From Hemileia vastatrix (lineage: Eukaryota; Basidiomycota; Pucciniomycetes; Pucciniales; Zaghouaniaceae), in the NCBI GenBank assembly GCA_030280995.1, contig JASXTE010000015.1:25538501-25602500 (forward strand): 64,000 nucleotides of DNA. The letters are read 5' to 3'. The first letter of the stretch is position 1; the number at the start of each line of letters is the position of its first letter. The notes under the pieces are model-generated. The model searched no databases. It saw only the letters and a list, made by a program, of their open reading frames with translations, and had not been told where the DNA came from. A program made the translations under genes and the position numbers. Positions 1 through 64,000 of the stretch are shown piece by piece.

Positions 1-768
1 CTGGACACTTTTATGATGGAGAGTAGCTAGGGTGGAAGTGTTTCTCAGTACATCAATTTTTTGTTTTTCACATTTCTATTGGTTTTTTAACTTTTTCTTA
101 TCATTCATATTTATCTTATAATTAATTTTTTGTCACCATATATATTATTAATGTTTCTAGTATAGCAAAAATCTGCATGCCAAATGCAAAATTGGTGATG
201 TTACACCTTTAATAATATTATTATATAAAATTAAAAAAATATGAATATGTTTAGTTTTTAAAAAAATAAATTGATATTTAAAATTAAAAATAGTAATAGA
301 AAAGTAAAATGAAAATAAATGGGATCAAATACAAAAAAATAAATATAAGTAAAATTTTTACTATCAAGAGCCAGAAGTGGTGTTGGGACAGTTGGGGACC
401 CCTAGGTCAAGACTTGGTCTAAACTTACTTTTATGTATAGCTAACAAATTTTGACCTGAGGTTTGGACAGACTTCCAGGGGAAAATTTTACAATATTAAA
501 CATTCTTTACTTCAATAATTGAGTGAAATATCATTTTCATTGCCATATAGAGAATTTATCTCATATTACTTCATGCAACCAAAATTGTACAGCACAAGTT
601 TGGCCAAACTTGTGCTGGACACTTTTATAATTGAGAGTAGGCATACAGCAAATCTTTTTAAACTCAAAAGGGATTTCTTATAAACATTTCCACTTGTATT
701 TGATCTTTCTGTGTCATTTAAATTTACCATTTGAGTAATTTTTTGTCATCATTATATTATTAACGTTA
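1..768. repeat. ~610-bp satellite, left part of array
   Basis: Two consecutive monomers: the landmark GCTGGACACTTTTAT recurs at the window start and near 615. Each monomer contains an inverted repeat built from GTGTCCAGCACAAGTT and its complement, about 45 bp long in all. The array resumes at 13,320 after the inserted gypsy element; the landmark spacing is again ~611 bp once the insertion is removed. Confidence 0.85.
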
Positions 769-1930
769 TGGTAAGGTAAACTCTTACAGTCGCCTTGCTG
801 TAAGCAGAATCCGGAGGAGCTGTGTGGATTTAGCTGAAAACCCCGTCCTTCCAACAAGAATAACAAAGTAGGTGTTCTAATTGGCTAAGCTACCCAGTCT
901 ATTTAGATCTGATGTAATATAATATTATGAAACTCTGAAATATTTAACGCTTATTGAGATTTAATGATTGTGGCTGTTGAGAAAAGATATACTGATAACA
1001 ACAATTAAGGTGTACCAGTGAAAGATATGAAAAGATTGAATTTTATGTTTTTATAATAATTTGAGTTTTTATGAGACAGCAATAATCAAGTCCCAGTGAT
1101 GAAGACCTTTCTAAAGATACCCTGTATGAAGTGTGATTTAAATTGTTGAGTAGTATTTCTAAAATGTTATATATAAAATATAAAGTCATAAGGGTATTAC
1201 AATTTTATTTAATTTGTTGAGTAATAAAAAATGAGACCCTGGTGGTTAAAGGTTAAGCTGTATGTTGTCTGTATGATGTATGATGATTGTATGATGATTG
1301 TATGATGATGCCCAATTCTGAGTCTGAGAGGCTCTTAAGTATACCTAGTCACGTGCCTAAGATACTTCTCCAGCACTCAGCCGGAGCCCATCCGGAGCCC
1401 GTCCGGAGTCCATCCAGAGTCCATCCGTAGTCCATACGGAGCTCGTACGGAGTCCATTCAGACCTCCTGACTCAATTAGAATCTAAAATCTATAATAAAA
1501 AATCTGGAAAAATTAAACATGATAGAGCCACTTCCCCTTTACATTTCCAACTAATTTTCGTAGTCTGCGTAGCTCTAATCACTCTGTGAAAATTCATCAA
1601 AGTTAATTAATTTCTAAAAGCGTAAATATTTCTATAAATCTTTAAAATTCATTTAAAAATATAAGAAAAATATTAAAAATTCTGGGAAAATTTCCCAACG
1701 TTCTTGAGTGACTCTACTTTATACTTATAGACTTTTCAGACCGTAAAAATAAGTTTTCTCCGTAAAATAATTTGTTTTCATGTAGGCATTTGCTTTTGAC
1801 CCATTTCTTCATATTTAAAACTCAAATAAATTAAATAAATCCCTTTTTAAAATATTAATATCGTCAATCTTTACGTCGTAATTAATCCATTTACGTATTT
1901 AGGTTCCGTACTAAACTTTAGGCCACCACA
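769..1930 (-). repeat. 3' LTR of gypsy-1
   Basis: Begins TGGTAAGG and ends CCACCACA on the plus strand; matched over its full 1,162 bp by 12,158-13,319. It holds a short GC-richer minisatellite at about 1,380-1,463 (11-bp units around CCGGAGTCCAT) and ATGATGATTGT repeats at about 1,275-1,310. Both LTRs share these. Confidence 0.93.
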
Positions 1931-1940
1931 TCCTCCCTCC
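1931..1940 (-). other. Polypurine tract of gypsy-1
   Basis: On the minus strand GGAGGGAGGA sits immediately upstream of the 3' LTR, the expected place for plus-strand priming. The same tract follows the LTR of gypsy-4 at 33,446. Confidence 0.8.
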
Positions 1941-2054
1941 AATTGAGAATGTCCTTATTCTTTAAACTTCGCATAAGTGATTGAACACATTATTCATCTT
2001 TAACCTTCAACCACCATCTTCTTTTAATCAACTTAAAATTCATCTTCATCCAAT

Positions 2055-2745
2055 ATGTCTTTCAAAGAACTTGTTGCTCCATGTGAGCTCTGCGCTTGCT
2101 ACCAGGTACCTTGCTTAATTTCCAATCCTGATCTCTGTGGCAGAACTGCCTGTGACCTATGCCGTGTTAAGAAAGTTAAATGCAACCGGCCAATAGCTCC
2201 TTCAAGAACAAGTGTTTATCTTGGGCCAGCAGCTCTCCCTAATCCTACAACCTCTAAAAAGCAATCTAAAATTCCTGTCTTCTTAAAACGTATTAGATCA
2301 AAAACAGCTTCATTGTTAAAAGTTCAATCTTCATCAGCGGATCCCGGCCTAATTTTGCCTTCACAAGATCCTAATCCTATAACGCCAGTGCCCCCAACCA
2401 GCATTGCTGAGAACATGTTTCCTGGCTCCAAATGTAAGACCCTATTATCTTACTAAAACTTTTTTAAATATAATCATAATAATTTTTATAATACTTGAAC
2501 TTCTAGCTGTCAAAATAACAAACACAGATGAGGTTGGCAAAATGAAGACGGACTATATTAATTATTACCCAAATTTTCATTGCTATCTTTTTCTTGACTT
2601 TACTGATGAATTGAAACGAAAAATGCTGTCCTATTTTCAAGAAACTCCAGCTAATAACCATGAAGATCTCATGAAAAGAAGACTCTTAATGCAAAGCTTT
2701 GATAATGATGTTGAACAATTCCAAAGGAATAATCTTTTCTTATAA
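2055..2745 (+). CDS. Antisense Zn(2)-Cys(6) cluster protein carried by gypsy-1
   Basis: A two-exon gene (2055-2433, 2507-2745) giving 205 aa, with the 73-bp intron bounded by GTAAGA and TTCTAG. Residues 10-43 form CX2CX6CX12CX2CX6C, the canonical spacing of the fungal Gal4-type binuclear zinc cluster, followed by a basic RVKKVKCNR stretch typical of DNA binding. The middle is Ser/Pro-rich. The C-terminal ~60 residues (a helical segment around KRKMLSYFQETPA) recur in the diverged copy at 33,494-34,134. It lies between the 3' LTR and pol but on the opposite strand to pol, so it must be transcribed separately, perhaps from a promoter in or near the LTR at 1,900-2,050. The frame is open across both exons despite the decay of pol, suggesting recent constraint or luck. 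A DNA-binding role is family knowledge; the target is unknown. Confidence 0.75.
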
Positions 2746-3322
2746 ATTAATTTGATAAATCTGTTTTAGCTGGTCTTCATTTAATTTTTATAATATAAAC
2801 GTTGTTTCTTCTTCTCTGGCTTGATATAACATAAAATAAAATAAATCTTGTGATGATTCTACTACTGAGAGCAAGGTTTGAATCCCTTCAGACTCCCATT
2901 AACCAGTCTTCCTTCATGTCACAGCATTGAGAGAGTGGATCTTTCTAATGAGCCAAATACTCCTGATTCCAATCTCATAGAGCACCCCACTGAGCCAAAT
3001 TCTATGATTCCAATCTCTCCATAAGGTCCTCCAAGCTTCACACCAAAAATGGCCTAACAATGAGGCACTAAAAAAAATCATTCCCTAAAATCCAACTACC
3101 TTCCTAACTTCTGATTCCTTCATCACAATTTTCAAACTTTGCTATACAGCAAAACCATAAAATACTTTTGCAAGGCTTCCAATAATAATATTAACTTTAG
3201 ACCATGTTAAAGTGCCACAAATTTCACCTAATTAAACATTATGCTTTCCATAGCATCATCACCACCTAAAATTTTAAACTCCTAAAGCTTATCAGCACCC
3301 AATTCCAGAAATGATTGAATAA
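2746..3322. other. Non-coding spacer downstream of the antisense gene
   Basis: No convincing reading frame. Mixed AT-rich sequence, probably the 3' untranslated part of the antisense gene, leading into the hairpin-motif array. Confidence 0.5.
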
Positions 3323-4046
3323 CCAGTTTAGAGTCTTAGTGGACAGTGATAAATTAAAGGATTGAATTGAGTTATCCAAACAAGATTGACATTCCAGTTT
3401 AAACTCTTGGTGGACCAAACATATAATCAATTGCCAGTTTATGGTCTTGGTGGACCAATGAATGTTGAATTTTCCTGCAGATATTAATTTTCCAGTTTAA
3501 AGTCATAGTGGACTAAAACAATGAATGAACTACCAGTTTAAAGTCATGGTGGACCAAACATTTGATCGATAAGAAATCCAGTTTAAGGTCATGGTGGACC
3601 CAACAAATTGATAATATTCCAGTTTAAGGTCTTGGTGGACCTAACAACTTGATAATAGTCCATTTTAAGGTCTTGGTGGACCTAACAAATTGATAATATT
3701 CCAGTTTAAGGTCTTGGTGGACCTAAAAACTTTATAATAGTCCAGTTTAAGGTCTTGGTGGACCTAACAACTTGATAATAGTCCAGTTTAAGGTCTTGGT
3801 GGACCTAACATTTGATTGATAAAAAAAATAAAAAAATTCGTCTTTAAAAATATCTATAAAATCTTGAACATCCTTGAAATTCAGTTTAAAGTCTTGAAGG
3901 ACTAATTGCTCCAATATAAAATCTTTAATGACAGTCTTGAAAATTAGCCAGTTTAAAGTCTTGGAGGACTAACAGCTCCAAAATTTGTATAAAACCCTTA
4001 AGGAAAGTCTTGAACAGTAGCCAGTTTAAAGTCTTGGAGGACTAAC
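3323..4046. repeat. Tandem array of CAGTTTA-hairpin motifs
   Basis: About 14 copies of CCAGTTTA followed by a small inverted repeat such as GGTCTTGGTGGACC, at irregular 40-70 bp spacing, with a near-identical 41-bp core repeated at 3,578-3,805. Stems vary in concert: GGTC/GACC in some copies, AGTC/GACT in others. More copies lie at 4,769, inside pol (6,858; 6,912; 8,883; 8,988; 9,093), at 5,110-5,221 and in gypsy-4 (34,196-34,640). Confidence 0.85.
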
Positions 4047-4440
4047 AGATGTCTTGAAGTAAAATCACATAGGTTTTGAGCTCCCCTAGACCCTGTTTCC
4101 TGTCTAAACTAAATGAATAAAACTAAAAAGAATGAAGACTGAAAAATAAAACTAAGAAATATAATAATAAATTTTATTTAATTAATTAATTTTTTTTATT
4201 TTATTATTTTATTTTTATTTATTTATTTTTTTATTTATTTTTATTTATTTTTTGATTTTATTTTTATTTTTATTTATTTTTAATTTTAATTTGTTTTTAA
4301 TTTAAAATAAAACATTTTAGAAAAGATAGTTTTGAAATAAAAGTTAAAATTTAATTTTTAAATAAAGATAAAAGAATGTGAAAAGAAAGATAAAAAAAGT
4401 AATAATAATAAAAAAAATTTTAAAATAAAATTTTAAAAGA

Positions 4441-4640
4441 TGCCCCCCGGCCATTTGATGAGCCGTACCCTCGACATCATACCCACATCCAAGTGCAACT
4501 TGATGTGGTTACACAATTTTGAGAAATTGAAAAGAAAAGAAAATAAATGAAAGTTTTTAGAAGATAATTTTATAATGATGATCACTGGGTGGGCTCACTC
4601 CAATTTATAAAAATGATTAGAGACCACCAGTGAGCATCAC
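4441..4640. ncRNA. Conserved structured non-coding block of the gypsy family
   Basis: Two potential stem-loops: 4,483-4,508 (CCACATCCAAG against CTTGATGTGG) and 4,581-4,634 (TCACTGGGTGG against CCACCAGTGA). Both recur in gypsy-4 at 63,451-63,535, 63,642-63,712 and 63,888-63,942 with changes outside the stems. Preservation in non-coding sequence suggests a function at the RNA level (packaging, processing or termination), which is inference. Confidence 0.5.
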
Positions 4641-5109
4641 CCTTGAAATAATTCATAATATATATTTAAAAGAAAAAAATCACAATCTAACATAAAAAAA
4701 AATCAAAATCAAAAAATATAAAAAAATCTTTAATCCAGGATTGAGAGCGGTGTCTCTTGATTTGTTCCAGTTTATAGTCTTAGTGGACTTCCTATAGTTA
4801 AAAGACAAAGCCAGGATTCAACTAGAAACAGGGAAAATTTTGGAAACGAACATTATGGGGTAATTGTGTATAGAGCAGCCAGCCCATCAATTACCCCCAC
4901 ACTTGCCAATATTAAATTAAGAAGGTTCCCCTGTGAACACTTCTTCCAATAAATTTTTAAAATTTTCCAACACTATCTTCACCCATATTTTAAGAATTTT
5001 AAATTTTGAAAATTTCAAAGAAGGTTTTCTTGCATTTCGTTAAGTTTCATCACAGTTTCGTTGCCCATATGCAGTGTAACAACAATAAAGTATTTTGATA
5101 AAAAGAAGA
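4641..5109. other. Non-coding region between structured block and integrase
   Basis: AT-rich. Contains one isolated CAGTTTA-hairpin (4,769-4,794) and a segment around 4,857-4,905 shared with gypsy-4 at 34,368-34,410. No gene seen. Confidence 0.6.
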
Positions 5110-5221
5110 TAGTTTATCCTTGTTGCGGAGGTTAATAAAATTTGATAAATGTCATAGTTTATCCTCATTGCGGAGGTCAATAAAATTTGATAAATGTCAT
5201 AGTTTATCCTCATTGCGGAGG
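5110..5221. repeat. Three 49-bp tandem units with CAGTTTA-like hairpins
   Basis: Three near-identical units each starting TAGTTTATCCT and containing CCTCATTGCGGAGG, a variant of the gypsy hairpin motif with a CCTC/GAGG stem. They overlap the end of the integrase frame. Confidence 0.8.
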
Positions 5222-6408
5222 GAGACTTCGGCACTCCTGGTGCCTCTAGGATAGAACCGTTTCACTTGATCAGCGGCTACCCTCTTCTTCAATTCAACTC
5301 CATCCAACTCTTCTAACACATATGAACCTCCGGAAACTTGCTCCTTGATTTTATACGGTCCATTCCACCTATCTGCAAACATCTTTCCCCACTGACTTTC
5401 CAAACTCCTATTATACACCAAGACCATATCTCCTTGGTTCAAAGGTTTCCTTAATCGATGTGCCAACCTCTCATCCCAATATCTAACTGATTGATTTCGG
5501 ATCTTCATCATCCGCAAATATGCCTTTTCTAAATATTCTTCTTTCTTTTCTAGCTGCATCATTCTTGCACACAATAATTCTTCAGTAGTTTTGACCGTGT
5601 CCCAGTCAACTCCAAGATATGATTCAGCTTCTAAATCAACCGGTAAAACTGCTTTCTGTCCAAAAACAAGTTCATAAGGGGAAAATCTGGTCGTCCTTTT
5701 GGCAGTGATTTGATCAGCAAATAAAACTAAAGGTAAATAGTGGCTCCACTTTTCGGCACTTGTCCGACACATTTTAACTAAAGCATCCTTAATAACTTGA
5801 TGCCCTCTTTCAACCATGCCTTCAGCTTCAGGATAATATGGGGTTGCTACCCTAACCTTTGATCCAACTTTAGATACAGCCTCTCTAAACTCAGCCCCAA
5901 ATTCAGGACCTCCATCTACCGTCACCAATTTCATCACTCCATATCAATACACCCAATTATTTAACAAAAATTCTTCCACATTTTTGGCAGTCAAATTAAT
6001 AAGAGGCACTGCCTCTACCCAACCAGATAAGTCGTCTGTGGCTACAATTAAATATTTATACCGTCCCTTTTTGATATGAACAACATCAAAACTGACTCTC
6101 GCAAAGAGTGTATTTTCTCTGGTAGCGCGTCCAGGTTCTTTTGGCCTTAAATAACTTTGTCTTTGACATTCTTCGCATGACTGAACCCACTGTTTAACAG
6201 CCATCTCCATGCCAGGCCACCAAAATCAATCATAAATTCTTCTAAATGTTTCTCCAATGCCTCTATGCCCGAGATCTTCATGCAGTGATTTCAAAACTAA
6301 TTCTTGCCCCTTGTGTTGAGTTATAACTACTTGAGGATTTGGATACCTTCTCCTCATTAAATGTCGACCAGATAGGTAAAACGTAGATGACTTCCTCTTG
6401 ATAGCCAC
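5197..6408 (-). pseudogene. Ty3/gypsy integrase (gypsy-1)
   Basis: Integrase joins the cDNA to the target. On the minus strand, 6,408-6,226 holds the zinc-binding HHCC start (HEDLGHRG) and 6,210-5,944 the CEEC half and the first catalytic Asp (FDVVHI). The stretch 5,937-5,197 has the second Asp (VDGGPEF), the Glu (EGMVERGHQ) and a C-terminal GPYKI-type domain near residue 190 of that open stretch. All three DDE residues are therefore visible. The frame is broken between 6,408 and 6,210 and by a stop at about 5,941, so the protein is not made intact. It continues upstream from RNase H in the usual gypsy order. Confidence 0.9.
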
Positions 6409-6612
6409 CCATTCATCGTCTTCACACTCTTCTGGCCTCTCTCAAGTCAACAAATATTTGACTAACAAAAAATAAAAACCAGTCTTACCCTAGACTTCAT
6501 CTTGAAAATCGATTAATATAACATCAATAGGGACTTCTCTATCACCAATATCACCTGCACATGAATGAGCCAACAAGCATTGTCCCCTAAATAAATCTTT
6601 AATCAAGCTATG

Positions 6613-8577
6613 TCAACATTTTTCTTCTGAACCTTTGGATCCTTTGTAAGCCGTATTTGAAAATACCTCTTTCTCTTTATCCACCTTTTTATTTAAATTC
6701 TCTAATTCTCCAACATATACACCATTCCTTAACTTCCTACTATCCCACACTACTAATCCATCTTCCTCTACATATACCACATCTTCTTCTACCTCCTTTC
6801 TACCGAATTTATCTACACCTTTTCCAACACCTTTATTAACATAAAAACTATTTTCCAGTTTATCCTCTTGATGGAGGTCATCATCACCATAATCTAAACA
6901 CAATAATCCTGCCAGTTTAACCTCATGGGGGAGGTATGGAAAGTCTTCAGCTCCTTTAGTGCTGGCTTTGATAACAGGTATATCTTCATTGAACTCTTCT
7001 GAGTCTGAATCTTCTTCAGTGGGTGGTCTCCTTGATAAACCTTCTGGCATAGTAAAAGTCTTGCCAGGCTTATGAACTAAATCAAACAAAAAATGTTGAA
7101 TAAAAGCTACCCATCTTGTCATGGGTGCATTCGGTAAACTTGGGGAATTAATCATCTGAATTAACGATTTCCCATCCACTTGCAACTCAAAATGTAGCCC
7201 CCACAAAATATGCTGAAGTTTCTTCAGTATTTTTGCCACACCACATAATTCCAATTTTGGTTGAGAATATCTTGATTTGACCTCAGTAAATACTACAGAT
7301 TCATACCTAACTGGCCTGATATAACCAGATTTATTCATCTGAGACAAATGCAACCTGACTTGAATCAACTGCTAAACAAATTCCACCAGCATCTTTTCCA
7401 TAATCCAACTTGTGCAGGACTAAATCTTTCCCCACAACCTCCTTCTCGCACTCTTCATCCCACTCCCAGTCTGCATCCTTTCTCGTTAACCGTCTCAATG
7501 GAGCTGCCAATGAAGAAAAGTCCTTAATAAACATTCTAACATATACGCAAACGCCTAAAAACCCTCTAACTTTGGTCGTATTCTTGGGTCTTGGCCAGGA
7601 CTGAATTTTGTTAATTTTCTTCTTGGACATAATCCTACCCTCTCTACATACCACATGGCCTAATATTTCTAAGGCTGGCACATAACATGAAAATTTTGAA
7701 CCTAAAATAGTTAAACCAGCCTCTTCAATTCGAAACAAGATTCTTTCTAATGTAATTTCAAACTCCCAAATAAATTTGCGTATCCCGGGATTCTCTTCCA
7801 ACACCTGGCTATCATACTCGGTTGTTGGTCCCTTAATTCCTCCATCATCTATAAAGATTCCAGCATATTGTGGTTTTTTGTCTTGAAGGATCCAAGCCAT
7901 CTGAGCTTGATAAACTGCAACCAAATTTGTTGCTCCTTGCGGTAATCTTGTTAACTTTAAACGTCCTAGTGGCGTATCGAATGTAGTGAGGGGCCTTGAG
8001 TCCAGATGTAACTCTCTCTCATCATATCCACCCATAATATCTCCCAAACCATTACACACTCTCCCTGCAAACTCTTTGACAAACTCCTCAGCACTAGGCG
8101 GTATCCCAGCATCCTTTATTGTAACCCTATTTAATTCCCTAAGATCATGAACAACTCTAAGCTTACCATTTGGTTTCTTGATACAAAACACCATCTAGAA
8201 TAACTTGATGTTGATTGCTCATACAGTCCAGTGCGTATCCGTTCTATGACAACTTCAATATAGGCTTCTTTTAATGCAGCCGGAATAGGAATCGGTTTCT
8301 GCTGCCACGGTTCATGACATACCACAGCAATCTTGTAAGGCTCCCCATAGGAATGCTTCAACACACCCCTCTCCTCTTCTACAAAAACAATGGCCTTCTC
8401 TCGCTTGACCATCACATCCAACAACAACTTCTTCTCTTCTCCAGACAACCAACCATCAGGTCCAAAATTAACAACACCCAGTCTCTCAAAAGTGATTCTT
8501 GACATCTCAAAAAATTCAGGCGGATTCTTTACCAAGGGACTTTCATAAGGATCTCTTGATAACCTTGGTCTTCTCAA
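6613..8577 (-). pseudogene. Reverse transcriptase-RNase H (gypsy-1)
   Basis: RT copies the element RNA. The open stretches 8,577-8,131 and 8,194-7,331 carry the N-terminal fingers, the KPNGKLRVVHDLRELN block, the LPQGATN block and a FIDD active site (YxDD variant), then the GFLGVCVYVRMF thumb region. RNase H starts with LAVDSS near 7,400 and continues in 7,368-6,613 (LELCGVAK...VDGKSL). Frameshifts near 8,190 and 7,360 separate the pieces. Two CAGTTTA-hairpin motifs sit inside the RNase H tail (about 6,858 and 6,912). Confidence 0.92.
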
Positions 8578-8616
8578 GGGTGGATTTGATTCGGCAGGTA
8601 GCGGTTCATTAATAGG

Positions 8617-9393
8617 TCAAACTTTATTTGCTACTTTCTTATATTTGGCTGCGTCCACATCTAAATAAGCTTGAGGTAAAACATATACTTTTGTTTCGCC
8701 ATTAAAAATTTCATTAAATGAATCTTCTTCATCTTCAGAATCAAAATAAGAAAAATTAGAAAAATATTTTATTTCATTTTTAAATTTTACCCTTTTTTCT
8801 TTTCCCTCGTCTAATTTATAAACAGATTTTCCAACACCTTTGCTTCCCTTATCCAACAGTTAATTGCCTGTAAATAAAGTTGGCAGTTTAACCTCTTGCC
8901 AAAGGACCGGAATTGAATTTTCACAAAAATCATTTTTTTGTGTTTTAATTATACCGAGATTTTTTATTGGATTTTGATAAGATTTTTGCAGTTTACCCTC
9001 TTGCTGGAAGTCCCAAATAACATTTTCACATAAATTTTTTTTTTGTGTTTTAATTATACTGAGATTTTTAATTGGGTTTTGATAAGATTTTTGCAGTTTA
9101 CCCTCTTTCTGGAGGTCATAACACATACCCTTCCAATTTTTATCCAACCTAATTTGGCCCATTTTGCCTTTTTCACCATTTTTAAATTTAATAGAAAAAC
9201 AGTGTAAATCCAATAAACATATAGAAAAGTCCAAAACGTATTTGCAATCCAAAGTAATATTAACAGAAAATAATTGAGAATCCACTTGAATTATCTCCAA
9301 GTGAGCTGACCTATTGCAATCCGGGATCTCATCCTGAGGAGAGATTAAAACATTAGAGTGATCAGCTTCTTCTACCCCAAAAAATGAGTGCAT
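8617..9393 (-). pseudogene. Spacer domain between protease and RT with 105-bp repeats
   Basis: Two open stretches (9,393-8,860 and 8,856-8,617) join protease to RT. They match no domain I recognise. At 8,883-9,115 a 105-bp unit is repeated twice plus a partial third copy. Each unit starts with a CAGTTTA-hairpin and encodes a KLQKSYQNPIKNL-like repeat. The DSEDEEDSF segment is acidic. The same position in gypsy-3 (23,374-24,010) also carries internal duplications, so this is a fast-evolving linker. Confidence 0.55.
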
Positions 9394-10249
9394 TCATCCC
9401 TTTCCAAAAAACATAATTCACCAGAAGATGTCCGTTTTATACGCCGCTTCTTGGTGCAAACACAACACTGACACAGAGTAGTAATCCCTGGCCGTGTTTC
9501 CCAACCTTCATCTCCAGGAGGCGCTAACCGCATATGTAACCTCCACATATCTTCACCAGTGATTTCCAAACTAATCCCCATGCCAGCTTGATACCCTATC
9601 CTGGCCTCAAAATCCATCAAAAAAGGACCACCAAGAACAGTTTTGACTGCTCCTCTGGACACATAAAAGTGAACCTTACCAACAGATCCACCAATGCCTA
9701 ACCTGACATGCTCAGCTGTGCCCATCAGCTCTGTTGCATGCCCTCCAATGCCTCTGAGGTTTCCCCAGTTCCACTTTTAATTGGCAAGCCTATACTCATT
9801 GCTTGCTCCAATGAAATTAAATTAATTTGAGACCCTGAATCAACCAAGGCCTTTACTTCTTTACCGTTAAGAGTTACCACCAGGTAACACAGGGGAGTGG
9901 AAAAATGCGTATCTACATCTTCCCCAAACTTTTCAACATTTTCACAAGTATATTCCACCTCTCCAGTGGAAACCCGACACCTCGTCAAATGCTTCTTTTG
10001 CTTTTCAGCAAGCGCTGGACTAATCGTGAATAACTCCCCCAAAGATAAGGGAATCTGAAGTTGATTCACCCCATTCAAAACTACGTCCATCGCATTAGCT
10101 TGACCAGAAACTACTGGCCGCTCATACTGGACCTTTGATTTAACAACCTTGGCCCTGGGTACCTCTTGAGGTCCAACCGAGCAATCTTCACCCCCCATCA
10201 TAACATCTTCACTTTCCATAACCCTAACTCCGTCACCAGCTTCTTGCAC
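9372..10249 (-). pseudogene. Retropepsin-like aspartic protease (gypsy-1)
   Basis: Cleaves the Gag-Pol polyprotein. The active-site motif ALVDSGSQINLIS is seen in 10,249-9,725; the hydrophobic GGPFLMDF segment, equivalent to the ILG motif after the flap, is in 9,725-9,372. A stop separates the two stretches. A Cys-rich tail (CQCCVCTKKRR) follows and is also present in gypsy-3. Confidence 0.88.
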
Positions 10250-10282
10250 TAATCCTGATCCATCGCTAGTCCTTCTTACACC

Positions 10283-11977
10283 CTACATTGGGATGAGACC
10301 GCTAAAACTTGGTCTGGGTAGAGACGCCAACGGTACGTCCTCCTCAGAATCCGAATCATCCTCTGGCATAGGCTCACCATTTAAATCAAACTTGCCATAA
10401 CTAGGGGGCCCCATATCAGCAATCCCCTTCTGCATTTTATATAATTCGTCCTTAGAGTAAGGGTTCAATTTGTTGGCAGCAGTTTGAGCACTAGAATTCT
10501 TGTCCTTAGAGTAAGGGTTCACTTTGTTATTGGCCTTGCCAGAATTAGCCCTCAATTGGCTCTGAATGCTACTTTTCGCCTTAGTAGCAGCTGCTCTTCT
10601 AGCAGCATTAACATTGTATTCGCCAGCCATACAGCTACCCTCCACCTGGGAAACCGTTGCCAGCTCGAAACCTCCAAAAGAAGTAGAAAATGTGGCTTTA
10701 CTGACCTCTTTCTCTTTACCTTTGTCAGCTTTTCCACCATTACCATTACCATTTTTGCCACCCTTGGCATTAACATCTTCATCATTTATCTCTTCAAATC
10801 TGGCTCTCCTTTCAGCTGTTAAATATCTTCTGAACGAATCAGAAGGAGACTGTCCATCACTGAGCTTTATGAACAAACCATCAGGAAATTTATAAACTTT
10901 ACCATCAAATAAAACTCGCCCAGAATCCATATCCTTATCCAGAGCAAAACAAACTGTTGCTCTGTGCCCCCTCCTATTACAATAGGAGCACACCTTTGGC
11001 TCATTGTAGCCACCTCTATAACTACTACTACCATTCCCACCATTTCTCCCATTGCCTGGGAAACAGTTACTGTTATTATTGCTATTATAATTTTGATGTT
11101 CATAGCCTCTAGATTGATAAGAAGTCGACTTCAACAAAGAAGCAATTGGGGCCTTGTTAGCCTTCTGTGTCTCTTGAACAAATATTTTTAATTGTTTAAT
11201 TAAATCGGTCAGGTGATTGACCATCTTATTATCCACATAACCTCAACTTTTGCAGCCGGTAGTCACATTTGAGCCTTCTTGGCCTCCCGAGCTTTGAACA
11301 TGATATTGTTATTCTCAGCCAAAACTTCACTAACCTTGCTAACATATTGAGTTCAGGAATCCTGATATTTGTCCAACGCTAATAACTTTAGATGGGCTTG
11401 AATGTTCTCTTTGATAACCTCCAGAGCTGGCAATTTCTGCTCACCATTAGGCAGTTCCTTCATCAATTCTTTTCTTAAAAGATCCTTCAAGATGTCCATA
11501 CGAAAATCCCTGCTGCATGCTGACCAAAACAAATCTTTTGCCTGGTTCTCATGCACTAACTCTTCAACCAGAATAAGATATTCAAATACTTCATCAAACT
11601 GAACACACAGCTTTTTGAAGTCTGCCATAGAAGAAACTACACCTTTTGCTTGCCAGTCTCCAACAATTTTATTGAGGTCCAACATGGTAAACCTAACAAC
11701 CCATCTATCAACCATAGCTTTAGAAATCTTAACCCAATCCTTGTCCTTGAGATGCCTGCATAGCAATAACTTCTTTTTCCACCTCCCTATCAGCAATAAA
11801 AAACCTAACTTACTTCACCATATCCACATGAGAAGCACCATCAACAGCAGCAGAAGCTTCATACCTGCTAATGAACCATTTAACCTCCTCCCCATCAAAC
11901 TTTGGGCCATCCCAAGAAACAATCCTAACTGATGAAGTAAGAGGGTGAGAAGATCCACAAGCAACAGCAGAAGTCAT
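10283..11977 (-). pseudogene. Gag with CCHC zinc knuckle (gypsy-1)
   Basis: Structural protein that packages the element RNA. An ATG at 11,977 opens a short frame (MTSAVACGSSH...). It ends at a TAA about 55 codons later; the capsid-like region resumes at 11,796-11,353, and a third piece, 11,236-10,283, carries the nucleocapsid knuckle CSYCNRRGHRATVC (CX2CX4HX4C) followed by Gly/Asn/Lys-rich sequence. The breaks make it a pseudogene. Length and order fit a Ty3/gypsy Gag. Confidence 0.85.
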
Positions 11978-12133
11978 CCCAATAAGTAAAGAAAAGCGTT
12001 AAAAACCGTTAAAATAAACAAGCCTCTTGCAGGCTAATAACAAAGATCGATTAGAGTTCCAAAGAATAAGCCTCTTGCAGGTTATTTATAAGACCTTGAC
12101 TCAAAAAAAGTCCTAGAAAAAGCTAGAGATTTT

Positions 12134-12153
12134 GAACCCCACGTTGGGCGCCA
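12134..12153 (-). other. Primer-binding site of gypsy-1
   Basis: Minus-strand TGGCGCCCAACGTGGGGTTC starts a few bases inside the 5' LTR and begins with TGG, as expected for pairing with the CCA end of a tRNA. The tRNA identity was not assigned. Confidence 0.75.
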
Positions 12154-12157
12154 ACTA

Positions 12158-13319
12158 TGGTAAGGTAAACTCTTACAGTTGCCTTGCTGTAAGCAGAATC
12201 CAGAGGAGATGTGTGGATTTAGCTGAAAACCCCGTCCTTCCAACAAAAATAACAAAGTAAGTGTTCTAATTGGCTAAGCTACCCATTCTATTTAGATCTG
12301 ATGTAATATAATATTATGAAACTCTGAACTATTTAACGCTTATTGAGATTTAATGATTGTGGCTGTTGAGAAAAGAAATGCTGATAACAATAATTAAGGT
12401 GTACCAGTGAAAGATCTGAAAAGATTGACTTTTATGTTTTTATAATAATTTGAGTTTTTATGAGACAGCAATAATCAAGTCCCAGTGATGAAGACCTTTC
12501 TAAAGATACCCTGTATGAAGTGTGATTTAAATTTTTGAGTAGTATTTCTAAAATGTTATATATAAAATATAAAGTTATAAGGGTATTACAATTTTATTTA
12601 ATTTGTTGAGTAATAAAAAATAAGACTGTGGTGGTTAAAGTTTTAGCTGTATGTTGTCTGTATGTTGTATGATGATTGTATGATGATTGTATGATGATGC
12701 CCAATTTTGAGTCTGAGAGGCTCTTAAGTATACCTAGTCACGTGCCTAAGATACTTCTCCAGCACTCAGCCGGAGCCCATCCGGAGCGCGTCTGGAGTCC
12801 GTCTGGAGTCCGTCTGGAGTCTGTACGGAGCTTGTACAGAGTACATCCGGACCTCCTGACTCAATTAGAACCTAAAAACTATAATAAAAAATCAGGAAGA
12901 ATTACACATGATAGAACCACTTCCCCTTTACATTCCCAACTAATTTTCGTAGTCTGCGCAGCTCTAATCACCCCGTGCAAATTCATTAAAGTTAAGTAAT
13001 TTCTAAAAACGTAAATATTTCTATAAATATTTAAAATTCATTTAAAAATATAAGAAAAATAGTAAAAATTCTGGGAAAATTTCCCAAGGTTCTTGAGTGA
13101 CTCGACTTGATACTTATAATTTTTTCAGACCGTAAAAATAATTTTTCTTCGTAAAATAAATTGTTTTCACGTAGGCATTTGCTTTTGACCAATTTCTTCA
13201 TATTTGAAACTCAAATAAGTTAAATAAATCCCTTTTTAAAATATTAATATTGTCAATCTTTACGTCGTAATAACTCCATTTATGTATTTAGGCGCCGTAT
13301 AAAACTTTAAGCCACCACA
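12158..13319 (-). repeat. 5' LTR of gypsy-1
   Basis: Full-length partner of 769-1,930. Differences seen by eye are mainly transitions (for example CAGTCGCC versus CAGTTGCC). Confidence 0.93.
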
Positions 13320-16300
13320 ATGTTATTACTATAGTAATAACTTGTGTGAAAAATGCATACCAGGTGGTGTTCCACCTTTAATCATATATCATTAAATAAA
13401 GGTATAAGAGTATGAAAGTTATTTATTTTAAAAATTAAAAATTTATATCCAAAGCAATATGAGCAATAAAAATGTAAAATAAAAGGGATAAAATAAGAAA
13501 AAATATCTAAGGATAATTTCCACTATCAATAACAAGTACAGGTGTTAGATCAAATGTGCACCACCAGGGCTAAACTTGGACTATATTTTCTTTTTTGTTA
13601 AACCAAAGAAATTGTCCTGATGAGTTTTGAAAAATCATCAGGAGGACATTTTGGCAATATCAAACTACTTATTGTGCAATGATTGAGCAAAATGTCATTT
13701 TCATTTCCATAGAGTAAATTTATCCCATCTGACTGCATGCAACCAAAAGTGTCCAGCACAAGTTCGGCCAAACTTATGCTGGACACTTTTATGATGGCGA
13801 GTATCTAGGGTGCAGGTCTTCTTCAGTTCATCAGGTATTCCTTATAAACAAATCCACTTGTATATGATCTTTCTGTGCCATTCATATTAATCATTTGATT
13901 CATTGTTTTTCACCATTATACTATTAATGTAAATAGTATTGAAAAAAATTATAAGCCAAATGCATACTGGGAGATACTACATCTTTAATAATCTTATTAA
14001 ATAAAAGTAAAAAAAATATGAAAAGTATTAGTTTTACAATAAATAAATTGATTTTTGAAAGAAAAAATAGGAATAAAAAAGTAAAATAAAAGTGATTAAA
14101 TATGAAATTAAACGTTCAAATAAAATTTCTGCCATCAAAGAAAATTTGAGTTTTCAGACCAAAATTGCACCACCAGTTCTAGATTTGGAATATATTTTCA
14201 TATTTTTTAAATTAATAAAAGTGTCCACCTGAGGTTTTCAAAAAAATCAGGAGGATATTATAGCAGTATAAAGCTACTGCTTGTGCAATGATTGAGCGAA
14301 AATTCATTTTAACTTCCATTGAGTAAATTTATCCCATCTGACTGCATGCAACCAAAAGTGTCCAACACAAGGTCAGCTGAACTTGTGCTGGACACTTTTA
14401 TGATGGAGAGTAGCTAGGGTGAAAGTCTTCTTCAGTTAATCTTATATTCATTTTAGAAATATCTATGGGTATTTGATCTTTCTGTGTCATCCATATTTAT
14501 TATTTGATTATTTTTTAGTCACCATTATATTATTAATGTTTTTAGTATAGAAAAAACATGTGTACTGAATGTACACTGTGTGATTTTACAACTTTAATAA
14601 TATTATATAATAAATGTAAAAAAATGTGAAAATTATCAGTTTTACCAAAATAAAATTGATACTTAAAAGCTAAAGGATAAATAAAAGGGTAAAATTAAAA
14701 TTAAAGAGATCAAACATGAAATAAATATATTAAGTATAATTTCTGCTATTATGAGCCAGTAGAGGCTTCAGAAAAAATGGACACCATCATAGATTAACAT
14801 GGATCAAATTTACTTTTTACCAAAGTAAAAAATTGTCTTTCTTATGTTTGGACAAACTTCTGGGGGACAATTTGTCCATATAAAACTACTTTCAGTGCAA
14901 TGTTGGAGTGATCATTCAGTCTCATTTCCATAAAAAGAATTGATTGCATCTGATGTCATGCAACCAAAAGTGTCCAGAACATGATTTGCCAAACTTGCGC
15001 TGGACACTTTTATCATGGAGAGTAGCCAGGGTGCAAGTCATTTTAAATCATCTGGAATTTCTTATAAACATGTCCACTGTTATTAAATATTTGTGCCTCA
15101 CTCATATTTATCAATTGATTAATTTTTTGTCCCCATTATATTATTAATATTATCAGTATAGCAAAAACTTGTGTGCCAAATGAATACTGGGTGGTGTTAC
15201 ACCTTTTATAATTTTATTAAATAAAGGTAAAAAAATATGAAAATGATTTATTTTACAAAAAATAAACTTCTATCCAAAAGCAATATGAGAGGAATAAAGT
15301 AAAATAAAAGAAATCAAAGATGAAAATTAAAATCCAAGTTAAATTCCTGCCATAAACAGAAAAAAGAGATGTTGAATCAAATTAGCCCAATCAGGGCTAA
15401 ACTTGCACTAAATTTTATTTTTTGTAAAAATAAAAAAAAATCCACTTCAGCTTTACCAAAACTTCAGCATGACAATTTTGCCATATTGAACTACTTCTAG
15501 TGTAATTTTTCATCAAAAATGTATCTTCATTTCCATAGAGAGAATTGCTCCCATCTGACTGCAACTGACCATAAGTGTCCAGCACAAGTTCGGCCAAACT
15601 TGTGCTGGACACTTTTATGATGGAGAGTAGCTAGGGTAGAATTTTTCTTCAGTTCATCTAGTATTTCTTAAAAACATGTCTACTGGTATTTTATCTTTTT
15701 TCCTCACTCATAAATATCATTTGATTAATTTTTGGTCGCCATTATATTATAAATTTTACAAGTATAGAAAAAAATCATGTGCCAAATGCATACCAGGTGA
15801 TGTTACCCCATTTATAATATTATTAAATAAATGTATAAAAATATGAAAATAGTTTATTTTAAAAATTATTAATTGATATCCAAAAGCAATATGAGGAATA
15901 AAAAATTAAGTTAAAGGGATAAAATATGAAAAAAGAAATCCAAGTAATATTCCTACTATCAAAGGCCAGTAGAGGTGTTGTAGCTAATGAGAGCAATCAG
16001 GGATAAATTGTACTAAATTTACTTTTTTTTAAAGATAAAAAATTGTGCACCTGTGGTTTGGATGAGCTCTAGGTAGAAAATTTGGCTATATAAAACTACT
16101 TCTAGTAAAGTTTTTTGTCAAATAATTTTTTTCATTGCCATAGAGAGAATTGATCTCATATGACTTCACCTGACCAAAAGTGTCCAGCACAAGTTTGGCT
16201 GAACTTGTGCTGGACACTTATTTGATGGTGAGTATCTAGGGTGCAGTTCTTCTTCAGTTCAACTGGTATTTTTTTAAAACATATCCACTGGTATTTGATC

Positions 16301-17640
16301 TTTCTGTTTAATTAATATTTTATCATTTGATCAATTTTTTGTCACCAGTATATTATTATTTTTATTAGTATGGCAAAAAAACATGTGCCAAATGCTTACA
16401 GGGTGATGTTAAAGCTTAAATAATTTTATTAAATACAGATAAATAATAATGAAAATGATTTGTTTTACATAAAATTAATTGATATCTAAAAGAAAAAAAG
16501 GGATAAAAGGAAATAGTTTGAATAAAAGGGATTTTATATGAAATTAAAAATTCAAGCTAAATGCCTAATTTCAAGGCTCAGAAGAGGTGTTGGATAAAAT
16601 GGGCATCATCAGGAATAAAATTGTACTTAATTTGATTTTTTGAAAAAGTAAATGAAGTTTTCAACTGATTTTTTTCCAATATTTAGTTGGACACTTTGTC
16701 TATATCAAATTACTTCTAGTACCATGATTGACCAAATTACATCCTCATTTCCATATGCAGAATTGATCCCATATGACTGGACCAGGCCAAAGGTGTCAAC
16801 CACAAGTTTAAGAATTCTTCTGGTGGACAATTTTATGATGGACAGTAGTAGGTTGCAAGTCTTCTCTAGTTAATCTAGTATTCCTCATAAACATTTCCAA
16901 CTTATTTTTGGCCAAAAATCAGGTGGAAAGTTTGTCCATATCAAATTACTTCTAATGCCATGATTGACTAAAAATTGATTCTTATTGCCATATAGAGAGT
17001 TGATCCCATATGACTGGATCTGGAAAAAGTGTCACCAAAATTTTTGATAAACTTAAGTTTGAAAATTTTATGATGGAAAGTAATTGCAAGTCTTCTTCAT
17101 TTCATCAAGTAATCCTCATAAAAATTTCCACCTGTATTTTGGCCAAACTTCAGGTGGACACTTTGGCCATATTAAATTAATTCTTGTTCCATGTTGATAA
17201 AAAACTGACACTTATTGCCATATATAGATATTATACCCATCAGACTGTGCCTTTCCAAAAGTGTCTACCTGAATTATGGCTAAACCTCACTTGGACACTT
17301 TTATAACGCAGAGTAGCTAGGTCAAAAGTATTCTTCAGTTAATTTGGTATTCATAATAAATTTATCCTCTTGAAGTTTAGCCTATATTCAGTTGGACAAA
17401 TTCAGAAAGCACCAGTTAGTCACTATCCATCAAAAAAGTGTTCACCAAAATTTTGGCTAAACTTGTGGTGGACCCCTTTGATCAGCCACAGTCAGATGAG
17501 ATCAACTCTTTAGATGGAAATGAGGATGATGTTTTGGTCAATCATGGAAATAGAAGTAGTTTGATGTGGCCAAATTATCCCCCTGAAGGTCAGACAAACC
17601 TCACAAGGACACTTTTTAGCAGGGAGTAACTGAGAAAAAT
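13320..17640. repeat. ~610-bp satellite array with palindromic core
   Basis: The landmark GCTGGACACTTTTAT recurs near 13,780, 14,390, 15,000, 15,603 and 16,208, with decayed copies near 16,820, 17,060 and 17,292, giving ~605-614 bp spacing before the units shorten. In each unit, AAGTGTCCAGCACAAGTT and its complement face each other across about 6 bp (for example 15,573-15,614). The last ~200 bp (17,430-17,640) are in the opposite orientation. Small frames of about 62 codons recur with the monomer and are not considered genes. Confidence 0.88.
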
Positions 17641-18212
17641 CCATTTATCAGAAGGAAAATCTTTTATTGGATAGATGCCAAGGTTTCATACTTGTGTATT
17701 ATGGTCAGTATTAATTTTTAAAGTGTCTTTCCAAGAAATTTCATTGCCCATAATGACACATTTTGTTTTAAATGTTTCAAACTGTGTGATACAGTATTAA
17801 GGTGTCATATAGTATAATTAAGTTCTATTAAGTGCCCTCCTATGATGCCTAAATTTATAATTTAATATCTTACATAATAATTATTTTTTATATAAATTCA
17901 TCAATATTTTATTTTATTATCAAATTTAATAGAGCAAGTATCCTGAATTATTATATATGCATAAGCTTAGGTTAGATCAATTTGTGCTCAACTTGTGCTC
18001 AACAGAGGACCAAAATCAAGTTCTGGCGGTTCAACTTGTGCATAATTTGGAATCAGTTTATATTCTGTCTATAATCAATCTGAGAATAAATGTACTTCAA
18101 ATACAATTTTCTATATTGTTATAAAGTAAGAATAACCCTGGAATAATAAGAGACACTCTGGAGTTCAAAGAGAGGGGATTTCTAGCAGTTCACCCCCAGA
18201 TTTTCTGTGGTG
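17641..18212. repeat. Subterminal and terminal region of element A
   Basis: No gene. Contains GTGCTCAAC repeats near 17,990-18,002 and ends CTGTGGTG. The inverted match to 25,340-25,620 (element B) marks it as a shared transposon end. Confidence 0.65.
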
Positions 18213-18903
18213 TTTGAATCGCTAATTCCAAGTTTAATTTAAGTTCTTCTTGGAGTCGTGATATGGTTCAAAGATAATGTTCCGCAGGATGACTAGTTCC
18301 TACGTGGATTGAGTTGAATCGAGGATGTCTTCCGTTAAACGTTTTTAAGGGAGATTGTCGTGTCAATGAATGAGTCGAGCTATTATAAGCAAATTCGGCC
18401 AATGGTAACCATGTGGTCCAATCGCCTTGTTGATAACTGACATACATTCAAAGGTATTGTTTAAGGATTTGGTTGGCCCTTTCCATTTGCCCATTGGTTT
18501 CAGGATGATAGGCCGTGGAGAGATTCCTTATGATATTGAGTTTTCGACACAATTGAGTCCAGAATGTGGATACAAACAATGAGCCTCTATCTGAGATAAT
18601 ATCATTAGATAAGCCATGTTTGGAAAATACATATTCTAGAAAAAATTTTGACAAATCTTCTGCTGTAGCAGTAGTAGTGGTTTTAATGAAAATAGACATT
18701 TTTGAAAATCTATCTACTATTACTAATATAGCATCAAAATTATTAGAAAGAGAAATTTGAGAAATAAAATCCATTGATAAAGATTCCCAAGGTTTAGAGG
18801 GAATAGGAAGTGGTTGAAGCAACCCATGCTTCTGGTGACAGGGAGCCTTATTCCTACTACATTGGTAACAAGATCTTATATAGGCCTTGATTTCTCTGGT
18901 CAT
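18213..18903 (-). pseudogene. Integrase fragment of a second Ty3/gypsy family (gypsy-2)
   Basis: The stretch 18,903-18,448 has the CX2C of the zinc-binding domain (SCYQCSRNKAPC), the first Asp in SMDFIS, the second in ISDRGSLF and the Glu in HPETNGQMERANQ. The frame continues with stops to 18,213, where element A ends, so the rest is left of A and outside the window. The sequence is unlike gypsy-1 and resembles the Tf/sushi type of gypsy integrase. Confidence 0.88.
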
Positions 18904-19156
18904 TCCTGGCCAGAAGAAATACCTTGCTATTAACTGGTAGGTTTTATCAACCCCAAAATGACCAGCTAATGGAGAATCATGTCGACTATTGAAAATCTAT
19001 AATTTTATTTCATTGTTGTCAGGTATGACTAGTCTACCTTCGAAAACTAATAGACCTGATTCAATACTAAATCTTTTTGTCCCTTTCTTCAAGAGTATTT
19101 TGTCTTTTAACCCTAAAAAATGTCTCGACTATTGTCAAAGCACAAGGATCAAAGTG

Positions 19157-19930
19157 TCAAGGAATTGGAGCTGTGGTGAACGCAGTCTTCAATGCATTGG
19201 ATTTCTTTTGTGCTGTAGAAGTAAAAACAAAAGGAATATCTTTTCTAAGAAGAGAAGTAAGATTGGAAATAGTTTTAGAGTAATCTTTGAAAAATCTTCT
19301 ATAGAAATTGACAAAACCCAAAAATCCTTGGAGGGATTTAACGGTTTTGGGCTCAGGCCATTCCAAGACTTTTTGGACCTCTTTTTCGTCCATGACTAAA
19401 CAATCAGTGGACAACTTAAAACCCAAAAAATTAATAGATTTGAGATGGAATTTGCATTTATTGTGCTTGATGTAGAGACTGTGATCTCAAAGAAGATTTA
19501 GAACCTGTCAAACATGATGAATATGTTCATCTAGTGTCTTCAAGAAAATTAAAATATTGTCTAAATAGACAACAACATCTTCAAAGATGTCATTAAAAAA
19601 GTTTTAACAGTAGATGGTGAGTTACATAATGTAAAAAGCATGACTAAATATTCAAAACTACCAAATCTAGTGCGCATTGCAGTCAGTGGTTCATGACCTT
19701 CCGCAATGCGAATAAGATTATAAGCGCCTCTAAAATCAATTTTAGAAAATATATTAGCACCATTGAAAAGGGTAAAAAGCAATGACATAGGAGGAACAGG
19801 ATATGCATTATTCTTAGTGACTGTGTTGAGATTTCTATAGTCAACACACAATCAAAGCTACCATCTTTTTTCTTTACAAAAAGAACAGGGGAGCCGGTTG
19901 GAGATTTACTGGCTCTGATGAAACCTTTGG
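19157..19930 (-). pseudogene. Reverse transcriptase fragments of gypsy-2
   Basis: Minus-strand pieces: a [16 protein letters not shown] block (about 19,925-19,870), [17 protein letters not shown] and [11 protein letters not shown] (19,851-19,561), then the thumb segment VKSLQGFLGFVNFYRRF (19,426-19,157). The YxDD region between them is frameshifted. Order and spacing fit gypsy pol. Confidence 0.85.
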
Positions 19931-20232
19931 CTACATTCTCTACAATTTTGTTTCAAAGAACTTGAGATTTGTCCTTCAAAGAAGAGTAGACAGGACTTAT
20001 TAACTCTATTTGATGGTCATAGGGTCAATGAGGTGGTAACTTATTGGCCTTGCGGATTGAGAAAACATTGAGGAAATCGTAATAGATTTCCGGTAAAGTT
20101 GATTTAGTTGTCCTCATCATCTTTGAGAGAATCTGTCAAGGGAAGACCAGAATTGAGAGAGCATAATTTGACTACTTTGAGGCAATTCAAATCCTCTTTT
20201 AGTGAAGTGATTGAGCTAGAAGGGTTAGCCAA

Positions 20233-20775
20233 TTACTCATTTAGAGAAAGATCAAATGCTTGCAAGTCATCTGGCAGAGATTTGTCCTCTAGAAGGACAT
20301 TGACAGGCAGGTTGTTTAACTCCCTATTGACCTGCATTGAAGAATCAGAAATATACTTAGTGCGTGGGGTGATCAATCCCCGTGACCAATCAATTTCATG
20401 ATTCCAATGTGATAAAAAGTCATGGCCAAGGATGGTATTGTCCATTCTTGGGGTGTCCAAGACTGATAATTCCCATTCAAAGGGGAGAAAATTCGGAAAG
20501 TTGAAAAACCATAAGACTTTCTTACTTACCCAATATTTTGGTTCCCCTGATTCGACCAAATAAATTGGAGTTTGATCAATATCTGTGAATGTCAGCTTTA
20601 ACTTCTTGGCAAAAGATAAACTGACAAAAGAAATCGAAGCTCCAGAGTCTATGAGACAACTGAAGGGGGTATCCTCCTTTAAAAGAATGAATCTCAAGAG
20701 GTTTAAGGCAACTCCAGTCCTTAAGACATGGAGGTTCTGTGCACTGGAAGAGATAAGATAGCTTGCTTTGCACAC
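20233..20775 (-). pseudogene. Aspartic protease region of gypsy-2
   Basis: The active-site motif CLIDSGASISFVS and a downstream ILGHDFLSHWN (ILG motif) identify a retropepsin-like protease in one open stretch of 180 codons, between gag and RT on the minus strand. Confidence 0.85.
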
Positions 20776-20799
20776 AAGTAAACTATCTACTAGTTTTTT

Positions 20800-21940
20800 G
20801 ACTTTGAACTAGTACCTTCTCTTTCCTTCAACTTTACACACTTTTCTAGCTTGCGCTTTCCCCCACAATACATAAATAACCCATTATCTGCTTGTCTCTT
20901 CTTCTCAGCTTCTTTAAGTTCCTCTTTTGGATCCAGTACCTTCCTGATATTGCCTAGGGTCGAGGTTTGTCTTTTCCCTTATTGGGTTTGGATTGAGTCA
21001 AGGAGGATTGAGTTGGCCGTGGGTGTGAAGAAGGACCTGATTTAAAATTTAGGCCTTGAGATTTTTTGGCGTATTGATGATGTTGTAGTTGTCCTTGGTA
21101 AATGCCGTCAAGTTCAAAAGTTTGATCCATTAAATCTGTTAAGGTAGTAATCTTCTGACTATGAAGATTTAATTGATCCAGAATCCTTGAAGGAAGTCCC
21201 TTTTTTAAATTATACTTGAGGGCAGCATCATTCCAACCTACTCAAGTTTGAAGTGCTCTGAAGTTTGAGATATATTCAGAGGCTTTACCATTATCACTCA
21301 TGTGGAGGAAATCAAGTTCAATTTCTGCGTTGTCAGTTTCATTAGGGTCACCAAACAACGTAAAATTTGGTCTTTGAATTTTTCCAGTTATTAATCAGTA
21401 AGTGGGTTTCCGTCAAAGAGAGCATGAGAAGATAAGGCTCAAACCACCTTGATGCTTTTCCGGCAAGGAATGAAGAAGCATAAAAAACCTTTGATCATTT
21501 GTTATGGAACAGGAGCTTGCAGGTTTGCAAGAAGGGGCTCAATCTTTCTGGATGTTTTCCATCAAATTTATCAGGAGATTTTATGGAAGGAGTTTGTAAT
21601 TTTGATCCCTCCAAAGACGTTGGATTTGAAAGGGTTTTCATGAAAAGTCTCATGAAGTCTTCCAGAGAATTAGATGGTCCAGGTTCCGAAGGTTGACCAG
21701 AAGGGTGAGTAGAAGGGGCAGATGGTGCCTCATGTATTGTATCCTCTCCTTCTTCTTCCTTTCTAGAATCATCAAAATCTTGGGGATGTCTTCTACAGAT
21801 TGGACTGAGTGTCCCTGTTCCCTAAGGTTGAGAGGTTCCAGTGAGTGAGTGCGGGAAACAGGCCATGTGGCTGTTGGCCTGTCTCTGGCGCAAGCCCTAG
21901 TAGTAGCCCCTGTAGGAGAAGTGCGTTGGACAGGTGCCAT
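20800..21940 (-). pseudogene. Gag region of gypsy-2
   Basis: Starts at the ATG at 21,940 (MAPVQRTSPTGATT). Later frames contain SPDKFDGKHPERLSPFL and ASRWFEPYLL-like text typical of retrotransposon Gag, read on the minus strand at about 21,640-21,400. Broken by several stops and shifts. Confidence 0.65.
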
Positions 21941-22035
21941 TTTAAAAGAATTTAGAAACACCTGAAAAAGGCTGTAGTAGTGCAAAGAATGAGAACTACA
22001 GAGAATTAAATTATACTTTTGCCGGACAACCTACG

Positions 22036-22740
22036 CACAACGTTGAGGGTGTTCCTGAAAGTGAGATGAAGGGAGAAGTTAGAAACTTCTTCAAAGCACA
22101 GAGGACAAGTTTAAGGAAATGATTCAAATATGATTCCAAGGAAGAGCTGATGTTTTGAGATATGTTCAATAAGAATCTCAATATAATTTAACGATAATAT
22201 TAATATTCTTAGGATCTCACAAAGGGTCGTAAATTTAATAATCAAAGATTTAAGTTTTAGAAATGATTACTGAGAAAATAAGGAAATGTACAATAATAAT
22301 GATTTAACTTGAAGCTTTACCACTTTTAACTATAGATATGTTTTATAATTTAATTCTAAAGAAATGTCAAACCAAAGTCCAACCCCTTTTTTATCCATTA
22401 CTCCTCCTCACATTGACTTCATACCCATCGATCATTCCACACACCACAGACCTCCAAAAATACACCTGTTACACCTGGACCCTCCTCACTAGCATCTGCC
22501 AACCATCCCTTCATTTCTCACTACCCCTTTTTATAACCCACAGATACTTAATAAACCTTTTGGCTGAATATTGCATTGACTATTGCGCTGTGCGTCGCTT
22601 ATCAAAGAAAAGACTAAACACACTTTTGAAAAATTTACTAATTTAGATTTAAAGTTTAGATTAGCGGGGTTGAATAGTGAGTACACAAATGGAAGTCACC
22701 ATTGCTATGTAGAATTGCTTTCTGCGCTTCGAGTATGGAT
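22036..22740. other. Junction region between gypsy-2 and gypsy-3
   Basis: No supported gene; a 102-codon frame at 22,338-22,646 has no recognisable domain. Position upstream of gypsy-2 gag suggests its LTR or leader, but no second LTR copy is in the window to prove it. Confidence 0.35.
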
Positions 22741-25339
22741 TTAGACCTCTGTTTTATTGGTTTAATGAGCTGCTTTCGCCTCAAGTGTCACATGGCTTGT
22801 GACAATAAGAACCTCTGAATTTGTGAAATTGGATGTTGGTGGAGCCTCTGGAAAGGCTCATTTTTACATTGCTAAATGTAATTTTAAAGCTGTTTTGGGT
22901 GGGCCATTCATGATGGATTTTCAAGCAAGAATTGGTTACCAATTTGACATGGGAATTAATTTGGAGTTGACTGGTGAAGACAAGAGGAGGCTTCACATGA
23001 GGTTTTCATCTACTGTAGATGATGGTTGGGAAACCAGGTCTGGTTTGTTGTCCATGTGTCAATGCATGGATTGTTGCAGGAAGAGAAAAGTAGTGGGCGT
23101 CGCCTCAGGATTTTTGAAGTGTGGCTCAGGCTCTAGTGATAGTCTGTATTTTTTAGAGTAATAAGGGCTGATCACTTAAGTGCTACAACCTTTCCCCAAG
23201 ATGAGGAAATCCAAGGTTGTAGTAGGTCAGCTCCCTTGGAGATATACCAAGTGGGTTTTCAACTTTCTCTTTTTAATGTTTCTCTTCTCTGTAAGTATTC
23301 TTCAAGTTTTTTATCAAGTCTCTGTACTTTTACAAGATTTTAAATTAATTTAAATTTTAGTTCAAAAAGGAAGATGGGTTATATATCTTTATTGAAAGAT
23401 ATGCAGAAAAGCTTTGTAGTGGTGAGATTGGTGTCTAAAAGTAAGTCCTCCCAATTGTGCACAACTAGGGTTTCTTCTACACCTTTCAAAAACATTACCT
23501 TGGCCACATCTGTGAGCATTGGGGAAACCCCTGGTTATTTTTGTAGGCAAGATGAAAAGCCAATAAAAGAAAATAAAAATTTCAAGATAATTCAAGAAAG
23601 TCAAGAAAAAAATCTGAAGATAATGAAGAAAGAATATTCAAAATATTTTTTTAAAGATCATGAAGATCAATTTGTGGGCTTCCAGCAAGAGGTTCAACTG
23701 CACAAATTTTTGAAGAATGAAGATCAGCCTAGTTTTGAGCCTCCTGCATGAGGATAAACTGAACAGTTTTAGAAGATGTGATTCTGAAGATGAATCAAGA
23801 TTTGAAGAATTGGTAGATGGAAATGAAGATAAAGATGTGGGATTGCGGAAAATCATTGGAGTGGTTAGATTGGGGAGTAAAAGTAAGTCCTCCCAATGGT
23901 GCACCGCTAGGGTCCCTTCTACACCTTTCAAAAACATTACCTTGGCCACACATGTGAGAAATGGGGAAACCCTTGGTTTTTGTTCCAGGTCTGGTGAAGA
24001 AGACATCCTGAAGATCCCTCAAGTTGACAGTAGAGCCGCAAAGTACAAGAAGGTGGCACAGAAGATTAGGCCTGTCAATGAGCCTATGACTGTAGGTTTG
24101 AATCCTCTGTTGAAGAGACCTCCATTGTCAACAGATCCGTACTGTACTCCTCTGGTGAAGAATTCTCCTGATTTTGAGGAAACTGCTAGAGTGACAATGG
24201 AAAGGTTGAAGGTTGTTAATTTTGGTCCTGATGGTTGTTTTTCAGAGGAGGAAAAGAAGTTGTTGTTGCAAGGTATTTTTCTGAGGGTGAAGGTGGTGCC
24301 ATTTGTTGATGAGGAAAGGGGTGTGTTGAAACACTCTTATGGGGAACCTTACTTGATTCCTGTGGTTTTCATGAACCTTGGAAAATCAAGCCTATTCCAA
24401 TTCCTGTTGCTATCTGTGATGATTTTGTGAAGATCGTTAAGGAAAGAGTCAGGAATGGATTGTATGAACAATCAACTTCTAGTTACTCAAGTCCGGTTTT
24501 CTGTGTTAAAAAGCAGAATGGAAAGCTCAGGGTGGTACATGATCTTAGAGCCCTGAATTGAGTTACTATCAAGGATGCAAGGATGCTGCCAAGTGAAGAA
24601 GACTTTGTGGAAGCCTTTGCTTGAAGGGTTTGTTATGGTTTGGGTGATATTATGGGTGGTTATGATTAATGGGAACTTCACACTGATTCACAGCCACTCA
24701 CAACATTTGAGACTCCTCTGAGGAGATTTCAGCTCACTATGTTGCCTCAAGGAGCAACTAATTCAGTAGCAGTTCATCAAGCACAAATGGCTTGGATTTT
24801 ACAGGATGAGGTGCCTACTCATGCTGGTAATTTTATTGATGACGGTGGAATTAAAGGACCCTCCACTGATTATGGAGATGAAGTGCTGAAAGAGAACCCA
24901 GGTATCAGAAGGTTTGTTTGGGAATATGCAACTACTCTAGAGAGGGTATTGTTTAGAATTGAAGAGTCTGGCTTGACCATTTCTGGGTCAAAGGTTTGTT
25001 GTTGTGTTCCTTCTCTGGAAATTCTGGGTCATGTGGTATGTAAAGAAGGAAGGATTCTGGAAAAGAAAAGGTTAATAAAGTTTAGTCATTGCCAAGGCCT
25101 AAAAATACTACTGAAGTCACAGGATTTTTGGGAGTTTGTGTGTATGTGAGGAATTTCATTAAAGATTTTCTTTGTTGGCTTCACCTTTAAGGAAGTTGAC
25201 CAGGAAGGATGCAGAGTGGGAACGGACTGAAGAGTGTGAAGAGGCTTTTCAGAAGTTGAAGAAGGTGGTAGGTGAAGATATTATTCTTCACAATTGGATT
25301 TTGGTAGAGAGGCTGGAAAAATAAATCTGGTGGTGGATT
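22741..25339 (+). pseudogene. Fragment of gypsy-1-family Ty3/gypsy (gypsy-3): protease tail to RNase H
   Basis: Plus-strand homologue of gypsy-1. Protease tail (VLGGPFMMDFQARIGYQ, 22,799-23,161), linker (23,374-24,430), then RT pieces with LPQGATNSV and FIDDGG (24,739-25,149) and the start of RNase H (LVVDS). Stops occur at about 24,561, 24,624 and 24,669 and after 25,147. Two ~125-bp direct copies lie in the linker (about 23,417-23,540 and 23,862-23,985). The frame is cut at 25,339 by the start of element B. Confidence 0.88.
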
Positions 25340-25646
25340 CACCACGGGAAATCTAGGGGTGAATTGCTAGCATTCCCCTCTCTTGAAATTTAGAGTGTCC
25401 CTTAATTATGCCAGGTTTATGAATACTTTATAAACATAAGTAAATTAGATTTAGGTTTACATTTATTCTCAGATTGGTCCAAAAATGAACCTCAATAGAT
25501 CTCAAGTTATGCATAAGTTGATCAACTATAACCATAATTTTATCCTTCATTGAGCACACATTGAGCACACATTGATCCAACATAAGCTTTTGAATATGCA
25601 ATATTATTATCAATTTAGAGGAAGAAAATTATTCCTTAACATACCT

Positions 25647-25907
25647 CACTACGCAATATAGGGGGTGGACTTGCTAGCAAGTCCTCAACCTGAACTCAGA
25701 TGGAACTCAGATGGAACTCAGACTGAACTCATACTGAACCCATACTGAACTCTACTTGAACACCCACCTAAAACTGTTCTTCTGAGTGGTGTTCATTCCT
25801 GATTGTATGGCTCCTTTATCAATAGCTCAATGTGTGTTCAATCTATGGTGAGTTTGGGTCCAAGGTTGCGGACTTGCTAGCAAGTCCGCCCCCCATATTG
25901 TGTGGTG
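25647..25907. mobile_element. 261-bp CACTA-type MITE
   Basis: Termini CACTACGCAATATAGGGGG and the inverse of CACCACACAATATGGGGGG, flanked by a perfect 3-bp duplication CCT (25,644-25,646; 25,908-25,910). Inside each end lies the same 18-bp perfect palindrome GGACTTGCTAGCAAGTCC. The middle holds short repeats of GAACTCAGATG type. It has no coding capacity and must be mobilised in trans, plausibly by a Tnp2 transposase like that of element C. Confidence 0.85.
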
Positions 25908-25910
25908 CCT

Positions 25911-26534
25911 AATCATTAATTTGCATTCAAAAGATAAACCATAAAATTATGAAAGTAAATTTAATTTACAATAATAATATCTTTTACTACATAATTGTAA
26001 CAATAGATAAATTTAGCAAATTTTTTGATCACAAATATTAATAGCTATAGGGATTGAAATAACTAATGCCATTCCTATTTTCAAATTTTAAAAAGATTAA
26101 AGTCACTTCTCACTTCTAATCTATTAAGTCTTTGCAAAACTAAATTTTGTATAATTTTTTAAATTTTACCTAAAATATAAGACCTACAGGCTATTGAAAA
26201 TAAAATCTTCAGTTACTCAACTAAAAAAAATATTTATATTTTTATAAAAATAAAAATAGTCCTTAAAGTGTATAACTTGAATGGTTGTTATTGAAATTAA
26301 TATGCAAGTTTTCTGATTTAAATATTTAATGCTTATATAAATCACTTTCCCAAGTTTTGGTATGAGTACATGTGAAATAGTAACTGCATTTAAAAGTGGA
26401 AACCAATATAATGACAAAAATATTTACAAAATTTATTTCAATTTAGTATTTATCTGTAAAAATTTTTTAAAGCAATATTCTATTCATCTTCTTAAGGATC
26501 TCTTCTTCCTCCGCTACCCATCTAATTTTTAATA
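25911..26534. other. Non-coding body of element B
   Basis: AT-rich; no gene or repeat recognised. Confidence 0.5.
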
Positions 26535-28913
26535 GGGGGTCTCAAACTTGAACAAATATGCCGGGTGGATTTCATTTTAAAACCACCACATAAACACACC
26601 ATGAAACATGGCTGATTTGGTACATGAGATCTTAAACATGGGGTCAGATATGTCCTACTTTAGTGAAAATTTTCCAACCACAGCACAGCCAACCAATCTA
26701 CAGATCCTCCCAATTCACCACACATCACATCTTTCCCCTTCCACTTTTTTGATACAAATTTTTTGACATGGTGCCCCAGTAAATTTTGAGCTTTTCATTA
26801 CTTTCATTAACAACAATTCCTGAACAAATTTATATGCTCAAAACTTAGTCATCATGCCAAGAACACTACAAAATTTTCAACACAACCCTTTTAAATCCTT
26901 TTTTCATGCTCTCAAAATGATCAAGTTGCATGTACTCTCCACTTGGGTTTGTTTTATATTTGCATATTGACTATTATTTTGAATTTTCACTGAAAGCATA
27001 ATTTTTCCCTTCCAGATTCATTTTGGTTAATCATCTCAACATGAAGTTGGATATTTCAGAAATTACATAATTATTCATTCTTTCTGTTTTTCAATGATCC
27101 GTCATATCATTTTATTCACCTTCTCTCACTTCCTTAACTCTTCTTCTATTTCTTTTATCCATCACTTCCTGAACTTCTATCTGGTCCTTTTACATCTTTG
27201 AAGACATCTCATCAGGTAAGTCATCCTCCCACCATCTTTTTTTCAATTTTAACTGATTTTGTTTTTCTGAATTTTTTTTTTATTGTTTCTATTTATTTTT
27301 TTGTTTTCTCAAATCACATTTCCACTTTTAAGAAGGTTCTACAGAAGCCTAGCTCTCATATCCACCATGCAACATCTGATTTGGTTCACTGGTTTTTGAG
27401 ATATTTATCATCCACTCGGCTCTAACTTCTATCAACTTTATTTTAATCTTCTGAAGTAGGTCTTACTCTGGAAAAAATATAATACTTATAAAAAACATAG
27501 GTAGCTAAAATAGATCTTTTTAGACCATTGATAATACCTGGCTTTAAATTTTATTACCCTTTTTTGACTTTCTTTTAAGTCAGAAATAAATGGTCAGAAA
27601 TAGGGTTAGGGTTTTTTAAATGACATATCCTTTTGTTGAAAGAATATGAAGAATCATGGATTTCATTTCCAGCAAATGGTGTTGAATTTGGTCCAGTGGT
27701 TGCTGAGATAACTGCTTTCAAAGTTGAATCTTGTTTCATGGACTAATTTACATTTTTTAAGTTCAATGTTGCATAATATGCATATAGGTATTATGCAATC
27801 TATTTCAAATACTACTTCAGGCTTTTGGCTCTGATTTGATCAGCTAAATATCAGTTTTGGATGAGTCCTTTTAATTTTGAAATTTTATTTTATGAGGATG
27901 AATATTAACATTTGCTAGATTTTGGTTCATTCGAATCTCACATTATTTTGATTACAGGTTCTCTATAGGCATGAATTTCATTTCCAGAAAGCATAATCAA
28001 TTTTGGCTCAGAAATTTCTGTGATATCTACTTTTAAAGTTGAGTCTTTTTATGTAAACTAATTTAAATTTTTGAATTTTGATATTCCATAATATGCATGT
28101 TTTTTCTGATACTTTTCATTGTACCACTCCCAAGGTATGTCTATTCCTCAACTGTTTTTTATCATTTGTTTCCTCAATTTTTATTCTTAATAAATCATTT
28201 TTTCCCTGATTTGTTGATGTTTTGAGTTTTTTTCAGGAGATGGCATCATCAAATCTATTTGGAACTCTTCTCAGCATAATCATCAATCAAAAATCCAAGA
28301 GATAATCATCAAACTACCAAGAAACTCCTTGTTTGATATCTTGTAAAAAGTGTTCTCATTTTTTTGGAATCTTGCGAAACACTTACTCATTTTGGTTTTT
28401 CATTCCAAATCAACCAAAGACTGATAAACCAGGTAAGTAAAGCAAGGGTGAAGGGCCCTATTTATATTAAATCTTTAGGGAGGGGTTCTAAATATGGTAA
28501 TTAAAAGATTTTCAAATTTTTTTTTTATTTCATAAATTTTTAAATTATCAATTATTAAATATAATCAATCAAATAAAACTTTTGTGCAATTGAGACTTGC
28601 TGCTGTATAAATTTGTTGATTTAATTATTTATTTGTATTGAATGGAAGAATTGTCAATACATTGCTTGTCATATGATTTATTTGGCTTTGGTCACATCTG
28701 AAATCATTAGTAGGTGTAATTGTGAATCCCATTACTTTTACTTGGCTGATTATATTTTTTTATTGATTTATTTAAGAATTTATGAAATTAAAATGAAAAT
28801 TTGGTAATCTTTACCCCCTCCCACAGTAAATTGCAGGGGGAGGTATTGTGAATTTTTTTTTCTTACATAAATATTTTTTTTGACATGAAAAAATTGGCAT
28901 TCTCCACCCCCTC

Positions 28914-29723
28914 TGTCAGCCAGGTTACTAGACTTACCCATTGAAATAATTAATTATTTACTGGATGAAGCCGCACCTTATCATTTTAATTATTATTTAA
29001 TTATAATTTAGTTACATTAAAATTAGTTATAATAAATTAACTAATTACAGAATGATAAAATTAAAAAATTAAATAAATAATTAAAATTAAAAATATAAAA
29101 TTGTCCCTTATATTTTTCTCTAACACCGTGCTCATTTGACAGGTTGGAAAAAATAAAATTTTATATTAAAAAATAGATATTAAGATAAAATAAGATTTTA
29201 ATATTCAAATAATATTAAATATATACAAAAAATTCAAGTTTCTTATTTAGAATTGACTTCTACAGTAAATATTAAATAAATTGATGTATTTCTGACATAC
29301 TCTGTAAATACATCTTTTTGACGCCTTCTTTTTAGAATAACTTTATTATTTGAAATACTCCTTCTGGAATATTCTTTTCTCTCTCTCATACTACTGTTTT
29401 TAGAATTTTATTGCCGTGCTTTTTCTCTCCTTTGCCTATAAAAGGCCTCTCTTTTTTGTCTTTTAATCATTCTTTTTACCACCTTACTTTATTACCACAA
29501 CTACAATATAACACTTATTACTTATATTTTATATCTTTAGTATTTACAAAGACGTAACTCTAATCTATAACTTATATTAATATTTTAAATCTACCTCTTA
29601 TCATTGAGTAAACATCATCTTTGATTGAGAAATACGTACCAAATTATTGAGAGTCCAATTAATCCTTAAAATCTTCATACAAACTCCGTACCAAATCTTC
29701 TAGACCAAAAGTGTACCTTGACA
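28914..29723. mobile_element. Solo LTR (810 bp)
   Basis: Starts TGTCAGCC, ends TTGACA (TG...CA with inverted TGTCA/TGACA tips) and is flanked by a perfect 5-bp duplication CCCTC (28,909-28,913; 29,724-29,728). No internal retrotransposon sequence remains, so it is the product of LTR-LTR recombination. It is a different family from gypsy-1. Confidence 0.88.
29437..29444 (+). promoter_or_regulatory. TATA box in the solo LTR
   Basis: TATAAAAG in a locally more GC-rich setting, followed by a pyrimidine-rich stretch, as expected of an LTR promoter. This also suggests that the LTR reads on the plus strand. Confidence 0.5.
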
Positions 29724-31070
29724 CCCTCCCACAGTAAAATTCAGTATGAGGTATTACCATTTTTTTCAGACATAAAAAAAATTTTTGACATGAAAAAAAT
29801 GGCAATCTCCACTCCCTAATATAGTGAAATGCAGGGGAGGGTATTGCCAAAATTCTAGATTTAGTAAAAAAATTTTTGTTAATTTATGTATCTTGTGCAT
29901 AAGGGTTGATTAATAAAGCTGTTGAAAAACCATATTTAACCAAATTATTAATAGAAATCTAGAATGAATTTTAGTCATGCAGATATGGAGAAAAACATTA
30001 CTTATAATTTAAATACAAAACATTTAATTAACTGGAATCCTAAAAAATAGCAAGAGTATAAGCATGCAATGTATATAAGAGGGCTTCAAAGCATTTTTTT
30101 ACAATCAAAATATTTATTTCCATCTCTAATCTAGAAGAGGTTTTCAAGATGGGTAAATGTGCCACCATTTCAATTTGAACTAAAATGACAAAGTGTAACA
30201 CAGATTTGAATAGGAGGATCTCTTTATGGACAACAAGAATCATTTCTGAAAATTGAGTGATATTTTACCAGTTCAAGTAACTGAGAAATCCAGGCAAGGT
30301 TGTGCAAAATATCTGTTTAAAGCTAATTTCAGGAATGCTTTAAAGAACCTCAAGGTTAAATTGTGGTTGGTGTTGTATGGAAAGTGTTCTGGAATATAAG
30401 TAGTGATTCTTCAGCATGTCACACATGTAAGCCAAGTCAATTACAGCATTGGAGTTGGTATCTGAGTTAACCAATAGATCCAGGGCTAGAGTGGTAGCAG
30501 TTATTTCTAGTTTACAATGGACTGAAAGAGGATTTTTAGTGAATGGTGATAAAGACTAAGGGTGAGTGTATCATGAAGTGGCTGCTTAAGTGGTGGGAAG
30601 TCACGTTTTTCACAAGTTGAATAATAAGCCCTTAAGAATCAGGTGAAAAAGAATCTAAGGAGATGGCTTGTCCGTACCTAGTTCTCACTAATCAAGATGA
30701 AGGAGAGAAGTGTTTTGATGGCATTTTCTTCCCAAAAGAAGGTGTGTTTGAGATCAAACACACTATCAAAATACACCTGCCTTAGACAGGTGTATTTCAT
30801 TTTCTGATGGGGTGTTTGGTAATTATTTTATGGCGTGTTTATGTGGCATATTTGATCAATTTTGAGACCCCCTAATTTACTCCATACCATCTCATTTTAA
30901 TAGAAAATATCTATTGTTTTAGAACTCTCCTTATCAGCAATGGCCCATCTTATTTTTAAGCTATTAATCCCTTCATCAATCCTCTACTACTCATAATTCA
31001 TAATGTATCATAGAATATGCATTTTTATTTCTTCTAAACTTTTTTACAAGATTACAAATGTCGGATAACA

Positions 31071-32366
31071 CTACAGGCCAGGGGGAGCCTGGCTGGTAGT
31101 ACCTTAAAATTGCATAAAAAAAATGGAACCCGAGCCACAGGAAGTGGCTCGGGTTTTAATATATATACATTATTTGCTGCCAGCTTTAAGCTGGAAGCGT
31201 TTAATAAAAATGACCAAAGCCACTTTTAGTGGCTTTGGTCAATTAAATAATACATCTTGCAGGCAGTTTTAAACTGCCAGCATGATGTTGTGTTTAAAAG
31301 CAAGTGAAGTTGCATGCAGCAACTTTGCTTGCTTATTTTTTATATATTAATAACTTGCAGCCAGTATAAAACTGGCTGCAAGTCTTTTTTTAAAGCAACC
31401 AAAGTCGCTTATAGCTGCTTTGGTTGCAATAATATTTTGTTCATCTCCCAGCCAGATAACACTGGCTGGGAGGTTTTAAGGTGATTGAGCAGCCAATATT
31501 TCTTTAAGCAACATTGGCCGCTTAAAATATTTACTACCAGCCAGGGGGAGCCTGGCTGGTAATTATTTAAAACAAAGTAAAAAAAAATAGCCCGAGCCAC
31601 AGGAAGTGGCTTGGGATTGAAAAAAAAACTTTTGTGCCAGCTTTAAGCTGGCAGCCTTTAATTAAAAAAAAGCAAAAAAATGACCAAAGCCACTAAAAGT
31701 GGCTTTGGTCAAATTTATAATATATATTGCAGGCAGTTAAAACTGCCTGCAAGATTTTTTGTTTAAAAGAGAGCAAAGTTGCATGCAGCAACTTTGCTTG
31801 CTTTTTTTTTATATATTAATGACTTGCAGCCAGTATAAAACTGGCTGCAAGTCTTTTTTTAAAGCAACCAAAGTCGCTTGTAGCGACTTTGGTTGCAAAC
31901 GGTTTTTAGCATCTCCCAGCCAGATAACACTGGCTGGGAGGTTTTAAGTTAAGATTTGAGCAGCTGATGTTTCTTTAAGCAACATTGGCTGCTTAAAATA
32001 TTTACTACCAGCCAGGGGGAGCCTGGCTGGTAATTCTTTAAAAAAAAGAAAAAAAAATAACCCAAGCCACAGGAAGTGGCTCGGGATTGAAAAAAAAACT
32101 TTGCTGCCAGCTTTAAGCTGGCAGGGTTTAATAAAAATATGAAAAAAATGACTAAAGCCACTAAAAGTGGCTTTGGTCAAATTTATAATATATATTGCAG
32201 GCAGTTTTAAACTGCCTGCAAGATGTTTTGTTTAAAAGCGAGTGAAGTTGCATGCAGCAACTTCATTCACTTTTTTTTTATATATTAATGACTTGCAGCC
32301 AGTATAAAACTGGCTGCAAGTCTTTTTTTAAAGCAACCAAAGTCGCTTGTAGCGACTTTGGTTGCA
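31071..32366. repeat. Hairpin array 1: tandem ~465-bp units of about ten distinct hairpins
   Basis: Units start near 31,072, 31,534 and 32,006 (the third incomplete). Each holds a fixed series of short perfect or near-perfect inverted repeats separated by AT-rich spacers. Examples are GACCAAAGCCAC/GTGGCTTTGGTC (31,212-31,240), CTTGCAGCCAG/CTGGCTGCAAG (31,354-31,382), CTCCCAGCCAG/CTGGCTGGGAG (31,445-31,472) and GCAACCAAAGTCGCT/AGCGACTTTGGTTGC in units 2 and 3. Stems are 9-15 bp, loops 3-9 nt. Stems differ between units in a paired way in at least one hairpin. No protein is supported here; the open frames are by-products. Confidence 0.9.
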
Positions 32367-32371
32367 AACGG

Positions 32372-33443
32372 TGTAGACAATCCTATAGTACTAGCTATAG
32401 GCGTTGACCAAGGGAGTTGGAGAAAAACCAGAGAGAAAATCCCCTGTCCCTTTAGAAAAATAGAGTGAGATTTACTTGCTAAAGTAAGTTGGTTCCTGTT
32501 TTGCTAAAGCTCCTATTTAACACACTTGACTGCTTGATGAGCCAAGAAAGTAGTCACCAGATAGACTACCAGACCAAAGAGCTGAAATGTAGAGCAAAGT
32601 ACACACCAGAGACAGCAAAGATACTTGATGTAGGCTGCAAATCCACACCAGAGACAGCAATAATACTTGCTATAGCTTGCAAGACTATAACAGAGAAAAC
32701 AGTTGCCAAAGTTAAGTTAAATGAAGAACTTACTTGCAACAAACACAGCCAATTGTGGCCAGAAAACAGTGAAAACTGAGTGAGGAACAATGAGATCACC
32801 TCCCGATGGTTGTACGATGATTAAGGTTGCCCCAAACTGTCATATTCACTACGTACACACAGACCACTAACTAAGAGCCCATGCGCACCCACCAATCTGG
32901 CACCTGTACCTGCCAAATTGCATAAAAAACCCTCCTGCAGCGCTCCCCAACCTCCTAAAACAGAGGCGGGCGGGCCGCCCGAAGCGGCCCGGCCTCCCTG
33001 AAGCCAGAAAACCAATAAAAACCACTAATCTACTTAGAAAAATTAGCTACAACTACTAAAACCTTGAAAACACGGAATTTCACTATAACAACATTGTGAC
33101 ATGAAATATAGAGAAAAATCAGCTCTATCCAATGGTACTAAGCACTTAACCCTAAGACTTAAGGTTAGCCCATAAAACACGAAAAACAAAATTAAACAGC
33201 AATCTTTTATAAATGAAAAATGAGGAAATGACCCCTTAAAACTCAGAATATGAAAAATGTCTTCAAGACATAAAATATAGAGAAAACCCAGAGCTATCCA
33301 ATGATAGTACCCACATACCCACAGACCCAATATCCACGGAATAAAACAAGAAAAATACCAAATTCCTTAACAGATGTCAATTAAGACTTGCACGATCAGC
33401 GCCAAATCACACAACAAAGGCCCCTGCCAATGTTGGAAGACCA
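32372..33443 (-). repeat. Probable LTR of a further gypsy-type element (gypsy-4)
   Basis: Followed directly by the same polypurine tract and leader text (TCCTCCCTCCAATTGAGAAT, from 33,446) that follows the gypsy-1 3' LTR. The right border is therefore good, the left border only approximate (a TG at 32,372), and no partner LTR is in the window. Contains a 38-bp GC-rich island at 32,963-33,000. Confidence 0.5.
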
Positions 33444-33493
33444 AATCCTCCCTCCAATTGAGAATGTCTGCATTCTTTCTTCATCCAACCACC

Positions 33494-34134
33494 ATGTTTA
33501 ACCTCCTTCCCAAATCTACCTCTGAAATGGGCCCCTGCCAATACTGCATCAACAATAATTTAATCTGCGCCATGACACCACCTGTTCATCCATACGGAAC
33601 ATCCTGCAATGTCTGAAACTCCAGAAAGAAGACCTTCCACAGACCTGGTCCACTTTCTTCCACAACAGATTCACCTCCGCCTCAACCTGGTCCTTCTTCT
33701 GCCAGCACCAATAGATCTAGGCCATCCATCCTGATACCCAGATTAATCAAAAAGCTCCACCCTTCCCAGAAGAGTGCCACAACCCATAAAGCAACTAGTT
33801 CCCCCATCCCTGGTCTATTTGATGGTAAAGAAAATTCATTACTTCCTTCAACTTTAAAACTGATGACTTCTCAGTTCCTTCCTCTTCTGATAGTGATGAT
33901 AACAATGTAGGATCCATTGCACAACCAACACCAACGCACTTGCCCACTATCAAGGCCAAGTTCCAACAAAACACATCTCAACAGAAACAACTTCTACTTC
34001 ACTACTTCCAATCCACTCCTGCTAGAGATCCACAGGACATTGAGAACAGAAGACACCTCATTCACCAGTTCAAGGCTAATTCTGAACACTTCATTTCATC
34101 TCTTGATTCCCTCTGTAATTCCACTAGTACTTGA
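33494..34134 (+). pseudogene. Decayed antisense Zn(2)-Cys(6) gene (first copy in gypsy-4)
   Basis: Homologue of the gypsy-1 antisense gene in the same position relative to LTR and polypurine tract. The N-terminal half-cluster CQYCINNNLIC is intact (CX2CX6C), but the second half reads SCNV followed by TGA at 33,614-33,616 where a Cys would be expected. Probable introns follow (GTAAAG after LFDG; acceptor before 33,912). The C-terminal helix KQLLLHYFQSTPARDPQD matches the gypsy-1 copy and ends at 34,134. Confidence 0.65.
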
Positions 34135-34195
34135 GTCTGATTCAGAAAAGAAAAATTGACCACACCCTCTATAGGATGTAACCACAAACAACCCT

Positions 34196-34640
34196 CAGTT
34201 TTAAGTCTTGGGGGACCATCCTCATTTTATAGTCTTGGGGGACTCAAAAGCCCTCAGTTTAAAGTCTTGGGGGACTCAAAAAACCTAAATCATAAACCCA
34301 GAACCAGAGATCAACCACATTAAGACACAGAGAAAAAACTAACATTCTGGGGTAATTGTGAATAGATCTGCCAGCCCATCAATTACCCCCAAACTTGCCT
34401 TTGCTAAATTCGGAGGCCCCCCTGTGGATACCCTCCACCAATCTTTCAAAACAACTCCAACAACAAAAACTTTCCCTCAGTTTATAGTCTTGGGGGACTT
34501 ACAACCCTCATTTTAAAGTCTTGGGGGACTAACACAGTGTTCAGTTTAAAGTCTTGACGGACTACTTCTTGATAAAATTCTTGAAACCAGCCAGTTTAAA
34601 GTCTTGGAGTACTAATAAATTTTCTAATTTAGAGTCATAG
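34196..34640. repeat. CAGTTTA-hairpin motif cluster of gypsy-4
   Basis: Eight or so copies of the family motif, mostly with AGTCTTGGGGGACT stems, around a segment (34,368-34,410) shared with gypsy-1 at about 4,857-4,905. Confidence 0.8.
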
Positions 34641-34793
34641 AGGACTGACAGAATCTTGCATGAATCTGACCCAGCCAATTTCATGCAATACACACACAGC
34701 CAGACCCACGGAGCGTCCACCTTCACTTCATCTTCTACTCATCACTGACAAAATCTTCTCTTATCCTTTTCATCACCTTTCACACCACAAATC

Positions 34794-35318
34794 ATGTCTG
34801 GATCCCCTGCTGTTGAATCCTCTACTCTTCCTTGCTTCACTGCTCCAAGGGACTATGCCTGCAAACAGTGCATACACATGTGCAGACCTTGCACATTCAC
34901 TCTTCCAAATCCAGAAGCCAAATTCTACAACAGGGCTTGTGACTCTTGCTATTCCAAAAAAAAGAAATGTGACAGAGATGCCCACTATCCTATTCCTCCG
35001 CCTTCTCCTTCTCACAAGTACATCTCCAGATCCCCTACCAGGTTTCCAGAACTTGGTCCATCCTCTTCCTCTCTATCTTCAGCTCCTTCCAGAAGATCCA
35101 GAAGCTCAGCTTCCCACACTCTTCCAAAAAGACCAGCCTTAGCTTCTCAAGAAACTGCTTTTATCACTGCTAAATTAGCTCCAAAAGCTTCAAAATCAAC
35201 CCCTAAGCTTCTAGACCGCGTCCAGGAGGCCCGGCCGACGTCGGGCGGCCCGCCCGCCTCACCAAACGGCAAAAATCAGGGCCAAAACCTCCAAAAACGG
35301 CCAGAAAATAGCCAAATT
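34794..35318 (+). pseudogene. Antisense Zn(2)-Cys(6) gene, 5' part (split by element C)
   Basis: Open from the ATG at 34,794. Residues 23-59 read CX2CX6CX15CX2CX6C (CKQCIHMCRPC ... CDSCYSKKKKC), a zinc-cluster pattern with a long middle loop, followed by Ser/Pro-rich sequence. Codon 175 (ATT) is the target site of element C. Removing C and one ATT continues the frame without interruption at 62,238 (about 187 further codons to the next splice site). The whole gene would code for 413 aa in three exons. A GC-rich 38-bp island at 35,223-35,260 lies in this exon. Confidence 0.75.
35316..35318. repeat. Left target-site duplication of element C (ATT)
   Basis: ATT directly before CACCACAG; the same triplet follows the right end at 62,235-62,237. 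CACTA elements typically duplicate 3 bp. Confidence 0.9.
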
Positions 35319-35360
35319 CACCACAGAAAATTTGGGGGGGTATTGCTAGCAGTACCCCTC
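35319..35360. repeat. Left terminal inverted repeat of element C
   Basis: CACCACAG start, G-run, then a 20-bp near-perfect palindrome centred on GCTAGC. Just inside, short repeats of GTTGGAAAGCTG type (35,370-35,415) look like CACTA subterminal repeats. Confidence 0.9.
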
Positions 35361-36213
35361 ATTTAAAAATGTTGGGAAGTGGTTGGAAAGCTGTTGGAAG
35401 GCTGTTGGGAGTTCATTGTGAAACCAGATTTAAATTAATTGGACAAAGATTTGGTAATCAGTTAGACCTAGGTTCAACCAAACTCAATCACAGGTTTCTT
35501 GGAGCTTGGTGATTACTTTGATTTTGAGCTGAGCACAGATTGAGCAAAGCTTGAACATATCACTTAACATATCATAATATTCACTTTCCCATCTTGTGGA
35601 AAGCAAAATTTGATATTCGTTCTAAGAATATCTACATATATTTTCTTGCCAAGTTGGTAACAGAAGGTTAAACTGTAGTATCTCAATTATTACATTAGAC
35701 TACATAGATATTTGATAAAACATACAATTCAAATCAATTTTAATATTATTGAGATCACCATAAGTGTCTTTCAAAAGACTTACAAAAAGTATGTTAGTAT
35801 CAAGACATCGTTCTAGGTAGTAGTTTCAATTTGGATTTTGAACTGACATCTAAAGAATTTTACTATTAGACAGAAACATAAATAAGTGTAATAAGAGTGA
35901 AATTATTCTATTTTTTGATTATAATGTAATAATAAAGCACATTTTTATTGAGAAAATTTTTCTTCCTCCACAAACCAAAATTTACTCTATAGGCTCAAGA
36001 TTTATTTTTAAGCCATATTATTCATTTCAGTTATAATTGATTTACTTCCAATATTTATTAAAAAGATAATAATAATACATGTGAAAGAATTATGAGCTTA
36101 GCATAGCATATGCTAAAAAGTTATTTTGTCGTTTTATTCAAAACTGATTCTTCATTTTTTGCTTCAATTCATCTTTTAACAACCACTATCTTCAGATACT
36201 ATTCTTACTTAAT
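35361..36213. other. Left subterminal, gene-free region of element C
   Basis: AT-rich, no gene seen; presumably holds the SNF2 promoter in its last few hundred bases. Confidence 0.5.
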
Positions 36214-38642
36214 ATGTCAAGTCTCAGATGTGTTGGACAGTTCTCAATAACAATCGATCAAATTTATATAAATGTAATTTCAAGATTTCAAAACTCACCA
36301 ACCCCCACAATTTTACAGCGAGGCCATTCGAATGTTCATATTTTTGGACTATTTGAAGAAAGAAAACCAACCCTTCTCGGTAATCTTTCTCAAGTGCAGA
36401 GTCAGCACATTGGACCACTATTGGGTGACATTGGCTCTGGATCTCACCATTTAAACCAAAGAAGTGCCTTGAATCCTATGAAGCCTTTCTCTTTTCATGC
36501 TTACTTGGTTCCAGTTTTTGGTAATCAGTATCAACTTTGGGGATGCCTCTTTTCTTCAAGTACACTAATCAGTCTTGCTAAAGAAGCATTTTCTTCTGCA
36601 CAAATTGATTTATGTCCAATCCTGAACTACGACTCCACTATCTTTTTTAATATCCCGCATGTAATTTTTGAAGGCTCTTTCCAAATATCTCAGAGTACTC
36701 AAGATTGGAAAGCTGATCAACTTATCCGAGGAATCAAAACAGTTCTCAAAACACATCAACTTCAAGCAATAAATTTTATGATTGACAATGAACGAATGTT
36801 AAAGGAAAAGTTGGATATCATGTGGAGGCACCAGGACAACCATTGGCTTAGAACTGGATTCGATGACTATAAAGATCAGTTTCCTAACAATCAATTAACG
36901 CCTGAAGGAAACGGGTCAATACTTGCTGATGATATGGGTTTGGGAAAGACACTTTCAACTCTTTCTCTTATAAGTGCAACTCAAGGTGAAGCAAGACAAT
37001 TCCAGGTATCAGAAAATCAAGAAGGTATTAATCGGAGTTCAGCCACACTGATTATATGCCCCCTGGCAACACTATCGAATTGGATCAATGAAATAAGTGT
37101 GCACTTTGAAGATAATGCGCTTCCTTTCAAGGTTCTTTATGGGAAGGATTGTCAAAATACTAATGTCAATGAGCTACAGGACACTGCTATTGTTTTAACG
37201 ACCTATGAAATAGCTAGCCCAACGATGTCAAAAAATCAAAGCCAAAAAAAGATACCAGTGACTCAAATGCTCTTTTGGTATAGAGTTGTTTTAGATGAAT
37301 CTCAGTTAGTTCCCATTTCTATATCTAAAACTTAAAACTTAATTTTTATAATCAATTTTTATAAATATTCTTTTAGTTACATTAAAAATCCTTACTCGCA
37401 GAGGGCTCAAACAATATTTGACTTGGAATCCCAACACCGACTATGCTTGACTGGAACTCCACTTCAGAACAGGCCCACTGACCTTCAAAGTCTCATATTT
37501 TTTCTTAGAATCGAAAAGTGGCAAGAAGACTGGTTGTGGAAGAATTTCCTTTTTCCAGGTTTGCAAAAAGGAAAGGCTAATTCTATTAAATCAATCAATC
37601 ACTTAATGAAAGTCATAAGCCTACATAGAACAAAGGATGCAATTTTGTCTCTTCCAAAAAAGATTCAAAGGGGGATATTGGTTCAATTAGCAGATCCATG
37701 GAGGTCTAAACTTGATGTGCTTCAAGAAGGATTCACTGAGCAATATGGGCCCTCCAGAAGCACTGACTTCCCTTGGGACTCATCTGAGTTTCTAAGAGAG
37801 CTGATGATTTTAAGAAAATTCTGCAACCATCCAATCTACGAAAATCTAGATGAAACTCCAACTTTTGATTTCACCTGGCAGAATTCTGCAAAGATTTGTC
37901 ATCTTATAGGCCACTTAAAAAACTTTTTGTCTGGTGAAAGGGATATAAATTTTCCAAAAGCTGTTATATTCTCCAACTTTGCAGACTTTTTGCAGATGTA
38001 AGTGATTCTATAATGAATTGTTTTACAAAATTGTGTTGGCTTATTAAAAACAATTTTCTAATATTTCAAAATAGAATAAAAATGGCTTTAGATGACCACA
38101 ATATTAGGTATACCCAGCTTACGGGTGAACTCAGCAGGACAAAGCAAGACAAAAATATGCATGAATTCCATTTTAATAAAAATTGCCAAGTTTTGGTTGG
38201 AACGATTCAGGCTGCAGGAGTGGGTATAGATCTCAGGTGTGCTCAAAATGTATATATAATGGTGAGCTCAATGTCTTTTATTTCATATTAAGAACAAAAA
38301 TATTAAATTTTTTATATGTTCAATGTTGAAATAGGAGCCAAATTGGAATCCAGCAGTTGAGCAACAGGCTGTTGATCGGCTGTATAGAATGGGGCAGCAA
38401 AATGAAGTAAATGTTTTGAATTATATTGTACAAGGAAGTATAGCATTCAGCATGTATAAGATTCAAAGGAAAAAAATGGAGCTAACAATGTAAGCCAAAT
38501 TTCATTTCTATAAATTTTAATGATAATAGTAATCATTAAAATTATGTTTTTGTTTTCAAGGCTAAGTGTCCCAAACAGTGGAAATGAGGAGTATGAGTGT
38601 GCAAACCTATTATTAAGGGAGTTTGTCAATCACTCACATTAG
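36214..38642 (+). CDS. SNF2-family DNA-dependent ATPase (RAD5/RAD16/HLTF-like, no RING)
   Basis: SNF2 enzymes translocate on DNA and remodel chromatin in the nucleus. Five exons (36,214-37,304; 37,377-37,997; 38,075-38,261; 38,335-38,489; 38,561-38,642) join to exactly 712 codons (711 aa) with no internal stop, and all four introns obey GT-AG. Motif I is DDMGLGKT (residues 239-246), motif II is DESH (361-364, replacing DEGH/DEAH). LTGTPLQNRP, a TIQAAGVGIDL motif V and QQAVDRLYRMGQ (about 643-654, motif VI) follow. The ~180-residue N-terminus and the large spacer before motif I resemble the RAD5/RAD16 group. However, the RING finger usual between motifs III and IV is absent, so no ubiquitin-ligase role is implied. 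Its stop overlaps the end of the convergent family-X gene by 17 bp. Confidence 0.93.
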
Positions 38643-39747
38643 AGGAAGAAAGAATTTCAAGGAGAGCAGGTAAATTTATGGGATTTTGAGGATTTAAAAG
38701 TCTGAGTTGTTGAGGATTTAGAGATGCAAGATATAAGGGAGAATAACAGTCATTCGGCAAACCCCGGGGGACATGAGAAGGATTAAGGTTAGGGGATAAT
38801 GTTGAAACCAAACTGATTCTTTTGTACAAGGCCAAGTCCTTTAGCACACTTCCAGAGTAGGTTGAATTATCTCGAATATCAAAGTGTTGTTGGTCAAGAT
38901 ATTGTGCAACTTTAGAAAAATCTTCAGACCTCCATTGCATTAAGATACGTCTTAACGATCCATCATTATCAATTTCGGTGTCTGAACAACACTTGATGTT
39001 TGTGAAAAGGTTGTGATAAGTTTCACAATGTGGAAGTTGTTTAAGAAGTTTAGTTCGGTTAACTGAATTCTAAGAATCTTTGTTATTTGAAATAAAGGTC
39101 ATAAATAAAAACGGTTGAAAAAAAAGGGATTTTCATACTTTTTTTTTTATTCTATATTTATGCTTTCTCACTTTGATTATTTCTTGAGAGCTATGAGAAT
39201 CCTTCCCAAGTCTTAATCTATCAGCATGACCTAAAAACCAACGGTGAAGAACTCCTATTTGATTTGAGAAGCTAATTTGAGTTGAGTCAATTGGATATGC
39301 AATCAAATTATTGGTTTTTAAGGCATTGTCCCAGTGTTTAATGAGAATATTTGCCAAGACCTGGTTCCATTTGTCAAACCAATCTAGGTTCCAAGCGAAA
39401 GTTGATCCTGGGAAACCACACATGCGAAGGTGCTCAATAAAAGATTCACGGAAAATTGGTGGAAACTTTTCCAAAACCGCTGAATTTGATTCTGGATGAG
39501 GTAGTTCAAAGGCAATGTTGCAAGAATTCATGTCGAATGATGAAAATCTGTCTAATTGCTCTTCAGTAGGGTTTTGTTTCCATCCATTTGATTCTGGTGA
39601 CATATCCAAAAGTGAACGACAAAAATTGTGTATAGATCTACAAAAGTGAGAATTGAATGGAGGCAAAGTCTCATTAAAAATTCTATTAAGTGTTCTTGTG
39701 TTTGTGGGCAGGTTTCCATGAGGAAAGTAAGAGCTACTAGGGTTCAT
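38626..39747 (-). CDS. Unrecognised family-X protein, copy 1 (intact)
   Basis: Two exons on the minus strand (39,747-39,139 and 39,069-38,626), intron 69 bp with GTATGA...CTTAG, giving 350 aa with no stop. No domain is recognised. Visible features are a Trp/Phe-rich central block (GFPGSTFAWNLDWFDKWNQ, residues ~110-130), a basic stretch RKHKYRIKKK at the exon junction and a C-terminal block VPRGLPNDCYSPLYL. The plus-strand gene at 44,627-46,272 matches all three blocks, so this is a duplicated family within element C. It is convergent with SNF2 (17-bp overlap). The divergent transposase lies about 1.1 kb upstream. A regulatory or DNA-binding accessory of the transposon, comparable to the second protein of CACTA elements, is possible but only inferred. 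Confidence 0.8.
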
Positions 39748-40821
39748 AAATAATTAGATTAAGAAAGTGTTCAATTAAATTAAACAAAGAGGAAGGATAA
39801 ATTGTTGAGCTCCAAAACTTTATGATCAAAGTTGATTTAAGGAGAAATATCACAAAAATTAAGAATAAGAAATATTTCGACTTTATGGAATTATAATATG
39901 CATAAATTATATTTTTATATGCAACTTGAACTCAAAAGGAATGGTATAAAATAAAGAGAATGATTATGTGATAAAAGCAGACTCATTTAAGAAACAGATT
40001 TTTTTTTCTTTTCAAAAAATTGTTCCACAAAAATAATTTGTTAAATGTGAGGCTATGTTCATTTTTTGATTACCAAAAAATTATTTTTGGTCCAATATGA
40101 TAGTAATACATATTCTATTGAGTAATTTTTTTCAACCTGAATAAATAGACTAGAGTGTCACTTCATCACATTTATGTATGAAAAGTTATACAAGGTTTCA
40201 GCTTTTATGTAATTCTTTAAGGTTTACACTTTTGTAGCATCTATTATTTGAGTATTTTTGATTTTTTCTTTATAGAAAATTCTACCTAGTACAGACCAAT
40301 TTTCAAATTGAAAGAAATATGTTTGTGATTGTTTTTTACAAAATATTAAACTTATTTTTGGGTTTAACTTTGATTTTTGGGGTAATTTTTTAAAAATTAT
40401 GTTAAAAATATGGATTACTTTTCTTATAGTCCATAACTAAGAATTTTTATCAAAATCAAATAATTATAGGGTAGTTAGATATAACTCAGAAGGCATTTGA
40501 TAGAAAAACAATTAAGATGCTTGCGCGTACAACAGAATTTTTTCTATGATAGAAAATATTCTGATTAACATGCATGCATTGTTGTACAAATGCAGAGAGT
40601 ATACAGAATACAAATAAAGTAGACTGCATAACTTTAAGTTAATATATAATTTATCCGATTAAAAATTAAACATTTAAACTTAAATAATTTCAACACATAT
40701 TCCATAATATTCTTTTGATAAAAAAATGTAGCTTATATTAGCTAGTGCCTTTCAAAAAAAGGAATACCTTCAATCGGTAACTTCGAATAGCTAACTTATT
40801 CCTACAATTATCACAATTACA
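39748..40821. other. Gene-free spacer between family-X copy 1 and transposase
   Basis: AT-rich, no repeat recognised; should contain divergent promoters for both genes. Confidence 0.5.
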
Positions 40822-43800
40822 ATGCCTCCATTTTTTCATGTATGTAAATGTCAAGATCTTGGATGTGTCAATAGAAAGTATCAAACTTCTTCTGGGTCCT
40901 TTGAAGTTGGTATGGCTTTCAAAAGCTCTAATTCTTATGCAAAACATCAAGAGGAAAGAAATAGGAAGGCCCAGATGGTTATTTCTTCCAACAATCCACT
41001 TAACATTGGAAGTTCCCGCTCCACAGAAACAGTAAGCTGTATATCTATAGTTCAATGTTAGAATTAAAGTCTTTATGATGTTTCAATGATTTATTACATA
41101 GGGGCAGTTGCTATTGGGGGCAGAAGTATCTTCAACAGTCTCTAGAAACTCAAATCTTGGGGAACGGTATAGCCAAATAATTATGTGGCAGGAAGCAAAG
41201 CTTTCTCTGATTCATCATTTGAGCAAAGAAGGTTGTACTCAATTTTTGGATGAAGAAATTAAGAAGCTCAAACTTCTAGGTGATAGTGGAATACTGGATT
41301 CTGATAGCATTGTCCGCCTGGTCCCACGCTCGATAGATACAGTTTTTGTCGATTAAAGCTCAATCAATCATTTTTCACTAAAACATGCTGTCCTAAATGC
41401 TTTGCTCTTTATGAGTATAACTCTGAATCTCAACCATCTATACTATGTTTCAATCAACCGTTTCTTTCATCATCAAAGCGCTATTTAAAAATGTTTGGAG
41501 CAGGACAAATTGCAGTTAAATGTGATTAAATGCTGTATTTGATGGAGGAACATCAAGAACATGTAAAATACTTATCTCTTAAAACATTTCATCACCATTC
41601 TTTTATCGACTGGCTTAAGGAAAAGATCAAACTGTTCAAATTTGAGCTTCTGATTGAGAAGAAAACCCCTGTGGCAGAACGTGTAGAGTGTGATTTGATG
41701 AAGGATGTTTGTGATGGTTCAATTTGGAAAAACTTTCCCATAACCACTCCAGCTCTGGATAGAAATGATGATGAATATACAATAACTTCAGGCAACTTAA
41801 TGTTTACTTTATATGTCGACTGTTTTAGGCCTGGTGGCAATAGGATTGGAGGTCATCAGAAGTCTTTAGGCAATATTATGATGGTGTGTATGAACCTACC
41901 TCAAGAAGATAGATACAAAATGGAAAATCTTTTTTTGTATTCTATTATACCCGGACCAACAGAACCCACAAGTTAACAGCTTAATCACCTTCTAAAACCA
42001 CTGGTTAATGATCTACAAACTCTATGGGATGGTATATTGATTGAAAAGACACATCTTTATCCACGAGGCTGGAAATTAAGAGTTGCATTGTTCTCTTTGA
42101 TAGGTGACATTCCTGCAATACAAAAATTGGCTGGCTTTTCGAGTCACTCTGAAAAAATGTTCTGCTCTTTCTGTAATATCTCTAAAGATGAAATTAGTGA
42201 AAAGAATGTGGGAAATTTTTCATTACGGAATCATGAGGATCATATGTGCTGGGCAACAAAGTGGAAAAATTCTAAGTCACATTGGGAGCATGTATCAATT
42301 GTTCAAAAATATGGGGTACGATGGAGTGAGCTGAATAACCTTGAATATTGGCGTCCAACTGAATATTGCTCAATTGATGTTATGCATTCACATATTCTTG
42401 GCAACCTAAAAGATCACAGTCTAAGCTATTTTCAAATCCAAAATGCAGCAAAAGATCTAGAAAGAAAGCTGGAAAAGGATAAAAATTGGCATATAAGAGA
42501 AGAAGATGATGATTTCTTTTCTGATACTTCACTGCACAAACATTCGAAAAAACGTAGAAGTAGCTTAAGCACCACGAATAATGATGATGATGATACAGGA
42601 CACACGAGACAGCACAAGCGGCAAAGACGTACAAGTTCAAGACAGTCATCAAGTCATCATGGACTTGATAATGAAGGATTGGGAACAAATCGATCAAGAA
42701 GCCAGAGTAGGTCATCCAGCTCCAAATTTATTCCTCCATATAGCGATGTGGCCTCAATACAGTCTCACAGAAGTGACAGTAGGAATTCATTGTATAACTT
42801 GAGGCAAAGAAGCATTAGCATATCACAGAGTGAAGGATCTCACTCATCAAATGAGACAGCTAGAGATGAAGAAAATAAAAGGAAAGGTAAGGAGAAAGAA
42901 AATGAAGGTAGTAGTAATCCACGAATCACAGCAGCAGAGCTACAGGTTGTATGGAAGATGATTGATCAAGTAAGAAGACCTTCCTGGCTAACACGAGTTC
43001 CAAAATCAGTAGGATCTAAAAAGGCAGGATTACTCAAGGCAGCAGAATGGCACATGCTGTATACTCTCTACTTCCCTTTGTCACTTATACCCCTTTAGTT
43101 TGAAAAATTTAAAGAATCTGAATCTTCAGCTTCCTCAGCTGATAAACCAAGAGAATATTATCTTCTCAAGTCACTTGTAACATTATGCTCAATCACCAAT
43201 TTTTTGACATTAAAAAATATACAGACTAATGAGCTTAAAGATCTAGATCCATTTCTGTTAGAGTATCGTGAGTGCCTTGAAGAGGGTTGGAACAATATTA
43301 ATGTAAAGCCAAATCTGCATATCACTCAACATTATCCTGAAATGATAAAGTGTCTTGGTCCACCATCAGGTACAGCTACTTGGTCTGGAGAGCGGGTGAA
43401 TCATATATTATCTGAAATTCCAAACAATCACCATCCACGTATGTAATGTTTGTAAGCAATGATTTAAAAACTCAGCTGTGCTAATTTATTAATATTTACC
43501 ACAGGAGAGATACCGCTAACAATGCTCAAACATTGGTATCGGAATTCTAGGGTATTAGATCTTGGTGAAGCTGAAGATAATGATCGATGTGAGACTAAAA
43601 AAATCCATATTGATCTCGATAAACAAAACAAATGGATCCATCTAAGTATGGCATTATTTACTAAATGGGTAAGGTCACGAATGGGAAAAGAAACTTCAAG
43701 ACGGGCTTTGACACCATCGGAGAAAAGTGGGGATTGGGTAGTTGAAAATGTAGCAAGCATATTGATACATGGAAAGAGGTTTACTAGTTACCATCTTCAC

Positions 43801-44199
43801 ATTGCTAATTCAACAATTGAATTCTACTATGGAAAAGATAGCCAGTTTGTGCAAATTGATGATCTTTTCAGATCAAAGGAAGAGAATGATCAAATATATT
43901 TAATAGTAAGTCCTTTCAAAAAGCTCCGTCCAGAAGAAACATCAAAGGATCCCTATGAGCTTTTCCCACAAGTGCATTGTCGGTTAGTAAGAGTAGCCAA
44001 AGCAACTCAAATTGTGATTAAGAAAGATGCAATAATTGGACATGCAGCTACTGTCGAGCACAAAAAAGGAATGTTTGGAATCAAAGACGAGGTTGTCACT
44101 GCCATTGGACTGCAGACAGTAGTGAGTGAAAAAATTAATCAAATTTATTTTCTGTTGACTAACATCTTTGTGTTAATTTGGGATTGGGGAAATTTGTAG
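40822..44199 (+). pseudogene. Tnp2/Transposase_21-type CACTA transposase, decayed
   Basis: Catalyses excision and insertion of CACTA elements. The first exon (40,822-41,031) encodes a small Cys/His cluster (CKCQDLGC ... H). After an intron ending at 41,101 come PKCFALYEYNSE (a second CxxC region), the family blocks DCFRPGGN, MVCMNLPQEDRY, SIIPGPTEPTS, GDIPAIQKLAGFSSHSEKMF with CSFC, SIDVMHSHILGNLKDHSL (conserved D and H), a Ser/Arg/Asp-rich insertion (42,480-42,930), then PSWLTRVPKSVG. The last exon starts at about 43,505. Defects are a frameshift near 41,340, TAA at 41,527-41,529, TAA at 41,974-41,976 and TAG at 43,096-43,098. The three in-frame stops can each be a single C-to-T change of CAA or CAG. 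The exact 3' end is uncertain. Confidence 0.9.
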
Positions 44200-44212
44200 G
44201 ATTGGTGATATT

Positions 44213-44626
44213 TGTAAATGGTGAAAGAAATAATTCAATGCTCGATTAAAAAATGCAATGCATCCAACTTACCTTATCATAAATCAGTGAACAATTACTT
44301 TGGTTGCTTTTATTGCGAGAGAACCCATGCTTTCAATGAGTCATTTTTATCTTAAATGTAAGAATGAAAGAAATAAAATCATGATAATGAGAAATATGAT
44401 AAAATTTTTACTTAATGAATGATCTTCTTGCTCATTCATCTACTATAAATAGTTTGACCTTCCAACTTTAGCTGATAGATATATATTATTCACTTTATTT
44501 TTCGACAAGAGAACATACACGTTTACAAGACTATAATACATAGTATCTTTTTTTACTTTAGCTTTGATAGGTAAAAATTTTAACAACTGATTATTTTTAT
44601 TTTATTTTATTTTATTACAGTTCATT
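44213..44626. other. Intergenic, likely promoter of family-X copy 2
   Basis: AT-rich spacer with a pyrimidine tract just before 44,627. No gene. Confidence 0.4.
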
Positions 44627-46272
44627 ATGGATGATAATTTTGAAGGGATGTCTGTTGACCCAACCGATTCTGATTGTTTTCCCCCTCAACATACTAATAC
44701 TGGAAATACTCCTCCACCACCCTCTGCTGATCCACCTCCAGATGCATCTCAATCTGTACCACCTAATCCCAATCCAGGCGAAGAGTCTCATTCAGAACCG
44801 AGAAATTTTAATCCCAATCATCCTTCTGCTTCTGAAAGTGCTGATCAGCTAGGAAGAGATTGGGCTAGTGAAGTATTGAGGGAATTTTTCGGAGACCAAT
44901 CATCATCTGCTCAGCCTAACCAAGGAGCAAGCACAAGTGGAGCAGGTAAGTCAAATTTGTAGTGTATTCTTTTGTTGAAAAATAACCAATTTAATTAACT
45001 TATTTGAATTGTTAGTGAATCCCTCAATCATTATGGGTATCAGTGATTACCACAGACTCAATTCAGCAGAGTCTCATGAGTGAGAACGGGGGTTAAGGGC
45101 TGTAAGAGGCTTAGTTAGAAGGAATGATGTTCCCAGGAGCTCGGACAGTCTAAATAGAAATATTTACCACTTTCTGAAGTATTGTCTTGGGGGACCAACA
45201 CAAATATCAAAATATCCTGCGAGCCCAACACCTTTGGAGATTGAAAATTGGAAAGATTGGAGCCAATTCAAACTAAAAACCATTCAAACTGTCCTAACCC
45301 AAGTCCAATCTTCTAACCGTGCCAATTCTGCAGCTGATCGACAATTTCTGATAACCAATTCTATAGCCTTCTTGCAATCCAAAATTCGACTACCCGAATT
45401 TTTTCCAGCACCTGAGCCTCAAGGACTAAAAGGAGGAGCACCGATCCCACTTTCTGTCAAAAGAAACTTAGAGCGTGAATTGCAAGAAAAAGGTTTTCGG
45501 AAATTTGCGTTTGATTGGACTTGCCGTGATTTTTCAGAATCAACTTGGAATCAAGTCATGGGAAGCATAGTATGCGACCACTGTACCAGATGGCTCACCA
45601 CCTTGAATACAATCGATCAGTCAAAGCTTCAGTTCACTCAATGTGTTATTGAGAAATGGGTAGTTAATAAGGGGAAGGAGATGATAAGGTTGTTTGGGCA
45701 AGAAGAGGAAAGGGTAGCAAGAGAAAAGATTGAAAAGAGGGCAAGGACACAAGTAAAACGTTATCGGACCAAGGTAAGTTTTTTATTTTACTTTGCTTTT
45801 TGTTATTATGAAGCTGATTTAGTTGGAATTCAGATTGCTAGTGCACGCTACAAGTTAGCAAGAGATCTCTGCAGTGATGTGCCAGGTTTTGTTGTGCTTT
45901 TTCATGATACTAGGTGCATCTCTGATATCGAGGAAGGCCCAGCACCAGCCCCAACTGCACCTATCCGAGCTATTCCTGGATGGTGAAATCCTGAACTCAA
46001 TGATTTGTTTAAAAAAATGGATAAGATGACAAAGGACTTAGCCCATACACCAGCTCAAAAAATCAGCATTAAAAACATATTCACGGTCATCAGAAAGGAC
46101 AGTTGCACAAAATGGTATATTCAATGTTCCCAAATACCTCCCCAAGAATTGCTATTCAGCAACCTTTTTGCAAGGATTATCTGTGAATGAACGTGAGTCA
46201 CTTGGGGTTGGAGCTGATATTGATCTGGTAAAGATTCGGGAATCAATTAATAGAGCATCAACATCATCATAA
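44627..46272 (+). pseudogene. Family-X protein, copy 2 (decayed)
   Basis: Exons 44,627-44,945, 45,016-45,773 and from 45,834. The N-terminus is Pro/Ser-rich and acidic; the core FRKFAFDWTCRDFSESTWNQ matches FAWNLDWFDKWNQ of copy 1. The tail VPKYLPKNCYSATFLQGL matches VPRGLPNDCYSPLYL. Defects are TGA at 45,081-45,083, TGA at 45,984-45,986 (copy 1 has Arg after the Trp at the aligned site, consistent with CGA to TGA) and a one-base-class frameshift between about 46,040 and 46,085 before the tail. The orientation is the same as the transposase, 0.4 kb downstream of it. Copy 1 is intact and inverted relative to it. Function unknown. Confidence 0.75.
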
Positions 46273-46487
46273 CTTAGGTATAACGGTGATCTTCTGTGTA
46301 ATATAGCTATCTTATATTGAATTTTATGTATTCTGTTTTTTTTCAAAGCAGCTTGGTAAATGTTATAAAGTGATATTGAGAGAGAGTAACATTTTATTTA
46401 AGAAAAACAAATAATGTATGAGATATAAAAATGTATTTTCAACAAATTGATGGTCCATACCTCTTTATGTCACATTTATGTATCCAT

Positions 46488-48425
46488 ATTAATTTCAATC
46501 GAATTTAATGTTGACCAATACATAGTGAATACACGCTATGCCACTTATACTTGCCAGGCATTGCTACCATTAAATATGCCAGTATCAAAAATTAATTCCG
46601 ATTGAAATTAATGAGCATGATAATCATGAATTTCTGGAGTCAACTGCTTATTTTTATGCATGGTGCCTTGCCAACATTAATTTCGATCGAAATTACTTTT
46701 GATACTGGCATATTGCATGGTGTCTATTCCTGGAAAGTGTAAGTGGCATAGTGTGTATTCATTACGTATTGGTCAACATTAATTTCAATAGAATTTAATA
46801 TTGACATTTTCATATTGAACCCAAACCAGCAAACGACCCAAAAAATTCTTCATAAAACTGCTCATTAATTTTGATCGAAATTAGTGAGCACCATATACAT
46901 ATTGAATGGTAGTTATATCTGGTGTGTGTAAGTTGTAAAGCTTGTGTTCAATGTTTATTGGTCAACATTAATTTTGATTGAAATTAATATTAATGTGTAA
47001 ATGATATTTACATGCTCAATATGCATTGTAATGTGTTTACTTAAGAATAGAGTGCCCTACTTTTCATCTTACATAAAAATGCTTGGTGGCATGTCAAATT
47101 CAATTTTTATTAAAATTAATGTTGACATGTTACCATGCATAACAGTAAGCAACTGACTGAATAAATTGATGATAATCATGAACCTTAATTTCGATCGAAA
47201 TTAATGTTGCCAAGTGCAGATTGAAAAAAAGCTATGCCACTTACACTAGCCAGGCATATCTACTATTTATTATGTATTGGTCAACATTAATTTTTATAGA
47301 AATTAATATGGATATGTAAATTTTATATTTACCCTCAACATGTATAGTAAATTTCAATACTTAAAAATACTTGCCGTCCTTTACATGTCATGCAAAAAAG
47401 CATTATATCATTTCAACACTAATTTTGATCAAAATTAATGTTGGCATGCCATTATGCATTGAAACAACTAACTGACTGAAAAAGTTCATGATCAAAATGC
47501 TCATTAATTTTGATCAAAATTAATGTTGACCAATACATATTGAATATAAGTAATCTCTGCTTACTCAGACCAGATATAACTACCATTCAATATGTATATG
47601 GTCAGCCTTAATTTCGATTGAAATTAATGGGAAGTTTTATGAAGAATCTTCTGGGTTGTTTTCTGGCTTGGGTCCAATATGCAAATGTCAACATTAAATT
47701 CAATCGAAATTAATGTTGACCAATACATAATGAATACACACTATGCCACTTACACTTTCCAGGCATATATACATGCAATATGCCAGTATCAAAAGTAATT
47801 TCGATCGAAATTAATGTTGGCAAGGCACCATGCATAAAAATAAGCAGTTGACTCCAGAAATTCATGATTATCATGCTCATTAATTTCGATCGAAATTAAT
47901 TTTTGATACTGGCATATTTAATGGTAGCTATGCCTGGCAAGTGTAAGTGGCATAGCATGTATTCATTATGTATTAGTCAACATTAATTTCGATTGAAATT
48001 AATATGGACATGGACTATGCATAAAATTCCTATAAGTATAGGTAAGCTAAGCAGTTAGATAAACTGGTTTGATCAAGTACACCATATAAAAATTGATGTT
48101 TTAATGCCTTGGTTAATTTCGATCAAAATTAATTTTAAGCCATGCATGTTGAATTTTATCTATGTCTGTGTAGTCCATGTGAAATGGCTTGTATTCAATA
48201 TGCAGGGGTCTATATTAATTTCAATCGAAATTATGAGGTTCATTGCCTCATAAATTTGATGGTTTCTGTCAGTGTTTCATGCATGGTGCCATGTGATACT
48301 TGTTGATTCCTATCAAAATTAATTTCAACACCAATATATTGAATACAAACCATGGCACTTACAGTACTTGGTCATAGCTAAAATTCAATATGCTAGTCTC
48401 AAAATTAATTTCGATAGAAATTAAT
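46488..48425. repeat. Array of ~20 CpG palindromes (TTAATTTCGATCGAAATTAA)
   Basis: Copies start at 46,488, 46,591, 46,676, 46,778, 46,864, 46,967, 47,099, 47,185, 47,286, 47,418, 47,503, 47,607, 47,693, 47,794, 47,879, 47,982, 48,113, 48,214, 48,302 and 48,404. The consensus is a perfect 22-bp palindrome with two CpG sites. Most variation among copies is CpG to TpG or CpA. Copies 1-6 and 11-16 mirror each other about 47,246, making a ~1.5-kb imperfect inverted repeat; copies 6-8 and 9-11 are direct duplicates offset by ~319 bp. No coding potential. Subterminal or regulatory binding sites for a transposon protein are the likeliest role (inference). Confidence 0.92.
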
Positions 48426-49459
48426 CAGGATCCATGAAGTTTATCAATAGTGTATGAGTTAAGTTTCAAGTCATATGTTTCATCATTTTCTTGCACCCAT
48501 TTCTAGGTTATCTCAACAATTTTTTTCAAGTTTTATTATATTAATAAAAACTGTGGTAAGTTGTGAAAAATTAGCTAATCCAAATCTCAAATTGAATATT
48601 AATATTTTAATAATTTTGAATGTTGCTTAAGGTATTTCATTGGGTGATTCATAATAATATTTTATCAACTTAGTAGTCCTATAAATTTTGAAAAGTAACA
48701 ATTTTGGTATAGTTAGGGACAACAATGCAATATCTTGTGCAGACTAAGATATATTGCAAAATAAAACTATTCAATTTTTTTTTTCCCTTAGTTGTATCCA
48801 AGTTTATCAAAGGTTTGGTCACGGTGCCCACACCCTAGCCTGACACTCCTCCTGTCACTAAAAAAACAAATTCTTATCTTAAATTCTAATGTTACCAATT
48901 TTATATTTATAATTCATTTCTTGTTTGATGAGGCATATCAGTATATATGTGAATCTTGCATTGTCATCTGAAAGTAAATTTAACAAATATTCATAAAGGA
49001 TTATCCTTTTTTTTCATATAATATACTAATTAAGTGTATCTCCATTGTTTAGGAGTAAATTCTAATTTAAAAAATTTTGTATTTACCCGTGGCAATTTGC
49101 AGATGGGATATAAATTTGTTATTATTTGTTTTTCACACTAAAAGTCCCCAACGAATTACTAGTATTTTCTGTTAGCTTGATCAAATTTCGCTTCAATATA
49201 AACAGATTGTGATTTAGCATGTTACTCAGTTTACCCCACTATGAATAATACATGTTAAAAAAAGCTCAAATAATATAAAATCCCCCTCTTTATGTTTTCT
49301 GTTTCTTTCATCCTCACTTTAATTTTAATCTTATTCAATTTTTTATCCTATTAAAATATCAACTTCAATTTTCTAGAATAGAGTTTCTTATAATTATTCA
49401 TCATATTACATCATAATTTTTTGATATCGAATACTTTTTTTTAATATTCATTAATCAAT
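48426..49459. other. Gene-free spacer after palindrome array
   Basis: AT-rich; the last 150 bp is a TC-rich stretch before the next gene's ATG, typical of fungal promoters. Confidence 0.45.
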
Positions 49460-51887
49460 ATGTCTAGTATACAAAATCCTACTCCTCCACTTTGTATGTA
49501 TATCATGTTCCTCTCTCTTAATTTATATATTTCACTTATGTTCTATATCTTTTTTTTTCAAAAATTTGATTTTCCAGCACCCAAATGTGTTTCATCCCAC
49601 TCTCTGATTGATACTCGCTTTGAAGCTTTTGAGCTTGCACCATGTCTGCCACATGGCATGGCACCTAACCCTCCTGTACTTAGCAATGAGAGGCAGGAAA
49701 TAACAAGAGTTCAGTATCGCAATTTACTTGAATTGGCTAGAGATAAAACAGAAGAGCTTGTCAAGATCCTTAACAATAATCCTTCTCCTTCATATTTATC
49801 TAACCCTTGTAATGACTTACTCCAATATGTGAAAAGCCATGAAAAATGTATGTTCATCACCTTTTTTGTCTCCTTTTAAATTAGTAGATAAGATTATAAA
49901 TATTTTTTTTCTTCATATATATTTGTAGCTTATGAGGAGGGTATGATTCCTCCTGATGAAGTCATTGTCATTAGGGATGATGATGAGACAGATGAACCAT
50001 CAGCTTCAACTCATGCTTCAACTTCTAAGGAAAATCTTGAAACACCTGTTATCCGCTCCAAGAAAAAGAGATTATTCCAAGGCTCCTCTTTTGTTCGACG
50101 TATTAAACCGGCTTCTGCTAATGAATTTTCTGATGTATCAAATAATAAATCTCAAAAAAAAGCAAAGGTTTTGATAATGAGTATATTCTTGTTTCCTTTT
50201 TTTTTATTGTTATTCTTTTATCTTTAAAATTCAATCATATATCTCTTTTATTGCTTACATATTCTACTTTTTATCTTTCTTTTGATATTTTGTACCAGAA
50301 ACTCACCTGCTGTAGATTGTTCCATCCATAAACGCCCTCTCCCTGATGAAGATGATGAAAAGAGCAATGAAAATAGCGATGATCAACTGTCAGAATATGA
50401 AGCTATGCTTGTTCATCAAAAAAAGCAAAGTTTAAAATCTTCTTCAAGACATGTTGATATGTTTGATAAAGATGATGATTCAAACAGCTCATCACCGAAT
50501 TCCTTCATTTCTAAGAAGCAATACCCATCACCTCCTAAATTACCTACTTTGACCACTTTGAAAGATTCTCTACCAATGAGATCAACTCCAATCAAGATAT
50601 CGAAAAAACCTCTAACTTATTCACCCTCAGTTCTAAAAGAATCTGATTTGCAGGAGGAATTCTGTAAAATTCATAATTTTTATAAAGGTAGAATCAGCAT
50701 GGCAAAGGTCCTCAGGTCGTGGTTGGAAATTGTTACTCTCCTCGAATTATGCTCTTCTACTTCTTCCCAAGAACCCATGTCAAATATTCCAATGTTTACT
50801 TTTCATTGGGAAAAATCTTGTGGAGAAGATTGGCTTTCAAAACTTACTGAGTTATGAAAGTTACCATAATTTTTAGTCTTGACTTTTGTCCTTTTACTTA
50901 TTTTTTTTTTCCTTTTGTAGCAAATATTTTTTTAGAGATTGATAGCTCACAGCTATGGGTACTCGATAATATTGATTTCAAAAAAATGGAAGATTTATGT
51001 GATCCTGATGGTTTAAATACTGAAATTCTTTCCTCAACAAAGAAAACGGATCACCCTGAATCCAATCTTATCCAAATGCTCATGAGATTAATGATCCCAA
51101 GTGACCACTGCCGTTCTTCATGTGTATCTCTTATATCATCTTCACTTTATCTGACCGCACATGAATTCAGCCAGCTTCCATCACATCAAAACATTAACTC
51201 AGATTGTCCAATTGAACGTGGTCTTCAGCTTCTAGCTCACCTTTCAAATCTGAAGAGTCCGATTTCTGATGGCTTAGAAGTTGGTCCCACTGCACTTCAA
51301 ACCCGTGATATATCAATGTCAACTCTTCTTCAAATCAGCAATATTATCATTGATATAGTTATGTCAATTATCATTCTTAAATCAAAATATTGTGCTGCAA
51401 CAATATCAAGTGGCAAGACTAGTGAAGCTCAACAATCAAGTGAGAAAAACAAAAATACTGAACTGACTATAATGAGAGAGAAACAAAAGGCTGCACTAAA
51501 CAAAATAAATTCTGAATACTACCACCACCAATATCAATCTTTCACATTCTATATAATCGATGGTGTCCGTGGTTTATTTCTGAGCTATCAAGATCATAGA
51601 TTGGCTTCAGCAGCTGATTGCTTGGAGGTAATATCAGAAGTTAAGTTTCTTAATTTACATGAAAAAAAAATCATTTTATGGAAGAAATAATTTGGAAAAA
51701 TTTAAATAACTATATTTTAACATCAATAAAACCTTTTATAGGCAAGTGTGATCCATTTCCTTTAAAATTTGATACCCCAAGTCCTCCGGGAATTGCCAGG
51801 GCTATTTCTGCAGATTTTCTTAATCACTGGAGCTCCATTCAGCCAGTATCACCTTTTTTTGCTAAACATAGCCTTTCAATAAATTAA
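49460..51887 (+). CDS. Unrecognised multi-exon protein of element C
   Basis: Starts at ATG 49,460 (MSSIQNPTPPL). Supported junctions are 49,493/49,578 and 49,847/49,929, both GT-AG and phase-consistent. Further introns fall near 50,180-50,320, 50,820-50,920 and 51,629-51,740, but their exact borders are not certain, so an inactivating change cannot be excluded. The product would be roughly 600 aa: an N-terminal helical part (RVQYRNLLELARDKTEEL), an acidic and Ser-rich low-complexity middle (VIVIRDDDETDEPSAS; DEDDEKSNENSDDQ) and a mostly helical C-terminal half, including a hydrophobic run SNIIIDIVMSIIILK. The end is at TAA 51,885-51,887. No family recognised. It is tandem with the transposase genes and convergent with the oxygenase. 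Confidence 0.6.
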
Positions 51888-52807
51888 TATTCCAACATGT
51901 AAATAGATAAAGTTCTGTCTATATGATATATCTTGTATAATTCAAGTTATTTTCCTTCAAATACGTCAAAAATGTGACCATCTTTGAAATTTATTAAGTA
52001 ACCTTTGACATGATTTTCTAAATTAATTATTAAAAAAAATTATTGTAAGTCCAGCAATAACAAAGATTTTAAAATCTACTTATATGATTTCAAATACTTG
52101 TATTAAACTCTTAAATATTTTATTGTTTATATAAAAATATGATAACTGCTCTAGTTTTGTTACTTTACCTTTAATATTATATAATCTATTAATTATTACA
52201 AATATTTTCGTTGATTGTAACATTTTTAATCAGAAGTAGAACAATTTAAATAATTAAATGAGTACATTCTTAAAAAAATACAATTTAATCTATTATTGAT
52301 TCAAAATTCTTTCTTCAACTCTTTATTATTAACTTTTTTATTAATAAGCCTGTTTGACCTAAAATACTATACAGTTAATTTGGTAGCATTAAAAGCACAT
52401 TTTTATGGCTAATATATTTCAAATTCTTTATTATAGTTTTTTTTATTTTAGAACCTTTGCTACCAATTTAATAAAAATGACATTTAAAGATTTCACAACT
52501 TATATATTTCCTCAAAAGTAAATCAAATTTTCTTATAATATTATGAAAAAAAATATTTTATTTCACAAATAAAAAAAATAGATAATACTATAATTATCAA
52601 AACTGAAAATGTTACAGCTACTCCCAGTATTTATCATGTTTAAATTTGCATTAAGTTGTGTATATATAATATAAATTTTTAATATTTATATATCTAGATT
52701 TTTTAGATTTGTCTTACCATTAGATAAATAATACTTTGCTGATTCTATTTCTTCCTCTATTAAGTCATCTCTTTTCAAAAAAACTCTCAAAGCACTAATC
52801 AAATATT
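51888..52807. other. Gene-free AT-rich spacer
   Basis: Between two convergent genes; no repeat or gene recognised. Confidence 0.5.
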
Positions 52808-53887
52808 CTAACCTAAATTTTTCTTTTTAATTTCTAAGTATTCTGAAATATCAATATCAAAAACATTAAGCTTTTCTATAGCATGAAAAAGTCTAGTGCT
52901 GATTTGAATAGAAGAACCTATCCTAGTGAAGCCAGGAATTTCATGACATCTTGAGGTAAAATACCTTAGTTGATTGGCAGGCCATAATGTCACTGTTATT
53001 CCATTAGTTGCTTCAAAGTTGATTTTACTTCAAATTTCGGGAAACATAAGTTCTCCACCTATTTGTTGTGGTTGGGTCTTATCATACTTCATATGAATGG
53101 TGTTTTTTTCTGTATCTTTAGGAAAAAATATTCCTAAAGTATACTCACTTGCATCCTTATCAAGATGAACCTCATTAGAGAACCCATTACCATTCCCTCC
53201 AGATGTCCAAGTTAAATTACTAGCAAACGGTACACCCTCTTCTTCACTAGAAACTTTTGAAAATCCAGGAATACCAAGTTTTGCGCAAAGATTAGTTGCC
53301 TCATTGTACTTTACATATGATATTTTTTTAAAAAAATATTCAAAGTACATTGCAATCCTCTTCATTCGTTTTTTATATTCATCCGTTTTTACAATATCAT
53401 CAGTGTATTCATCTGCAAGGAAAAGCATTCAAAAATTCAGTATTTAAATTAAAAAAAGTGATACTTACGAATATGTAAAGATTTCTTTCTATCTAAAATA
53501 AAGCCACCACCAAACATTTTTCCAAAACCACCAGCTCTTTGATGATAACCATTATTTTTAATTTCATGTTCGCAGTAAGAAAGATCCTTAATGCATCGCA
53601 CCGTAGCTTCTAACATATCTAGTTCTTTGAGCTCATGAATTTCAAAAGTCTGCACAAGAACATTAGGTATTAAGACACCTTTTGGTTTATAAATACTACA
53701 TCCAGGAAAAAAATTGTAATAATTATTGCAATCTGTCATATTATTTGCATAAGATCGTGCATAGAAATGTGGCTTCTTCCTGTTTGTATCCATTCCAAGA
53801 GCGTTTACAAGTTTCATTCCAGTAGCAATGTCTTTCACCCACCTATTGTTAGAGTTCTTCCCTGGCCGTTTTTTTTTTCCAAATCGT
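52808..53887 (-). pseudogene. TET/JBP-like 2-oxoglutarate/Fe(II) dioxygenase, one nonsense codon
   Basis: TET/JBP enzymes oxidise 5-methylpyrimidines in DNA. Exon 1 ends at 53,469, intron 53,413-53,468 (GTAAGT...TTGCAG), exon 2 53,412-52,808. Visible core: SNEVHLDKD with the iron-binding HxD (His 53,167-53,165, Asp 53,161-53,159), then LWPANQLRYFTSRCHEIPG with the distal His (52,945-52,943) and an Arg shortly after (STRLF or FTRIG) to hold 2-oxoglutarate. The overall text resembles the Tet-like oxygenases expanded in basidiomycetes. Defects are TGA at 53,032-53,030 (CGA to TGA would explain it) and a possible frameshift at an A10 run (53,871-53,880) separating the best ATG (about 53,896) from the frame. 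The start is therefore uncertain. Confidence 0.75.
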
Positions 53888-55640
53888 TACTCATTGATGG
53901 TTCAATCCTAAGAGAATTCAATTTTGATTTAAAATAGAAAAAAATCAAAAATTAGAAAATAGTAACATAATTTCAATTATCAGTCAATGATACCTTTAAC
54001 TTTATCATATCTTCAATATTAGAAATACAAAAGTTAGCATATCTACATATTAGTAAATTTATATACTTTTTCTTTATTTCAAATATTAAGAAAGCGTTTC
54101 AAAGGTATACTTTATTAGATTATACATATAAAGAGTATAGCTTTATCCTGTATGCATTCAGCAAGTACGAGATTTGGCTCTACACTTAATATTAATAATA
54201 TAATGAAAGTATAACTCCAATACACTAGTAATATTAAAAAATTTACGGAATTATGATATCCACATATATAAAATGAAAAATCTTGCTCTGATCAATATAT
54301 TGACTTAGAAAGTTATACTTCAATAAATTATTAATTTTTAAATTGTAGCATTGTCCTGTATGCTTTCAGCAAGTACGAGACTTTGAAACAACTTAAAAAT
54401 CAATAAATTAAAGGTAAAGTACAAACAATCTAATTATTATTATGAAAAGCAAAACATTATCCTGTATGCTTTCAGCAAGTATGAGATGATGTTTTACTTT
54501 TCATATTAATAATATAATGGTTGAGAAAGTATTAAAGAAATATAGAAAAATGATAAGCAAAACATGAACTTACATGTCTATAAAATCTTCTTCCATTTGT
54601 AGCTGATTGATCAAAATTAATTATAAAGTTTATTTTATAATCACTGTTTTAAAAAATAAATGGTTAGATAAATAAATTGAACATTTTTGATAAGGAATAA
54701 AGAAAAGTAAATTGACAAACAAATAAAAAAACTTTAAGTTAACTGAAAAAGAATTATTTTATAATGAATCGAAAGGGTACAGTAAAAGATACCATAAAAA
54801 TAAATTCAGAATTAGAATCATTAGATTAACTTGCCAAAAGTGTAAAAAAGTGTAACAAACCAAAATGATATGAAATGCAATAGCAAGAAAAATTTGCTTA
54901 CTGGTAATCAGATAAGGTCAAGAAAATAGTACCAATAATTCAAAATGATAAAGCAAAAATATGATTGATAATTTTTGAAAAAGGTAAGTGTGAAAGAGAA
55001 TGGAAAAATAAATTGGGTGGCAAACAGATGTATATATCATGAATTTTCACTGATCACATTTTCAAAAAAATGCAGCTCTCCAAGTCATATGATAAACTTC
55101 ATCTAAATTCCAAGAATGATGTTGCCAAGGCACTGTACACAGCATGATCATTTTTTCCTATGCATATACTAATTCCAGCTAGAATTTACTTGGCTGCATG
55201 TTGTACAGATGCACATTTGTGGAACACTGAATTTCACATCTAAAAAAAATTGACGCCACATAATTCTAGCTACCATGTTTCACGTAGCTAAAAAACATAC
55301 ACTCATCACATTTAAATTTACATTGCGCCAAAATTAATTCATTTTTGAATTTTTTTAAAGGAAACTATAATGTGCACCACCTATTTCTAAAATATGAACC
55401 TCCGCACCATATTAAATTGGGAGACTTTTAATTATGCAATTTTTTTGCCGTGACCTTTTTCCTGATCTTACTTGGTTCAAAATATTGAAACATGGCCAAT
55501 GTTGATGAAAGAAACATTTGATTTTGTTTCTATGTGTAACAATGGAAGGCTGTTTCTTACTGGCTGAAGAGTGTTGTATATTTTATTTGAACAAATTTTT
55601 ATTTTTTTATGTATTTTATTTAAAAAATTTACTTTTTATT
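53888..55640. other. Gene-free region upstream of the oxygenase
   Basis: AT-rich. Holds three 28-bp direct repeats (separate entry); otherwise nothing recognised. Confidence 0.5.
54145..54487. repeat. Three dispersed 28-bp direct repeats
   Basis: TCCTGTATGCTTTCAGCAAG followed by TACGAGA occurs at 54,145-54,172, 54,352-54,380 and 54,459-54,487 with one or two changes, in otherwise unrelated AT-rich DNA upstream of the oxygenase gene. Possible protein-binding sites. Confidence 0.8.
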
Positions 55641-56227
55641 GCAGCCAGATTTATACTGGCTGCTTTTTAGAAACCTTAATTTATGACCCAAGCCTTTGAA
55701 ATTGGCTTGGGTCCCTTACATTGCAATTTAGTACTTCCAGCCAGGTTTCCCCTGGCTGGAAGTGTCTCTTTCAAGCAATTGAAGTTGCTAAAAGCAACTT
55801 CGATTGCTTGCTGTAATGTTTGCCACCCTCCCAGCTAATTTACTAGGCTGGGAGGTGGCCAAAGCAGTGTGCAACGTGCGTTGCTGCTGCAAGTAACACG
55901 CGTTGCACAATCGCTACCATATTTCATGCAGCTGATATCAAGTCAGCTGCATGAGATATGCGCAGCATGTGCAATGCGCGCTGCATGCAGCAGAAAGGCG
56001 CGTTGCATGCAATGCGCATTACTTGCAGCAGCGATGCGTGTTGCATGTGCTGCATGCAGTGCATTGCACAGCCAGTTTTTTTCTGGCTGTGCAATGCACA
56101 CAGAGAAACCAAAGTCCCTGAAAGGGACTTTGGTCTCTAAAATGGAAGCGACTTTCCCTACCAGGTGCAATCTGGTGGGAAAGTGAGAGAAACGTTAGAC
56201 CGAAGTTGTTTGAAAGCAACTTCGGTC
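55641..56227. repeat. Hairpin array 2
   Basis: About eleven short inverted repeats in 590 bp. Examples: GCAGCCAG/CTGGCTGC (55,641-55,663), GACCCAAGCC/GGCTTGGGTC (55,685-55,713), CTTCCAGCCAGG/CCTGGCTGGAAG (55,734-55,762), CCTCCCAGC/GCTGGGAGG (55,827-55,855), GACCGAAGTTG/CAACTTCGGTC (56,198-56,227). Several stems share words with array 1 (CAGCCAG, TGGCTTGGGT-like, TTGCATGCAGC), but order and sequence differ and there is no tandem unit. GC-rich against a very AT-rich background. Open frames here are by-products of the inverted repeats. Confidence 0.88.
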
Positions 56228-58518
56228 TTAAAAACATTAAAAATCATAAAAAAAAATGAGAAATGTAGAAAAAAAAATAATTAAAAATTAAAATGTGAGT
56301 ATAAGAAAAAAAATAAGTGCTAGTGATACCAAAAATCCAAGCCAATTTTATTTGGCTTGGTTATTTAATAATTATTTTTTAATACATTAAATTTAAAATT
56401 CAAACACCATAAAATATATGAATTTTTTTTATATGAATATTATAAATTTAATCTACCTCTTTCTCATAATTATATTTATAATTTTGTTTTTTTAATTTTT
56501 GACATTTAATTTTATTTTTTGGAAATACAAAATTAAATTTTCAACTAAATTTTTTAGTAAGGTAAAATAAATTATAAATTTGACATTTTGTAATTGAATA
56601 ATGAAAAAAATTTTAAATTTATTTAAAAAATATTTTTGTTAGAAGAATACAAATATTTTAAGGGTAGAAATATGGTGCAAATTGTAAGTAAAAAAAATTA
56701 TATTTTTTTTTGTGAGGGGTTATTTCTATTTTTAAAAATATTTTTCAAAAACATTCATTAAATACTGAATTAAATTACTTTGAAACTCAAATTTTTTGTA
56801 AAATAATTAAAAATGAAATAATAATATTGTTGTATTTGATATAAAATTTGAATTGGTAATATTAATGTCTCTTTAAGTAAATTTGAAAATCATACAAAAA
56901 GACCATGTTGATAAGTACTTCATTTTTGATATACAATGGTTATATATATATCTTATATATATTTCTTGAGTGTTATTTTTATATACATTCAATAAAATTT
57001 GTAATATAAAATGCCATTTAATAATTAATTAATGTTCAACTTAGTTATAACAACTTCATATTTAATACCAGCCACTAGTATTTACTTTTTAATTTAAAAC
57101 TCCAATATAATATGAGAGTATCCTTATTTTGTCTGTATGTAATGAACAACAATAACAGACCGTAAATGAGTGGGTAATTAATTACAATAAATAGTTGAAG
57201 AATAACCTATAAGAAATGATAAGTTTATCAAAAAGAGTACATTAAAAAAATATACTTTTGAATTTTTTTTGATATAATTTGGGTAGTTAAATGAAAATTT
57301 AAATTATCAGACATCAAAATGGATAAAATCTAAAAGTAGTGTTTATATAAAAAGCCTCATATAAAAAAGGATAAAAAATCTACTATGTAACTAAATTATT
57401 AAATATTAAGGTATTATTAAAATTATTGAAAAACTTATTTTACAGTTATAATGAAATCTAAATGTGAAAATAATGGTGGGATAATAGTAAGACTATGTGG
57501 AAACACTTTAATTTATACATACTTTCAACTATGTTCAGTTAAAAAAATTGTTAAAATTGTATAATAACATCTAGTTAATAGTGATGCAATTTTATTTAGA
57601 TGAAGAATAAATTTTTCTGAGGAAAAACTAATTAAATTGAGATATGCCATCTCCTTTCAAGAGATAGAATAATAATAAAAATTTAAAAAATTATAATAAG
57701 TATTCTTAATCACCATTTTTGAAAAGTCTCTAGTAAAATTCATTATAATATATCATTCATTGATTACATTATATGGAGTTTCATCTTGAAGTAGTGATGT
57801 GCAGCTTTGAACTTATGTTATGAAAAACAAAAAAGTTAAAAAATATATAGTTATACTAATGAAAAAGCCAAAAATAAAAATACTATTATAAGTTAAAAAA
57901 ATAAAACTACATAAATTTTATTCTGCTCTAATGATGGAAGGGTACTATGTATGAATTTCCACATGTTAAATCCAAACCTGCTTTAAGGCTAGTTTACAGG
58001 TAGAGCTATTAAGTTTCCTTAAATTCTAAAAATAACTTATGCATTTTACTAATTATTTTTTTCTTGTTTTCTTTCCAAAGTTGTTAGAGTTGCTTAATTA
58101 ATACTGTTATCTTGATTGTAAGATATATAATTTTTTTTGAATACATGATTTATTGTTTCAAAAATTATATTATAAATTTAAATCATTTATTTCATTTTCT
58201 AAAGCTTCATTGTCAAAGACACAACTCCATTTTCTATTACTTTACAAATATATAAAATGTGATAGTAAAATTTGAGGAATTTTCTTTTTGAGAGGGTCAA
58301 ACTATATTGTGAAGATTTTTATCTAGAAATTCTTGTACTCTAAAACCAAATAGTTTTCTCCCTTAAGTAAGCCATTTCAAAAATATGAGAATATAAACAA
58401 GAATATTAACTTATCTTATTTTTATTTTCTTTACTGAAAGTTTTAGTTCAATCCCTTTTTTTATATGACATTAGTATAAAAACATGGTTAAATGCTACTA
58501 TATAATTAATTTTTATAT

Positions 58519-58550
<32 letters not shown>

Positions 58551-60258
58551 TTAGAAGGTCATCCTTTTTTATTTACTTGAATAAATGGCTCAATTATAAT
58601 ACCCAACACTTATTAATGTTTCCCAAACTCAATAACAAATTTCTCATATGAAATATTAGCTTCTAATATAAGAAGTTTATCTATAGATGATATTCAACAT
58701 GTGATTTTACTTTTTAGATTCAGCTAAAATTAAACAAAAGGAGAAATCATGCATATGTGTATAAATGGTAACCATATGTTACTTAGAGGATTGTGAAATT
58801 CACTCATCAGAATGGTTTAAGTATTAAAATAAATTGAGGTCATTATTTTCTAGTATTTGAAACTAATTAGGAAATTATTCTAAAAATATATTTTAATGTG
58901 TATCATGTTTAAAAAGTTGGAAATATGATTTTTGAAAATTGTGAGTTTCTTATGAGATACCAAGCTTTAGTTTACATTGTTTCAAGTAGAATAGAATTTT
59001 AGTATTAGAAATTGAAAGCAATGTACCATTATCAGATTTTAACTGTGTTCTACTTATAGAATGATTACATAACATTAAACATTATTTAAATAAAAAAGGT
59101 TTAAAAGATATTTAGAATTTTACCAAATTTCACCATTTATTAATCTTTGATTTGAAAACAAACTATGATGTACACTCACTAGAAATAAGCAATCACAATT
59201 TTAACATAATTTATCAATCCAAAAATAATGAGTCAATTAACATGAAAATATATATTATTTCAAAACCAATTCTCTAGATTTAAAATATGATGCTTTAATG
59301 AAAAATTATTACAAAACTTTAATGCAATGAAGTCTCTTAAAAAATTCAAAAATAGAATATCAAAACAAGTAATTTCTGCAAAAAAAACTACTAACTATTG
59401 TAGATAAAGCATAAAAATAAGTCATATTTTTTAAAAAAATGATCTAACAATATTTATTTTTGTTAAAAAAATCAAAACATTGTTAAGTTTGTTGTTATAA
59501 TAATGTTAAAATCCACTAAACATTATCTAAAGGTGGTAAAATATGTTAAAAATAAGTTGAATTTTATGAGATAAAAATCAACAATTTTGTATCATTTCCT
59601 GTTGTGCTATGACTTTATTCCACCCTTTTTATCTGATTCTTCCAGTATTACTTTGCTATGATAACTAGTTTTCAAGTTAAAATTTACAAATGTTCATTAT
59701 ACTTGATAATATGAAAAATAACTCAAACTTTTATAACTACAAAATAAGATTTTGTAACTCCTTCTTTCAATCAATATTTGAAGAAATTTTTAGTTTATTT
59801 GAGTAATGATTTTAAGAATAACAAAAAATTTGAAATTCACAAGGAATTATTTCCAGAGACTATAATTATTTACTTGTGTAATGCATGAGCTACTTATCAA
59901 TGATGTAAAACATCAGAAAAGTAAGTTATAGTTATAAATCTACAGATTATACTGTTTCTGGTATATATATCTTCAATAAATCTTTTAAACTTATCTTAGC
60001 CTACATACCACACAATAGAAAATCATTATATTAAAAAAGGAAAAAATTCTATGATAATATCATAAAGAATGATAACCATGGATTAATATTCCATAAAAAT
60101 GGTTAATAATATTTTAAGAGAACCTAAATCAGTATTCTTTCATCAAAATATATCCTTTTTGTCTTTGTAATTTATTCCAAACAAATTTTTTGAAAGTTGA
60201 ATCTATATATCTAATGCCAAAACCACTATTAAGTTCCCTCTTAGACTTTTTAAGAAAT

Positions 60259-60289
<31 letters not shown>

Positions 60290-61984
60290 TATTTATCAAA
60301 AATTGAAATAAAGAATAAAAACATAATTTTATTTACCTTTAATTATTTAAATATAGAGTATTTTCAGAATGCATTGTGGTTACTTGTGAAGGTTAGAAGA
60401 TTTGATGTTGGATTTATGAGTTTTTAGAAGGGCAAATATTGTAAAATTCTTTCATAAATATTTATTTCATAGTTTCAAATGTTGAAATCTACAAACTAAT
60501 GGGATTTAAAATTATATTGAGATTTAAAATCTGTTTTCTACTCAAGTAAAATAAAATAAAATGATGATATCAAAATTGAAATTAAGTTTAAACTTTTGAT
60601 ATGCTCTATCTTCAATTTTATTGATAGTGCATCAAAAATTTAATAATATTTTTTTCCTTCATCACTTTTTACATAAAAGATATTTTTATCATTTTATGAA
60701 TTAAAGATTGCTTATATAAATTTAACATCTATGTCAACTGTTTATGACTATTAATCTATATAATAAATGTTTTAGAAGAAAAAATAACATCAGTATATAC
60801 TGACTTTGAAATTATTCAATTTAAAATAGTTTACAGGTAGATAATGAAGGGTGATTTCATTTTTGAATATGAATTATAGAAGTCTTATTTTGTCAATTTT
60901 AATTCTTTTTGAGCTCAAATGTATCCACCGCAACTTATGTAAGAATAAAAATTATTTTTATTGAAATTTACATGAGAAAGTATGCCTATTATTCAAAATC
61001 AAACTTGCTCTAATGGTGTTTTTCAATCATTATTTCCATTCATAACAATAAAAAACATTTCAATTTGATGATGTTTTGGTTTTTAATATCCCCAAGTTTA
61101 TATCTCAGGTGTACTATTCACAAAATTATTAAAAATATAATTTTCGAAATACATGATAAACTTGAAAGTGAGGGGGCATTAAATTTTTAAAAATAAATTC
61201 TAAATTCAGGATGGATAGTATTTTTTCTATTTTCACAAATGAACAATTTTTTGTTTCAATTAATCCAGAAAGAAAATTTTGTTGTAAGCATATTATATTA
61301 TATTTATTATGATTTTAAATACTATATTTTCAAGATTTGTGTTTAATATTTCCTGTGAAAGTTAATGTTAATGTGAATTTAAAGTAAGCTTGAAGAAATT
61401 TAATCAATAGGCATATTGGATATTTAAAATAATATTTTGCTCCAATCTTGAATCATCCTGGGCTAAAAAATATCTCAAATAAGGTTTTTGTGGGTCAATT
61501 TGGATTTAAGTAGGATTAAGTGAGGTTTAATAAAGGACAGATAAAAGGCTAAATTCATTACTAGTGACTTTTTTCTCAAAATAGTTATAAAATATGGATC
61601 ATTCTGGAATCAAGCTTCAATAAAGTTGAATTGAAACAGAGATAATTTCTAGCAGCACAACACCATATTTACAAAGGTGTAAAATACCTCAAATATTACT
61701 CATAATATAGGAAGGCAAGGAATCTAAAAAATTCACATTTCAAACGAGGATTTATATTTTGAATTTGAAATTGAGAAATGGAATATTATTTTCCAATTTA
61801 AATATCTATTAGTCATTTTACCAAAAGTTTTCAGTAATCAGATTGAATTTTGATGGTATTTTGTTGTAGATTAATCATTTTGATGAGACATTTACTCAAA
61901 ATTACTGGTTTCGTTTCTAATATTCCATGTGAAATTCATTACGAATCTTTTTGAAAGTGAATAGTTGACATATTGGATATGCAA
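56228..61984. other. 5.8-kb gene-free AT-rich right part of element C
   Basis: No supported gene on either strand, no frame of note. Two TA microsatellites (about 58,519-58,542 and 60,259-60,289) and scattered A/T runs. It may be old decayed sequence or a structural spacer. Confidence 0.6.
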
Positions 61985-62234
61985 AAGCTTATGTTAGATC
62001 AAAGTGAGATCAAAGGGAGTTTAACTGATGATCAAATTAGGATTTTACAAGATCAAACGGTGATCAATGTAGGTTCATCTTGAGCTCAATTTGTGACAAA
62101 TCTCTGACTAAATGTAAGGCCAAACAATCTCCTACATGGTGATGATGTGTGCATAATTCAAGCATAGATTTGTGGCTCAACGGAGTTCAAGCAAGGGGTA
62201 TTGCTAGCAATACCCCCCCATTTTTTCTGTGGTG
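61985..62234. repeat. Right subterminal region and terminal inverted repeat of element C
   Basis: GATCAAA-type short repeats (62,000-62,080), then a 20-bp perfect palindrome centred on GCTAGC (62,195-62,214), a C-run and CTGTGGTG. Short subterminal repeats are usual in CACTA elements. Confidence 0.88.
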
Positions 62235-63304
62235 ATTCATCCAGATAACAATAACAACTCAACCCAACTACCTCCTACTGCTCCCAGAGCATTGCAATCC
62301 ACCCTTCCAAAATCCAAATACACCAAAATTTCCCAGATTTCTAAGAGAACTTCCAGAGAACCCCAAGAAGAAACCAGAACACCACACACTGCTCCACAAC
62401 AACAACTTTGTCCCCAACTAAGACAAAGAAACTACACTTCTCCTCTGTCAGCCAACTACTCTTCTGACAGTTCCATCTCTTCAAATTCTCCATCCAGAAA
62501 AGAGCAGTCTGTTTCTAAATCCCCCTCTCCTGCTCCATCCTTTAACAACCCTTGTACCCCATCACCAGCACCTCCTCCAGCTGAATCCAACAGAAATAAC
62601 AACCACAACAACAACAACAATCTCACTGCTCCAACTAGGCCCCAGGAACATCAGCATCCCAGTTCACCTTCTCAGAATCCTTCAGAGGAAGACCATGAGA
62701 ATCCATATCTTTCCCTAGTTGATCCACCCACTATGACCATAACAAAATCATCAGAGATCCACATCCCAGATTCTTACAGATTTGATGAGCTTCCAATCTG
62801 TAAGTACCAAATTAATTATTCTATTTCTTCAACAAAAATAATTACTGATCCAATTCTTCTTGTCTAGTTGGCACCTCTCCTCCTGAATCTATTATTGGAG
62901 TTGGCCAAACTCTTGAAACTTCTTTGACCCTGGATTATGGAGACATGAAGAAACACTTAATCACCATGTGTTCCAATATGCTAAAAGCCTTTGCCCTCCA
63001 TGGACCCTTGAATGACTTTTAAAAATCCCTGAGAAAGCGCCTACTGGACGACCACTGGAAGATGTCTAGGATCATTAAACACACGCTCCAGCACTCCATT
63101 CCTGCCTCTTCTTCTTCCTCCTCTGAACTTCCCTCTAATCCAATCCCTATAATCTCTCCAGCAGGATGCACTTCAAAGAACACAGTGCTTCCCACAATCC
63201 CAACAAAAAACAAAAACATCATCACAATCCGTACCAGCCTCCAGAAGCTTCCTCATCCAGAAAATGAGCTCCTGCAAAAGATTAGAAACATAAAAATAAT
63301 ATAA
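62235..63304 (+). pseudogene. Antisense Zn(2)-Cys(6) gene, 3' part
   Basis: Continues the frame of 34,794-35,318 after the duplicated ATT. The exon to 62,799 is Gln/Asn/Ser/Pro-rich; then an intron GTAAGT...GTCTAG, exon from 62,868. A TAA at 63,020-63,022 ends the 413-aa product. Reading on in the same frame gives a further helical and Ser-rich segment to 63,304 (KSLRKRLLDDHW...), so the TAA may be a C-to-T change of CAA and the original protein longer. Confidence 0.7.
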
Positions 63305-64000
63305 AACAAATAATAAAAATAATTTCAGAATATTTTTATTTCTTTTTTTTTTTTTTTTGTTGTACTGATATACTAAAATAAAAAATTAATAATTAAAATG
63401 AAATGAAATAACATAAATGAAATAAAATAAAATATATATAAAATAATAAAAATGGTATCCCCCAGCCAATTGATGAGCTGATCCCCTGATACCTTACCCA
63501 CATCCAAGTGCACCTTGATGTGGATACACAATTAAATCTTTTAAATGATTAACAGAAAAAAACAAAAATTTAGAAATTCAGAAAATAACAAATAATGAAA
63601 CACAGAAACACATGAAATAAATAATATATAAAAATAAAATAGCATTTCCTGGCCAATTGATGAGCCTTTCCCCACCAATGCTTGCCCACATCCAGGTGAC
63701 CCTGATGTGGTAACACCCTATATTTTTGATTTTATAATTTTAACAACCCCAATAAAAAAATTAAAAGAAAAAAAGAGAAAAAAAAGAAAATAATCTAAAA
63801 CTTCTATCTAGCAAAAACATAACTGCAAAATCAAAGAAAGTCCAGCTCCATAGATGGTCCAATAAGAGAAAGTCCGGTCCATAGAAATGATCACTGGGTG
63901 GGCTCCCTCCAATAAGTAAAAATGATGGGAGACCACCAGTGATCCACCACCAAACTGAAAGAACCAAAGATAAAGAAGCCAGTCCCAAACCAGTTTAAAG
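63305..64000. ncRNA. Structured non-coding blocks of gypsy-4
   Basis: AT-rich with three islands (63,451-63,535; 63,642-63,712; 63,888-63,942) matching the gypsy-1 block at 4,441-4,640, including the CCACATCC...GATGTGG stem (present twice) and the CACTGGGTGG...CCACCAGTG stem. The window ends on a CAGTTTAAAG motif, so the element goes on towards pol. Confidence 0.55.

What the first reader, a model, noticed from the sequence alone, without database searches (positions are those of the whole stretch)
35319..62234. A 26.9-kb CACTA-like element carrying an SNF2 ATPase, a TET/JBP-like oxygenase and a CpG-palindrome array
Both borders are fixed by CACCACAG...CTGTGGTG ends, matching GCTAGC palindromes, an ATT duplication and the exact rejoining of an open reading frame in the host gene. 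Within these borders sit a Tnp2 transposase and cargo linked to chromatin and DNA methylation. Known CACTA elements usually carry only a transposase and one accessory protein; TET/JBP genes near DNA transposons have been described for basidiomycetes. The whole set inside one bounded unit suggests a self-de-silencing transposon. Seen: borders and genes. Inferred: that they work together.
Basis: partly seen in the sequence, partly recalled or inferred. Interest (0 to 1): 0.92.

Follow-up and report, generated by a model that had tools for sequence, protein, structure and literature searches.

The report
Giant transposon carrying TET and SNF2
This is one worn-out copy of a 27-kb jumping gene, present in roughly 1,200 copies in what is probably a rust fungus; a chromatin motor and a DNA-demethylation-type enzyme are kept parts of the element, so it probably carries its own tools for escaping DNA silencing.

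Summary
In detail: 35,319-62,234 is one bounded element (inverted repeats alike at 37 of 40 bases, ATT duplication, rejoined host frame). Six other copies fetched whole are 26.93-26.99 kb, 98.8-98.9% identical to it, each with its own 3-bp duplication. Its ends occur 2,422 times in the 748-Mb genome (reversed control 0): roughly 1,200 copies. Genes travel together: SNF2-chosen copies had TET in 9 of 10, TET-chosen had SNF2 in 8 of 10, Tnp2-chosen had SNF2 in 9 of 10. A second family (70-73% DNA identity in two blocks) keeps the gene order and the set; dN/dS is 0.18-0.32 for SNF2, 0.16 (rough) for the TET catalytic exon, 0.30-0.33 for the transposase. Both have an internal palindrome array with core TTCGNNCGAA. 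CpG sites decay 8-70 times faster than other C. The window copy itself is dead: stops in Tnp2 and TET. TET-bearing EnSpm elements of rusts are published (PMC12730594); SNF2, the array and the scale appear new. Self-de-silencing remains inferred.

The parts
35316..35318 (.). target duplication ATT, left copy
35319..35358 (+). left terminal inverted repeat (CACCACAG.., GCTAGC palindrome)
   Evidence: 37 of 40 bases match the right end; ends found 2,422 times in the genome at up to 3 mismatches
36214..38493 (+). SNF2 ATPase, 685 aa, open after splicing; introns 37305-37376, 37998-38074, 38262-38334 (my reading, no RNA)
   Evidence: PF00176 5.6e-56, PF00271 8.1e-17
38626..39746 (-). Acc2, two exons, no Pfam family, distantly alike Acc1
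   Evidence: kept in the second family at 64% aa
40822..44199 (+). Tnp2-type transposase gene, broken here by an in-frame stop at 41974-41976
   Evidence: PF02992; stop absent at that place from six other copies
44627..46272 (+). Acc1, no Pfam family; reading frame disturbed near its end in this copy
46467..48438 (.). inverted/direct repeat array with TTCGATCGAA palindromes (4 exact here, 7-9 in five young copies)
49574..51887 (+). gene 6, unknown protein, several exons (start not settled)
   Evidence: last exon 46% aa over 186 residues in the second family
52686..53899 (-). TET/JBP-like oxygenase, two exons, broken here by a stop at 53029-53031
   Evidence: PF20515 2e-14 on a window piece, 5.9e-24 on a young copy; stop absent at that place from six other copies
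62195..62234 (-). right terminal inverted repeat
62235..62237 (.). target duplication ATT, right copy

Best explanation
A decayed member of a young, very abundant EnSpm/CACTA-type DNA transposon family. Shown: one unit with SNF2, Acc2, Tnp2, Acc1, a palindrome array, gene 6 and TET, which moved as a whole and makes 3-bp duplications; the same set stands in a second family, and SNF2, Acc2, Tnp2 and TET are kept there by selection. Inferred: Tnp2 with Acc1/Acc2 binds the ends and the array; SNF2 opens silenced nucleosomal element DNA; TET oxidises methyl-CpG, with the CpG palindromes as an address; together they keep the element expressed and slow its loss by methyl-CpG deamination. TET plus SNF2 would work like the two domains of trypanosome JBP2, and the array like the fast-changing target repeats of Arabidopsis VANC.
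For: Full-length copies with own duplications; 2,422 ends against 0 in the control; genes linked in copies chosen by three different genes; same order and set in a second family, dN/dS 0.14-0.33 for SNF2, Acc2 and Tnp2 and 0.16 for the TET catalytic exon; shared array core TTCGNNCGAA; CpG-directed decay in all seven copies examined; JBP2 joins a TET/JBP oxygenase and a SNF2 domain (PMC10057400 passages); VANC target repeats diverge rapidly (PMC10398659 abstract).
Against: No methylation, expression or binding data. CpG decay goes on in the young copies too, so TET does not fully protect. TET exon 1, first part, is less constrained (dN/dS 0.52) and dS of the catalytic exon is near saturation. 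Several copies have stops: C42 (Tnp2), C631 (Acc1, TET), C260 (SNF2, Tnp2), window, and 13 of 150 listed TET hits end at 132 aa. In Spm the bound repeats are subterminal (recalled); here the array is internal. Acc1, Acc2 and gene 6 have no known fold.
Confidence: 0.6

Rival explanations
1. TET mainly protects the element from CpG hypermutation (a RIP-like process), not from transcriptional silencing, and SNF2 serves transposition or gap repair as a Rad5/HLTF-like motor.
For: CpG C-to-T excess of 8-70 fold; nearest named SNF2 relatives outside the close group are mainly HLTF/Rad5/SMARCA3-like; Kojima 2025 offers protection from hypermutation as one reading.
Against: The CpG array and JBP2-like pairing fit an address-and-eraser reading as well; CpG decay persists in young copies.
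Confidence: 0.27
2. SNF2 and TET are passenger cargo picked up by chance and carried along without use to the element.
For: TET genes pass between rust transposon superfamilies (PMC12730594).
Against: dN/dS like that of the transposase between families with about 36-48% protein divergence, and the same order in both.
Confidence: 0.07
3. An assembly join or a chance cluster of unrelated genes and repeats between two look-alike ends.
For: The surroundings are repeat-rich with Gypsy-like ORFs.
Against: Six collinear full-length copies on six other contigs; 25 of 35 neighbouring exact end pairs on C2 lie 25.5-29 kb apart.
Confidence: 0.01

Closest known systems
TET+ EnSpm families of Pucciniales (Kojima 2025, PMC12730594; abstract, sections 3.1, 3.4, 4 part 1 of 2, legends and passages seen)
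   Same: TET gene inside a bounded EnSpm element with CAC..GTG ends and 3-bp duplications in rust fungi; transposase with weak Plavaka likeness.
   Different: SNF2 is not mentioned in the main text; an internal CpG-palindrome array was not seen in the sections read; supplement not open to me, so SNF2 there cannot be excluded.
Maize Spm/En (recalled; only search listing)
   Same: Tnp2-type transposase plus further proteins; methylation-sensitive repeat motifs.
   Different: No TET or SNF2; its repeats are subterminal, here internal.
Arabidopsis VANDAL/VANC anti-silencing (PMC10398659, abstract)
   Same: Transposon-coded escape from silencing acting on fast-changing repeats (here inferred).
   Different: VANC is a binding protein of MULE-type elements (recalled); no oxygenase or SNF2.
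Trypanosome JBP2 (PMC10057400, passages)
   Same: Pairs a TET/JBP oxygenase with a SNF2 motor that gives access to chromatin.
   Different: One fused protein that writes base J, not in a transposon; here two separate genes.
KDZ transposons with TET/JBP genes (PMC12730594)
   Same: TET/JBP gene in basidiomycete DNA transposons.
   Different: Different transposase; Zisupton and a Dileera give 8-bp duplications.
SNF2 over-representation in wheat rusts (PMC5295586, passages)
   Same: PF00176 enriched 2.56-fold, Q 5.77e-12, against eight other basidiomycetes.
   Different: There read as adaptation of gene regulation; transposon carriage may explain part of it (inference).

Membership tests
CACTA/EnSpm superfamily | Transposase_21 (Tnp2) domain | tested here: met
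   PF02992 1.7e-7, 31.1 bits over cut-off 28.6; Plavaka only 20.2 of 26.3 bits
CACTA/EnSpm superfamily | CAC..GTG ends in inverted repeats | tested here: met
   CACCACAG..CTGTGGTG, 37 of 40; not the literal CACTA
CACTA/EnSpm superfamily | 3-bp target duplications | tested here: met
   7 of 7 whole copies incl. the window: ATT, AAT, ATT, ATT, AGA, GAT, ACT
CACTA/EnSpm superfamily | DDD/E catalytic residues with C(2)C and H(3-4)H | not tested
   CSFC is visible in the protein; residues not assigned
CACTA/EnSpm superfamily | subterminal repeats bound by an accessory protein (recalled from Spm) | tested here: inconclusive
   repeat array is internal, 11.3-12.9 kb into the element; binding not testable
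TET/JBP oxygenase | Tet-like 2OG-Fe(II) domain | tested here: met
   PF20515 5.9e-24 on young copy C26, 4e-20 on the second family
TET/JBP oxygenase | HxD..H iron triad | tested here: met
   HLD and RHFTS in young copy C26, His read in five young copies, Tyr in the window copy; assignment of the second His is mine
TET/JBP oxygenase | oxidation of methylcytosine | not testable with these tools
   no assay data
TET/JBP PU type of Kojima 2025 | PU-type conserved residues | not tested
   figure alignment not available
SNF2 ATPase | both lobes with ATPase motifs | tested here: met
   PF00176 and PF00271; GLGKT, DESH, QAVDRLYRMGQ read by eye (motif names recalled)
Rad5/HLTF subfamily of SNF2 | RING and HIRAN domains | tested here: not met
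   no Pfam match to either in the 685-aa protein at E up to 1; it is only nearest in sequence to this group
KDZ transposons | KDZ transposase and 8-bp duplications | tested here: not met
   Tnp2 match and 3-bp duplications

The most novel reading that the evidence does not exclude
The element codes a multi-part silencing-escape machine: a DNA-binding protein pair (Acc1/Acc2) that reads a CpG-palindrome address, a SNF2 motor that opens the chromatin there, and a TET enzyme that erases the methyl mark. The address diverges between families while a 10-bp CpG core is kept. This machine let an unusually large 27-kb DNA transposon reach roughly 1,200 copies without short derivatives among the exact ends examined.
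Probability: 0.42. Interest if true: 0.9.

Novelty: new variant of a known kind. Interest (0 to 1): 0.76.

Why it matters
TET genes in rust transposons have been read as anti-silencing tools by association. Here TET is part of a kept, selected module with a chromatin motor and a methylatable target array, in a family with many young copies, some broken and some not. That makes 'do transposons demethylate themselves?' testable by reading methylation on natural copies. It may also explain part of the SNF2 over-representation in rust genomes.

Tried and rejected
Assembly join and chance association: rejected by collinear copies. Passenger cargo: rejected as the main reading by selection and synteny. 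A shared TET stop as a subfamily marker: locus L036 has the same 132-aa open frame as the window copy but is no closer to it than to the rest (98.6% to the window, 98.6-98.8% to the others), so the stop probably recurred. Homologue searches: Acc1 piece none, gene 6 one near-identical fragment. PDB searches with TET pieces found nothing. A single-sequence AlphaFold model of the middle of Acc1 was useless (pLDDT 40). The TET dN/dS was a frame error and is replaced; the codon counts had misframed blocks and are replaced, where the first Acc1 block is still misframed, so the Acc1 counts are not used beyond the stop noted for C631. In the last listing the labels of L079-L088 are mispaired; the BLAST part is right. 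One search stopped with an error before C260's residue and the duplications were printed; the duplications are read. Family B was seen as one element in four stretches with a nested Gypsy-like ORF; its right end was not seen. Not answered after repeated tries: PF20515 and PF00145 searches of the genome and a Tnp2 protein search (not repeated). Not run: an empty-site DNA search. The host species was not identified.
Full report
What is there. The window holds a complete element from 35,319 to 62,234 (26,916 bp). Its ends are 40-bp inverted repeats with 3 mismatches, each with a GCTAGC-centred palindrome, and ATT stands directly outside both. Taking out the element and one ATT leaves a 399-aa open frame in the host sequence. 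Genes in order: SNF2 (+), Acc2 (-), Tnp2 (+), Acc1 (+), a 2-kb palindrome array, gene 6 (+), TET (-), then about 8 kb that is mostly AT-rich. Gene models are my own splice readings, not supported by RNA.

It is one of very many. The window is part of a 747.6-Mb genome in 791 contigs. SNF2 exon 1 gave 112 scored hits, all full length, 98-100% identical (the window itself included) and without stops; these are the best of 3,461 candidates, so intactness is biased upward. The TET exon gave 150 scored of 3,085 candidates, all 98-100% identical; 125 of 150 have a 247-aa open frame and 13 of 150 end at 132 aa like the window copy. The end pattern (33 positions, up to 3 mismatches) occurs 1,221 + 1,201 times; the reversed control 0 times. 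That is about 1,200 copies, or some 32 Mb and 4% of the genome if each is 27 kb (my arithmetic, not a count of whole copies). Six copies that I picked from the SNF2 list, on six contigs, are 26,932-26,993 bp; five are 99.73-99.84% identical to each other, C260 is 99.0-99.1% from those five, and the window copy is 98.8-98.9% from all six. All six have matched 3-bp duplications: AAT, ATT, ATT, AGA, GAT, ACT.

Do the genes travel together? I chose copies by one gene and looked for another. TET-chosen: from 129 without a listed SNF2 I drew 20 (two small contigs left out) and fetched 10; SNF2 gene DNA was seen in 8 of 10; in the other 2 the sampled stretch fell on other element DNA because of length changes. 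Tnp2-chosen: 10, the first of 19 that I had picked from the 150 after leaving out those with a listed partner; SNF2 was seen in 9 of 10, one of them at only 76% DNA identity, and nothing matched in the tenth. By BLAST the right end was seen in 7 of 10 SNF2-chosen copies, the left end in 6 of 10 TET-chosen and 7 of 10 Tnp2-chosen. On contig C2 the listing gives 90 ends without mismatch; 35 neighbouring ones form convergent left/right pairs, 25 of these at 25.5-29 kb, none under 10 kb, and no two ends are closer than 25,812 bp. So no short derivatives exist among the exact ends of C2; ends with mismatches and other contigs were not examined this way. All 8 listed SNF2 hits and 11 of 12 listed TET hits on C2 fall inside end pairs under 50 kb; many pairs have neither in the lists, which are capped.

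A second family keeps the set. The 76% copy (C348, from 6,233,480) begins CACCACGGG.., is 70.6% and 73.4% identical in two long aligned blocks, and has SNF2, Acc2, Tnp2 and the start of Acc1 in the same order and strands. Further in it has the end of Acc1 (50% aa over 144 residues), a palindrome array, gene 6 (46% over 186) and TET (52% over 240), with a Gypsy-like ORF in between. Nei-Gojobori dN/dS between the families: SNF2 0.320 and 0.180, Acc2 0.141 and 0.323, Tnp2 0.302 and 0.332; TET catalytic exon 0.162 with dS 2.3, so rough; first part of TET exon 1 0.52, second part 0.23. Gene 6 had saturated dS, so no ratio. SNF2 and TET are therefore kept about as strictly as the transposase. Single copies then decay: the window copy has 30 nonsynonymous against 5 synonymous private codon changes in Tnp2, 3 of them stops; 5 against 1 in TET, with 1 stop; 7 against 8 in SNF2, no stop. 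C19, C26 and C128 show no private stop in the blocks counted; C42 has one in Tnp2; C631 one in Acc1 and two in TET; C260 one in SNF2 and three in Tnp2.

The array. In family A it holds TTCGATCGAA 7-9 times in the five young copies, 5 in C260 and 4 in the window copy; in family B TTCGGCCGAA 10 times exactly in the sampled 5 kb, inside longer palindromes. The core TTCGNNCGAA is absent from the other B stretches L099, L100 and L102, and in the A copies it lies only between 11.28 and 12.94 kb. The repeats around the core look unrelated between families (by eye). A fast-changing array around a kept CpG core suits a binding address (inference).

CpG decay. Counting changes private to one of seven copies, C-to-T (or G-to-A) at CpG against the same at other C/G was 33/429 against 19/7,481 in the window copy, 32/384 against 9/7,503 in C260, and an 8 to 62-fold excess in the five young copies (p 0.037 to 2.3e-7). 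This is what methylated CpG would give; methylation itself was not observed. It shows that the element meets CpG-directed decay and that TET does not abolish it.

Kinship. A maximum-likelihood tree of SNF2 puts both families in one branch (98/98 support) with 15 close hits against 16 more distant ones; of the 15, 11 carry Puccinia names and 4 no name (I used 31 of the 120 hits listed). More distant named hits are mainly HLTF/Rad5/SMARCA3-like. The source is therefore probably a rust fungus; no tool named it. Twenty hits carry P. triticina locus names, which suggests that the SNF2 family is multiplied there too; their surroundings were not seen.

What is known. Kojima 2025 (PMC12730594) describes TET+ EnSpm families with CAC..GTG ends and 3-bp duplications in P. 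striiformis, and related EnSpm families in other rusts including A. psidii, and proposes escape from methylation or hypermutation. SNF2 does not occur in its main text. My searches for SNF2 with CACTA/EnSpm, rust or transposon terms listed no report of SNF2 inside such an element; I saw listings only, and the library holds open-licence papers. PMC5295586 lists SNF2 as enriched in wheat rusts (passages). JBP2 joins a TET/JBP oxygenase and a SNF2 domain in one protein (passages).

Mechanism. Shown: mobility as a unit, gene set, selection on four genes, array, CpG decay. Inferred: what Acc1/Acc2 bind, that SNF2 and TET act on element DNA, and that this restores expression. I put 0.6 on self-de-silencing in the broad sense and 0.27 on mutation protection plus a repair role as the main benefit.

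Noticed in passing
window 13300-17320 and 1-720: Another palindrome array with a period near 605 bp, of the kind GTCCAGCACAAGTT..AACTTGTGCTGGAC, like the array of family B but with decayed cores; probably a remnant of a family-B-like element.
   Followed up: partly
window 55700-56200: A GC-richer, CpG-rich patch inside the AT-rich right arm (23 CpG in one 500-bp bin of copy C26, observed/expected 0.86), with a 38-bp tandem unit; looks like a nested insert or a regulatory patch.
   Followed up: no
window copy and C260 (alignment): Besides CpG transitions, C-to-A/G-to-T changes are unusually common outside CpG (40 in the window copy, 36 in C260), more than non-CpG transitions (19 and 9).
   Followed up: no
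genome-wide TET hits: 13 of 150 listed TET hits end at 132 aa like the window copy; L036, one of them, is not specially close to the window copy, so the stop site looks like a recurrent CpG hot spot.
   Followed up: partly
window 34749-35318 and 62238-62864: The host frame cut by the insertion (399 aa when rejoined) has a cysteine-rich start (weak Zn_clus match, below cut-off) and a GC-rich stretch near 35215-35260; not identified.
   Followed up: no
window 5197-11814 (-) and 18448-25149: Several interrupted Gypsy-like polyprotein ORFs on both strands; a 469-bp tandem unit repeated 2.5 times at 31206-32372.
   Followed up: no
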